From Lamellibrachia satsuma (lineage: Eukaryota > Annelida > Polychaeta > Sabellida > Siboglinidae): DNA of 64,000 nucleotides. The position numbers and the translations under genes were made by a program. Location of the stretch: NCBI GenBank assembly GCA_033239005.1, contig BSQZ01000001.1:33526688-33590687 (forward strand), in the 5' to 3' direction. The notes beneath the pieces are model-generated. The model ran no database searches. It was not told the DNA's origin and worked only from the letters and a program-made list of their open reading frames with translations. This document shows positions 1-64,000 of this stretch, one piece after another; within the stretch, counting starts at the first letter, position 1; each line of letters begins with the position of its first letter.

Positions 1-156
1 ATATCAGTGGCTTTTTTAACATTACAACACTTGGGGAAAACAGATCCTTAATAAAAACTTCAAGTATGTTCTTTTTTTTATTTTTTGTTCATGTGTAGAT
101 GTTTTGATGTCAACAACTTCAAACATTAAAAAAAATTTAATTGGAGCATTTTACAG

Positions 157-207
157 GTTTTCAAAGTTGAGACCCAAAAACGATCAGAGCATCCGTGAGT
201 ATTTGAG
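157..207 (+). CDS. Possible internal exon of an unidentified gene
   Basis: A pyrimidine-rich acceptor (ttttacag) precedes 51 nt that stay open as FSKLRPKNDQSIREYLR (the first G and last two bases belong to split codons), and a donor (GAG|gtaacc) follows. I do not recognise the peptide. The next feature is an array whose unit repeats the exon end and donor, a pattern seen at proven exons elsewhere in this window, which raises belief in the exon. No partner exon on the plus strand was found downstream, and the minus-strand gene WDR19 approaches from the right, so it would have to be a separate or nested gene. Low confidence. Confidence 0.3.
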
Positions 208-862
208 GTAACCACATATAACCAATGCATTACTTATTTGTTATTTTTATATTTGTATTTGTATATGAGGTAACCACATATAACCAATGCATTACTTATT
301 TGTTATTTTTATATTTGTATTTGTATATGAGGTAACCACATATAACCAATGCATTACTTATTTGTTATTTTTATATTTGAATTTGTATATGAGGTAACCA
401 CATATAACCAATGCATTACTTATTTGTTATTTTTATATTTGAATTTGTATATGAGGTAACCACATATAACCAATGCATTACTTATTTGTTATTTTTATAT
501 TTGTATTTGTATATGAGGTAACCACATATAACCAATGCATTACTTATTTGTTATTTTTATATTTGTATATGAGGTAACCACATATAACCAATGCATTACT
601 TATTTGTTATTTTTATATTTGAATTTGTATATGAGGTAACCACATATAACCAATGCATTACTTATTTGTTATTTTTATATTTGTATTTGTATATGAGGTA
701 ACCACATATAACCAATGCATTACTTATTTGTTATTTTTATATTTGTATTTGTATATGAGGTAACCACATATAACCAATGCATTACTTATTTGTTATTTTT
801 ATATTTGAATTTGTATTTGAGGTAACCACATATAACCAATGCATTACTTATTTGTTATTTTT
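204..862. repeat. 62-bp minisatellite starting at a donor site
   Basis: About 10-11 direct copies of a unit near 62 bp. Each begins with tgaggtaaccacatataacc, continues through an AT-rich part and ends with tatttgtat. Variants differ by single bases (tttgaattt or tttgtattt); one copy lacks seven bases. The first copy begins at the donor of the putative exon 157-207, and the last copy has the same TTTGAG|gtaacc context as that exon, so each unit carries a potential 5' splice site. Confidence 0.9.
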
Positions 863-1787
863 CCATTTAACTGTTTTCTTGCCTATGTTATGTGGAATAC
901 AAGTGGTGTCAATATTCTAAAATTAGAAATCACTGCTGTTTCTCTGTTCCATTTTTTTGGAGTTTAATGTGATTAAAATGCATATTGGGTACTTTCTCCT
1001 TTAAACACGGACACTCAATGTTTCATTTAAAAGTATACATACATAGCAGCAGTCTACAATAAGGAACACATTTTTTCTCAATTACATCACATGTCCTTTT
1101 AATATCTGCAATTTGGTTCTTGCTGAAACAAATATTCTTGTTGGGGGAGCACTTACTTAACTACCATATTTCATCACTGACATTCCGTTTTTCTGCGTTA
1201 TTTTCCATTTCTTTAAAATGTTATATGGGGGTTTATATATCAAATGAAAATACTTACATATTACATTATATAGTTGTTTTATTTTAAATTAGAAACTCGA
1301 GTAACAAGACAACATGTAATTTACGGGTTCTGATTGATATCTTGGAGATACCTGATCGAACACATACCTCGATATCATAAAAACACCATAAAATAGTATC
1401 CAATTGTAATTTAGTATAACACACAACAGCCAATATTAATCCAATATACATTTGTGCAAATTTAAAATGCAGAGATTCTCTGTCACGGATGTTCCTCTTA
1501 ATTTTCAATTTCAATAGAAAAACTATTATGTGACTGTCTTACATGTTTTTATGTATTGACGTAAATACCTCTGGTAGTCAGCTGTTACATATACACTATA
1601 TGTCACCTTTCTATGCTACCAAAGTACATAAATCTATTGCTTTCCTTTTTTAAAGGTGAATGCTACAAGTCGAAAGTTGCTTAGGAACTTAGTATTCCTA
1701 AGGTAAAATGTAATGCTTAACAATACAGACAGAATACTAGTGATACAGATTATACTAGTTGAGGTAAGTATAATCCATGAATATAAA
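863..1787. other. AT-rich stretch without recognised features
   Basis: No coding exon, repeat array or RNA gene could be supported on either strand. Short open frames here have low-complexity composition and no splice context. It is probably intronic or intergenic. Confidence 0.5.
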
Positions 1788-2394
1788 TCACAAGTTTTCA
1801 TTGTTGGAGGCGAGGCTAGCGCTTGAGAAACTTGTGGTGAGCAGTGACGAACTTCTCACAAAGACCTTCCTGCAGGTTGTGTCCTCCAGTTGCTTGTGAT
1901 GCACGAATCTAATGAAGCTCCTGCTTTTCTTCATGGCCTTCTGATGGAATGACAGGTCCACCATAAGATGGTGTGGCTTAACAGCCTCATGCAGCCAGCT
2001 CCACAGTGGTGTCGGTGTCTGAAGAGACATGAGGCCTAACTCTCTTCGACCATCTCCTCAGCGCTGGAGTTGCCACTGAAGGCCTCATACAGCCAGCTCC
2101 ACAGTGGTGTCAGTGTCTGAAGAGACATGAAGCCTACCTCTCTTCGACCATCTCCTCGGCGCTGGAGTTGCCGCTGAAGGCGAAGATGGAGCCGGTACTG
2201 GGACTACACAAGCTCATCACTAGCCAGTCAGCTCCTCGAGGGTGACTGCAGGCTGGCCATCCATTTGCCTCCGCTCGTTCATCTTCACCAGCTTCTTCTT
2301 GTCGTGGGCCCGTTGACTCTGCACCTTCTGAAGACTGAGCTGGTATTGTTTCTGGGCTGCCAAGTCAGTCTTCTTATTCTCCGTGTGCATCCTC
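1788..2394 (-). pseudogene. Unidentified coding-like segment, probably broken
   Basis: Read on the minus strand, an acceptor-like catcctag is followed at 2394 by an open, lysine- and glutamine-rich helical frame (RMHTENKKTDLAAQKQYQLS at its start, then DKKKLVKMNERRQ and a TLEELTG stop near 2235). Further down the same strand, open stretches continue in other frames (GSIFAFSGNSSAEEMVEE; then a frame spanning 2030-1788). The higher GC and CpG content differs from the flanks. A 98-bp direct duplication lies inside. I do not recognise the protein. The frame changes and stops suggest a decayed gene or retrocopy, though unrecognised small introns are possible. Confidence 0.3.
1985..2180. repeat. 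98-bp tandem duplication
   Basis: Two adjacent copies, 1985-2082 and 2083-2180, share the string cctcat-cagccagctccacagtg and the following gacatga and ctcttcgaccatctcctc blocks with only a few substitutions. The duplication lies within the unidentified coding-like segment and would disrupt any frame through it, because 98 is not a multiple of three. Confidence 0.85.
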
Positions 2395-2606
2395 TTCTAG
2401 GATGTTGCTAGACTATTGCTGATTATGCAGAAGTGTGTTATTTACACACACAATGATCATTTAGTGAAAATTCAAGACATAAAGTATACAAAACATGCAG
2501 TGTTTTACATATGTTCTCAAAACAAAGCATGTGTTGGATGCTGGTATCCCCTGTAGTATATTGGCCTAACTTGGCCTAGGTTAGAAGCTTCTACGCATTA
2601 CCTACA

Positions 2607-2648
2607 GAAATAGTAACGGACGTTCTGCGGAACGTCCATGACTATTTC
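2607..2648. other. Perfect two-step hairpin
   Basis: The arms are gaaatagt (2607-2614) with actatttc (2641-2648), and ggacgttc (2618-2625) with gaacgtcc (2630-2637). They are separated by three-base bulges and a tgcg loop. It lies 38 bp beyond the donor of WDR19 exon 3, inside intron 3. It could be a remnant of a mobile-element terminus or a structured intronic element; nothing around it decides. Confidence 0.7.
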
Positions 2649-2685
2649 TATACTATGACTATTTCTACACCAGATAAAGACTCAC

Positions 2686-5600
2686 CCAGGCAGACTGATC
2701 TCTTCAATCATCACACCATGGCGGTCATAGATCCTCACAATGTGGTCAAACCTGAAACGGAATCTCTCAAGAATAAAGAAACATTACAAACACGTCTAAT
2801 CAATATATATGATGAATTAATTATTATATTTTATTTTCACAAACTATTTAAGAAATTGTATATCTACTGCATGCATAACATCTTTTAATGCATGCATAAC
2901 ATCTTATTGTAATATTGTGTACAACCCAAAGCATGAGCTGTTTATAAGGACTTGCATACATATTCTACCATTATTTTTTTTACAGAATCTGCTTTGTAGA
3001 CAACCATATTAACAATATCAGTGATTTGTACAATGTTCTTGTGGCGATGTTTCACAGCATTGCATAGTTAATGGCAGATCGTTGCAATGTGTGTGTTTGT
3101 AAATAGTATTTTTTAAGAATAGAAATAAAAGGTGACCAATTTGAAGTGACTGTCACCTACCCGGCAGTGGCGATGTAGTTACCCAGGTTCTTCTGCCAGG
3201 CGAACTTGATGGTCCCTTGACCATGGGTCCGCTCTAGTATACTGAACACTCTCTATAAACATACAGTGTATACATACACAATATGGTCCCATGACTGTGG
3301 GTCTGTTCTAGTATACTGAACACTCTCTGTAAACATACAGTGCATACAATGACTATACATATACAACATGGTCCCCCTGACTGTGGGTCCACTCTGTTAT
3401 ACAACACACTCTGTAAACATACAGTGTATACATATACCACGAGGTCCCCTAACCGTGGTTTCTCTCTAGTATACTAAACACCTACTGTAAACATACTGTG
3501 TACACATACACAACATGGTCCCATGACTGTGGGTCTGCTCTAGTATACTAAACACTCTCTGTAATCATACAGTGTATACATATACTTGATGGTCCCCTGA
3601 CCATGGGTCTGCTCTAGTATACAAATCACTTTCTGTAAACATATACATACATATATTATGCATATACATGAATAGCAGACCTGTGGCCGAAGTACTCGGT
3701 ACTCGAGTACATTTTTGAAGTACTCGTACTCATACAAATTATGGTCATGTAATCATACTCGTACTCATGTTCAATGTACTCAGATTTTACGAGTACATTA
3801 TGAGTACATCCGGGTACTTTTTCAATATGATATTGTGAAAATTATTTAATTTGTTATTATCAAATCATTAATAATTACAACAATAATTTCAAAAAGTATG
3901 GTAGCAAATTGTATTGCCTGCATATGAATCAAATTTTTTTATTTTTATGCTTCTGCATACATCTCAGCTGAGTTATATATGTTTTCTAACACAGGATCAT
4001 TAAAAACACTTTTATTATGTAAATTCTATTGCAATAAGCCAATAACCATGATATTAATTGCAATGTAATAGCCCATGATTTGTAATAATTATTATTGTTA
4101 CATTTAGTAGATGTGGTTTCATTTTTACTTGGTATTGAGGAGTTTTCACAAATTCACACCGTGGATCACTAAAGCCACAAAGGCTTCAAGAGGCAGCATC
4201 TTTTGATTCTTATCCCAGTCAGAAACCCCTAGTTCATATCCATAGTTGTACTAGTTCCTAGTCCAGGCCATAATCCTTGTGTTTATTTGATTAAGCCAGG
4301 AAGTCCAGTAAGCTCATAATGAAAGGGTTGTTCATCAGTTAGCAATAAAATGCCTCTGTTGCTCTCACAAGTGACAGTGCTAAGTACTGCTAGATGAGTC
4401 TTCTTCTTCTGAAGTTTGGTGACTCAAGTCAGACAGCATGCACCAGTATTGCTTGGTGCCAATTTCTAGTGTAATTAAAGTAGGAAGGGGGTATTAAGCC
4501 CTGGACATTGGCTGGTGTTAATCCACCCTATTCAGCAAACATTAGTTGTGGACTTGTGGTCACTGCCAGCCACAACATGCCTAACAGTGTTCACTGATTC
4601 ATATATCATATATATTTAATGGTTATATTTCTTTATTTCTTTTCTGTTGTTATGTTGTGCTATGAAATGTATTTTGAAAAGTATTTTCAATTTAAATACA
4701 TTTAACCTATATTTGAATGCATACCCTGAACATTTGCATTTGAATGAGAATTGTACCTTCGAATTGAATGCAACCCCCAGTTTGATCCCAAACATAAAGA
4801 GGTACTCGTACTCAGCTTTGAGTAATGTACTCGTACTCAGCCATCACCAATGTACTCGTACATGTACTTTACACATGAAAATGTACTTGGCCCCAGGTCT
4901 GATGAATAGGAATACTATACGAAAAGCAACGCTTTGGCTTTGGGCTGATTCCACACTCTGCATTTATTAACCTGGGCAAAGTAACCAGTCCTTATATAAT
5001 AACTTGTGTCCATATGTTCTAAGTTTTTTTATAAATATTGTCATATGGGAACACTTCTTTTGATATGTACAAATTTGTCTGTAAAAGTTATATAAATTAA
5101 TCTTTCCTTTTCACTGTTAATTTGTAATGCCTATTTTTTTTAATGTCTCGACACAACAATTAAGCTTTTATTTTCAATGTTTTAACAACCTTCGGTTTTC
5201 TTCTTCAGTAACTGAATTGTGTTTGTCAAAATGTTGACAGTAAATTAACTTCATATATGTGTCATGAAGAAAAGGATTAATCATTCAATTACCAACTTGA
5301 TGAACATATTTTCATGAATTATCAATGCCATTTGAATAGAATTAATCTGGCATGTAATGACGATGTGCAAACCAATAACAGAATGTCCGAAAAACATGTC
5401 TGAAGCAGGTTATAGATGTGTTTGTTTAAATGCTAGGAGTATAGTAAATAAGAAAAACGAATTAAACATTATGGTAGAAGATATTGACCCTCACATAATT
5501 GGTATAACCGAATCATGGGCCAACACAGACATTACAAATGCTGAATTAGGATTGACAGGATACGTAATGTTTAGGATAGATCGAATAGGAAGAAGGGGAG

Positions 5601-8600
5601 GGGGAGTTATTTTATATGTTAAAGAATCTGTTCAGGCTTATAAAATAAAATTAGAAAGTGAAGCAGATTACGATGAAGCTGTTTGGTGCAAAATAGTTTC
5701 AGGAAATTCAAAATTAACTATTGGATTAGTTTACCGCGAAGTCCAAACATAAACGAAGAGGATAACATAAAAATACAAAATGCTATAAAGGAAGTTAGTA
5801 AAGGGGAATGTATCATAATAGGAGATTTTAACCATGGACATATACAATGGAAATCTCTAGACAGGGGGTGAGGACCAACAGTTTCTATTTTTTATTCAGG
5901 AGAGCTTCCTTACTCAGCACATGCTAGAACCAACCAGGGGAGAAAATGTATTAGATAGTTTTATCATCACAAAAAGAATTAGTGGACAATGTAAAAATAC
6001 ATGAACCCTTGGGTAACAGTGACCACAATCAAATACATTTTGACATCAATGTAAAATCAGAAAGTAAAAATAAAAAACGTATAGGAGAAATTTCCACAAA
6101 GGTAACTATAAAGATATGAGAAAATACTTAGCAAAGCCAGATTGGAATAACATACTGATGAATAAGTCCGCAATTGAATGTTGGAATATTCTAAAATATG
6201 AAATTGAGAGTATCATCGATAAATTTGTTCCCTTGAAAAAACAAGGAAAACGATCTAGAAAGAAACACTTATCAAAAGAAGCTATTAGAAAAATAGTGTT
6301 TAAGCAAACTATGTGGAGGGTTTATAGGCGTACCAGAAAGGATGAACACTATGCAAATTACAAACAGGCACTTAACCTAGCTACAACTGAAATTAGAAAA
6401 TCTAAAAGAACCTTTGAAAAAAAATTGGCAAGTAATATAAAAAATTACAGCAAGAGTTTCTATGCTTATGAATGGAGTAAACAGAAAGTTCGAGATAAGG
6501 TCAGACCACTGGAAAACAACAGGGGAAACATAATTTCAGACGGGTTTCAAATGGCAGAGGTCCTGAATGAGTATTTTAGCTCAGTTTTTATCACAGAAGA
6601 TATCAGCTCACTTCCAGTTCCATTTACTAAATTTGAGCGCAATACATCAGAACATTTAGGGCAGTTAATTGTAACTCCTGAAATGATAGCAAAGAAAATT
6701 AAGAAGATGAAAGATAATAAATCACCTGGAGTTGATGGGATACCACCAAAAATGCTTAAGGAAATTGTTGAGCAAATTAGTACACCACTTGCAAAATTGT
6801 TTAACTTGTCACTAGAAGAAGGAATAGTTCCTTCAGAATGGAAAGAGGCAAACATTACGCTGCTATTTAAGAAGGGATCGAGGAACAAGCCAGAAAATTA
6901 CAGACCAGTGAGTTTAACATCAGTTGTATGTAAATTACTTGAAACATTAATTAGAGACCACATGGTGGAATTCCTTGTAAAACATAAATTAATAAATCCA
7001 TCTCAACATGGGTTCCTAAAAGCAAAGTCATGTCTAACTAATCTCTTATGTTTTTTTGAAGAAATTACAAAGTGGGTAGATGACGGGTCACCAGTGGATG
7101 TTGTCTACTTAGATTTTCAGAAAGCTTTCGATAAAGTGCCACATCAAAGATTGTTACTTAAACAAAAGCCCATGGCATAGGTAATGATGTAATCAACTGG
7201 ATAGAAAAGTGGCTTACACACAGAAAACAGAGAGTAATAGTAGATGGTGTGAGATTTCAAATTGGAAATCTGTTTTGAGTGGGGTACCACAGGGATCAGT
7301 ATTAGGCCTTACAGTGTTTTTAATATATATATAAATGATTTGGAAGATGCCATATCTAGCAAAGTACTCAAATTTGCAGATGACACAAAAGTATTCAGAA
7401 AGGTTACTAATGATACAGATAAACACAGTTTACAGGATGATCTAGATAAATTAGTTAAATGGTCAGAAAAATGGCAAATGTTATTCAATCTTGGGAAGTG
7501 TAAATGTATACACATAGGACATGGAAACATGGACGAAGAATATAAAATGGGGGATGCTGTACTAGGTAGAACCACACAAGAAAAGGACTTAGGAGTAACA
7601 TTTAGTGCTGACATGAAAGTTTCAGAGCAATGTGGTATTGCTGCTTCGAAAGGAAATCAAATTCTAGGGTTAATTAGGAGAACTATCATGTACAAGGAGA
7701 AACAGCTAATTGTACCCCTGTACAAAGCAATAGTTAGACCACATTTGTAATATTGTATTCAAGTGTGGAGACCATATCGTAAAAAGGACATAGACAAGCT
7801 AGAAGGAATACAACGAAGAGCAACTAAAATGATTCCAGAATTGAGAGACCTTAGTTACGAAAGTCGCTTATTACAATGTAGTTTGGCAACACTAGAGACC
7901 AGGACACTAAGAGGAGACCAAATAGAAGTGTTTAAAATGGTGAATGGTTATGAGGATGTTGACAGGAATATGTTCTTCAAACTTAAAGAAGGCAGTAGAA
8001 CCAGAGGACATAAAGCAGCATTAGTTAGGGAGCAGTGTAGGTTGGACATGAGAAAGTACTCTTTCTCACAGAGGATGATAAATGAATGGAACAAATTGCC
8101 AAATGATTGTGTTAATGCTAGTAGTGTGAATATGTTTAAAAACAGAATTGACAGATATTTGATAAGGGTGGGCTACACATAGATGAGAAAATTTTTGAAC
8201 TCTCGATAAGCCAATGGCTTCCTTATCCACTTGCCATCAGGAACTTGTTGTTTGGGATGGCTACCTTGTTAAACCTTGTTAAACCATTTATATTATAGCA
8301 TGCCTCTGTCTCCTTGCTAGATGCCCAACATGCACAGTTTTCTCAAATGCATACCACTTTCTGGGATGATCATGTGACATGTCTTCACAACACGATACAA
8401 CTTAACAAATTGGTGGGCCTAGTTATTGCAAAAACGGGCCAAAAGTTATATTTTCACAGTATGAACCTTTAAATCAGTGTGAAATTACTCAAGAAATGTT
8501 AGATGACCATAATGTGCACAAACTTGTGCTGATAAAAATTAAAATACACCTCCCTGGTCGTGGACATTGCCATTACATTAGTTACAGGATCAAAACAAAA

Positions 8601-8901
8601 GCCAAAGACAAAGTTAACCATTTTAACCTGATTTTACAGACCAATAATTAACGCTTACAAGTCCCCAGTTGGCAAGAGTGACACATCTACAAACAAAAAG
8701 ATTCAGTTCTAAGTCTAAGACTAGTTCATCTCCACAGGCACAGGCCACACTGTCACTACTGACTGTGACTGTGTCTGTACTGTAGTGTGGCCTGGGCCGT
8801 GGGCGTGGAGTCAGAAATTATTCGGATTAACAACGACCGTGGCTTGCCACTGTCATTTCAATTATTCTTATTTTCGAATATATAATTATATATACCTTCA
8901 T
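2686..8901 (-). CDS. WDR19: WDR19 / IFT144, 5' end (first three coding exons)
   Basis: Intraflagellar transport protein 144, a WD40 and TPR subunit of the IFT-A complex that drives retrograde transport in cilia. The exons are 8901-8896 (ATG AAG, then gtatat), 3252-3161 and 2751-2686. They join in frame as MK, RVFSILERTHGQGTI..FAWQKNLGNYIATAG, then FDHIVRIYDRHGV..EISLPG. From memory the human protein begins MKRIFSLLEKTW and continues FAWQK..GNYLAVTG and FDRHGQKRSEINLPG, so alignment and exon phases agree. These are the first strands of the N-terminal beta-propeller. Exon 4 is not seen between 2686 and the window edge, so intron 3 is long or the copy is truncated. Intron 1 carries an acceptor array, a MITE and a LINE. 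Confidence 0.85.
3253..3650. repeat. Decoy-acceptor minisatellite before WDR19 exon 2
   Basis: About four or five imperfect units of roughly 75-100 bp. Read on the minus strand, each contains tatgtttacag followed by the first bases of exon 2 (AGAGTGTTCAGTATACTAGA and a gacccatgg-like end). Decoy units even encode RVFSILEQTH, close to the real RVFSILERTH. The true exon is the copy nearest the donor side of the exon, at 3252. This is an acceptor plus exon start copied upstream into the intron. Confidence 0.85.
3668..4909. mobile_element. Non-autonomous hAT-type DNA transposon (MITE) with 8-bp target duplication
   Basis: Terminal inverted repeats begin cagacctgtggccgaagtac at 3676 and end as the complement of cagacctggggccaagtac at 4901. 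They are flanked on both sides by the direct 8-bp duplication atgaatag (3668-3675 and 4902-4909), the size typical of hAT elements. Subterminal clusters of gtactcgtactc-like motifs occur at both ends, as expected for transposase binding sites. The 1.2-kb interior is AT-rich and contains no transposase-like frame. It is inserted in WDR19 intron 1. Confidence 0.85.
5357..5870 (+). pseudogene. LINE endonuclease domain (AP-endonuclease type)
   Basis: The frame from 5357 covers the N-terminal half of the EEP-fold endonuclease. A one-base shift near 5745 moves the reading to the next frame, which holds SPNINEEDNIKIQNAIKEV and IIGDFNHGHIQWKS up to a stop at 5869-5871. The same segment in the copy at 40 kb reads GVVYHSPNIRQEED without the shift, which supports a single-base loss here. 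The endonuclease would nick target DNA for target-primed reverse transcription. Confidence 0.85.
6116..8182 (+). pseudogene. LINE reverse transcriptase and C-terminal region
   Basis: Open segments 6116-7180, 7262-7750 and 7763-8182 together cover fingers, palm and thumb of the RT plus the C-terminal domain common to CR1/L2 proteins. Between the first two segments the frame shifts and GVPQGSVLG is scrambled by substitutions. The catalytic FADD is present near 7372. The TAA at 7748 replaces a codon that is GAA in the copy at 63.6 kb. The element is therefore immobile, although the family looks fairly young. Confidence 0.9.
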
Positions 8902-9655
8902 TTTCGTTGGGCCGCAACTACAATTTAAAAATGATTATATGTTTACGAGTGAACCCTAATATTTGCAAACTTTGCTTGACATAGCGTCGCGGCCCAGCAA
9001 CTGGAATGCTAAGACATGCGCACTTGGGATTCTGCTGTAGCATCGACATATTCTACCCTTTAAACATATACTTAATTTTAAATCACAATTATATACCGTA
9101 AAGTTTCCAGCAATGTATTTATTTATGTTTATTACAGTTATATGTACCTTGCTAGGATTTAACGCATAAAAATTGTATTAAGTTAAACACTTTGACTTTG
9201 ATCTACATCTGAAGGCGTAGCCTAAACCACATTAGCGGCTATTATTTCTAGATACATAGGGATGACCTTATGGATCTGTCAAATTGATGGTTGTCTGCTC
9301 TTCGGTTCAATAACTTGATAATTATGGATCGTGTATTTGTCCGGTTGTGTCCCCTATGTGCCACAATTCTCAAGAGACTGTCTTCACAATTCGGTCCTCG
9401 TACAAGTGGGAAAAGGCGTGTATTGTGCATTACATTGTAGAAAACATGTATTATCGCCCAAACCACTTGTCCCAAACGGGGCAAACACGGACACTCTAAT
9501 ACTGTGTTAAAATATACTCAGTTTCTGGATGGTTTAAAAAAACATACTTTTTTCCTAATGTTAACCAACAAGTCATAATCGAAACAAATTTACTTTTCTT
9601 TATATGATATTTAATAAGAATTATAGTATTTTTAAGGCGATACATTTATTATTAT
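8285..9655. promoter_or_regulatory. Probable shared WDR19/GUF1 promoter region
   Basis: This segment holds the WDR19 start exon (ATG at 8901 on the minus strand) and lies upstream of GUF1 on the plus strand. CpG-containing stretches around 8790-8850 and 8985-9015 stand out in an AT-rich background. No TATA box or binding site could be assigned, and I did not find a convincing first exon of GUF1. The idea of a bidirectional promoter rests on the head-to-head order alone. The open frame on the minus strand at 9484-9248 has no recognised similarity. Confidence 0.35.
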
Positions 9656-10870
9656 TTTTTTATAAATGAACCCTGGTCCAGCCTGGCAGTGTATACGCAC
9701 AGACCATCAAACAATCAAGAGGACCAGTGTCAGTTCATTTATAAATGAACCCTGGTCCAGCATGGCAGTGTATACGCACAGACCATCAAACAATCAAGAG
9801 GACCAGTGTCCGAGTCCTTTATAAATGAACACTGGTCCAGCCTGGCAGTGTATACACACAGACCATCAAACAATCAAGATGACCAGTGTCTGAGTCCATT
9901 TATAAATGGCAGTGTATCTGCACAGACCATCAAACAATCAAGAGGACCAGTGTCAGAGTCCTTTATAAATGAACCCTGGTCCAGCCTGGCAGTGTATACG
10001 CATGGACCATCAAACAATCAAGAGGACCAGTGTCTGAGTTCATTTATAAATGAACCCTGGTCCAGCCTGGCAGTGTATAAGCACAGACCATCAAACAATC
10101 AAGAGGACCAGTGTCTGAGTCCATTTATAAATGGCAGTGTATCTGCACAGACCATCAAACAATCAAGAGGACCAGTGTCAGAGTCCATTTATAAATGGCA
10201 GTGTATCTGCACAGACCATCAAACAATCAAGAGGACCAGTGTCAGAGTCCTTTATAAATGAACCCTGGTCCAGCCTGGCAGTGTATAAGCACAGACCATT
10301 AAACAGTAAAGAGGACCAGTGTCTGAGTCCATTTATAAATGAACCCTGGTCCAGCCTGGCAGTGTATACTCACAGACCATCAAACAAACAAGAGGACCAG
10401 TGTCTGAGTCCATTTATAAATGAACCCTGGTCCAGCCCGGCAGTGTATAAGCACAGACCATTAAACAGTAAAGAGGACCAGTGTCTGAGTCCATTTATAA
10501 ATGAACCCTGGTCCAGCCTGGCAGTGTATATGCACAGACCATCAAACAATCAAGAGGACCAGTGTCTGAGTCCATTTATAAATGAACCCTGGTCCAGCCT
10601 GGCAGTGTATACGCACAGACCATCAAACAATCAAGAGGACCAGTGTCTGAGTCCATTTATAAATGGCAGTGTATACACACAGACCATCAAACAATCAAGA
10701 GGACCAGTGTCCGAGTCCTTTATAAATGAACCCTGGTCCAGCCTGGCAGTGTATACGCACAGACCATCAAACAATCAAGAGGACCAGTGTCTGAGTTCAT
10801 TTATAAATGAACCCTGGTCCAGCCTGGCAGTGTATACGCACAGACCATCAAACAATCAAGAGGACTAGTG
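9656..10870. repeat. ~81-bp minisatellite with internally deleted variants
   Basis: About 15-16 units. The full unit runs ccatttataaatgaaccctgg, tccagcctggcagtgtatacgc, acagaccatcaaacaatcaa, gaggaccagtgtctgagt. Shorter units have lost the part between tataaatg and gcagtg, so they jump from tataaatg to gcagtgtat, a microhomology deletion at 'atg/g'. Long open frames through it are artefacts of the periodicity. It lies upstream of the first recognised GUF1 exon. Confidence 0.9.
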
Positions 10871-11126
10871 TCCGAGACCATTTGCTGTTGTTTCGAAACT
10901 TGGGCAACTTCGTTCACACCACTTTGCCTATGACTTTCTGAAGATACACTATAAGTCACTAATCCATTTTACCTTGTGTCTACGCCAGGGGAAGTAAGAA
11001 ATCCCACATAGTAAACGTGTAAGCTGTCGTGGATTCACCAAGCTGCATGGAGACCTATATCTAAAAAAATCACTGCCGGGCTAAATATGTTCACAAGAGC
11101 CCAGCCCTTTAACAGGAGAAGAAGTG

Positions 11127-11245
11127 AAACACTAGAGCAATAGAGACAAAGATTAAGAGGAGATCAAGTAGGTTTTTTTTAAAATTGAATGGTTATAAAA
11201 TATTGATAGAAATATCTTTATGGAAACTTCAGATTGTAGAAGGAT
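11127..11245 (+). mobile_element. Degenerate LINE fragment (same family as copy 1)
   Basis: The stretch with aagaggagatcaagtag, aaaattgaatggttataaa and attgatagaaatat aligns with 7905-8005 of copy 1 (aagaggagaccaaatagaag, aaaatggtgaatggttatgag, gttgacaggaatat). It covers the C-terminal region only and carries many substitutions and small indels, so it is old. Confidence 0.6.
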
Positions 11246-11377
11246 TTTGAAGATGTGGAAAATGTACCATGATATATTATGGTAGACCATGGTATGCCAT
11301 GCTTTGTCATATATTGTGTGTGGTAATGTAGTATACCATGGTTTACCTGTTTCAAAACATAATACCTGATAAGGGAG

Positions 11378-11597
11378 GGCTACGTTATGTTTGCAACAAC
11401 TACAGTCGTGAAACCAGTGTCACCAATATGCTCAACCACCCAAGGAAGCTTTTCAACTCCCCCTAATCACTAAGCAGTTCATTCAGTTCAGCTTCTTACC
11501 CCTGTAAAATAGCCAACTGGAACAGCCTAAGCAGCCAAAGCACCAAGTTTGGAGATCTTCAGACATAGGATCACCAGCTTGCAACATTAATTCATAT
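11378..11597 (+). mobile_element. 3' fragment of a second LINE family
   Basis: This matches, on the opposite strand, the element at 33.0-33.5 kb: both share ctaatcactaagcagttcat, the tagccaactggaacagcc region, gcaccaagtttggagat and a gcttgcaacattaat end. The fragment encodes the C-terminal tail of a Jockey/RTE-like polymerase protein with frame breaks. The common right-hand end marks the 3' end of the family. Confidence 0.65.
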
Positions 11598-12200
11598 TGT
11601 ACCTTTCATGCTGTCAACTTTCCTCTCCTTAAATTGCAGTTCTACTTGCACACTATCATCTTTTCTCTTTCTTCCAAATATTTTATTACTTTATACACAC
11701 AACGAGTCTATAAGCCTTGGAGAGAGGGTTGATGTTCATCAGACTCTCAATCATGACGATCGGGGTCCAAACCCTCGTGCTGCCTTTCAAAGCCTGGGCA
11801 ACTTTGTTCACTCCACATTTACACAGATGGAAAAATACGTACCTGGCTGTAGACTGAAGTGAATTGCGAATGAATAGTGTTTCTGCAGCAATTACAGAAT
11901 AGCTGGATTCTTCCCAGAGAAGTTGAGTTGTTCAAGTTAACAGGAGTTGAAGTATGAAGACATTTGAGCAATTCTAAAGACCAAGTACTGTACCATGTAA
12001 TAGCATAACCTTTTCAATGTATCAGTGTTTATGTGTACAACATTTACACATGTATGGACATGTATGTACATTCTTATATACATCGACTGGATGGTTAACA
12101 AACACAAATACTGAAGACTGAGATGTTTCCCACCAATACGTCACATTATAGTGATGTGTGTTGTAATTGTTTTCTTAATATAATGTTTACTTTGTTTTAG
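11598..12200. other. Region upstream of GUF1 coding exons, no supported exon
   Basis: An open frame at 11608-11862 has no recognisable similarity and no matching donor. A mitochondrial targeting exon of GUF1 is expected somewhere upstream of 12201 and ending two bases into a codon, but none could be picked with confidence here. Confidence 0.4.
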
Positions 12201-15200
12201 GTGGAATGCTTACACCGTTGTAAGACCAGCATCCAGCTCTACTGACACGCTCCAGTGGAAGACAAAGGTGGGAATTTAAGTGACCTCTCACTGACCTCTG
12301 AGTCCTGGGATAATTATGTGTGCCCAAGGAATCATTTGTACAGATTCCTTCATCAATGCAAGTCCAAAGACCCAATATTTGTTCAATCGTTGTTTTTGAT
12401 GTGTGGAATTTCTAGTTCTCAGTTATGAAATCACAATTTTTTTATATAATCACAGCTATATTACTAAAGAGGACAAACATTGCACATATTCGTTCGGTTA
12501 TGAAATCACACATATGTTTATAAAGCCTATTACTGCAATATACATAGTTTATAATTAGGACAAAACACCATACATCATTTCTATTTATCAAGGTGTTATG
12601 ATATCTACATTGACTGGTATCAAATATACAAGACGTAGAATCACAAAGACCTTCCTCAATGGCCCGCATCAGTCTTCAACCAACAGAGGTAATGATACAT
12701 GACAGTGCTACCACCTGGTGAGCTAATAACAGCTGTTCCTTTTAGAAGCTGGACTGGGTGGGGATAAGGTGTTGAATTATTATTAATTGAGCGAAGTAGT
12801 CTTTTATTGTAAATATTGGTTTTTTTTTACAGAAAATGAACATGACAGATTTTCCACTGGAGCGTGTAAGAAACTTCAGCATCATTGCCCATGTGGATCA
12901 TGGGAAGAGTACCCTGGCCGACAGACTGCTCGAACTGACAGGTTCAATACAACATTCACTCATAATGTTGATTAATGTCACTCATGGTGATAATTAAGTG
13001 ACAATTCCACTTAATTCCAAGAATAAAAAATACATTTTCTCCAACCAAAGATAATTTTGAGATAATAATGTATTATAATAATCGTAAATGCTATTATGTG
13101 TATGAACATTTTGTGTAGCGTTCCTTTGCTGAGAAGCACACAGCTTTAAATATACTGATGCACCAAATTATGTATTCTATATTAATAAAGATGCATAATT
13201 GAAGTGATATCTTTGACATCATATGAGTGCATTTTATTAATAGTTTAGATACTATTATTTAATTTTATTACTTCAGCTGATACATCGCTATGTACATTTA
13301 ATAACATTTCGTCAACAATCTGTCAACATCTTTAGACTGGAAGGACAACGCTTTAACAAACCTATTTTTTATTCTTCTGTAAAAATTTTTTTATTCTTTT
13401 GATTATAAAATAATTAAGTAAGTATTCCAATTACATTCCATTGTCTGTGTCACAGGAACGATATCCTCAACAAACAAGAATGAGCAGGTTTTAGACAAAC
13501 TTCAGGTGGAGCGGGAGCGTGGGATCACTGTGAAAGCCCAGACAGCGTCTCTTGTCTACGAGTATGAAGACCAAACATACCTGCTCAATCTGATTGACAC
13601 ACCGGTATATAGAAACTATTATCTCTTATCATTTGTACTTACATTATATTAATTCAAAAGTTAAAATGTTGTTTGTCTGGTGGGAATGTCTTCTTTGCGT
13701 TAAAACATAATTCCACAAAATGTCTGAACAAATATTGATATTTGAATAAAGTACATTTATTTTCTATATCTTGAAGAGAAACAAAAGTCATGGGTTTGGG
13801 TCTATGCACCTATAATTGTTACAAAAACGTAACCATTTGCATTTAGAATTAAGAATATCACACCAGTGGTTTACTAAAAAAACCTTGTTGAACACACATC
13901 TTAATTTCATGTGCTGCACTACATTGTTAGATAACCCTACGTCATGAATGTCGAAGTCTACCAAAATTCACTCGCCAAATGAAAATATATTTGTATATAC
14001 CAGTGTCTGAAATTAGCCAAAAAATTAACTGGCCCAGATTTTGTTTTGAACTAGCCCAGTTCTATTTTTAACCAACCCACGTGAGTTTGAACTGGCCCCA
14101 CAAAATGTATAAATTATAAGTATATGTATAGGTGCTGTACAGTGGTGTATGAATTGGGTGCTGTACAGTGGTGTATGCATTGGGTGCTGTACAGTGGTAT
14201 GTGCATTAGGTGCTGTACAGTGGTGTATGAATTGGGTGCTGTACAATGGTGTATGCATTAAATGATTGGCACAGCATTGTAAAACATTTGCACATAATAA
14301 TAACTTATTTTGAATAAAACACTGTAAATGCTTTGTTTATGTAAATAGTTAAAATCAAATAAAACCTAAAAAATTATTATGATCACAATGATAAATAATA
14401 ATAATTTTATATTAAAATAGCTAAAACTCTATATTATCCAAAAGTAGTTCTCAAAAGGTGCATCTTGAGAGCCACCTGGAACTGTCCAACACCTGTGCAT
14501 TGATGCACTATGGAGGGCAGTTGGTTTCTATGCCCATGAATAAGACACATATACTTATTGTGTTTTCTTTGTTTTCCACTGACAGGGACATGTTGATTTC
14601 AACTACGAAGTGTCAAGGTCACTGGCAGCCTGTCAAGGAGTGATTCTATTGGTTGACGCTAATCAGGTAACTTATTATTTATTGCAGCAGAACAGTGTGC
14701 TGTCTATTTATGTCAAGCACCTACAGTTAAGTTCTGCTTTTGTGGGGAACTTCTTCAACAATGCGTGCTGCCCTCTGATAGAAAACAATATACTAAAATG
14801 TAGCCCTATCATAATTCCCCTGTTGAATGGTTCTGTACATCATGGTGAACAATTAGAACAGAACGAATGGCATCCGTTGTTCTCTAATGGTTGGAGATAC
14901 CTGACAAAATATTATCATGTATGATACAGAACTGACACCACAAAATTTGCTGTGGATATTGATAAGAAAATATGTTTTATGGTGATAGGGATGTTAGCAA
15001 TTCAATGATTTAATTATTCATGTTGTTAATGTGAAAACTCCTACCCTAAACCCTGGTATCTAGAATGTTTTGTGCTAAAGTAATTGTGTGTGCATTAGTT
15101 ATGAAGTCAATCAGGCGTCATCTACCATTTCTTGTCTCATTGTCCTAGTGCTCAGTTATATCTTAATCCACACTCATATCTTGTGACTGTCAACAGGGTG

Positions 15201-18200
15201 TACAGCCCCACACTGCTGCCAACTTCTACCTTGTATCTTGGCTGTCCACAGGGTGTGCAGCCCCACACTGTTGCCAACTTCTACCTTGTATCTTGGCTGT
15301 CCACAGGGTGTGCAGCCCCACACTGTTGCCAACTTCTACCTTGTATCTTGGCTGTCCACAGGGTGTGCAGCCCCACACTGTTGCCAACTTCTACCTTGTA
15401 TCTTGGCTGTCCACAGGGTGTGCAGCCCCACACTGTTGCCAACTTCTACCTTGTATCTTGGCTGTCCACAGGGTGTGCAGCCCCACACTGTTGCCAACTT
15501 CTACCTTGTATCTTGGCTGTCCACAGGGTGTGCAGCCCCACACTGTTGCCAACTTCTACCTTGTATCTTGGCTGTCCACAGGGTGTGCAGCCCCATACTG
15601 TTGCCAACTTCTACCTTGTATCTTGGCTGTCCACAGGGTGTGCAGCCCCACACTGTTGCCAACTTCTACCTTGTATCTTGGCTGTCCACAGGGTTTGCAG
15701 GCCCACACTGCTGCCAACTTCTACCTTGTATCTTGGCTGTCCAAGGGGTGTGCAGCCCCACAGTGTTGCCAACCTCTACCTTGTATCTTGGCTGTCCAAG
15801 GGGTTTGCAGCCCCACACTGCTGCCAACTTGTACCTTGTATCTTGGCTGTCCAAGGGGTGTGCAGCCCCACACTGTTGCCAACTTCTACCTTGTATCTTT
15901 GCTGTCCACAGGGTGTGCATCCCACACTGTTGCCAACTTCTACCTTGTATCTTGGCTGTCCACAGGGTGTGCAGCCCCACACTGTTGCCAACTTCTACCT
16001 TGTATCTTGGCTGTCCACAGGGTGTGCATCCCACACTGTTGCCAACTTCTACCTTGTATCTTGGCTGTCCACAGGGTGTGCAACCCCACACTGCTGCCAC
16101 CTTCTACCTTGTATCTTGGCTGTCTACAGGGTGGGCATCCCACACTGTTGCCAACTTCTACCTTGTATTTTGGCTGTCCAAGGGGTGTGCAGCCCCAAAC
16201 TGTTGCCAACTTCTACCTTGTATCTTGGCTGTCCACAGGGTGTGCAGCCCCACACTGTAGCCAACTTCTACCTTGTATCTTGTCTGTCCACAGGGTGTGC
16301 AACCCCACACAGCTGCCACCTTCTACCTTGTATCTTGGCTGTCCACAGGGTGTGCATCCCACACTGTTGCCAACTTCTACCTTGTATCTTGGCTGTCCAA
16401 GGGGTGTGCAGCCCCAAACTGTTGCCAACTTCTACCTTGTATCATGGCTGTCCACAGGGTGTGCAGGCCCAAACTGTTGCCAACTTCTACCTGGCATTTG
16501 AGGCAGAACTCACAATTATTCCTGTCATGAACAAGATAGATCTGAAGGTGGCGAGACCCGACGTTGTGGAGAAACAGATGGCCAACCTGTTTGACTTCCA
16601 GGCTGGGGAAATACTCAGAGTAAGTGTGAGCCTGGGCAGAGATGTGTGCATGCCGCCATGTCTGCATTAGTGTTGTAGGGATCGTAAATTGTTTTCTTAC
16701 TTCAACTGTTTTAGATGTCGTTCTAAGCCATTTCACTATAGTAAACAGATATGAATCATGGTCGTACCATATGTACAATTGTGAAAATGTAATTTTGAAA
16801 GTTTTTTATTTTGAAAAAACTTGTTTTGGGAATTTTCTGATTTTCAATCAAATAATTGCGTTATTTTGAAAGTTTTTTCTGCATTTTGCATATTTTCTTT
16901 TATTTTAACAAATTCCTTGTTTTGACATTGTTGTCATTTTAAAATTGGTCACATTTAGAAACCTTTCCAGACTGTGAAAATGTTCTGTTCCATTTCCAAA
17001 CATGAAACCTGACTCTATCCATTGATTTATGGCAGATCTCAGCCAAGAAAGGTCTGGGAGTAGAAGATGTCTTGAAGGCGGTCATTGAGAAAATCCCTCC
17101 CCCCTCGGGGGATGTCGATGCCCCACTCAAGGCCCTTATCTTTGACTCATGCTATGAGAAGTACCGAGGAGCCATGTGTAATGTAGCAATGAGAGATGGT
17201 TCCATAAAAAAAGGTAAAGTACCGAGGAGCCATGTGTAGTGTAGCAACGAGAGAAGACTCTACAAAGAAAGGTAAATTACCAAGGAGCCATGTGTAATGT
17301 AGCAATGAGAAAAGGCTCTATGAAGAAAGGTAAATTACCAAGGAGCCATGGTAGTGTAGCAACAAGAGATGGCTCTGTGAAAAAAGGTAAAGTACCAAGG
17401 AGCCATGTGTAATGTAGCAACGAGAGATGGCTCTGTGAAGAAAGGTAAAGTACAATAGAGCCATGTGTAGTGTAGCAACGAGAGATGGCTCTGTGAAGAA
17501 AGGTAAAGTACCAAGGAGCCATGTGTAGTGTGGTGTAGTGTATTGTAGTGTATTGTAGTGTAAAGTAATTGGAGACTAATAACGTTGCTTACCCTCCTCC
17601 GCTCCTCAGTATATTCATCCATCTGTTAACAACTTTAACATTGTATACTGATCTTAGACTTCTCCACCTTTGGTTCTGATGCGCTGCTGAGCCTCAGTGC
17701 ATTGTAGGATGTCTGGCATTGGTTCGTTATAAAACAGTAATGTTGTTGTAGGTCAGAGGATCATGTCTGGTTTGTTGTAGGTCATAGGATCATGTCTGGT
17801 TTGTTGTAAGTCATAGGATCATGTCTGGTTTGTTGTAGGTCATAGGATCATGTATGTGGTTTGTTGTAGGTCAGAGGATCGAGTCTGGTTTGTTGTAGGT
17901 CAGAGGATCATGTATGTGGTTTGTTGTAGGCCAGAGGATCATGTATGTGGTTTGTTGTAGGTCAGAGGATCATGTCTGTGCACAGTAAGAAGACCTACGA
18001 GGTGCAGGAGGTGGGCATCATGTATCCTAATGAAGTACCTACTGATGTCTTGTAAGTGGCTCACAAATATCATTTCATTACTTTGAACAGTTTTATATCT
18101 AGTTTATATGAATAATTTTTAGTTACCTTTTATTTTGTGTAAAATGCATCAAGGTTTCAAGGAAACTACACTATATAAAATAAGTGTATTATTAATTTTA

Positions 18201-21200
18201 TTATTTCTCATTCAAATGACATATGTGCACTTCCACAAGACGGCAACATAATGAGGACAAATGGTGTCTCTGTAATTTACACAACTACAGCACCATAGCA
18301 GCCACAACCAATAACAACAGAACGAGGACAAATGGTGTCTCTGTAATTTCCACAACTACAGCACCATAGCAGCCACAACCAATAACAACAGAACGAGGAC
18401 AAATGGTGTCTCTGTAACTTACACAACTACAGCACCATAGCAGCCACAGCCAATAACAACAGAACGAGGACAAATGGTGTCTCTGTAACTTACACAACTA
18501 CAGCACCATAGCAGCCACAGCCAGTAATAACAGAACGAGGACAAATGGTGTCTCTGTAACTTACACAACTACAGCACCATAGCAGCCACAGCCAATAACA
18601 ACAGAACGAGGACAAATGGTGTCTCTGTAACTTACACAACTACAGCACCATAGCAGCCACAGCCAATAACAACAGAACGAGGACAAATGGTGTCTCTGTA
18701 ACTTACACAACTTATAAGGTAATTTAATCGAATAGATCTTTCAACATAAAGGACTTTTCTTTCTGACCAAATTGAATCTGTGTTTATTGTAGATTAGCAG
18801 GACATGTAGGATACTTGTATGCCAACCTGAAGAGTACAGAAGAGGCACAGATAGGAGACACCCTCTGCAGCCCTAAGCACCCCGTTGATCCCCTGCCAGG
18901 GTTCAAACCTGCTAGAGCAATGGTGGGTAGGGCACTGAGAGTGATAGTTTAAGTGACATTTAAGATATTAAAATTTTATGATGTGTACTTGATTGAATGC
19001 TGAGCTTTTATCTGTGAATCATGCTTAGATGTACAACACACAGTGTTTAATAATGCATGGAAATAATTATTTTCAATGCTACCATTGTAGTGTTTTCTAA
19101 AATGGAAGCCACATCTCGCGGAAATATGATATTGTTCCCCACAAATCGGTGAAATGTTTCTATGGTAACATATCAGAAAGTCCAACTTCTGTAAACAGAC
19201 CTGTTGTGCTGTTAGGTGTTTGCTGGTATCTTCCCAATGGATCAGTCGGAGTTCCCAGGTCTCAAGTCAGCCCTCGACAAACTGCTGCTCAATGACTCTA
19301 GTGTCAACGTCAATGTCGATAGCAGGTCAGTATTATGGACCCGGGTCAGTGTAGTGGACCCGGGTCAGTGTAGTGGACCCAGGTCAGTGTAGTGGACCCG
19401 GGTCAGTGTAGTGGACCCGGGTCAGTGTAGCGGACCCGGGTCAGTGTAGCGGACCCGGGTCAGTGTAGCGGACCCGGGTCAGTGTAGCGGACCCGGGTCA
19501 GTGTAGCGGACCCGGGTCAGTGTAGCGGACCCGGTCAGTGTAGCGGACCCGGGTCAGTGTAGCGGACCCGGGTCAGTGTAGCGGACCCGGGTCAGTAGCG
19601 GACCCGGGTCAGTGTAGCGGACCCGGTCAGTGTAGCGGACCCGGTCAGTGTAGCGGACCCGGGTCAGTGTAGCGGACCCGGGTCAGTGTAGCGGACCGGG
19701 TCAGTGTAGCGGACCCGGGTCAGTGTAGCGGACCCGGTCAGTGTGGCGGACCCGGGTCAGTGTAGCGGACCCGGGTCAGTGTAGCGGACCCGGGTCAGTG
19801 TAGCGGACCCGGGTCAGTGAAGCGGACCCGGGTCAGTGTAGCGGACCCGGTCAGTGTAGTGGACCCGGGTCAGTGTAGTGGACCCGGGTCAGTGTAGTGG
19901 ACCCGGGTCAGTGTAGTGGATCCGGGTCAGTGTAGTGGACCCGGGTCAGTGTAGTGGACTCAATTCGACTTTTTTATCTTATTTCAGACATATTTCACGA
20001 AAAGTGTAATCCATCTAGTAGCTATTGCAACATCTAATCCATCTAATAGCTATTACAACATTTAATCCATCTAGTAGCTATTACAACATCTAATCCATCT
20101 AGTAGCTATTACAACATGCTAGCTTCTTTGTACATGTTGTTTTGTTTTACTATGCTATTATTTTTGCCTGGATCCAGTCAAAAATAAAGGGGAAAAACTC
20201 AAACCTGATTCACTATGGGCTAGATGAATTGACAAGCATTTTTATGATTCTCTTTTGAAATAAAATATGGAGAAATGGCAACAAACCAGATTTTAAGCAC
20301 ATGCTTTGTTGATTGCTGTGTAATCATCAGTTTGCTTATTTTCCACTGCCACTATTTGCCACTGCCACTATTTGCCACTGCTTGTGAACATACTTTTTTC
20401 ATGGATTTGATGCAACTTGATTTTATGATTTATTTATTTAGAAATGGTGTTGACCTCTTCAGTCAGTCACTAAGAGTAACATGGAAGATGATTATGTTAT
20501 CTAGATGTTATTATTATCGACATGGAAAGTGATCTTTTTATTTATGTGATCTTATATTCTTTTGTTACTTGTAGCGCCGCCCTAGGCCAGGGCTGGAGGT
20601 TGGGCTTTCTGGGTCTGTTGCACATGGACGTATTTAGTCAACGCCTGGAACAAGAGTTTGATGCGTCAGTCATCATTACAACACCCAATGTACCTTACAA
20701 AGGTAACCATTACAACACATGTGCGTTACAAAGGTAAACCTCTTCAGCACCCAATGTATCTTACAAAGGTAACAATTACAACACCGACCATGCATTACAG
20801 GTGTAAACATTTACAACACATACTGTGTATTACGGTTGTAAACAATTACAACATATGTTGTTCCTTACGAATGTAAACAATTACATCACCCACTGTATCT
20901 TACAAAGGTAAACCATTACAGCACCCAATGTGTCTTACACAAGTAAACCATTACAACACCCAATGTGCCTCACAAAGGTAAGTCATTACAACACCCAATG
21001 TGTCTTACAAAGGTAAACCATTACAGCACCCAATGCATGCAAAGATGACACCATTTCCACACATCTCTGGCAGAAGAGTCAATGCTGTTGAATGTGGACA
21101 CAGCCAACAATGGTTATTTTTTTAACCATACACTTGTTTGCAGTAAAACTGTGTTAAACAGCATTCCAATGTTTATCACTGCTGTTACATTGTATGCTTC

Positions 21201-24200
21201 TGTTGCAGTAAAAATCACTGGAGCTAAGAATATAAAGCAATACCACGGAGATCAGTTGACAATACTAAACCCATGCCTGGTGAGTAGAATAACGTATGTA
21301 GTTTGATGCACTAGAGCTGTGTTAGAAAAAGGTCAGAGCATTAAATAAAGGTTGGTGCATTAGATAAAGGTGGGAGCATTAGATAAAGGTCAGAGCATTA
21401 GATAAAGGTGGGAGCATTAGATAAAGGTGGGAGCATTAGATAAAGGTCGGAGCATTAGATAAAGGTGGGAGCATTAGATAAAGGTGGGAGCATTAGATAA
21501 AGGTGGGAGCATTAGATAAAGGTCGGAGCATTAAATAAAGTTCAGAGCATTAAATAAAGGTTGGAGCATTAGATAAAGGTGGGAGCATTAGATAAAGGTG
21601 GGAGCATTAGATAAATGTGGGAGCATTAGATAAATGTGGGAGCATTAGATAAAGGTTGGAGCATTAAATAAAGGTCGGAGCATTAAATAAAGGTTGGAGC
21701 ATTAAATAAAGGTTGGAGCATTAGATAAATGTGGGAGCATTAGATAAATGTGGGAGCATTAGATAAAGGTCAGAGCATTAGATAAAGGTCGAAGCATTAG
21801 ATAAAGGTCGGATCATTACTTGATCTTCAGGTTCAACAATTGGCTTTTTAGCCTTATAATAGCATCCTTTGTTCCTCATAAACATAAAAAAATTATTGTT
21901 TTGAGAATGTGGCTTGTGCATATAAATTGTGCTTTTAAATGTTTGACTCTGTCCATAATCCAGACATCGTTCAGTCTTTTTGAAAGCCAGGATTTGTTCT
22001 GCATCCACTGTAGAGTGTTGAAGGTTGTTGAAGGTCCAGACCTGGATGACGTGTTGTGAGAATTATATTTTCAGATGTCAAGTCTGCTGGGTTTAATTTG
22101 TCATTGCCATTCTGTTGTTGGTTGTGAAAAAACATTTGGTGTGATTAGATTAAAGTTGGACTATTAGATAAAGGTCTGGGCATTAGGTAAATATATGGGC
22201 ATTAGCTAAAGGTCAGGGCATTAGGTAAAGGTCTGGGCATCAGGACTTTATAGTTAAGTCACATTTGTCTTAATTGATATTTTGACAAGACCAGACATAT
22301 ATTTCAATATAATTTGTAGTCAGTCATGAAAGATTCCATAAAGAACAAACATTGTTAGCTAGGCAAATATATCGGAGAACGTCCATTATACAGGTGTACA
22401 CTGTTGAAGAGTCAAAACAAGGAATGTCCACTTTGATCGACAACATGGGGTTGAATATGTGGTAGTTGACTCTTCAGTTTGATTGACAACAGGGGGTTGA
22501 ATATGTGGTAGTTGACTCTTCAGTTTGATTGACAACATGGGGTTGAATATGTGGTAGTTGACTATTCATTTTGATTGACAACATGGGGTTGAATATGTGG
22601 TAGTTGACTCTTCAGTTTGATTGACAACATGGGGTTGAATATGTGGTAGTTGACTCTTCATTTTGATTGACAACAGGGGTTGAATATGTGGTAGTTGACT
22701 CTTCAGTTTGATTGACAAAATGGGGTTGAATATGTGGTAGTTGACTCTTCAGTTTGATTGACAACAGGGGGTTGAATATGTGGTAGTTGACTCTTCATTT
22801 TGATTGACAACATGGGGTTGAATATGTGGTAGTTGACTCTTCATTTTGATTGACAACAGGGGGTTGAATATGTGGTAGTTGACTCTTCATTTTGATTGAC
22901 AACAGGGGGTTGAATATGTGGAAGTTGACTCTTCATTTTGATTGACAACAGGGGATTGTATATGTGGTACTTGACTCTTCATTTTGATTGACAACATGGG
23001 GTTGAATATGTGGTAGTTGACTCTTCATTTTGATTGACAACAGGGGGTTGAATATGTGGTAGTTGACTCTTCATTTTGATTGACAACATGGGATTGAATA
23101 TGTGGTAGTTGACTCTTCGTTTTGATTGACAACATGGGGTTGAATATGTGGTAGTTGACTCTTCATTTTGATCGACAACAGGGGGTTGAATATGTGGTAG
23201 TTGACTCTTCAGTTTGGTTGACAACAGGGGGTTGAATATGTGGTAGTTGACTCTTCAGATAATCAGTTTGTAAGTTGTACTGGTTTGAATGTTTTCACTA
23301 GAGAGCGTTATATTCTAATTGGACTTGTGTGTTTGTACAAGCAGTAGGCAACATGGCTGAGGATACAGACTATGACGCCAACTTCTAAAAGACAAAAATG
23401 GCCTTTCACTGTTTAACAGCGATTACTAAAAGTTCTAAACAGTCTTCTAGTTTTAAGCAAGACATATTTGTTTGTTTTCCAGTTGCCTGATGCCAACATG
23501 GTGGTGGAGTACCAGGAACCTATGGTCCTAGCCACCATCATAACACCTGATGACTACGTTGGTGAAATCATCTCACTCATCATGGTGGGTGGCATTTCCT
23601 TGTAGACACCAAAGTGAGGGTGACCAGGGCAATCCATGCAGTGCATTACATAACCTGTACCTTATGAAAAGTTAATTTTGTTGAGAGTGTGGATAAAGTG
23701 AACTTTCTGGTGTTAATCAAAGAAATGTTTAGTTTATTGCATTATAAGAAACTTTCTCCAGCTGATCCACAACAGTGTGTGTTCACTAGATAGATCAAAT
23801 AATTATATTATACTAGCGACCAGTTTGCGATTTTCATCCGTAATACGTAAACACTGGAATAAGTTATTATATCTGGATATTTGACAGAAACACCAGTGTA
23901 ACATGTATACAGCAGTGTAACATGTATACAGCAGTGTAACACTATATACAGCAGTGTAACATGTATACAGCAGTGTAACATGTATACAGCAGTGTAACAT
24001 GTATAGAGCAGTGTAACATCTCTTTGGTGGCCTATGTTACATGTCAGTCCCTTATATAGATGTCACTACTGTCTCTGGTGGCCTATGTTACATGTCAGTC
24101 CCTTATGTAGATGCTACCACTGTCTCTTTGGTGGCCCATGTTACATGTCAGTCCCTTAGGTAGATGTCACCACTGTCTCTTTGGTGGCCCATGTTACATG

Positions 24201-27200
24201 TCAGTCCCTTATGTAGATGTCACCACTGTCTCTTTGGTGGCCTATGTTACATGTCAGTCCCTTAGGTAGATGTCACCACTGTCTCTTTGGTGGCCTATGT
24301 TACATGTCAGTCCCTTAGGTAGATGTCACCACTGTCTCTTTGGTGGCCTATGTTACATGTCAGTCCCTTATGTAGATGTCACCACTGTCTCTTTGGTGGC
24401 CTATGTTACATGTCAGTCCCTTATGTAGATGTCACCACTGTCTCTTTGGTGGCCTATGTTACATGTCAGTCCCTTATGTAGATGTCACCACTGTCTCTTT
24501 GGTGGCCTATGTTACATGTCAGTCCCTTAGGTAGATGTCACCACTGTCTCTTTGGTGGCCTATGTTACATGTCAGTCCCTTATGTAGATGTCACCACTGT
24601 CTCTTTGGTGGCCTATGTTACATGTCAGTCCCTTAGGTAGATGTTACCACTGTCTCTTTGGTGGCCTGTTACATGTCAGTCCCTTATGTAGATGTCACCA
24701 CTGTCTCTGTGGTGGTTTATGTTACATGTCAGTCCCTTATATAGATGTCACCAATGTCTCTGTGGTGGATTATGTTACATATCAGTCCCTTATATAGATG
24801 TCACCACTGTCTCTATGGTGGCCTATGTTACATGTCAGTGCCTTAGGTAGATGTCACCACTGTCTCTGTGGTGGTCTATGTTACATGTCAGTGCCTTGTG
24901 TAGATATCACCACTGTCTCTGTGGTGGTCTATGTTACATGTCAGTGCTTTATGTAGATGTCACCACTGACTCTGTGGTGGTCCATATCACATGTCAGTGC
25001 CTTGTGTAGGTGTCACCACTGTCTCTGTGGTGGTCCATGTCACATGTCAGTGCCTTGCGTAGATGTCACCACTGTCTTTATGGTGGTCCATGTCACATGT
25101 CAGTGCCTTGCGTAGATGTCACCACTGTCTCTGTGGTGGTCTTTGTGACATGTCAGTTCCTTGTGTAGATGTCACCACTGTCTCTGTGGTGGTATTTGTG
25201 ACATGTCAGTGCCTTGTGTAGATGTCACCACTGTCTCTGTGGTGGTCTGTGTTACATGTCAGTGCCTTGTATAGATGTCACCACTGTCTCTGTGGTGGAC
25301 CATGTCACATGTCAGTGCCTTGCGTAGATGTCACCACTGTCTCTGTGGTGGTCTTTGTGACATGTCAGTTCCTTGTGTAGATGTCACCACTGTCTCTGTG
25401 GTGGTCTGTGTTACATGTCAGTGCCTTGTATAGATGTCACCACTGTCTCTGTGGTGGACCATGTCACATGTCAGTGCCTTGCGTAGATGTCACCACTGTC
25501 TCTGGTGGTCTTTGTGACATGTCAGTTCCTTCTGTAGATGTCACCACTGTCTCTGTGGTGGTCTGTGTTACATGTCAGTGCCTTGTATAGATGTCACCAC
25601 TGTCTCTGTGGTGGACCATGTCACATGTCAGTTCCTTGCGTAGATGTCACCACTGTCTCTGTGGTGGTCTTTGTGACATGTCAGTTCCTTGTGTAGATGT
25701 CACCACTGTCTCTGTGGTGGTCTGTGTTACATGTCAGTGCCTTGTATAGATGTCACCACTGTCTCTGTGGTGGACCATGTCACATGTCAGTGCCTTGCGT
25801 AGATGTCACCACTGTCTCTGTGGTGGTCTTTGTGACATGTCAGTTCCTTGTGTAGATGTCACCACTGTCTCTGTGGTGGACCATGTCACATGTCACCACT
25901 GTCTCTATGATAGTTGGACAGTTGACCTATATCCACTTTCTTCTTAATCTTGTTTCTGTAGGATCGCCGCGGAGAACAGAAGGAACAACTGTACATAGAC
26001 GACAAGCGCATCATGTTCAAGGCTGTCTTCCCTCTGAATGAGATCATTGTTGACTTCTTTGATCATCTCAAATCTGTCACATCAGGATACGCCAGGTCTC
26101 AATGATCAGTTGACACTGTAGTTGCTCTACTCATTGAGACAAACACTGCAGTTGCTCTACTCATTGAGACAAACACTGTAGTTGCTCTACTCATTGAGAC
26201 AAACACTGTAGTTGCTCTACTCATTGAGACAAACACTGTAGTTGCTCTACTCATTGAGACAAACACTGTAGTTGCACTACTCATTGAGACAAACACTGTA
26301 GTTGCTCTACTTATTGAGACAAACACTGTAGTTGCTCTACTCATTGAGACAAACACTGTAGTTGCTCTACTCATTGAGACAAACACTGTAGTTGCTCTAC
26401 TCATTGAGACAAACACTGTAGTTGCGCTACTCATTGAGACAAACACTGTAGTTGCTCTACTCATTGAGACAAACACTGTAGTTGCTCTACTCATTGAGAC
26501 AAACACTGTAGTTGCTCTACTTATTGAGACAAACACTGTAGTTGGTCTACTCATTGAGACAAACACTGTAGTTGCTCTACTTATTGAGACAAACACTGTA
26601 GTTGCTCTACTTATTGAGACAAACACTGTAGTTGCGCTACTCATTGAGACAAACACTGTACTTGTTCTACTCATTGAGACAAACACTGTAGTTGGTCTAC
26701 TCATTAAGACAAACACTGTAGTTGCTCTACTCATTGAGACAAACACTGTAGTTGCTCTACTTATTAAGACAAACACTGTAGTTGCGCTACTCATTGAGAC
26801 AAACACTGTAGTTGGTCTACTCATTGAGACAAACACTGTAGTTGCTCTACTCATTGAGACAAACACTGTAGTTGGTCTGCTCATTGAGACAAACACTGTA
26901 GTTGCTCTACTCATTGAGACAAACACTGTAGTTGTTCTACTCATTGTAATTTAATAATGAATATTTTCCATAATGTTATACACACATTAGTTAGCAATAT
27001 TTTTAAAACTTAATTTGACTACTTACTATATTATTATGTACATATATTTTAATTATTATCATTATCTATGTATATTTATTTATATAGTTGTTTGTGTATT
27101 ATTATATTATTGTATTGCTATATTGTTCCGTAGTTATTTTGATATAATTATTAACATTATTAGTATTTTAATATATTTATTTATTTAATAATTATGTTAT

Positions 27201-29363
27201 TAATTTTTATATGCTGTGAAGTGCCACGAACAATTTTGGATCCGACGCTATGTCACATAAAATATATTATTATTATTATTACAAATATGCATCTTATGGC
27301 ATCTTCTAGAAATTGTCATATTTGTGAACTATATAAATACTGTCTTACTAGTTCCTTGTGTTGCTACTTGTGTAACGCTGTAAGAGATACTGGACTGTTA
27401 TAACACTGTTCCTCGGGTTGCAGCTTTGACTACGAGGACAATGGCTACAGAGAAGCAAATCTCATCAAGGTAATGTTTCTAGCAGAATAATCATGTCTGT
27501 CATATGACTTGTGTTATGATGATATGACCTGGAACCTGTGTAATAGGAATGTTGGATCCGTGGTCTTTAAAAACAGGTTCATAAGTCCAACCATGTTGTT
27601 TTGTGTAAGTAGAAGTTATTGTCTGCATATAAAAGTAAAATGAGAGTCTGACTTAGAAACGTTGTAAGATTGTTGGGAATACAAACGCTACAGATAACAT
27701 CATCTGCTGAAGCTTCACACAACCCGTGTGTCTGTTAAGAAGACGGCAAATGTCACTGAAGTGGCCAGTTGAGCTGTTATAAAGCTAAGCCAGTCATCAA
27801 AACATGAAGTCTGTAGTCACATTGAAAAATCAGTTGTCATAATGTAAAATGAGTTGTTGCAATGTAAAATTTGTTGTTGCAATGCAGAATCAGTTGTCAC
27901 AATGTAATGTTAGTTGATGCTATTAGTTGATGTATGTCACAATGAAAAATCAGTCCTGAAATCAGTTTGAAAGTGGCACAACCCAACATCTTTCACCTCC
28001 ATCTCTTCACCTCCAACCCTTCAACTCCGTCTCTTCATCTCCATATCTCCAACCATTAACCTCCATCCCTTCACCTCCATCCCTTCACCTCCATACCTTC
28101 ACCTCCACTCCTTCATTTCCATCCCTTCACCTCCATCACTTCACCTGCATCACTTCACCTCCATTCCTTCACCTACGTCCCTTCACCGCCATCCCTTCTC
28201 CTCCACCCCTTTACCTCCATCCTGTCACTTCCATCCCTTCATCTCCATCTCTTCACCTCCATCTCTTCACCTCCATCCATTTGCCTCCATCCCATCATCT
28301 CCACCCTTTCACCTCTATCCCTTCACCTCCATCTCTTCACCTCCATCTCTTCATCTCCATCTCTTTGCCTCCATCCCTTCATCTCATCCCTTCGCTTCCA
28401 TCCCTTTGCCTTCATCCCTTCACATCCTCCCCTTCACCTCCACACCTTCACCTCCATCCCATTTCCACATTCTTTGCACAACACAGCCTACATTAATTTG
28501 AGACAGGTTAGAGGTTTTTTGCAGATTGTTATCTTATTGAATGGCAAAGAGGTGGACGAGCTGACACAGATCGCGCACACGAGTCGCGCGCGCCTGACTG
28601 CCAAACGCATGGTTACCAAGCTGAAGGAGGCCATCCCTCCGCAACTCTTCGAGATCGTCATCCAGGCCAAGGTCGGGGCGAAGGTCATCGCCCGTGAGAA
28701 CATCAAAGCAACGCGGAAGGACGTCCTGGCTAAATGTGTAAGTTGACAGTTATCGCCATGAGACAAAGGGTCTTTTTGACACTTGATGCTCTCAGTTGAG
28801 ACTGTCTGATATTTTGATGTTCTACTTCAAGAAAGGTCAATAGTGTTGTAGTAGCTGTATTGTATTGTATTGTATTGTATTGGTATTGCAATACTATTGC
28901 GTTAGTTTCATGACTATTGTGATATCATGAAGTAACGAACAGCTAGGAACACAGACCCAAATCATAAGTGATGGGTGGCGCCACCAGGTGGCCTTGGAGG
29001 CAGGTGATTAAAAATTGTGAATCCATGAGAGATGTTGCTGTGATCAACAAATGTTTATGTTAGGCTGATAAATAAGTAAAATGACCAAATAATTATCTTT
29101 ATTATAGATAATTCAGTGTTATTAACGATTGATAGTTAAATATACTATCAATATTATTGCATCATCACATCGACTGTTGCGACACAGATAGTTTAGTGTG
29201 CTGTCACACCTCTATAATTAAATGTATTACCTTGCAGTACGGCGGAGACATCACGCGCAAGATGAAGCTACTAAAGAGGCAGGCGGAGGGAAAGAAGAAG
29301 ATGCGGCGGATCGGTAACATCGACATACCCAAGGAGGCATTCATCAATGTCCTTAAACGATGA
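12201..29363 (+). CDS. GUF1: GUF1, mitochondrial translation factor (LepA/EF4 GTPase)
   Basis: Ribosome-dependent GTPase of the mitochondrion, orthologue of bacterial LepA. Exons: 12201-12267 (less sure), 12833-12941, 13456-13604, 14586-14666, 16458-16619, 17036-17213, 17961-18051, 18793-18922, 19216-19325, 20575-20702, 21209-21279, 23483-23584, 25962-26095, 27424-27469, 28525-28737, 29238-29363. All junctions are GT-AG, and from 12833 onward the phases join without a break to 608 residues after Met 12836. G motifs: AHVDHGKST (~18-26), RGIT (~57), DTPG (~85), NKID (~137), SAK (~168). The LepA C-terminal domain ends [20 protein letters not shown]. Two 5' choices join in frame to 12833: the exon 12201-12267 with a good acceptor, or ATG 12659-12688 ([10 protein letters not shown]). 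The targeting peptide is not seen. Human GUF1 is 669 residues by memory. Exons are about a tenth of the span; introns are mostly arrays. Confidence 0.95.
14128..14262. repeat. ~26-bp minisatellite in GUF1 intron
   Basis: Five or so units of ggtgctgtacagtggtgtat followed by gaattg or gcattg. It lies mid-intron between exons 13456-13604 and 14586-14666, and shows no similarity to either exon boundary. Confidence 0.85.
15197..16457. repeat. 55-bp array of about 23 decoy acceptors before GUF1 exon 16458
   Basis: The unit reads ggtgtgcagccccacactgt, tgccaacttctaccttgtat, cttggctgtccacag. It equals the last 7 bases of the true intron plus the first ~36 bases of the exon (GGTGTGCAGGCCCAAACTGT.. GCCAACTTCTACCTGG), followed by spacer. 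Every unit therefore ends in tccacag (tccaagg in some) followed by ggtgtgcag. All three forward frames are open through most of the array, which creates large spurious open frames. Some units have lost one C (54 bp). Confidence 0.95.
17214..17535. repeat. 58-bp array of decoy donors after GUF1 exon 17036-17213
   Basis: About five units, each repeating the last ~55 bases of the exon (AAGTACCGAGGAGCCATGTG, TAATGTAGCAATGAGAGATG, then tcc..aaag) followed by gtaaag or gtaaat. Donor-like AAAG|gtaaa sites recur near 17213, 17271, 17329, 17385, 17444 and 17502. Since 58 is not a multiple of three, use of a later donor would normally shift the frame. Confidence 0.92.
17745..17960. repeat. ~30-37-bp array of decoy acceptors before GUF1 exon 17961-18051
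   Basis: About seven upstream copies of tttgttgtaggtcagaggat plus catgtctgg or catgtatgtgg. The real exon begins with the same GTCAGAGGATCATGTCTG. One copy reads gtaagtcat and lacks a usable AG at the equivalent point. Together with the donor array at the other end, the same intron is bounded by two junction-derived arrays. Confidence 0.92.
18235..18718. repeat. 71-bp minisatellite in GUF1 intron
   Basis: About 6-7 units containing gaacgaggacaaatggtgtc, tctgtaacttacacaactac, agcaccatagcagccacagc and caataacaaca. It lies upstream of exon 18793-18922 but shares no clear sequence with it. Confidence 0.9.
19326..19962. repeat. ~19-20-bp GC-rich array starting at a GUF1 donor site
   Basis: About 33 copies of gtcagtgtagcggacccgg (outer copies have tagtgg). 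The first copy starts exactly at the donor of exon 19216-19325 (AGCAG|gtcagtattatggacccgg), so every unit keeps a gtcagt donor-like start. Frequent cccggg and the cpg content make it a local GC spike in an AT-rich intron. Inner copies (tagcgg) are more uniform than outer ones (tagtgg), suggesting expansion from the middle. Confidence 0.92.
20010..20118. repeat. ~32-bp repeat in GUF1 intron
   Basis: Three to four copies of atctaatccatctagtagct followed by attacaacat. Short and imperfect. Confidence 0.8.
20703..21035. repeat. ~35-bp array of decoy donors after GUF1 exon 20575-20702
   Basis: Eight or nine diverged units of ttacaacacccaatgtgtct, tacaaaggtaaacca. The exon ends ACAACACCCAATGTACCTTA, CAAAG|gtaaccatt, so each unit again contains the exon end and the donor. 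Divergence is higher than in the GUF1 acceptor array, so this one is probably older. Confidence 0.88.
21325..21815. repeat. 19-bp array in GUF1 intron
   Basis: About 26 copies of gataaaggtgggagcatta, with variants aggtcgg, aggtcag, aggttgg and aatgtgg. A few stray copies recur at 22150-22240. It starts about 45 bp after the donor of exon 21209-21279; no exon similarity is evident. Confidence 0.9.
22425..23262. repeat. 46-bp minisatellite in GUF1 intron
   Basis: About 18 units of gttgactcttcattttgatt, gacaacaggggg, ttgaatatgtggta. A weak resemblance to the acceptor region of the next exon (ccagttgcctgatgccaacatgg) through the ..cagtttgattgacaacatgg.. version of the unit is possible but not convincing. 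Confidence 0.9.
23885..24022. repeat. 18-bp repeat in GUF1 intron
   Basis: About seven copies of cagtgtaacatgtataca. It directly precedes the longer 61-bp array. Confidence 0.85.
24023..25895. repeat. ~61-bp minisatellite, about 30 copies, in GUF1 intron
   Basis: Units contain atgtcaccactgtctctgtg, gtggtctatgttacatgtca and gtgccttgtgtag. Copies in the first half have cccttatgtag and tttggtggcc; those in the second half have gccttgtgtag and gtggtggtc, with higher-order pairing of alternating variants around 25100-25860. It lies between exons 23483-23584 and 25962-26095. The start of this intron (gtgggtggcatttccttgta, gacacc) resembles part of the unit weakly. Confidence 0.92.
26100..26946. 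repeat. 30-bp array, about 28 copies, beside a GUF1 donor
   Basis: Very uniform units of cactgtagttgctctactca, ttgagacaaa. It begins within about 15 bp of the donor of exon 25962-26095 (GCCAG|gtctcaatgatcagttgacactgtag). Variable positions are few (gctctac, ggtctac, gcgctac; cattgag, tattgag). The period of 30 with no stop gives a 281-residue antisense open frame of a 10-residue repeat, which is not a gene. Confidence 0.95.
28000..28475. repeat. ~14-15-bp pyrimidine-rich minisatellite before a GUF1 acceptor
   Basis: About 30 diverged copies of ccttcacctccat. The strand asymmetry (C and T in long runs) means the transcript carries a 450-nt pyrimidine tract ending some 50 bp before the acceptor of exon 28525-28737. 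It could bind polypyrimidine-tract proteins; this is inference. Confidence 0.9.
28855..28885. repeat. TGTAT pentanucleotide microsatellite
   Basis: Five tandem tgtat units in the last GUF1 intron. Confidence 0.8.
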
Positions 29364-29672
29364 TCTCCTGACATCCAACGGGCAGTTTTTTTACATGACA
29401 GAGGCCATTTCGCCAATCATTGTGTGGATAAGGCTTAGAATCTGTCTTATTCCTTCAACTGCTGTGTGATTAAAACTTACGATACCCTTTATTTATCATC
29501 TATTCATCAAATAGCCACAGCGTTTTACATAACCACTGAATGTGGCTGAAATGCGTTTAGGAGTGTTACGCATAAATCATGTAGAGCACTTTCTTTGTGA
29601 TGAAGCATATTTATTTTTCAGCCATGTGAACAAGTAGTGTACAGTATGTGTGTATGTTTTCATACATACGAA

Positions 29673-29678
29673 AATAAA
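29673..29678 (+). terminator. Candidate GUF1 polyadenylation signal
   Basis: A canonical AATAAA lies 310 bp after the GUF1 stop codon. A weaker ATTAAA occurs at 29469-29474. No transcript end is known, so the choice is open. Confidence 0.4.
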
Positions 29679-29699
29679 CTATGCATTTTCAGAATCATT

Positions 29700-30448
29700 T
29701 TAATGTACATTTTTGCAATATTCGCTAAGCTGTGCAATCCTGTAATCATGAAGTTACATATTAAATGGTGTTATTTACAAACTGACTTTACATATAAACT
29801 GTTGCGTATATTAAGTCAGGATAAAGCAACCGTAGCCTTCATTGGAGCACTCCAAAGATAGTGCATCATTTATACCACCAAGATATTTTAATCAAGTTAA
29901 TCCAATATTACCACTCACAATCTAAACACATGTCGGGCACTTATTAACTTGATATTAAGATAAGTGATCTGCCTAAGTACATTAGTTTCATATCGTTGTT
30001 AGACATACGTCATCTACTATCAAGAACACTTCAAGTGAACGTGACACTTCAAGTGAACGTGACACTTTAAGTGACACTTCAAGTGAACGTGACACTTGAA
30101 GTAACACTTGAAGTGACACTTGAAGTGACAATAAAAGTAACTACACTGTTAGAAGTCACTGTACTTTGTAGGGGGTAGACGGGTAGACACAGGGAGGGGG
30201 GAGGTAGGGAGAGAAGGGATACAAAGAAGTGGGAGAACAGGAACACGTTATTTTCAGTGCAAATATGTAACCATGTAGGAATGGAGAAAAGTGCTCGTGT
30301 GTTTTCATGCATTCGTTCGTTTGTGTGTGCATGGTAGAGATAGACATTGGAAGAATATATGCTCGGAGAAAGTTAATTCTTCCATATATATTTTCTGCAG
30401 AACCTTCAGTTCTTTTCTAAGGTCTGTTTTTCCTACATCTCCCACAGT
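29700..30448. other. Convergent intergenic region between GUF1 and the Ig gene
   Basis: It contains a short diverged repeat of acttcaagtgaacgtgac (30025-30130), then purine-rich sequence around 30180-30230 (ggtagacacagggaggggg). No coding potential was found. It should hold the 3' UTRs and poly(A) sites of both genes. Confidence 0.5.
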
Positions 30449-31150
30449 TCATAGAATTGTGGTGTCGATAATAACATTTTCATAGCGTTTCTGTTGTTCT
30501 GTCTTTATATATCTACCATTTCTCACATCCAGTGTTGAGATGGTCACAGTGGTGACACCATCATTGTCACTGTCACTGAAGGACTTGTTCATAGTTCCCG
30601 TCACACCTGACGGAGAGAATTGCTGCAGAACACTGTCACTGTCAACTCTGTTACCGCACGTGACAACAGCGTGGACCATTGCCATCAGGACTGCTGCCGC
30701 CAGCACACCGCCAGCCGTACCACAACCAGAGATCACATTCCACTTATACTTTGGCCACAGGTCACCAAAGTACGGACCACGGTAGTTGAGAGCTCGTTTG
30801 ATGATGTAATGTTTCCCGGATGTCTTAAGCACGCAGTAGTAGAGGCCAAAGTGTCGTTCCTGGACAAGAGTTATGTCCATGTTCCTGCCGTCTGCGCTTA
30901 CTCTCCAACTTGCTACACCGTCCAGCGTCTTGAAGTCTATCACGTCTCCCGCCTCCATGATTGTAGTGTCTGGGAGCACCCAGTAATCCACTGTCTCGCT
31001 GTCACCAGCGCTACATGTAAGGGTGACGTTCTCTCCGTACTTGCCTTGCTCATTGAAGCTGTCGTTTGTGTACGGCTTCTGCATCCAGGAGGCATTAGCT
31101 CCAGTAATGGACAGTAGGACGATGATTGACAGCTGTCGGAGGGTAACCAT
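30449..31150 (-). CDS. Small Ig-domain type I transmembrane protein
   Basis: A 233-residue protein encoded in one exon. The start at 31150 has a strong Kozak context (GCCATGG) and opens a signal peptide (MVTLRQLSIIVLLSITG, cleavage after ANA). One V-like Ig domain follows (~25-125): first Cys in NVTLTCSAGD, Trp in DYWVLPD, second Cys in FGLYYCVLK, with an N-glycosylation site at NVT. A transmembrane helix (~150-175: GGVLAAAVLMAMVHAVV) and a Ser/Asp-rich cytoplasmic tail of about 55 residues follow. The tail carries RYENVII, which fits a YxN (Grb2-type SH2) and a Yxx-phi sorting motif but not a strict ITIM. A cell-surface receptor or adhesion role is inferred; no orthologue is recognised. Confidence 0.8.
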   Translation of the reverse strand: MVTLRQLSIIVLLSITGANASWMQKPYTNDSFNEQGKYGENVTLTCSAGDSETVDYWVLPDTTIMEAGDVIDFKTLDGVASWRVSADGRNMDITLVQERHFGLYYCVLKTSGKHYIIKRALNYRGPYFGDLWPKYKWNVISGCGTAGGVLAAAVLMAMVHAVVTCGNRVDSDSVLQQFSPSGVTGTMNKSFSDSDNDGVTTVTISTLDVRNGRYIKTEQQKRYENVIIDTTIL

Positions 31151-31189
31151 GGCAACTGTTGAAATAAACATGCAGTGTAAACCATAGGT

Positions 31190-31345
31190 AAAACAGGGAA
31201 ACATGAACAGTTGGCAGTTGTAGGAAACATGAACAGTTAGCAGTTGTAAGAAACATGAACAGTTGGCAGTTGTAGGAAACATGAACAGTTAGCAGTTGTA
31301 GGAAACATGAACAGTTAGCAGTTGTAGGAAACATGAACTTTTCAA
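31190..31345. repeat. ~26-bp array upstream of the Ig gene acceptor
   Basis: Five or six units of gaacagttggcagttgtaggaaacat. On the minus strand the unit (catgtttcctacaactgcc) resembles the true acceptor and exon start (catgtttatttcaacag|TTGCCATGG), so it may be another junction-derived array, though the match is looser than in GUF1. Confidence 0.75.
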
Positions 31346-31999
31346 TAGATGAACATTACAGACATTATGTGATTGACAGCGACCACAGACCATAATCTAC
31401 ACAGCGACTGTTGTCGGAAAGGGAAACAGACGATAGACCAACAAGGTAACATGGTTCAGTTTGGGAGCTTAAATGTTAGGTTTTTAGATGGCCAACTTGA
31501 ATCAAAAGAATGCCATATGTGGTGGTGTATTTTCAATGTATATTAGATATGTTAACGCTAATATATAAACTGGATAAAAATACTGCATTAAGAACAATGT
31601 GGTGCATAGAAATGATGCCTGTTGTTCAGGTTTTGTTCACTGGTTGGTTGAATTTAGGACAAAGTCCCTCACTCCACAGATCCTAAGCCACAACGTTGCA
31701 AACTATTCAGATAAAAATCTTAATTTGCTTTAATAATCATCTATAACTCTGTTCAAATATTCCATGAACAAATGTTAAGTTAACATAAGCATGTGTGAAT
31801 TTAATTAATTGGCCTGAACATTTGGTGAGGTTAATTTTATTTTAGTGGAAAATTTCTGAGTTAATTGTAATTTAATTAATTAATTTATCAAATTAAATGG
31901 CCCATGTCTGGTTCTCAAATTCTTTCTTATTTGGCAAGCATCTTCACATTTCACACTTAGACATTAATCAGTTACATATTTAACATGCACAAAACTTAC

Positions 32000-32110
32000 C
32001 TGATATTGCAGCTTCAAGTTTCACAAGGTTGTCTGCGTGAAGCCTTTCAGCGTGGTTGTGTACTACAAGTCGTACAGAGTTGTACTATGAGAGTGGGTAC
32101 CGTCTTGACA
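32000..32110 (-). other. Putative 5' non-coding exon of the Ig gene
   Basis: On the minus strand a strong donor, ATATCAG|gtaagt, ends at 32000. The matching acceptor, tttatttcaacag, lies at 31155, just before the start codon. The upstream limit of the exon and the promoter are not defined by the sequence; 32110 is a guess. Confidence 0.45.
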
Positions 32111-33025
32111 GGGGACAAATAACTAGTCTGTGTAACTGATAAGATAAGGTCAACACCCGGAGGTAAAACAGGTTAGCCTAATATGACAAGAATGTTTCGT
32201 GCCTTTGTTGACAAAACTTGGTTGAAGTCCAGGAATAGCTTCCTTCATGCTGTTAAGCCCCTTGATGATAAACCACACAGGTCAACGCACCTGCAATCAA
32301 GACAAGCTGTCACTTGACCCTGAGGAGTCTTCTTCCTTTTCCTGCCAACGTCCATGCTAACACGACCCATGACCAACCTGACAGTGTCTCCATCGCCTCA
32401 GGACTCGTGTTGGATGTAACAGAGCATCAATGATGAGATGAGGACACAACCGAGACACCCTGAATGTGATTGTGGAGAGGAGCACCAAATGATGTAACAT
32501 CTAGAATTACCTCCCACCAGAGCATCACAGTCCACACAACTTGGCAGTGTTCAACTCCTGTGTTCTGCAGTAGGGGGAAGTGTTCTGCAGTAGGGGGAGG
32601 TGCTCTGCAGAAGGGAGAAGTGTTCTGCAGTAGGGGGAAGTGTTCTGCAGTAGGGGGAGGTGCTCTGCAGTAGGGGGAAGTGTTCTGCAGTAGGGGGAGG
32701 TGTTCTGCAGTAGGGGGAAGTGTTTCATAATTTTTTCACTGTTTACAATTTGGAGGTTTCCTGGTAAACTGTTGTATTAATAATAATATGTTTAACAGCA
32801 GTTTTGCTACCATAATGTATTTTTAAAACAAAGTCATATTTTCTTCTTCTTCCGGGTACGAGTCAACCCTCTCTGCAAGGCTTATAGACTCGGTGTGTGT
32901 GCACACGTGTTAAAGTGATGAAAGAGAAAGTAATAAAATATTTGGAAGAAAGAGAAAAGATGACAGCGTGCGTGTAGGACTGCAATTTGAGGAGAGGAAA
33001 AGTTGAAAACATGAAAACTTTTATA
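32111..33025. other. Intergenic region upstream of the Ig gene, with a 20-bp repeat
   Basis: No gene was found. At 32562-32725 there are about eight copies of gttctgcagtagggggaagt (variants gaggtg and gaagggagaa), a G-rich, PstI-site-bearing minisatellite. The rest is unremarkable. Confidence 0.6.
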
Positions 33026-33545
33026 TCAATTAATGTTGCAAGCTGGAGATCTTCTGCCTGAAAATCTCCAAACTTGGTGCTGTAGCTGCGTTGGCTGCAC
33101 GTTATTCCAATTGACTATTATACTATACTGGATGAATTGCTTAGTGATTAGGGGGAGTTGAAAAGTTTCAGAATGTGTGTGTTGAGAGAGTCTCACCAGG
33201 AGTATAAGTTCGGGGAAGAGGTCCAGGGCGACTATGCCATGCAATGTCTTATAAAACATGACAAGGCGGATGTCGGTTCTCCTTTGTTGGAGGCTGCACC
33301 AGTGCAAGTGTTTGATCATGGCGGTGACACCTGCTTCACGGTTGTAGTTCTTACAAACATACTGTGCTGCCCATCTTTGGACTATCTCTATTTTGTTTTT
33401 GTACGTTTGTGTGTAGGGGTCCTTTACGAGTATGTGGCCATGAAGAGTGCATTGTTTGTATTTCGGGTTACAGGATCTGGTTATGTGGAGTACACTACAT
33501 TTCTGGGGATTGAACTCCATTTGCCATGTGTCTTCCCACTTTTAT
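33026..33545 (-). mobile_element. LINE fragment of a second family (Jockey/RTE-like C-terminus)
   Basis: A 164-residue open frame on the minus strand starts FNPQKCSVLHITRSCNPK (the post-catalytic 'primer grip' side of RT), then jumps to IEIVQRWAAQYVCKNYNREA and HLHWCSLQQRRTDIRLVMFY, ending with WNNVQPTQLQHQVWRFSGRR. The abrupt passage from KDPYTQTYKN to IEIVQRWAAQ suggests an internal deletion. Its 3' end matches the fragment at 11378-11597. The open frame has survived, but only part of the protein is present. Confidence 0.75.
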
Positions 33546-34136
33546 AATAATGTTTTATTTCAGGCAAAAGCCCACATATATACATACAATACAAGTAGAA
33601 AAAAAAATATATATAGGGGAAGGTTGGGTATATTGGACCATTCGTCATATTGGACCATGGCCATATAACTATATAACTCATTACGGTACCAAAGGTAACA
33701 TGGCTTTATCTCCTGACTGACTTTTAAATAAAATGTGCATCAAGAGTAAAAATGGTGGACTCGCAAAAACTTAGAAAAGGTGAGCATATATTAGTTTTTT
33801 ATCCTTCTGATGAAACGTTTGTGTGTAAACAAAGTGATGTGGGACAGTACTTTGTAACGCTTCAGCTAACCGAGGCACATGGGGGTGAAATAAGTATGTA
33901 AACAATGAATGAGGAAGGTTTGAAGAGCAAAGTTTCTCTAGCTTTGTAGATATCTACATATGGGTTCATCACTGTGTGATCCGCTATATTAGACCACCAT
34001 TCCGGTATATTGGACCATTGGTATTGTGAGTCAACCTCCATCGTTTGCCCCATCTGTGGGCAAACGATGGAGGATGACAAGAACATACTTGACGACTAAT
34101 ACTGATACCTTCGTTGATTAAAGCTCTTTACACTAG

Positions 34137-34138
<2 letters not shown>
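33546..34138. other. Non-coding stretch with tattggacca repeats and a hairpin
   Basis: The motif tatattggaccat or close variants occurs near 33628, 33650, 33986 and 34007. A perfect 16-bp stem with a 7-base loop is formed by 34035-34050 (cctccatcgtttgccc) and 34058-34073 (gggcaaacgatggagg). These look like remains of a mobile element, but no target duplication was found. Confidence 0.5.

Positions 34139-34190
<52 letters not shown>
34139..34190. repeat. (TA)n microsatellite
   Basis: About 25 TA dinucleotides, then a degenerate tail of ataaatatatatacac to about 34230. Confidence 0.95.
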
Positions 34191-34230
34191 TATATATACA
34201 CTGTATATATATATAAATATACACACGTCA

Positions 34231-35438
34231 CGCAGTAAAGGTATATGTAAAACAAGTTAGAATAAAATATATATAAATGTACACACGTCATGTATTCAAA
34301 GTATACAATTGATCAATGGACCTCGATAATAAACAAGTGTGAATATAATTCGCAAAATGGAAATTCTCAGATTTTCCTAACCGGCACAAACCGGCATAAA
34401 AGGCTAAATATTGATGAGCGAATGAATTCATTAACAGATTTTAACCTTAGCCATTTTAACATTAGGTTTACTGTTATGTAAATTAAATCATATTCCTCTG
34501 GTCAGATGGTACATTATTGTCTATTTTAAATATTTTGAGCTCATCATACAATTAGTATAAGTCGGAATTGTTTTGTCAGACACAAGGATAATATATAATA
34601 CTTTGTTCAGAAATAAATGCAAACATCAGGAATTGTTGATATTCTTAAGTTGATTCAACTTCAGCTTTGTTTCAACTCAAAGTACATAACTTTTGTATTG
34701 ACTCAAAGTACATAACTTTTGTAAATAAATGTGCCATTTTAAGATTTTGTGGGTAACATTTAGATTAGATATAAGTATTTGGACAGTACACCGTGAGATA
34801 GCAGAGGTATGTGTGTATGACGTGTGACGTGTGTAACCAGGTCATTCACACGGTCAGATGTTGCTGCAATGCCCTAAATGACAGACCTCAGCATGCTGGA
34901 TGTACTTGGCAGCTGTAAAGAGCTGCAGGTATCACTGGGGGGGGGGTAGATAGGAGGGTCTGTCCCACATATGTACATTGCGTGTGTTATGTTAAAGTGT
35001 CATTCTGCATATCTTGAGCATGTGTTATATTGAGTGTGTTGTGGGTGTGTTGTGAATGTGTTATGAATGTGTTGTGGGTGTGTTGTGAATGTGTCATAGA
35101 TGTGTTGTGAGTGTGTTGTGAGTGTAATGAGTGTGTTGTGGGTGTGTTGTGAGTGTGTTGTGGGTATGTTGTGAATGTGTTGTGTTGGGTATATCACATG
35201 GGTATGAATCTTCCACAATATTCCACAATAAAGCGATTTTAAAGTACAGTGTATGAATATAAAATAGATTTTACTCACCACAAATTGTGCACACATCTTT
35301 AGTGACAAAACTAAGGCAAACTCCATGTATTATGAGTTAGATGCCTTGAAAGAACTGTAACAGTACATCCAACACAGTCAGAGGTACAGGTAATCCCAGC
35401 GTTGTAGCATAACATCTGCATCAAAACCCCGACATTGT
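34231..35438. other. Region 3' of AASDH, no gene found
   Basis: AT-rich sequence with a G run (34938-34946) and, at 35030-35200, a loose gtgttgtgagt/gtgttgtgggt repeat. A similar purine/pyrimidine bias gives meaningless open frames. The 3' UTR of AASDH should lie in 34.9-35.4 kb, but I saw no convincing poly(A) signal on the minus strand. Confidence 0.5.
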
Positions 35439-38400
35439 TCAGTCCGTCATGCATACCTGCCCAGTCTGTACAGTGACTTTGAGGCAGTACACAAAGTCAT
35501 CTCTACAGCCAACGATGACATCAAAGCCATCGTCACAGGTCACCACGACAGGAGACGAGAACATCTCCCCAGGAAACTGATGCGCCTTGACCACCCGTCC
35601 ACTGGTCAGTGTCACGATGTACAATGTGCCCCTGGTGGAGCATACAGCAACTAGATCCATGGTGACGGGTTTCTCCTCAATATCAGTGGACTCTGTTTCT
35701 GGAATGCTGATCGTGTGAGCAACCAAACGTTTCTCACTTTCTGTTTGTTTCTGCTGAATGTTTTCATAACTTGTTCTTCCAACCAAGCTTCCAGATTGTG
35801 CTGGTTTTGTGGTGTTTAAGTCTCTGTTTGTTCGCATTTTAATTAATTCAGAATCTGGTTGAGAATTTTGCAAATTCTTGTTCTTTTGCCTATGACAAAT
35901 TTCAGTTTGATGTGCATTCCCCTGACAGAGAAGCTCCGTTTCCCTTTGGCCACATCCATACTGCGGCATGTGGAAGTGAAATATGAAGGGCGTTGAATAA
36001 ACTGGTGAATCGACCTTGACCTTCCACCGTAGTCTGCCGTCAATGTCAATGCAATAGATGTGGTTGTCATGTGACCCAAACACCACAACTTGTTTGGCTC
36101 CTGGAGTAGTGAGTGAAGGCAATGACCTGGTGGGCCAGACACAAGGTGAGGAGAAGACGGGAGCCCCTGTTTGGTGTTGCCATAGCTACAAGAAGAAACA
36201 ACGTTAAAATGTCATTATATTTCTTTAATGTTTGTGATAGTACTCTGATAAAATATTTAAAATTTCAAATACTAAATAATCATTTTGAGATATGAAGGTT
36301 TCTCATTTAATGAATAAACATGAAATTGTCAAGGGCTGTAAATAAAAAAACTAATACCATTTATTACCTAATGTCAGACAGTGGTAATGAAACATAGCAT
36401 AATTAGTTAAATTATAATACAAATGTATCAGCATACTTAATAAATTCCATAACGTTTACATTGGGAAACAAACTATTGCAAATTAATGGGTTAAAGAAAA
36501 CAAATAAGTGGACAAAACAAAGACCTAAGCACAGCTGTGTATGACAGGTGTGTATGACAGGTGTGTATGACAGGTGTGACTGTATACATACAGATCTGAC
36601 AGGTGTGTATGACTGGTGTGTATGACAAACAGATATATCACAAATGTGCTCAAAGATATCCACACAGTGTAAACGGTCTTCCATAATATGGACATCAGCA
36701 CATTATGTATATATTATATTAGTTTAAACATATACCACGTGAAATATCATGATATTAACCTTCTGTCCAAGATAGCTGACACAGTACACAGCGCCATCTA
36801 CACAGCCGATGACTACACCATGTTGAGAGATGACAGGGGACGAGAATAACGGCTTTCCCAGGGTGCACCTCCACAACAACGTCCCCAACAGCTGTCAACA
36901 CCGAAACTCAAATTACTAACATCATAAACCTTAAAGAGAGAGATTCACATAAAATACAGTATGGCCTACATCAATGTGTAAAATAACAAAGAATCAACTC
37001 TCAACATATCATTTATCTGCAAAACGCATTATATCCAATTTGTGTGTTTCAAGACAAATCAAGTTCTCTGTCGCACGTTGTTAAAGAACAAGATAAGAAA
37101 ACCATTATTTAATTAAATTATTGCGTTAAACTTTTGTACTTAAGAGTTTCTCTAGTTATTTCATTTTTACCCCATCACTATCAACTCGATGGCAGCACAC
37201 AACCATTCTTAACTACATTTACCCTATGTTACTGTTACGGGGACTCACTCGGGACACAGGCTTGAGAGAGCCCCCCCCACATATAGTGTGACTGTGTACA
37301 TACAGTGTGGCTGTGTACTCACTGAGGACATGGCCATGAGAGAGCCCCCCAGTGTGGCTGTGTACTCACTGGGGACACAACCGTGAGAGAGCCCCCCAGT
37401 GTGACTGTATACATACAGTGTGGCTGTGTACTCACTGGGGACACACCCGTGAGAGAGCCACCCAGTGTGACTGCATACATACAGTGTGGCTGTGTACTGA
37501 CTGGGGACATGGCTATGAGAGAGCCCCTCAGTGTGGCTGTATACATACAGTGTGGTTGTGTACTCACTGGGGACAAAGCTCTGAGAGAGCTGCCCAGTGT
37601 GACTGTATAAATACAGTGTGGCTGTGTACTCACTGGGGACACAGCAGTGAGAGAGTCCTCCAGTGTGGCTGTATACATACAGTGTGGCTGTGTACTCACT
37701 GGGGACACGGCCATGAGAGAGCCCCCCAGTGTGACTGTATACATACAGTGTGGCTGTGTACTCACTGGGGACACAGCTGTGAGAGAGCCCCCCAGTGTGG
37801 CTGTATACACACAGTGCGGCTGCAGACAGACGGCTGGGGAAGAGAAGACACTGGAGTCTAACTTCAGACGCCACACCACGGTCTTGCTCTACAACACAAC
37901 ACATGTACAATGTGACGTTTTCCCAATTAAAACCCTTCAATTCAATGTTCTTTAGTCTTTTCAGACTCATTTCATGAAAAACTTTAAAAAACATGTTTTG
38001 TTTCAGTGAAATCATCAGACTAACTATTAAATTATGTTTGACCAGATCCGATATAGCAATTCAAAGTTTTGCAAGTTACCCAATCTAACAAGACTTAACA
38101 AGACAGCCATCCAAAAACTACCCAATCTAACAAGACTTAACAAGATAGCCATCCAAAACTACAAGACTTAACAAGATAGCCATCCAAAACTACAAGTTAC
38201 CCAATCTAACAAGACTTAACAAGATAGACTTTACAATCTAACAAGACTTAACAAGATAGCCATCCAAAACTACAAGACTTAACAAGATAGACTTTACAAT
38301 CTAACAAGACTTAACAAGATAGACTTTACAATCTAACAAGACTTAACAAGATAGCCATCCAAAACTACAAGTTACCCAATCTAGCAAGACTTAACAAGAT

Positions 38401-39163
38401 AAACTTTACAATCTAACAAGACTTAACAAGATAGCCATCCAAAACTACAAGTTACCCAATCTAACAAGACTTAACAAGATAGCCATCCAAAACTACAAGT
38501 TACCCAATCTAACAAGACTTTACAAGATAGCCATCCAAAACTACAAGTTACCCAATCCAACAAGACTTAACAAGATAGCCATCCAAAACTACAAGTTCCA
38601 GATGGCCAGTGGACAAGGAAGTCAGGTTTATCGAGAGTCCAACAATTTTATCATCTATGTATAGCCCTCCTTTATCAGATATATGTCTATTTTATTTTTA
38701 AACATATTCACACCACAAGCATTAATGCAATCATTTGACAGTTTGTTTCATTCATTTATCACCCTCTGTGAAAAAGAGTACTTTCTACTGCCTTCTTTAA
38801 GTTTGAAGAACATATTCCTATCAATATACTCATAACCCTTCATTTATTTTAAACACTTCTCTCCTGGTCTTTAGTGTTGTCAAACCACATTCTAATAAGC
38901 GGCCTTCATAACTAAGATATCTCAATTCTGGAATCATTTTAGTTGCTCTTTGTTGTATTCTTTCTTATTTGTCTATGTCCTTCTTACAATATGGTCTCCA
39001 TGCTTGTATACTACCAGGAATATTCCAAATGCGGCCTAACTAATGCTTTGTACAGGGGTACAGTTAGCTGTTTCTCCTTATATGTGCTAATTAGCCCTAG
39101 AATTTGACTGAACTGAATACTTGCCATTTTTCAGACCATTTAACCAATTTATCTAGATCATCC

Positions 39164-39218
<55 letters not shown>

Positions 39219-42200
39219 GTATAGGTTCTAATACTGATCCCTGTGGTACCTCCCAGTTTGAAATCTCAACTACTACAACCAACTACTATTGCTTTCTGTC
39301 TTCTGTATGTAAGACACTTTTCTATCAAGTTGATTACATCATTGCCTATACCATGGGCTTTTAGTTTAAGTAACAATCTTTGATGTGGCACTTTATCGAA
39401 AGCTTTCTGAAAATCTAAGTAGACAACATCCACTGGTGACCCATCATCTACCCACTTTATAATTTCTTCCAAAAAACATAAGAAACTGGTTAGAAATTAC
39501 TTTGCTTTTAGGAAAACATGTTGAGATGTATTTATTAATTTATGTTTTACAAGGGATTCCACCATGTGGTCTCTAAATTAATGTTTCTAATAATTTGCAT
39601 ATAACTGATGTTAAACTCACTGGTCTGTAATTTTCTGGTTTGTTCCTCGATCCTTTCTGAAATAGCGGTGTAATGTTTGCATCTTTCCATTCTAAAGGAA
39701 CTACTCCTTCTTCTAATGACAAATTAAACACTTTTGCAAGTGGTGTACTAATTGGTTCCAAGACATGTTGAGTAAGGAAACAATTCTGTGTTAGAAATAG
39801 AAACTGATGGTCGTCTAATGATTCCCATTGTATACGGCCATGGTTAAACACCATGGTATCACCCATTATAACACATTCCCCCTTGTTCACCTCCCTTATA
39901 GCCTTTTGTAATTTTACATCTTCCTCTTGTCTTATGTTTGGACTATGATAGACTACTCCTATTGTTAATGTTGAGTTATTAGTAACCATGTTGCACCAAA
40001 TTGCTTCCTCACAATCCGCTTCAATTTTCAGTGTTGGATATGCTTGGATAGATTCTTGATATATAAAATTACTCCACCTCCCCTTCTTTCTCACCTATCC
40101 TTCCTAAACATTACATAACCTGTCAGTGTTAACTCAGCATCTATTATATCTTTATTTCCCCATTATTCTGTGATACCTATTACATGAGGGTAAATATCTT
40201 CTACCATAATTACTATGCTCCTGGCACTTAAGCGTACACATTTAAGTTTATTTTTGGAAATAATTGGTAAACATTTCTTTGGATGTGCATCCAAACACTC
40301 CATTGTAGTTTCTTTGTACGACATTGAGTTTTCTCTGTCTGTTCCCCCTGCGCATCTAGTTTAAATAATTTACAGTATCTGTGCCCTCGTCGACAACTCT
40401 GACAAACTCACACCCAAGAACTGCAGCACCCTTCCCTGTCAGATGAAGACCATCTCTCATAAAAAGTCATCTCTTCCCACAAAGTTTAACCACATGTCTA
40501 TGAAGCCTACTCCCTCCTCCATACATCTCATGATCAAAGTCATCTCTTTCGAGGATTTGAACAAAAGTATTATTTACTATTATAAATCTGAACAAAAGTA
40601 TTACTTACTATTACAAATCTGAACAAAAGTATTACTTACAATTACAAATCTGAACAAAAGTATTACTTACTATTACAAATCTGAACAAAAGTATTACTTA
40701 CAATTACAAATATGAACAAAAGTATTACTTACAATTACAAAGTTGAACAAAAGTATTACTTACTGTTACAAATCTTAACATCAATGAACCTGATTTGTAA
40801 TGGGCTAAATCAACTGAGCAGTTTTAACTGTATTTGAGAAACATTTAAAGGATGTGAAAAGTGTGCACAGTGTCATCTGACAATTGAGCAGAAAAGTGAT
40901 ATAAACATATTCTGGGGGGTCTAATTATAATACTTTTACACCAGGATAATAAGCAGGTGATATACATAGGATGCAGAATTAGCACAGAATTAGCACAATA
41001 TAAAACAATAACAATTTAACATGTGTAGGCACCAATAAAACCAATCTGATTTCATAGAATTAATGGATATTCACTTGTGAGTTAATGAGTGGCATTCATG
41101 GAACAATACAGAGAATGTAAACATACTCTTCATAACATTTAATTACAACTTAGTAGCTCTTAAATACTTGTCAAAATCACGTTTCATACAATATGTTTAA
41201 TAAATCTTGTTCGGTCATAATTTGTCACTTTCTTTCATACCACAAAAAGGGAACCAACTGTAATTACCAGGATATCCAATGCATAGAGACAATGATCATG
41301 TGACCCAAAGTAGACATGTCCATTGGTTGGGTCGACACATGGTGAACTCTTGACCTCTGCCCCAGTTTGGAACTGCCAGAAAGTGTCGCCAGTGATAGCA
41401 TTAAGAACGTAGAGACATCCATCATAGCAGCCTAGAGTGGAACAGTACAAACATTTACAAAAATCAAAGGCTGCAACTTTAGCAGTTTTATTTTCACCAC
41501 ATGAGTCCTATAGAGAGCATTCAGACAAATAATCAGTTATTGAAAAAAATTGGGTTTTTACTGCAATATATTAAATGACGGTATCATGAATATATAGTAG
41601 ATTACAGCCGAGTGCAGGAGAAAATGGTAAAAGTTCACAATAGATGAGGATGACTCATCAAGAGGGCGAAACAAATATAGTGAGTGGTCCCCACTCCACC
41701 AGGAACCATAGTGGATGAAGAATATAGTAGATTAGGCAAAATATTTATCAGGATAAAGCATAGAGTTACATCATTAATCATCCCCCTATACACAACAACG
41801 ATAAGCCAGCTCACTGCAGTGAAGTGGGCGTGGGCCACTGGCCGGCATTTCAATGCACGGCAGAAACAGTTGCATCCACTCATGACACATAGGGTAATAC
41901 TGTTTATAGTGTGAACATAGTATGTTACAAATAGTTGTCTAACATATGTAAGTAAGTGAGTAAGTAAGTTAATTTATTTCCTCCTCACCATCATCATGTA
42001 CAAAGACAAACATTTTGGAGGCTTGCTGGAGAAAGTTGTGGGACAACGAATATGGTTATTTCCTGTGTGGCTTACAGCTGTACGAATCAACAGAAGACAG
42101 GATCTAACATCTCGTTATTTTCAGGTAATTTATGTTGCAAATGTTTGTGCTGTGAGTGTATATGTGAATGAATGCAACAGTTTCAAAAATGTTCTGAAAT

Positions 42201-45200
42201 ATCAATATATTACAGATACGTTTGTTTTTCTTGGGGGTAGCGTACATTAAGTGTTTCCCAGTAGTCACATTGATTGGGTGCTACACAAAATAAGTCATCT
42301 GCATTTAATGAGGCTCTCTCCTTTTTGATTGTCGTTTGCCTTTTCAACGTTGTTGTTGCATTCTATGCATTTGTTTGACAAACCATGTGAAAGGTTGCCT
42401 ACTAAAACAATTGACAGCTGAAATGAGAGAGCATATTTCTTTACATGAGGCGTGTCCTTGGGCAAGTTGGCCAGATAACATTCGAGAAAGACCTTGATCT
42501 GCAGGTGGAAATGGCTGTGATGGAGCAGCTGGGGAATGTGTTGGAAAATTGGAAATGAATATTTTTGGGACCTTAGAGAAGAATGTCCAACAGGGCTTAA
42601 TGAGATTTTGACCACTTGCAGTATAGAGCACTTCAGAAAGTTCAGTTTCGATCATGTTTAGTGGTGCTACTGTTATAGTTAATATGTTATGATATTTGAT
42701 ATACAAGGTGCATGGATAGATTGTGCACGTAATGAGGTATTAGGTATATATATAGCTATATAGTAATAATCTCTTATTAGTACTGTATATCTATAGATAT
42801 ATGATGAAGACTGGGTGCTGTACAGTATAAACACTGGGCCTCCAGTGGGTTCTTGCCGTGCAGCAGCATGAATGTCACTGGTCCATGCCTGCATCACTTT
42901 ATCATGTGTCAACTGATAAGAGCTCAGCGGTCTTGTTTTACTAACAGGTGTTCTATTTATGTCTATGGGATAAACATATAATCAGAATTAATGACTGGAC
43001 CTCCACCTGCAAAGTTGACCTCCAATAACAGTTATATTACTGGAGGTCAATACAGTAACAGTTCTGTTACTGGAGGTCAATACAATAACAATTCTGTTAC
43101 TGGAGGTCAATACAGTAACAGTTATGTTACTGGAGGTCATTCTAGTAACAATTCTGTTACTGGAGGTTAATTCACTGTCATCATCAATGATTCTTGTATG
43201 TAACATGTTCAATGTCTTGTCCTGTTGTTTTAATATCAACATAAACAGTGAGTGACTCACCAACCAGGATGAACTGGGCACACTTGGACAAGCAAGCCGA
43301 ACCTTCAATCCGATCCCCAAGTTCAGCCTTCCAGAGTACCAGACCCGACCCAAAGTCAAGGCCAACAAAGCTGTGAGAGTGTGACCCAATGAAGATGACC
43401 CGAGTATCGTCTCTGTAAACATACACAGTTTTGATGACTCTACAGGGGTGTACAGTGACCACAGATATTGTGAGAGTGACCTGTTTGTTCTGACACCAGC
43501 CCTGTGGCAACAACATGCAGGTCTCTAAGGTTTGATGGGTCATTAAACAGTGCATGTATTCATTTACTTGTACTTACTTGTACTTACTTGTACTTACTTG
43601 TACTTACTTGTACTTACTTGTACTTACTTGTTCTAACTTGTACTTGTAGTTTTATGGGTTATACTTGGGCTTGGTCTATTAAATACCCATTTCCATTTCA
43701 TTCCAACAATTTGTCAAGTAGCATCTTGAATTCTACATTTTTTACTGATGCACAATTTTCTGGAAAACTCTTCCATTGATCAATCACTCGGTGGCTAAAT
43801 AAGTTGTGTCGTACAAGTTTTCTACTCAGTGGTTTACAAATCTTAAACAAATGACCCCTGGTTCGGTCAGACTCAGCAAGTTTAAAGAATTTAGTGTAAT
43901 GCACTTGAGTAATTCCCAGTAAATACCCAGTGTTTACTATATTTGTAAACAAAGTTTTGGCTTGTTTGAGGAGGAATGCGAGAACACTCACCTACATACT
44001 CCCACTAATGGAGAAGCATCAACACATTTGCCCGTGTTGTGCCGCCAGATCTCTGTGACGACTAGACGACTCAAGTCAGACACATCATCAGCATCATGTG
44101 GCTGATGTGGTTCATTGCAGTGTCTGTCTCCACTGTCACTTACAATAGACATGTTTGTTGTTGAGTTAACTGTTTCCTCAGGTACACTGGTGGTGTCTAC
44201 TGAAATATTTTCCTCTGCTACAAATGTTGATGTGTAATACATATTTTTCTGAGTTTTGTTTCCTCGCTCAACCGAATACACCAAACCATTTAGGTTATTT
44301 GCTGCATTGAGTTGGTTCTTAACACTTGGGCAGTGATTGTCCGTCACTTCATGTTTCAGTTCTTTGTGATTGTTGTCTTGTTCTTGTTCATTCACATAAT
44401 CGTTGTTTGATAATTTACGTTTCCTCATGTTATGTTTTTGTCCATCATCGTTATTCCTGACACTGGAAGGTAGATTAGGGTCCTCCTGGAAAGCCTTGTC
44501 TCGGTGACTCCCAGTCTCTTCCTGTGCTGTGTGTCTTCTGTGATGGGAAACAACACCACCTGTCTGAACTGATGTTGGATGTGAGTAATCCTCAGTGGCG
44601 TGTAGTTCCACCTGAGAAAAATCACTTTCCTCTCTTCCTGTGGGATTTAACTGGCTATTGGTTTCACTGGGTACACTTGTACTGTTGCATGGCTTTGTCT
44701 CATTGTAACCAACCAATCGCTGGTTTGTTTCTACGTGACTTAGTGTTGAGTGTTTCAAGTAATCCAAGATGTCTGCCAGAGTATAATGTAGAGTAATGTC
44801 AAGAAGTTCTGGCAAGGACAGGCCAGAGAAGACCTTCTCCACTCTAGATACAAACTGAAGAGCAGACAATGAATTTCCCCCCAACTGGAGGAAGTTGGAA
44901 GTTATATCTATAGAGTTGTCTTCATCTGACAGATGTAAACAGTCCTAGAAACAGACAAGACATGTGAACATGTTAGTAGAATGACTTGGGAGATTTTTGC
45001 ATAAGGCAATATCATTGCCACAACAAGTTGATGCCATCGCAAATAACCAGATATGATCGCTCCATGTAAACTGTATGTTGCATGAAACAGAACTGGTCCT
45101 ATCTTGAAGCAACATTGCATGCAATGTGAAATGGCTTTGACATTTTTAAATGGAGAAGCTATCGCCTCGTTGCAATGACAATATCACCTCAAGTAAACCT

Positions 45201-48200
45201 TAAAAATGGGTGTTTTAGACAAACAAGATAAACATCATTAGGAACTGCCATTAATAGTTAATATAACTCAACATATTCATTGATAATCAATACATCAGTA
45301 CAAGTATTTACTTGAAGATTTTACTAGAATATTTGAGGTATGAAACTAGAAGACACCTGCCTTCCAAATAAATCTGACTGTATCACTGTTGGCTTCACAT
45401 GGATGTTGCTTGTCAAGAACTCTAAACTCTTCAGTGGCCATCAGCTGCTTCTTGTCAACTTTGCCTGGAAGGAAACGACCATTAATAAGCCAATTAATGT
45501 CGGCAGTATCAAATAGTTTTGCCTATTACCAAATTCAAAACTAACTGTCACCCACAGACAATAGTCAATAGTCGTGTCATCATTTAACAGTGTCTGTAAG
45601 GTTAATGAGACTATAAGGGAACGGAATCTCATAGAATGGTGCAAAACGTGCAAAATATAACTGAGCAATCTATGTTGCTTTTGTGAGCACAATACCTTTG
45701 ATAGTTAATCAACCTGACTCTTTAAGTCACTTCTATATTGTACAAGAACAAGGCTTGTTTAGACAGTAGGTGCAAACTTAAAAACTTCCATTCTTACCAA
45801 ATGTTATGAAATAGTTGTGGAAACTGGTGTGTGGTGTTCCATTTCTTTAGAACAAAAATGTTTAACTATTTCAGGTTGACCACAGATCTTACACTAAGAC
45901 CGCAGATCTTACGCCAAGACCGCAGATCTTACACTAAGACCACAGATCTTACACTAAGACTGCACATCTTACACTAAGACCACAGATCTTACACTAAGAC
46001 TGCACATCTTACACTAAGACCACAGATCTTACACTAAGACCGCAGATCTTACGCCAAGACCGCAGATCTTACACTAAGACCACAGATCTTACACTAAGAC
46101 TGCACATCTTACACTAAGACCACAGATCTTACACTAAGACTGCACATCTTACACTAAGACCACAGATCTTACACTAAGACCACAGACAAATCCTACCATG
46201 TGTAGTCATTGGCAGTGTCTCCCGTATGACAACGTCATCGGGGTAGTAGTAGGTCGGCAGGTGGCCAGTCATCAGTTGCTCTATCTCTGATCGTACAGTC
46301 ATGTGGATCTCTGTGACATCCTCCTGTCCACACAAAGGAGAGCTGCTGGGTTTTGAGTCCCTCAAGGCATCAGGAGATTTTCCAAGATCATCCTCCAATC
46401 CACACAGAGGAGAGCTGTTGGGTGTTGAACACCGCAAGGGATCAGGACATTTCCCGAGATCATCCACACTCACAATGAGACAAAGCCTCTTATTGACAGT
46501 GTCATAGATGGCTGCTGCTTGCTTCACAACGTTACAGCAAGTTGCAATCTGAAACAAACAATGGGCATATTTTTTTACTTTTTCAAGTGAACGATGCTCC
46601 AAGTCCATTTCAGTCTTCCTAAATCTGAATCTGTGTGCACGTATAATTTTATTTTACAAAAGATGTTTAATGTTCATTAATTTATACAGCACCAAAATCT
46701 ATACAATATGATGTTGTACACAGTAAAAAAATAACATGGTGACATTATTATCGAATAAAAGAATGGATTAAAATGAATGGAATTAATAACTTAGTTGTAT
46801 ACCATATTAAAATAAAATGAATCTTTAATTTGTTCTTAGAAACATGAACATATTTAACACTTCATAGTCTACATATCTTAGGGTAATGCATTCCAAAGTT
46901 TTGGTATTGCGACTTTGAATGCGAGATCAACCAGTCTTGCACTTTGGCCTAGGCACATCAAGTGTTAACACATCATGGGATCTCAGTCCATAGTGTGTAT
47001 TTCTGATGGTGAACATAAGACACACCTGCTCCAGTTCTCGTAGGTTGAGTCTCTTGCCGTTACGTTTTATCTGCTCATCCTGGCGTCCGTGGTACATGAT
47101 CTGACCGCACGAGTCTCTCTCGACCACATCCCCAGAGTTCCTGAACACCACTCCGTCAGTCTTCGTGTCATTGTCAATCCAACACACTCTCTCAGTGCCG
47201 CCTGTGCACAGTGTCAACAGTGTCAATAGTATCAACAGTGTCAACAATATAAACAGTGTCAACAATGTCAACAATGTCAGCAGTATCAACAATGTCAACA
47301 GTGTCAATAATGTCAACAGTGCCAACAATATCAACAGTGTTATGTAGGCATATCATCAACACTCCCTCCTCAGTTAATTGAGCCCATAATAAATCAGGTT
47401 TGTTGATGTTCAAGTCTGTAGTGTGTGAATAGATTAAGTGATATGTGCAGAGAGGCTAAATAATCAAAAGAATTGACTTCGATCATGAGATCCAGTAACT
47501 TGTGAAGGTGTGCATTTTGACATTTTTTTGCCAAATTTAAGTTTGTCCAATGATTTTACAAAACCAAAAATTACTTTGTACAAACAAGCTAGCATGTTAT
47601 AGTCGATACTAAGTTGGTTTAATTTTTCGTGAAAATTGTTTATTGTAGACAGACTTTTTAACGAACAGCATTATTTAGGAGCATTCAAAATACAAAATAA
47701 TTTGATGAGAGGCAGAAATAAAACTGTAAATTCAAGTCTACAGCATGATGATAACTGACTTCCAAAACTCAACTTACCACTGGGATAACATTTTATTTTT
47801 GGATTCAAATAAATTCTGCTCCTGTTTGATTATCAGAATAACGTATAAAGCAGCACTTGCTTTACAAATTTCCATAACATTTTGTAAGTATGTTATCACT
47901 ACTCATCAGTAATTTAATTTTTTTTCAACTGTAACTGTTGGCACAATCACACACAATTTCTAGATTTTCATAAAAGCATCTGTAAGTACTTTGATGTGAT
48001 GATGACAAAGTGTAACAAAGTGACAAGCATAGTACCTATCCATAATACACCATGCTGAGTTTCCTCTCCATTTTCACCTCGTATTTCCAACAGAGTGCCA
48101 TCCAACACTTGACCAAGTGGAACATCCATTCTGTCTGAGCTGAAAGACAGAAACAAACATGCAGTGTATGATGAAAGTGTTGCATCTGATAATTTAGCAG

Positions 48201-51200
48201 ATATTTGGTTTAAATGCTTTGCGCTTGTAATGAATAATGAACATTTGCATCTATCTGTTGAATCGCAAAGATCAGATCATTTATTGGTTATTTAGTTAAT
48301 ATATGCAATATTCAAGTATTCATCACAATGATATCCTACAAGATTGTCATACAGATATGTCAACTATCATATAATTAAATAATATGTGGCTTTATTTTTT
48401 AAATAATGGATTTGGAAAATTAAAAACATTCATTAAACACAAGAACTTGAAATATACTGTACTTGAAATGTTATGCAAATAGTATGCCTGATTATCAACA
48501 AAAACACATTTTCTTCAGTAACACAATGTTACCTTAATCCATTACAATCAGTGTTATATTTTCTGAAATTGCTTTTGTCTGAGAAAAAATCATTCTGAAT
48601 TTTTTTTTTCATTTTTATTAGGGGACGGGACACTATTTATTTTCCCATCGGCGACATTGTTATAATTTTTTAATGCTCTGCAAATTTATTTCTTTAACAT
48701 ACTAAAAATCAACTATGTTAATATATATATTATTTCATTACCCTGCTGGAAAATCAACAAACAAAATGCTCCCCATCAAATGACATCCAAAACTACCGTG
48801 TTGTTCCCTATAAACGCACACTAGCAGATGCACACCCCCCTTTTCGAGAAGTGAAACCATGTGCAAAAACATAGATTTTCAGGAATGAAAGCCCGCTAAA
48901 CGTAAATGACAGCAGTACAGCTGTGGCTGGTGTCACCTTGCAGACTCTTTAGAAATAATTCATAGTGTGTGTTTTTAGCCGCAATGTGGCACCACATTGT
49001 TATCACTACTGGCAGCATTTGCCAGATGTCTGTGGAAGTACTAGGGCTAGCTTTTATTTTATCGCTCACGCACTGTCAGCAAAGCGTGCGAGTTTGAATA
49101 TCATTTAATGATGCTCAAAAAATCGAGTGGTGGCCAGCTGACATTGCTTGTCTGTCTTGTGCGTTTTTGTAGTGTGTCAATCAAGTGTCGTTTGCTTTGG
49201 TAGATGCACTGAAACTGCATCTTTGCTAAGTGCAAAACAAACAACGTAACACCTCACTGTAGGCTTACATTAAGTTTATTTAGCACCATCAAAGCAAATT
49301 CTAAGCACATGTAGATTGGACAAAATACATCACACAAAACAAGTGCTAGTTATGAAATAGATCGGTGATCAATGACATGGTTCCAGAGTCATTCGCTCAT
49401 TCCCTAGAAGCGCCCCGCATTCTTCACATAGTTCAGTGGCGCCACACTGCGGATTAGCAACCAGTCTGATTTAGAGGCTGATTTCACCCATAGCGACAGA
49501 TCATGATTCGGGCCATATATGAGAACTAATACACGCGCACGTAAGCCTTCGCTCTCGCGCACTGTGTGTCTATAGGGAACAACACGGTATATCATGTCTT
49601 CATGCGCAAAGGATCCTACAGTCACTGGCACACGCATAAGTTGACAGTCAGCCACTAGAAATGGTTATTTAGGCACAGCTTAAGTGTCGTAGTCCATAGA
49701 TATGGCCATATCCCTATTCACAAATAATGTTACAAGCAGCACAAAAGTGAAACAGTGATCCGTCACCTTTTTATTATGATTTTTGGCACTGGATAACTGT
49801 GGTAAAAACTGCATGTTTCACACTAACTTGAGATCGTGTTCAGTAACACTGTAGCAGGTTGCCCAGCAGGACACCTCAGTGATCCCATACAGGTTGTAGA
49901 AGTGAGTAGAGTTACCCTCTCCACGCCAAGACTTCAGCACAGGGAAGGGTGGACATATCTCGCCCCCCAGGACAAGCACCCTCAAAGTTGACCCTCCAGC
50001 CAGTAGAGTGTGCTGTAGTTGTGAACGGCCAATACTAGAAATCAAAGTTGGTGTCGCCTAAAGGAAAATGTTGGATGTTATATACAAGTCAAAAGTTAGT
50101 AGCATTCTTGGGTTGTAGCAGTAAGAAATATTTGGTAATCTGAGCTCACAGGTAAATCCATTCACCAAGATACCCGCTGATGAAGTGGTAAATGTCAGTA
50201 TCGCATGCGCTGTTTTGAAAATTTATAATAAAAGCAAAGTGCCATGATTTTTATTTATATTTTAATACAAATATCTTACACACCAGCGATTTGACTGAGC
50301 AGGAGGTGGCTGGCTGAAGAAGAAAACATGAATAATTTTAATCACAGGTGACTTTTTGACAAATGTTGGCAAAATAGTTGGCTTGGGAATATCGTTGCCA
50401 CACACAAGGAACTGCTACTAACTGAAACAATAAATCCACATTAAAGAAACAACACATCATGGAAAAATACAAGAAATACAAAGAGACAACATTGTTCATT
50501 TACCTGGACAATGGTTGTCCTGTTTTGACAAAGTATATCCACCATCTTGGAAGGATTCAGTTTGATGTTATCAGGCACAAGTAAAAGGGCTGCTCCCGTT
50601 GTCATGACAATGAACATTTCCACCATACTTGGGTCAAAAGTCAGTGGTGACGCATGAAAGACCACATCAGCAGGTTCAACATGAAACAGGCTCCTGGACA
50701 CAGAACAGGAAAACAAAATCAAAGCATCTCATAAATATATTGTGTCATGTCTACTCAATGTAAATTGTATTTAATCTAGAACAAACAAACTCAAATGCGA
50801 AATATACACAAAAATGTTCAAGTACTAATTTTGGCAGGGTCATTTTATGAGGTTATTATAATATATATTATAATTAAGCTATAAAATATGTAACACATTT
50901 AATTTAAATCATTAGATCCAGTTCGAACAGTGTGAAAGGTTATCTCTGACAGAAAAACTGAACATGTAAATAGTACACTTCCAACAGAATGTGGTTGCGG
51001 AGAGATCAATTTCTATTAACCACATATTACTTATTACAGAAACAAGTTCAGCAGGTAGAAAGCAACTTGCCATCATAACAAGTAATCACCTTAAATGGAG
51101 GATGTTTGGTACGATGCACTGATGAGGCACCTTTACTAGTTTGGGGTTTCCCGTGGTTCCTGATGTGCTGATGACATACGCCAGGGATGACTGACAGGTC

Positions 51201-53396
51201 ACACGATCAACTTGTTTTAGATGGAGTGAGGACAACAGCAATTCTTGACCTCCCACTTGACCAATCTCGGGGCAGAAACCCTCCAGTTTCTTCTTCATAT
51301 TCTGTGTTTGTAAAACACAACAACAATATATAAAAAAGACTAAAAATGAAGAGAAATAATTAACAATTTAAGCCTTATTTTGTGCAACTGGTAACTAATT
51401 AGTTATCAGAGTGGCTAGAGAGATTGCATGGTGATGCTAATGGCCTAACTGAGGCATATGGCTTCATATCATCTTCATAAATTTCCAGGCTGAAACATCA
51501 TACCAACAGTCAAAACTTATTATTTTAATTCACATAGCAATTGCAGTATGGGTGTATGCTTTGGTAGGTGAAATGGCATATGGGTGAAGAGATCAAACTC
51601 GCTTTGAGCAACGATTGCAGGGGTGGCATAAACTGAATGCTTTGCTCTGTTTTTACTCACTGAGACCAAGTCTGGGTGAACAAGTAGGAGTCTTATATGG
51701 AGCTGACGGATGAGGTAATGTAGTCGGGAGACAGGAATGGCTGCATCAATGCTGATGAACGCCGACTCTGACAGCAGAACTCTGAGAAATACGCAACAGT
51801 CAATGTCACTGTAGGATTTTCATTAGCTTCACCTAAAGATACAATTCTTAGTTTAAATTATAATTTCTTGTAGACTGTAAAAACAGTCAAGAAAAGCTTA
51901 TAAAATGTAAAACATAATATATTTAGCCAAAAATCTTATTCCAATTACATAATTTATAAGTTCTTTACAGTGTGTATACAATTTGGAATATCTGGCAAAC
52001 CATTTCTGCCTCTAAAAATTTGGTTTATATATAACAAATCGGCTCGTGCTCCAGACCTGTAAGCACAATTGTACAGCTATTGGTTCGGCACTCTTTCCGC
52101 TTTGCATATGCTTATCCTGGCAGCATATAATGTGTGAATGCAGACGGTCAATAAATCATTAATAAACCAGGCGCTAAACATCGGAATATTATCTGATATG
52201 CTCAAATTTTACAAAGTAATGATCATTATCATTGATCATTATTTGAAAGCATAGCTAGGTCTCTTCTTTTCGTCCACCAATCTCAAAAGTATTAGAGACA
52301 TCTTTAGTTTAGGCAGGCAGTTATATCATCGTGCTTCAATGATTGACAATGAAACTGGTTTATACATAACTGCACTTGAACGTCCATATAATTATTCAGT
52401 TAGACAATAATGATATTCTAATATGACAATAAACACATCCTGCTGCTACAGTAGGTTCTCAGTGCGCATGCACATACAAAGTGCCGAACCACTAGCCATT
52501 TTGCACTACGTCTGGGTCCGGACCTATAGCAACAGCCTATATATAATACCCCACTATATCCAGCACTGTTCCTATGAGTTAAATAGCTTCCCCACATCAT
52601 ACCCAAGAAGTGCTGCAGCAGTGTTGATGTCAGGCTGGAGAATGAGACCAATTACTTCATGGTCACACATATGATCCTCAATGAAGCGCTCAACCTAAAA
52701 TGTGTTACAAATTTCAATGCTATTCCATTTATTCACAGAAAGTGGGACATGATATTTTATTTAGGTGTCAACTTTGTACATAAACTGAACTTGCTTGTAT
52801 TTAGCATTGTAGTGTTTTCTTTTAGTTTTATATAGCATTTACACAAATATTGGGTTATATAATATTTACACATGTGGAAGTTTACAGCACCACCACCAAA
52901 CACATATTATACAGAATGGACAGAGTGGACAGACCAAATGTAGCATTAAGAGATTGATAATAGTAGTGACCGGACATGTCAGTCAGTCAGTTCCCGAGAC
53001 AATTACACTGTCAGAGAAGTAGCTATAACTGAAATGCTACAGTCATATTTTATTTTATTAAGCACAATAATGTATCCATGCATGCGTACCAAAATTCACA
53101 TACCTTAACTTTGTGTGGTCACCACTTGATGGTTTGACCACAAGTTTGATGGTCTGACCACTAGAAGAATTTATTGTGATCAATACAAGATTGTCAACAT
53201 CGTGCAACTCACTAAGTAGAACTTAGTACAACTAACTTACCACTGTAGCTTTGGTGAGAAGTGTACCATACACCATACGATCCTTTGTGTTGCCACCATC
53301 ATAAATAATAGCAACATTCTTTGTGAATTCTTCGGCAGCTTTCCTAAAAAGTCTATGTAAGGTTGGTTGTTCCTCTTGTGTCAAAGTCCTAGACAT
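35439..53396 (-). CDS. AASDH: AASDH, beta-alanine-activating enzyme (adenylation-carrier-PQQ protein)
   Basis: NRPS-like cytosolic enzyme that adenylates an amino acid (beta-alanine in mammals) and loads it on a carrier domain; its physiological target is unsettled. Exons, 5' to 3' on the minus strand: 53396-53241, 52694-52603, 51781-51661, 51301-51090, 50693-50504, 50057-49828, 48139-48036, 47201-47026, 46548-46197, 45464-45361, 44944-43992, 43412-43261, 41431-41268, 37888-37766, 36891-36760, 36185-35439. They total 4008 nt, 1335 residues plus stop. Motifs: STSGTTGNPK (~168), YGITEV (~314), GRQDEQIKRNGKR (~407), catalytic Lys in THGKVD (~546), carrier LGGNSLSALQ with Ser ~604, then a low-complexity linker (~640-860) and the PQQ propeller (~880-1335: IGSHSHSF, FGSHDHCLYALD, ATLGGSLTAV, LGKPLFSSPV, GSHDNHIYCIDI). 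Human is 1098 residues by memory; the linker accounts for most of the excess. The intron after 45361 needs a GC donor. Confidence 0.95.
36530..36630. repeat. ~13-bp repeat in AASDH intron
   Basis: Several copies of gtgtgtatgacag. No relation to an exon boundary is visible. Confidence 0.75.
37245..37765. repeat. 66-bp in-frame array of decoy donors after AASDH exon 37888-37766
   Basis: On the minus strand each unit repeats the last ~60 bases of the exon and its donor: ..TGTATACAGCCACACTGGG, GGGCTCTCTCACAGCTGTG, TCCCCA|gtgagtacac. Six full units and two shorter ones follow the real donor at 37765. Units are 66 bp and the coding frame stays open across them, each encoding a block like VSTQPHCMYTVTLGGSLTVV plus SP. 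A donor lies at the end of each unit, so alternative donor use would insert multiples of 22 residues in a PQQ blade. Confidence 0.93.
38060..38600. repeat. Minisatellite made of an amplified LINE 3' end
   Basis: Units of acaagacttaacaagatagc, catccaaaactacaagttac, ccaatcta, with shorter variants lacking one half. The complement matches the end of the CR1/L2-like LINE (aacttgttgtttgggatggc, taccttgttaaaccttgtta). The array adjoins the 3' end of LINE copy 2, so it grew from the 3' terminal region and tail repeat of that copy. Confidence 0.88.
38601..40560 (-). mobile_element. CR1/L2-like LINE copy 2, internally deleted, with 5' esterase-like remnant
   Basis: From 5' (40560) to 3' (38601): a remnant reading MRDGLHLTGKGAAVLG near 40470-40400, which resembles the SGNH-esterase-like region of L2/CR1 first proteins; the endonuclease (RLSARS, GVVYHSPNIRQ, MGD..FNHGRIQWESL); a jump from FLTQHVLEP straight to ISTPLAKVFNLSLEEGVV of the RT, equal to loss of roughly 850 bp; then NYRPVSLTSVICK, YLDFQKAFDKVPHQRLLLKL and GIGNDVINLIEK. 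At 39166-39213 a (TA)n run replaces the FADD region. The C-terminal part is also shortened. It sits in the intron between AASDH exons 41431-41268 and 37888-37766. Confidence 0.9.
39166..39213. repeat. (TA)n microsatellite inside LINE copy 2
   Basis: About 24 TA dinucleotides. In LINE copy 1 the same place reads ttaatatatatataaatga (coding YIND), so the microsatellite expanded from that seed. The ~100 bp that follow in copy 1, including the FADD codons, are missing here. Confidence 0.9.
40555..40775. repeat. 31-bp array at the 5' end of LINE copy 2
   Basis: About seven units of gaacaaaagtattacttact, attacaaatct. It begins where recognisable LINE sequence ends, so it marks or grew from the 5' junction. 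Confidence 0.88.
41700..42960. other. AASDH intron, no supported feature
   Basis: It contains a GTAA/GTGA run at 41948-41972 and an isolated plus-strand frame, MRRVLGQVGQITFEKDLDLQ onward to a stop near 42563, that looks protein-like but has no recognised family or splice context. It may be a transposase scrap. Confidence 0.35.
43015..43175. repeat. 30-bp array in AASDH intron
   Basis: Five units of aataacagttatgttactgg, aggtcaatac. It lies about 90 bp past the donor of exon 43412-43261. No exon similarity was seen. Confidence 0.85.
43560..43645. repeat. 10-bp tacttacttg array beside a LINE 3' end
   Basis: Seven or eight copies of tacttacttg. It adjoins the 3' side of the antisense LINE fragment at 43690-43991 and may be that element's expanded tail repeat. 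Confidence 0.85.
43690..43988 (-). mobile_element. C-terminal fragment of a third LINE family
   Basis: A minus-strand frame contains YTKFFKLAESDRTRGHLFKI, LSRKLVRHNLFSHRVIDQWK and SFPENCASVKNVEFK, the pattern that ends CR1/L2-type polyproteins (RGH..FFS.RV...WN.LP..). It differs from copies 1-4 in sequence, so it is another family or a much older copy. Its upstream end abuts the donor of AASDH exon 44944-43992. Confidence 0.65.
45870..46190. repeat. 20-bp array beside an AASDH donor
   Basis: About 16 copies of cagatcttacactaagacca with two variants (ccgcagatcttacgcc and tgcacatctt) arranged as a higher-order pattern that itself repeats (45900-46020 resembles 46040-46160). It starts about 10 bp beyond the donor of exon 46548-46197, so it derives from the intron start rather than the exon. 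Confidence 0.9.
46295..46470 (-). repeat. In-exon tandem duplication in AASDH
   Basis: Within exon 46548-46197 the protein contains two consecutive 24-residue blocks of the form DDLGKxPDxLRxSxPxSSPL plus CGxED. They have no counterpart in the human protein as I recall it. The duplication is 72 bp, keeps the frame, and sits in the adenylation domain's C-terminal subdomain, before the A10 lysine. It would form a surface loop. Confidence 0.85.
47204..47345. repeat. 9/18-bp repeat abutting an AASDH acceptor
   Basis: About 15 copies of gtcaacaat or gtcaacagt. It adjoins the acceptor of exon 47201-47026 (on the minus strand ..actgttgacactgtgcacag|GC), so it probably grew from the intron's last bases. 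Confidence 0.85.
48794..49589. mobile_element. TA-flanked MITE in AASDH intron
   Basis: Inverted repeats begin ccgtgttgttccctata at 48796 and end with tatagggaacaacacgg at 49587, with looser pairing for about ten bases more. Both ends are flanked by TA (48794-48795 and 49588-49589), as in Tc1/mariner-type insertions. The 0.79-kb interior is richer in GC and CpG than the host intron and has no transposase frame. The open frame on the minus strand at 49655-49404 runs through one terminus and is not a gene. Confidence 0.75.
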
Positions 53397-53399
53397 CAT

Positions 53400-54165
53400 T
53401 GACACTGGCTTCTCCTCTTGTGTCAAAGTCTTAGACATCACTGAAACTGGCTTCTCCTTGTGTCAAAGTCTTAGATATCACTAACACTGGCTTCTTCTTG
53501 TGTCAAAGTCCTAGACATCACTAACACTGACTTCTTCTCTTGTGTCAAAGTCTTAGACATCACTGAAACTGACTTCTCCTTGTGTCAAAGTCTTAGATAT
53601 CACTAACACTGGCTTCTTCTTGTATCAAAGTCCTAGACATCACTAACACTGGCTTCTTCTCTTGTGTCAAAGTCCTAGATATCACTAACACTGGCTTCTT
53701 CTTGTGTCAAAGCCCTAGACATCGCTGAAACTGGCTTCTTCTTGTGTCAAAGTCTTAGACATCACTAACACTGGCTTCTTCTTGTGTCAAAGCCGTAGAC
53801 ATCGCTAACACTGGCTTCTTCTCTTGTGTCAAAGTCCTAGACATCACTAACACTGGCTTCTTCTTGTGTCAAAGTATTAGACATCACTACCACTGGCTTC
53901 TTCTCTTGTGTCAAAGTCCCAGACATCACTAACACTGGCTTCTTCTCTTGTGTCAAAGTCCTAGACATCACTAACACTGGCTTCTTCTTGTGTCAAAGTC
54001 CTAGACATCACTAACACTGGCTTCGTCTTGTGTCAAAGCCCTAGACATTGCTAACACTGGCTTCTTCTCATGTTAAAGATCTAGACATCACTAACACTGG
54101 CTTCTTCTCGTGTCAAAGTCCTAGACCTAGACGTCACTTACACTGGCTTCTCATCTTCTCTTGTG
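53400..54165. repeat. ~40-bp array of the AASDH start-codon region
   Basis: About 19 units. On the minus strand the unit is gatgtctaggactttgacac, aagaagaagccagtgttagt, with versions carrying a three-base insertion. The first coding bases of AASDH are ATGTCTAGGACTTTGACACA, AGAGGAAC, so each unit repeats the initiator codon and the first eight or so codons. Whether the array is transcribed as 5' UTR is not known. If it is, it contains many upstream ATGs. Confidence 0.9.
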
Positions 54166-54169
54166 TCAC

Positions 54170-54863
54170 TGACAGTCTACTGTCCCGTGCAAGTCACCAG
54201 TCTATTTAGTAAAAAAAATTAGGTTGACTGTAGGTTCACATAATTTTTAACTGGCTTTAATTATCAGATGCACCCTATTTATCGCTCACGTGCGTAAACG
54301 CAGTTACCATAGCATAAACTAGTGACAGGTTAGCGACATCCAATGCTTCGGTCATGACTTAAGGGATAGTTCATGTACATTTGTGTCTCTGTATCATTAT
54401 TACCACGTAATGCGCAAAACTGTTATTAACATCACAAACAGTGAACACAGTCCCTTCTCCGCATAAATGATAGGCATAGCAGAAACCAAATACACAGCGA
54501 CAACTGTAATATCGGCACGGAACTTTATTTAGAATTGTGTTTGAAACTTTGAAAAGGAAAATTGTGCTAGCCATTCCATTTTGCTGAAATTTAACTTGTT
54601 GTGATATAGGAGATCGATGTGATATTTATGCTCGCATAACGACTTAACAATATTAAGAAAATTTCGTTTTATTTCAATGCAGACGTATGTAAGAGTGAGC
54701 GATAATCGATGTCAGCTAATACACTGCATTGACCGGCGGCATAATTACATAAATGTTGTGCTGTTTTGGTTAGCTAAAGGCAAAAACTAAATACTTTGGT
54801 AGCAGTTAGATAACCGGGTAACACCCATCACCGGGTAACACCCATCAGTGGCATCACCGAACA
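54170..54863. promoter_or_regulatory. Probable bidirectional promoter of AASDH and ANAPC10
   Basis: About 690 bp of unique sequence separate the AASDH start-region array (minus) from the ANAPC10 start codon (plus). CpG dinucleotides are more frequent here (54270-54310 and 54670-54740) than in the introns. No core element can be assigned with certainty. The head-to-head order is the main argument. Confidence 0.4.
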
Positions 54864-57026
54864 ATGAGTTTGATGAAACTGACGGGAGGAGAGGATGTCG
54901 ATCCCTACCAGGGGGAGAAAGAGGGATATTTGAGGGAAGTGGGACACCATGCTGTGTGGTCCCTATCTTCCTGCAAGCCAGGTAATTGTACAAATTTCTC
55001 CAAACAAAGTCATACATGTCTAAGTACTAAGAGGAGACCAAATAGAAGTGTTTAAAATAGTGAACGGTTATGAGGATGTTGATAGGAATATGTCCTTCAA
55101 ACTTAAAGAAGGCAGTAGAACCAGAGGACACAAAACAGCATTAGTTAAGGAGCAGTGTAGGTTGGACATGAGAATGTAATCTTTCTCACATAGGGTAATA
55201 AATGAATAGAACAAACTGCCAAATTATTGTGTTAATGCTAGTATTGTGAATATGTTTTAAAATAGAATTGACATCTGATAAGGGCGGGCTAAACATAGAT
55301 GAGAAAATTGTTGGATTCTTGATAAGCCAATGGTTTCCTTGTCCACTTGGCATCCAGAACTTGTTGTTTGGGATGGTAATCTTGTTAAATCTTGTTAAAT
55401 ATCAACCCTACCAATTCAGGCAGTGGACTACTGATTTGAGGTACCGCCTACTTATTTTATACGTCAATCATACCCATAAGTGTCAATTAAGGTCTAAACA
55501 TGAAAAAGGGGTTTTAATAATTTTTTCATCGTATTTACGCGTAGCTATTTTGTCATGCATTTCTCGTTCACAGTGAACATGTGAAATTGCTTGAGACCAA
55601 AGAAATAAAAAATTAAATGTGCCTAGAACAGTTTCGTGTGCAACAACTATATAAAGTTTTGTTTGATTTTATAAATAAAAAAGACTTTTCTTCAAAAAAC
55701 TGGCAAAGCAGGACTAACGGAGCAGTATTTCCCATCCAAAAGCTCTAATGTTGAGTGACTTTGTTGACACTTATGCATACCACTTTGAATATCAACGTAT
55801 ATATTTATTATCATGTTCCTAATCATATGTAATCAATCTTTGCTGAGTCGTTTTGATGTGTCAACTATGAAATTCAACTTGATTATCTAAGAACGTATGT
55901 ATTTCTGATTACTCTAGGCTTCAGTGTGGATCAGTTAATTGATGGTTCCCTGGACACCTACTGGCAGTCTGATGTATTTCTGATTACTCTAGGCTTTGGT
56001 GTGGATCAGTTAATTGATGGTTCCCTGGACACCTACTGGCAGTCTGATGGTCCTCAGCCCCACCTCATCAACATCCAATTCCGCAGAAAGACAACCATCA
56101 CAGATATCTGTCTGTACGCGGACTACAAGGCCGATGAGAGCTACACTCCAAGCAGGCACGTGTCCTATTTGATGGAACTATCCAGTAAAGGGGGAACTAA
56201 TGAATAAGGCTTCAGGGTCTGTAATACAAAAATAATAAGTTGTTTCATTTGCAACCATAGAGTTTGAATAATACACGTAAGTACATGTTAAGATAGTTAT
56301 AAAACATTAAATACAGTTAAATAATACAGCATTGAATTGTATATAAATAAATAAATTATCATGTAAATAAGGAAAATTAGGGCCAGACCTGTATAGTACA
56401 CCTGTAATACAATTTTACATAAACATACTTAGTTCTTAGGCTCTTAGCTGGATTATTTTGACTATGTGAAAAATCAGAAATGTAATTAGGCATGTATCCC
56501 TAATAATTTTTTTATATTTATAAAATTATAAGATTAAAAAAATATTCTCTAATCCCTGGTATGTCAATAATGATCCTAATAACAAGACATTCAATTAAAA
56601 ATATTGCGATGTAGTAAACTAGTAGTTAGTGATATCATTTCTAATTGACCTGATATATTCAGTTGAAATGTGGGTACGAGTTATCATGATTAATAAGACC
56701 AACAATTACATTTGATAGCATCCATCTAATCAGTGATTTCTTGCAGGATCTCCATCCGTACTGGCAACCACTTCAATGATCTGACAGAGATCGAGCTCGT
56801 CGATCTGTCAGAACCGTCTGGGTGGATCGTGATCCCACTGAAAGACATACATGAACGGCCAATACGCACATTTATGATCCAGATCACTGTGGTGTCGAAC
56901 CATCAGAATGGACGAGATACTCACATGCGACAGATCAAGATCCACTCTCCAGTGAGAGACATTACCACGGCTAAGAGGCCGGTATTCACAAGTATCGACA
57001 TGGCACAGTTCGGTTCTGTTAGGTAG
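54864..57026 (+). CDS. ANAPC10: ANAPC10 (APC10/DOC1), anaphase-promoting complex subunit
   Basis: DOC-domain subunit of the APC/C ubiquitin ligase that helps bind D-box substrates together with Cdc20/Cdh1. Exons 54864-54981, 55993-56155 and 56747-57026 give 186 residues; human is 185. Conserved blocks: [60 protein letters not shown] and [20 protein letters not shown]. The C-terminal tail ends Val-Arg where human has Ile-Arg, the 'IR' tail that docks on APC3. The acceptor of exon 2 and its first 54 or so bases are duplicated 75 bp upstream; the canonical FGVDQ comes from the second copy. Intron 2 starts with gc (AGCAG|gcacgt), a GC-AG intron required by the frame. Intron 1 contains LINE copy 3. 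Confidence 0.96.
55019..55403 (+). mobile_element. CR1/L2-like LINE copy 3, 5'-truncated
   Basis: It corresponds to 7905-8284 of copy 1: aagaggagaccaaatagaag at the left end and aacttgttgtttgggatgg, then cttgttaaatcttgttaaat, at the right. Several stops and a small deletion (gacatctgataag for gacagatatttgataag) show decay. Inserted in ANAPC10 intron 1 in the sense direction. Confidence 0.9.
55898..56048 (+). repeat. 75-bp tandem duplication of the ANAPC10 exon 2 acceptor
   Basis: Copy 1 (to 55972) and copy 2 (55973 on) both read tgtatttctgattactctag, then GCTTyrGTGTGGATCAGTTA, ATTGATGGTTCCCTGGACAC, CTACTGGCAGTCTGA. Only two bases differ. Both acceptors (55917 and 55992) are intact, and the region between them is open and in frame, so use of the first acceptor would add 25 residues containing a second copy of [16 protein letters not shown]. 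Confidence 0.95.
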
Positions 57027-57204
57027 TGGACATTCATCAACTGCATTTACTGATAACAACAAATTATTACTCGAGTTGCACCCATGTAGATGAAATATGT
57101 CAAAGGCTACACTGAGAAAAACATTCACTCACAGTTTATACTCAACAGCTGGGAAGTCTCTCTGTCAAAAATTATGGTATCACAGACATCTGCAAATGAA
57201 CCTG

Positions 57205-57385
57205 TTGGTTGGGATGTAGCCCACAGCGTGGCACCACTGTTCTGATTAGAGTGTTCAACTTCGCAGTTAGTCTCGATTATCCAGGTTCCACGCTGTGGTG
57301 CCACCATTTGTCGCACACATCTTTGGCTAGCCTTGGTTATCCAGGCTCTGCACTGTGGCACCACCGTTTCTCGCACATATCTTCA
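57205..57385. repeat. Imperfect repeats 3' of ANAPC10
   Basis: Two to three diverged copies of gttatccaggctctgcactg, tggcaccaccgtttctcgca, with a partial inverted copy (agcccacagcgtggcaccac) at the left. Probably part of the 3' flank or UTR. Confidence 0.6.
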
Positions 57386-57609
57386 CTTGGATGCAAAGTG
57401 GGGTTCTCATTGTGACAGAAATTATGTATGCGCCCACATTCTGGGCACATACATAAGTAGCTAATTAAGATCTCATCCAAGCATTTGGCTAATTCATAAA
57501 ATAAGAGTTAACTTTTATAAGTTTATACGATGTGATTCGAATTAACTTTGATTATGTAGACGCAAATGTCCAACTGAAAAGTAAAATCAGGCAAACAAAT
57601 TTAGGATGG

Positions 57610-57890
57610 TCCACGCCTCAAAAGCATGAACCTCCAATGATATTATTATTTTTATAATAATATGAAAATAATAATAATATTTTCAGAATAATATGAAAAT
57701 AATAATAATATTATTTTCATAATAATATGAAAATAATATTATGCTTTTTAAGACGGGGGTTCACGTTTTAGCGAGGTTTCATGCTTTTGAGTAGGGGGTT
57801 CACGTTTTTGAAAAGGGGTTAATATTTACGAAAATAATATCTTCATATAATTTGGGGGTTCATGCTTTTGAAAATCTTATTCCAACTATA
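57610..57890. mobile_element. Palindromic AT-rich MITE-like element
   Basis: Outer arms: caaaagcatgaacctccaat near 57619 and the complementary gggggttcatgcttttg near 57863. The interior holds inverted and direct runs of ttattttcataataatatg and several ggttcacg/catgcttttga motifs. Target duplications could not be fixed. A foldback MITE is the simplest reading. Confidence 0.55.
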
Positions 57891-58757
57891 AATGTGTTAC
57901 CAAGTCATGAAGACAACATGAAGACTTGTAAGCAGAAAATTTTATGGTTTCAGAAAATATCTGTTCACTAAAACAATGCAGTGTTGGCAAGCCAGTTACT
58001 CTCTTTGTTGTGGTGGCATGCTGTATGGCCTCCACACATTCATGATACACGCACGCACACACAAACACGCACACACACACATATGACAGACAAAGGTGTG
58101 TGCATACAGCAAGACATGAAACCAGCATTTTGTACTGCTAGCTTTCTTTAACTGATACTGGTCTAAACTTGCACAATAATCTGTTGCTCATTCACAGCTC
58201 AGGGCATTTATCTAACTTTGGGCAGTTTTAGTCTTCTTTGATTAATTACGATGGGTTTACTAGTGTCATTCACCCTGTTACTGCTGCAACACAACGTAAG
58301 CTCCACCCATTTGCCCATGTGATTCCTTACTCTAACCACCGATCAAGTAGCATTATGTGCCCCTTAATCTCCCTCTTACCCTACACAAATTACATATATC
58401 TTTATCCACATGTACATGATTTCTTGCAATCTCAATGCACAATTAAATGTATTAATAACTTTTTTACTTCTGTCTTATTTTATGAAATAATTGAATATGT
58501 AGACAATGCTTTGTGCACAGTACTTGGGGCACCCTCTGTATTGGGAACCTGCCATGTGAACTTGTAGCGCCACCTGGAGTCTGTTTATGAAAATATGACC
58601 CCCATGTCAGAGCCATAAATAGATATCTATTAAAAATGGGAACTGAAGCAAGTCTGTGTTATGCCGTATATTTAAATATATATTATCTAACTATGCATTA
58701 ATGGTGACAGATACCTGCTAATTTATGAGATAATTGAAATGTTCGTCTGCCATTTTG
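57891..58757. other. Intergenic region with a CA microsatellite
   Basis: A (CA)n run with interruptions lies at 58046-58082. The frame at 58238-58567 is not recognised, has no splice signals worth naming and is probably fortuitous. Confidence 0.5.
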
Positions 58758-59065
58758 CACATGATAGTGTAAACAATAGTTATATGGACAGCACACATGT
58801 TATTTTGTACATGATAGTGTAAACAATAGTTATATGGACAGCACACATGTTATTTTGTACATGATAGTGTAAACAATAGTTTATATGGACAGCACACGTT
58901 ATTTTGTACATGATAGTGTAAACAATAGTTATATGGACAGCACACATGTTATTTTGTACATGACGGTGTAAACAATAGTTATATGGACAGCACACATGTT
59001 ATTTTGTACATGATGGTGTAAACAATAGCTATATGGACAGCACACATGTTATTTTGTACATGATA
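58758..59065. repeat. ~59-bp minisatellite
   Basis: About five units of gtacatgatagtgtaaacaa, tagttatatggacagcacac, atgttatttt. Flanks are AT-rich. Confidence 0.88.
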
Positions 59066-59569
59066 GTGTCAACAGTAGGTAAATTATCAGTACACATATC
59101 ATTTTGCATGTGCTGACTGCATCAATTTAAATTAGTGATATATCCGATATGACAGTCAATACTGTACCCCTGTATCGGAAAAGTATTTTGAATGCATGTG
59201 TAATAATAATATAACAAAGGGTGATATGTGTATTATTAAATTATTGTAGCATTTATTTTCTATTCAACTAAATCACCATAACATACCACTTAGCACGGTC
59301 AATTTTAAAGCTATGATACAAGAATAAAAAAATTGTGATTACAGAATTTTATTTTATATAGGACATGGTTCTGGTGACAAGCTATGACATAGTTGGGTCA
59401 TTATCTATTGCTTGGTGGTAACAACAGATCGATATACTACATAGGTAGGTGGGGTGAGACTTTGAAAAGGGCAGGCAAAAAAGCGCATTGTCGCTCTTGA
59501 GCTACGATGCTATAGAAAGCTGTTGGTTATTAGCTGGATTGAAAAGAAATCACTATGCACTAAGTAAAA

Positions 59570-59815
59570 TCGAAAACAATTGTTGACTATTGAGAACAGT
59601 GATGGCAAGGACGCTTGGGTACTTTGGCTACATTGCAAGGAAGAAGATGTTTGATGTTAGCAGGTATGGTACTAAACGATGGCAGAAAGCCCATTGGATG
59701 GATGAGAATCTGAGTATAGGGCTGAATGGAACAGAATCCACCAAAGCTTCTCAGGACCAGAGACGGTGGTGGTCAACAATGACTCTCATCATGGCCACAC
59801 ATTTAATATAAGCTG
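59570..59815 (+). mobile_element. C-terminal fragment of an RTE-like retrotransposon
   Basis: The frame MARTLGYFGYIARKKMFDVS, then WQKAHWMDENLSIGLNGTES, with DQRRWW after it, fits the tail found after RT in RTE/endonuclease-RT elements of many invertebrates (LG-FGH-AR..., W-D-I--WTG-----A--L--DR--W). It is a short remnant and the first part is not recognisable. Confidence 0.55.
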
Positions 59816-60104
59816 GTGGCTGATTATTTTTATGATGACAGAAAACAGAATAAAGCCTTTTTTAAATTTAACCCCCACCCCTGGGGCCCATGTGAATGGT
59901 TCTCGATCTGACCCTCCATGTTTGTCAGAAGGGGCTCCTGTGTCACCTAGTAGAGTTTCATCTAGATTGGCCCACAAATACGTCCGTGAATAGGACACAA
60001 CAAACAGACCAACATAAACTTCTTTATATGTTAGAGAATATGTGTATGCAGACATTGAAAGCTAAAGCTGATTGAGTGTTGTTGTTTCTGCATCCTACCT
60101 ACAG

Positions 60105-62596
60105 ACATGCAGAAGTTCCCGCTGCGTCTGAAGGATACAGCCCTCAGTGTCTATCTCACCCCCAAAACAGGTGAGTCTCCCTACTTGCTACATTTGACTA
60201 GAATGTGAAAACTAAAAGTTATATAATTCATAGAAACTACACTTAAGACTAACATCTCATTTAGATGTGTTGATTATATTTGTTGTGCTAATGTACAAGT
60301 TGCTCCTGTGAAGCAGGGCAGTTTTGGTATTGTACATTGCTTGACTGTTTTCAGCCCTGAGTTTGAAATGTATTGAGATAGGCTACTGGACAATTTCAAG
60401 AGCTGTGCAGGTGATTCTGCAGCACCCAGAGTCAGTGATACAGGGCCCACAGCTCTTCCAGATGTTCACCGTAGACAGTACTACACACCAGTCCCATCGG
60501 CATGGTGATGTTGTCAGCGAAGCATCTTGTCTCTGGTAGGTCCAATTCCCAAGTATATTTCTTGTGAAAATATTGAAATATACCTGGAAAAACTTTATTT
60601 CATGATGGTGACCATGTCACGTTTATGGCATCATTTTCAGTGGGCCATCGATCATATATACTCTGACATCCACAGTTATATAAAATATACAAGTAAAAGC
60701 TTGGTTTTCTTTTCAAGTAAACCAAATTGAAGCATTGATTATGATCATATCAGCTTTCTTTTGATACTATGTGGCTTATCAGTATCAGGTGCTTGAACAA
60801 TGAAAAGTGAATCACTGTAGCTCACTGCTGTGTTTGCAGTGTGCTCTGAGTACAACCATGTACATACGTGGAACGTGACCTGATTCCTTGGCATGATCAG
60901 CACACAGCCCGGCTCAGTGGCCTTGGCATCATTCAAGGTTATCTCCATAGAGAGGGTGGAACCACACCTTCAGTATATCCACAGTAACAAATTTGGTAAG
61001 TCACATTGACAGGATCTAGAATTACAAGAATTAGATATTTCAGTAAATTAGAATATGTTAGGTTACATAATAAAACAATTTAATTTTGTAGTTACCTTCC
61101 ACTGTATTGTGCTAGAAAGTGCTGTCCATGTGGAAATGTGGATAACTATAGTTGCTGTTCCTGGTGTTTTATTGGAAAACTGGGCACCCTTTTTCTGAGA
61201 CTGGACCCACCCGTTATGTGAAGAAGAATGCTTTTATCTAGGGAAAAAATCAAATTCACATTCAAGGAGCCACCTTAAAATTTGTATTTAATCAAGTTAC
61301 TGGGCCAGCAAATTACATTTTTCACTGATGTGATAATAACTTACTATCAACTAACTGTAATTCAATCGTACGCTTTCATCTGCAAAGATAGCTGAAATCA
61401 ACCTCGGAAATTGGACAATTTACAGACATTCTTTGTGTAATGCAGTAGCAGAACAATATCCAGGATACTGTATACTTCTGAAAAGATATTGTCTCATAAA
61501 CAGTATATCTGGAATATTGTCCGTGGAGTTAATGATGAGATATTGTCCAGATTATTGTTTATAGGGATACAATCAGGAGAGATGCAAACTTATATGAAGC
61601 GTACTTTGCTAAACTTTTACTACGTGTCATGCTACTGCATTACTAGCAAAAAAGCCCTTTCTGTGGTTGTGCGACTGGGTCAGCGAACATACCATGACTC
61701 GTGCAACTCTTGTGCGCACCGCCACATTTGGGGCATTGTTTTTGGAATTACGTGCATCCTGGTTATATTGAGTACGATAACTTATTAGTCTTTTCTCAAT
61801 TGTATCACCTGTAAACAAAGGAAAGAGGCATTTGCTGCTGCAAATGTTCATCCTCCCATGGTCGTCGGCATACTGCTACAAATGTTCATACTATCATTCC
61901 ACCATGATTCAACATGTGTTGCTCATTTACATTTTGATATTGTTCTTACATGATATACCTATCTGTAATATAGATTTAATGTTTGGTCGAGTTAGAATTA
62001 TATATTTTTGAAAGGCAACCATTGCTTGATTCAGCCAGAAAAAGAAGCATTTAACTAGACAATTTTTCTTACATCTTTGTGTAACAAAATATTTGTAAAT
62101 TTTGTTTTTTAACATTCACATGGCCTGCATTAACAGAAACTGTAGATAATTTGTCCCATTCATTTAATGGCCTTAGGGAGGATGAAATGACATCTTCTGT
62201 GTATATCATTCCAGACACAATGGTTCAGCTCTGGACTCCATCTCTCGTGAGTAGGACATCAACACGACGAAGTGTGGTTTTCGTGCATCCATCAGCTGAG
62301 ATAAAAAAGCATATGGTAAGTGAGCAAGGAACATATATTTAGATTTTATTAGTTTATTCTGTTCTGTGATCATGTGCTGTACGTGAAAATGCCCACATAC
62401 AAATGTATTTATTATTATCTTTGTTAAATTTAATTGATGTAAATGTTATAACTTATGTTTGTTTCTTTGTTTTCAGCTATTTGAAGAAATATTGTTGCAG
62501 TCGGGGGTCCAACAAAATGAAAATATTGCCACATGGTTTCTCCTGGAAGTGTTTAAGGACAATCAGTGCAGACAGTTCTGGCAACACAGCAAATGA
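60105..62596 (+). CDS. Unidentified gene, last five coding exons
   Basis: Exons 60105-60170, 60355-60535, 60901-60995, 62215-62315 and 62477-62596 (TGA 62594-62596) are bounded by GT-AG signals and join in frame through four phase changes. Protein pieces: [134 protein letters not shown]. The C-terminus is helical, with a basic stretch (RTSTRRS). I do not recognise the family. Upstream exons between 57.1 and 60.1 kb were not found; an open stretch at 59875-59990 (PGAHVNGSRSDPPCLSEGAP) has no clear acceptor. Gene order puts it downstream of ANAPC10 on the same strand. Confidence 0.75.
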
Positions 62597-62598
62597 TC

Positions 62599-62599
<1 letters not shown>

Positions 62600-62689
<90 letters not shown>

Positions 62690-62850
62690 CATATACATAT
62701 ATACATATACATATATATATATACATATATATATATACATATATATATATACATATATATATATACACACATATACACACATATACACACATATACACAC
62801 ATATACACACATATACACACATATACACACATATACACACATATACACAC

Positions 62851-62910
<60 letters not shown>
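62600..62910. repeat. Compound (TA)n / (TACACA)n microsatellite
   Basis: A (TA)n run of about 75 bp, then tacatatata units, then about ten tacacacata hexamer-type units, then (TA)n again. It begins directly after the stop codon of the unidentified gene and so would lie in its 3' UTR. It has no poly(A) signal that can be told from the repeat. Confidence 0.95.
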
Positions 62911-63074
62911 AATCAGACCTGGGACAGAAGTAAGTGTATATATTGACATAATTTATATTCTATATATCAATTGGTGAAGCAACTGAGTATTGCACCTGCT
63001 GCCAGCCGCTTATTATAGACTTAGTTAGGTCACCATTACGAGTAGTTTCCACATTTTGTTACGTAAGTAAATAA

Positions 63075-63872
63075 TTTAACAAGATTTAACAAGATTGCAA
63101 TCCCAAACAACAAGTTCCAGATGGCAAAGTGGACAAGGAAGCCACTGGCTTATCGAGAGTCCAACAATTTTCTCATCTATGTGTAGCCCGCCCTTATCAA
63201 ATATCTGTCAATTCTATTTTTAAACATATTCACACTGCTAGCATTAACACAATCATTTGGCAGTTTGTTCCATTCATTTATCACCCTCTGTGAGAAAGAG
63301 TACTTTCTCATGTCCAACCTACACTGCTCCTTAACTAATGCTGCTTTGTGTCCTGTGGTTCTACTGCCTTCGTTAAGTTTGAAAAACATATTCCTATCAA
63401 CATCCTCATAACCGTTCACTATTTTAAATACTTCTATTTGCTCTCCTCTTAGTCTCCTGGTCTCTAGTGTTGTCAAACCACATTGTAATCAGCGAATTTC
63501 ATAACTAAGGTCTCTCAATTCTGGAATAATTTTGGTTGCTCTTCGTTGTATTCTTTCTAGCTTGTCTATGTCCTTTTTACGTGCTTGAATACAATATTCC
63601 AAATGTGGTCTAACTATTGCTTTGTACAGGGGTACAATTAGCTGTTTCTTCTTATACATGATAGTTCTCCTAATTAGCCCTAGAATTTGATTTCCTTTTG
63701 AAGCAGCAATCCCACATTGCTCTGAAACTTTCATGTCAGCACTAAATGTTACTCCTAAGTCCTTTTCTTGTGTGGTTCTACCTAGTACAGCATCCCCCAT
63801 TTTATATTCTTCGTCCATGTTTCCATGCCCTATGTGTATACATTTGCACTTCCCAAAATTGAATAACATAAT
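63075..63872 (-). mobile_element. CR1/L2-like LINE copy 4, 5'-truncated and young
   Basis: From 63872 it reads MLFNFGKCKCIHIGHGNMDE, GRTTQEKDLGVTFSADMKVS and ..RPHLEYCIQA, then after a small deletion (the WRPYR codons of copy 1) DIDKLERIQRRATKIIPELR, a frame shift near 63489, and the C-terminal frame to a stop at 63177. The 3' tail (cttgttaaatcttgttaaat on the minus strand) ends near 63075. It is the closest copy to the active sequence (GAA retained at the PHLEYC site). Confidence 0.92.
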
Positions 63873-64000
63873 AGATGATCCCTCGGCAGGACTCGATCAG
63901 ACACAGAGAGCAAGCAGTCCGAAAATGAACATCTTTCATGTATCGTGTGAACAGCGATAATAAAAGTTTTTCATACACCTAGAAAATAATGCTAAAAATT
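63873..64000. other. Window edge, nothing supported
   Basis: The sequence beyond the LINE truncation point shows an open plus-strand stretch (SAGLDQTQRASSPKMNIFHV) without splice or similarity support. Confidence 0.4.

Follow-up and report, generated by a model that had tools for sequence, protein, structure and literature searches.

The window analysed here, the whole 64,000-nucleotide stretch of DNA, comes from an assembly of 735 Mb in 279 contigs and carries sequence of the genes WDR19, GUF1, AASDH and ANAPC10. It is rich in tandem repeats: 43 merged arrays with a period of at least 9 bp, detected with TRF, make up 24% of it, and array cover is 27% and 20% in its two flanks, against 1–29% (median 4%) in seven stretches carrying CCT/HSPD1 genes. 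The genes were modelled by spliced protein-to-genome alignment. The GUF1 model has 17 exons and 662 aa, and aligns ungapped with P0001, a 662-aa protein from a 2,185-base contig that we take to be the transcript of a relative. For AASDH, the exon list is a hand merge of four homologue alignments, in which the start codon is a predicted one and some exon limits at a distance from the arrays are uncertain. The ANAPC10 and WDR19 models were obtained likewise by spliced alignment, WDR19 being a minus-strand gene. A Pfam search of ten translated stretches of the window returned only retroelement, Ig and sub-threshold hints. An AASDH intron at 46473–46324, proposed by some of the spliced alignments, was rejected, the stretch being an in-frame coding repeat of 24 codons.

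In the GUF1 tree, the window and P0001 lie within a clade of molluscs, annelids and nemerteans (support 100/99). The closest match of AASDH is from the tubeworm Ridgeia (50% identity over 64% of the query), while the Branchiostoma records reach 32–36%, and over 871 of 871 residues the WDR19 model matches a Lamellibrachia satsuma record exactly. The tree and the WDR19 identity rule out an amphioxus or other cephalochordate host; judged from these sequences, the host, a siboglinid annelid, is very probably Lamellibrachia, namely L. satsuma itself or a species very closely related to it.

Arrays at the exon boundaries of four genes

The initial annotation proposed that tandem arrays in at least four genes of the window had been built from exon–intron boundaries. 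TRF and the gene models agree on the core of this claim: seven arrays of 2–24 copies span a junction, in WDR19, GUF1, AASDH and ANAPC10, and an eighth, of 34 copies, has its first base on the GT of a GUF1 donor. Some of the cases that had been named did not stand, as described below.

Three arrays join an exon end to its donor, as had been annotated. Two belong to GUF1 (plus strand): at the exon-7 donor (exon end 17213), a unit of 58 bp is repeated 6.4 times (17159..17531, 55 bp exonic), and at the exon-11 donor (exon end 20702) a unit of 35 bp is repeated 10 times (20674..21035, 29 bp exonic). The third lies at the donor of AASDH exon 37888–37766 on the minus strand, where 8 copies of a 66-bp unit occupy 37279..37822 with 57 bp in the exon, and where extension of the exon by one unit would be in frame and open. 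Four further arrays, also recognized in the initial annotation, join an acceptor to its exon start. That at WDR19 exon 2 (exon start 3252, minus strand) has 5.7 copies of 74 bp at 3209..3643, of which 44 bp are exonic and 391 bp intronic. On the plus strand, the GUF1 exon-6 acceptor (exon start 16458) carries 24 copies of 55 bp (15177..16492, 35 bp exonic) and the exon-8 acceptor (exon start 17961) 8 copies of 29 bp (17743..17980, 20 bp exonic). The ANAPC10 acceptor (exon start 55993, plus strand) lies in an array of only two 75-bp copies, 97% identical (55897..56049), with a 3-bp microhomology, ATG, at the break; here too a one-unit extension would be in frame and open. P0001 and the window are 92% identical in GUF1, the alignment runs ungapped across the four GUF1 spanning arrays, and the repeated copies are absent from the P0001 protein, which comes from another species and presumably from a transcript.

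Arrays on the intron side of donors had been annotated at three sites, of which one holds. The GUF1 exon-10 donor is the starting point of 34 copies of a 19-bp unit (19326..19959, plus strand; TRF places the start at 19337), and GT is kept in 34/34 copies. The GUF1 array annotated at 26100 (30 bp × 28, 26113..26946, plus strand) lies 18 bp past the exon-14 donor and its unit does not contain the donor; that annotated at AASDH 46196 (20 bp × 15, 45878..46186, minus strand) lies 11 bp past the exon-9 donor, and its derivation from the donor is uncertain, being possible only if a small deletion is assumed. Another intronic AASDH array, 15 copies of 9 bp at 47208..47340 (minus strand), ends 7 bp short of the exon-8 acceptor and has a unit without the AG. 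The array reported at the AASDH start codon is real (40 bp × 19, 53370..54126, minus strand) and includes sequence upstream of that codon; its overlap of 27 bp is with a start that is itself a prediction, and no junction is involved. AASDH exon 9 contains a purely exonic coding repeat, 2.1 copies of 72 bp in frame (46317..46465, minus strand), which is not a junction array. The putative exon at 157–207, on the plus strand and inside intron 3 of the minus-strand gene WDR19, found no support.

Position and frame of the repeated copies

We extended the analysis to 12 genes with 284 junctions and 121 non-exonic arrays, namely the genes of the window, the remainder of WDR19, TBCK and the seven CCT/HSPD1 genes. 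Eighteen arrays span a junction, seven in the window and 11 outside it, with units of 23–97 bp. The donor and acceptor shares, which the initial annotation had singled out for comparison, are 10 donor and 7 acceptor arrays, plus one in which the unit contains a whole exon and thus both sites. In 18/18 of them the exonic part is shorter than one unit, so that, as modelled, the copy nearest the exon carries the authentic site and everything beyond it is intron, a polarity that is partly built into the count, because homology-based models would be inclined to place additional copies in the intron. Only 4/18 units have a length divisible by 3, and copies therefore need not be translated; no preference for in-frame units exists. 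In the 17 arrays scored for frame (the one with a whole exon in its unit was left out), splicing at the neighbouring copy instead would cause a frameshift in 13 and introduce a stop codon in 1. The neighbouring copy is in frame and open in the other 3/17, in AASDH, ANAPC10 and TBCK, and judging from the reading frame these extra copies could be expressed.

Exons are depleted of arrays. Across four gene sets, 4.69, 3.56, 1.64 and 3.52 purely exonic arrays were expected (13.4 in sum) and one was seen, the in-frame AASDH repeat of 72 bp at 46317–46465; the corresponding P values are 0.042, 0.023, 0.18 and 0.022, TBCK alone not being significant.

Our preferred explanation, to which we assign a probability of about 0.6, is that tandem duplications arise often, and that those spanning junctions survive because splicing hides the extra copies. 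Short tandem duplications with units of about 20–100 bp would be frequent in this Lamellibrachia region, probably born by slippage or by microhomology-mediated duplication, and would then expand as minisatellites. Duplications confined to exons would mostly be purged by selection. At a junction, the outermost site (the 5΄-most donor or the 3΄-most acceptor), presumably the one correctly used in RNA, would still yield a normal mRNA, with further copies falling in the intron. Tolerance by splicing had been put forward in the initial annotation, and it is supported by the polarity of all the spanning arrays, by the exonic depletion and by the lack of any preference for units that are multiples of 3. 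It is not the whole story, given that 18 arrays span a junction where 7.9 would be expected, and 16 lie within 20 bp of one where 6.6 would be expected.

Junction counts and competing origins

These expectations come from a null model in which every array, reduced to a single unit, was re-placed at random within its own gene, purely exonic placements being rejected, so that uniform seeding already contains the idea of tolerance. In a GC-calibrated version, the GC rate was taken from the intronic arrays. Rows dropped by hand were the last WDR19 exon and the doubtful terminal exons of CCT4, CCT3, CCT5, CCT8 and CCT1. The chaperonin sample omits two multi-exon loci and two single-frame hits (C9 and C80), and the loci used are the more compact ones, a bias against finding arrays. 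In a myosin search, the open-frame column was set aside since it chained neighbouring matches, and myosin was left out of the models.

Over all 12 genes, the discovery window included, 18/121 arrays span a junction against 7.93 expected under uniform seeding (P = 0.0006) and 10.08 after GC calibration (P = 0.008). The window contributes 7/29 against 2.88 (P = 0.014) or, GC-calibrated, 3.55 (P = 0.042), P values that are optimistic because the pattern was first noticed there, the counts outside being the fairer test. Outside the window, 11/92 arrays span a junction against 5.05 expected (P = 0.010), or 6.53 once GC-calibrated (P = 0.056). Intronic arrays have a GC content of 0.40 against a background of 0.365, and exon edges are GC-richer, so calibration takes away part of the spanning excess. 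Arrays that lie within 20 bp of a junction and do not span it number 11 outside the window, with 4.43 expected (P = 0.005). Taken together, spanning and near arrays number 34 in all genes, where 14.6 are expected (16.9 with GC calibration), and 22 outside the window, where 9.5 are expected (11.2 with GC calibration). The arrays show a roughly 1.8- to 2.4-fold clustering on junctions or no more than 20 bp from them, beyond what tolerance alone gives.

This clustering speaks for a possible but clearly less probable origin, in which the junctions themselves seed arrays. The splice consensus, the composition of exon edges or a process linked to transcription would raise the rate of duplication at or just inside junctions, and junctions might then be hot spots of mutation at which minisatellites are born, by a process common to annelids and cephalochordates. 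Mirages, the boundary repeats of amphioxus, would in that case be a general and junction-directed way for introns to grow and for decoy sites to arise; we hold this wider proposal as tentatively as the seeding itself. Arrays are indeed concentrated in the first 20 bp of introns. Several begin on a splice site or at most 5 bp from one: that at GUF1 19326 and those at 107841, 86726, 100758, 106568 and 62043 (joined coordinates) in WDR19. Some breaks briefly match exon or donor sequence, with ATG in ANAPC10 and ACAAG and ATGTC in two WDR19 arrays, which may suggest microhomology at the birth of an array, although these matches were read by eye and have no null. Against seeding, WDR19 and TBCK lie in the repeat-rich neighbourhood of the window, GC calibration weakens the spanning excess outside the window (P = 0.056), and for the window plus WDR19 a stricter GC-matched null, itself partly circular, leaves 13 against 9.25 (P = 0.10). 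The seven CCT/HSPD1 genes show no excess, with 2 spanning and 2 near arrays where 1.55 of each are expected, that is 4 against 3.1, or 5 against 3.1 (P = 0.19) with slightly different edges; when only arrays of at least 3 copies are counted, however, 5 are found against 1.75 (P = 0.024).

The array-rich neighbourhood formed by the window, WDR19 and TBCK supplies most of the signal, and a third explanation, somewhat less likely again, is that density is all there is, the region being so full of minisatellites that arrays fall on junctions by chance. The array cover of the window and its flanks, several times the chaperonin median, fits this view, and about 8–10 of the 18 spanning arrays are expected anyway; the observed number nevertheless exceeds expectation in all genes under both nulls. 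The same expectation bears on the initial proposal that repeated formation of arrays at unrelated genes points to a general process. The spanning excess is present in the window, WDR19 and TBCK but absent from the seven CCT/HSPD1 genes. Because some 8 of the 18 arrays (10 with the GC correction) would be obtained from uniform seeding and exon intolerance alone, repeated formation says less about a special process than was claimed. Enrichment of arrays at junctions over random placement likewise holds for the 12 genes together (18 against 7.93) and not for spanning arrays in the chaperonin genes (2 against 1.55). For the roughly two-fold excess, the data suggest a junction-directed cause but do not prove one, and tolerance by splicing remains our preferred account of why the arrays persist.

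The repeated sites might instead be functional, as decoy or reserve sites that regulate splicing or as a route to new introns, which we consider improbable. In four donor arrays GT is intact in 58/58 copies, the authentic ones included, but in four acceptor arrays AG is intact in only 34/40, and the conservation of GT is unexceptional among dinucleotides: others are kept equally well in 29/57, 4/34, 21/65 and 6/18 cases, and selection on the GT of the copies was rejected. Among 25 arrays away from junctions, no clear excess of donor- or acceptor-like units was found (mean background percentile 0.37 for donors and 0.57 for acceptors). Also relevant is the L. satsuma WDR19 record P0358, which is identical to our model for 871 residues, ends in GGYYDK and stops at residue 873, where splicing to an interior acceptor would meet a stop. 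The acceptor array concerned belongs to the exon with its start at 77800 (joined coordinates); there, the copy at 78188 reads QWSEAAMLYEKGGYYDK and then a stop, and the authentic copy reads on as AAAVYIRS. From the translations, the record appears to use the interior acceptor copy; its end may reflect real splicing or simply a gene-prediction error. Annotators should be warned that this record ends where an array copy would close the frame.

An assembly artefact, for which one could point to the ANAPC10 array with its two copies of 97% identity, is very unlikely, as substitutions or indels distinguish the copies of the other junction arrays, and P0358, on a 0.69-Mb contig of a seemingly separate assembly, ends in residues encoded by an array copy and not by the authentic exon, so that such a copy must be present in that assembly too.

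Relation to amphioxus mirages and other boundary duplications

Among the literature matches listed, we found no report of junction-spanning arrays in an annelid, and the part of the Ridgeia genome paper available to us, in which TRF was run, does not mention such arrays. The potato RdRp gene is described, in the accessible part of PMC4974935, which cites the Rogers model, as having gained an intron through a tandem duplication that crosses a boundary. The likeness, as far as that part goes, is a boundary-crossing duplication with copied splice signals; in the tubeworm, however, the extra copies seem to lie in introns that were already there, and the majority of arrays contain more than two copies.

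The closest known counterparts are the mirages of amphioxus, and the resemblance drawn in the initial annotation is apt in structure, although the host here is an annelid. According to the part of PMC3087553 at hand, mirages are tandem repeats over 5΄ and 3΄ intron–exon boundaries in Adh3 and in the globins BflGb6 and BflGb9, with splice signals in many copies and an apparently regular mRNA; units measure 10–72 bp in Adh3 and 150–160 bp in the globins, and length and somatic instability are reported for Adh3. As there, the tubeworm unit contains the exon–intron boundary (in 7 arrays in the window and 11 outside), and both types of boundary are hit. The tubeworm units fall within the published 10–160 bp, four of them (74, 75, 92 and 97 bp) between the two groups given in that part of the paper. 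The arrays extend this amphioxus oddity to another phylum, and they offer a natural experiment on spliceosomal choice between numerous near-identical sites as well as a source of intron growth. What differs in the tubeworm is the phylum, and that 18 spanning arrays over 284 junctions were set against a null model, with a test of polarity and frame. We class the tubeworm arrays as mirages from a further phylum, now with a rate and a polarity.

WDR19 and AASDH repeats

Two WDR19 arrays lie in stretches outside the window. At L010:7750-8326, the acceptor array consists of six 92-bp copies, and the premature end of P0358, the L. satsuma WDR19 protein record, appears from the sequence to be accounted for by an interior copy of this array. 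The second, at L012:3350-3643, comprises three tandem copies of a 97-bp unit that holds an entire 67-bp WDR19 exon together with its splice sites; introns between these copies would measure only about 30 bp. In AASDH, a 72-bp tandem repeat (46317-46465; two copies, 83% match) is coding and in frame, sits within a variable linker and is absent from all nine homologues in the alignment.

Other sequences in the window

At 26096-26142, the initial 10 bases past the GUF1 exon-14 donor, GTCTCAATGA, recur as their reverse complement within the neighbouring 30-bp repeat unit, possibly by chance. Between GUF1 and AASDH, an open frame (30452-31288, minus strand) has a sub-cut-off immunoglobulin-domain match in Pfam. 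Retroelement pieces at 5336-8179 (plus) and 39576-40094 (minus) give matches to endonuclease and reverse transcriptase that fall short of the Pfam cut-offs, and a third (63180-63896, minus) was assigned solely because its translation, judged by eye, resembles that of the 5336-8179 piece.

Minisatellite density

Across the window and the outside stretches L003-L022, minisatellites cover 27% of the left flank, 24% of the window and 20% of the right flank, whereas in seven chaperonin gene stretches (CCT/HSPD1) elsewhere in the assembly cover is 1-29%, with a median of 4%.
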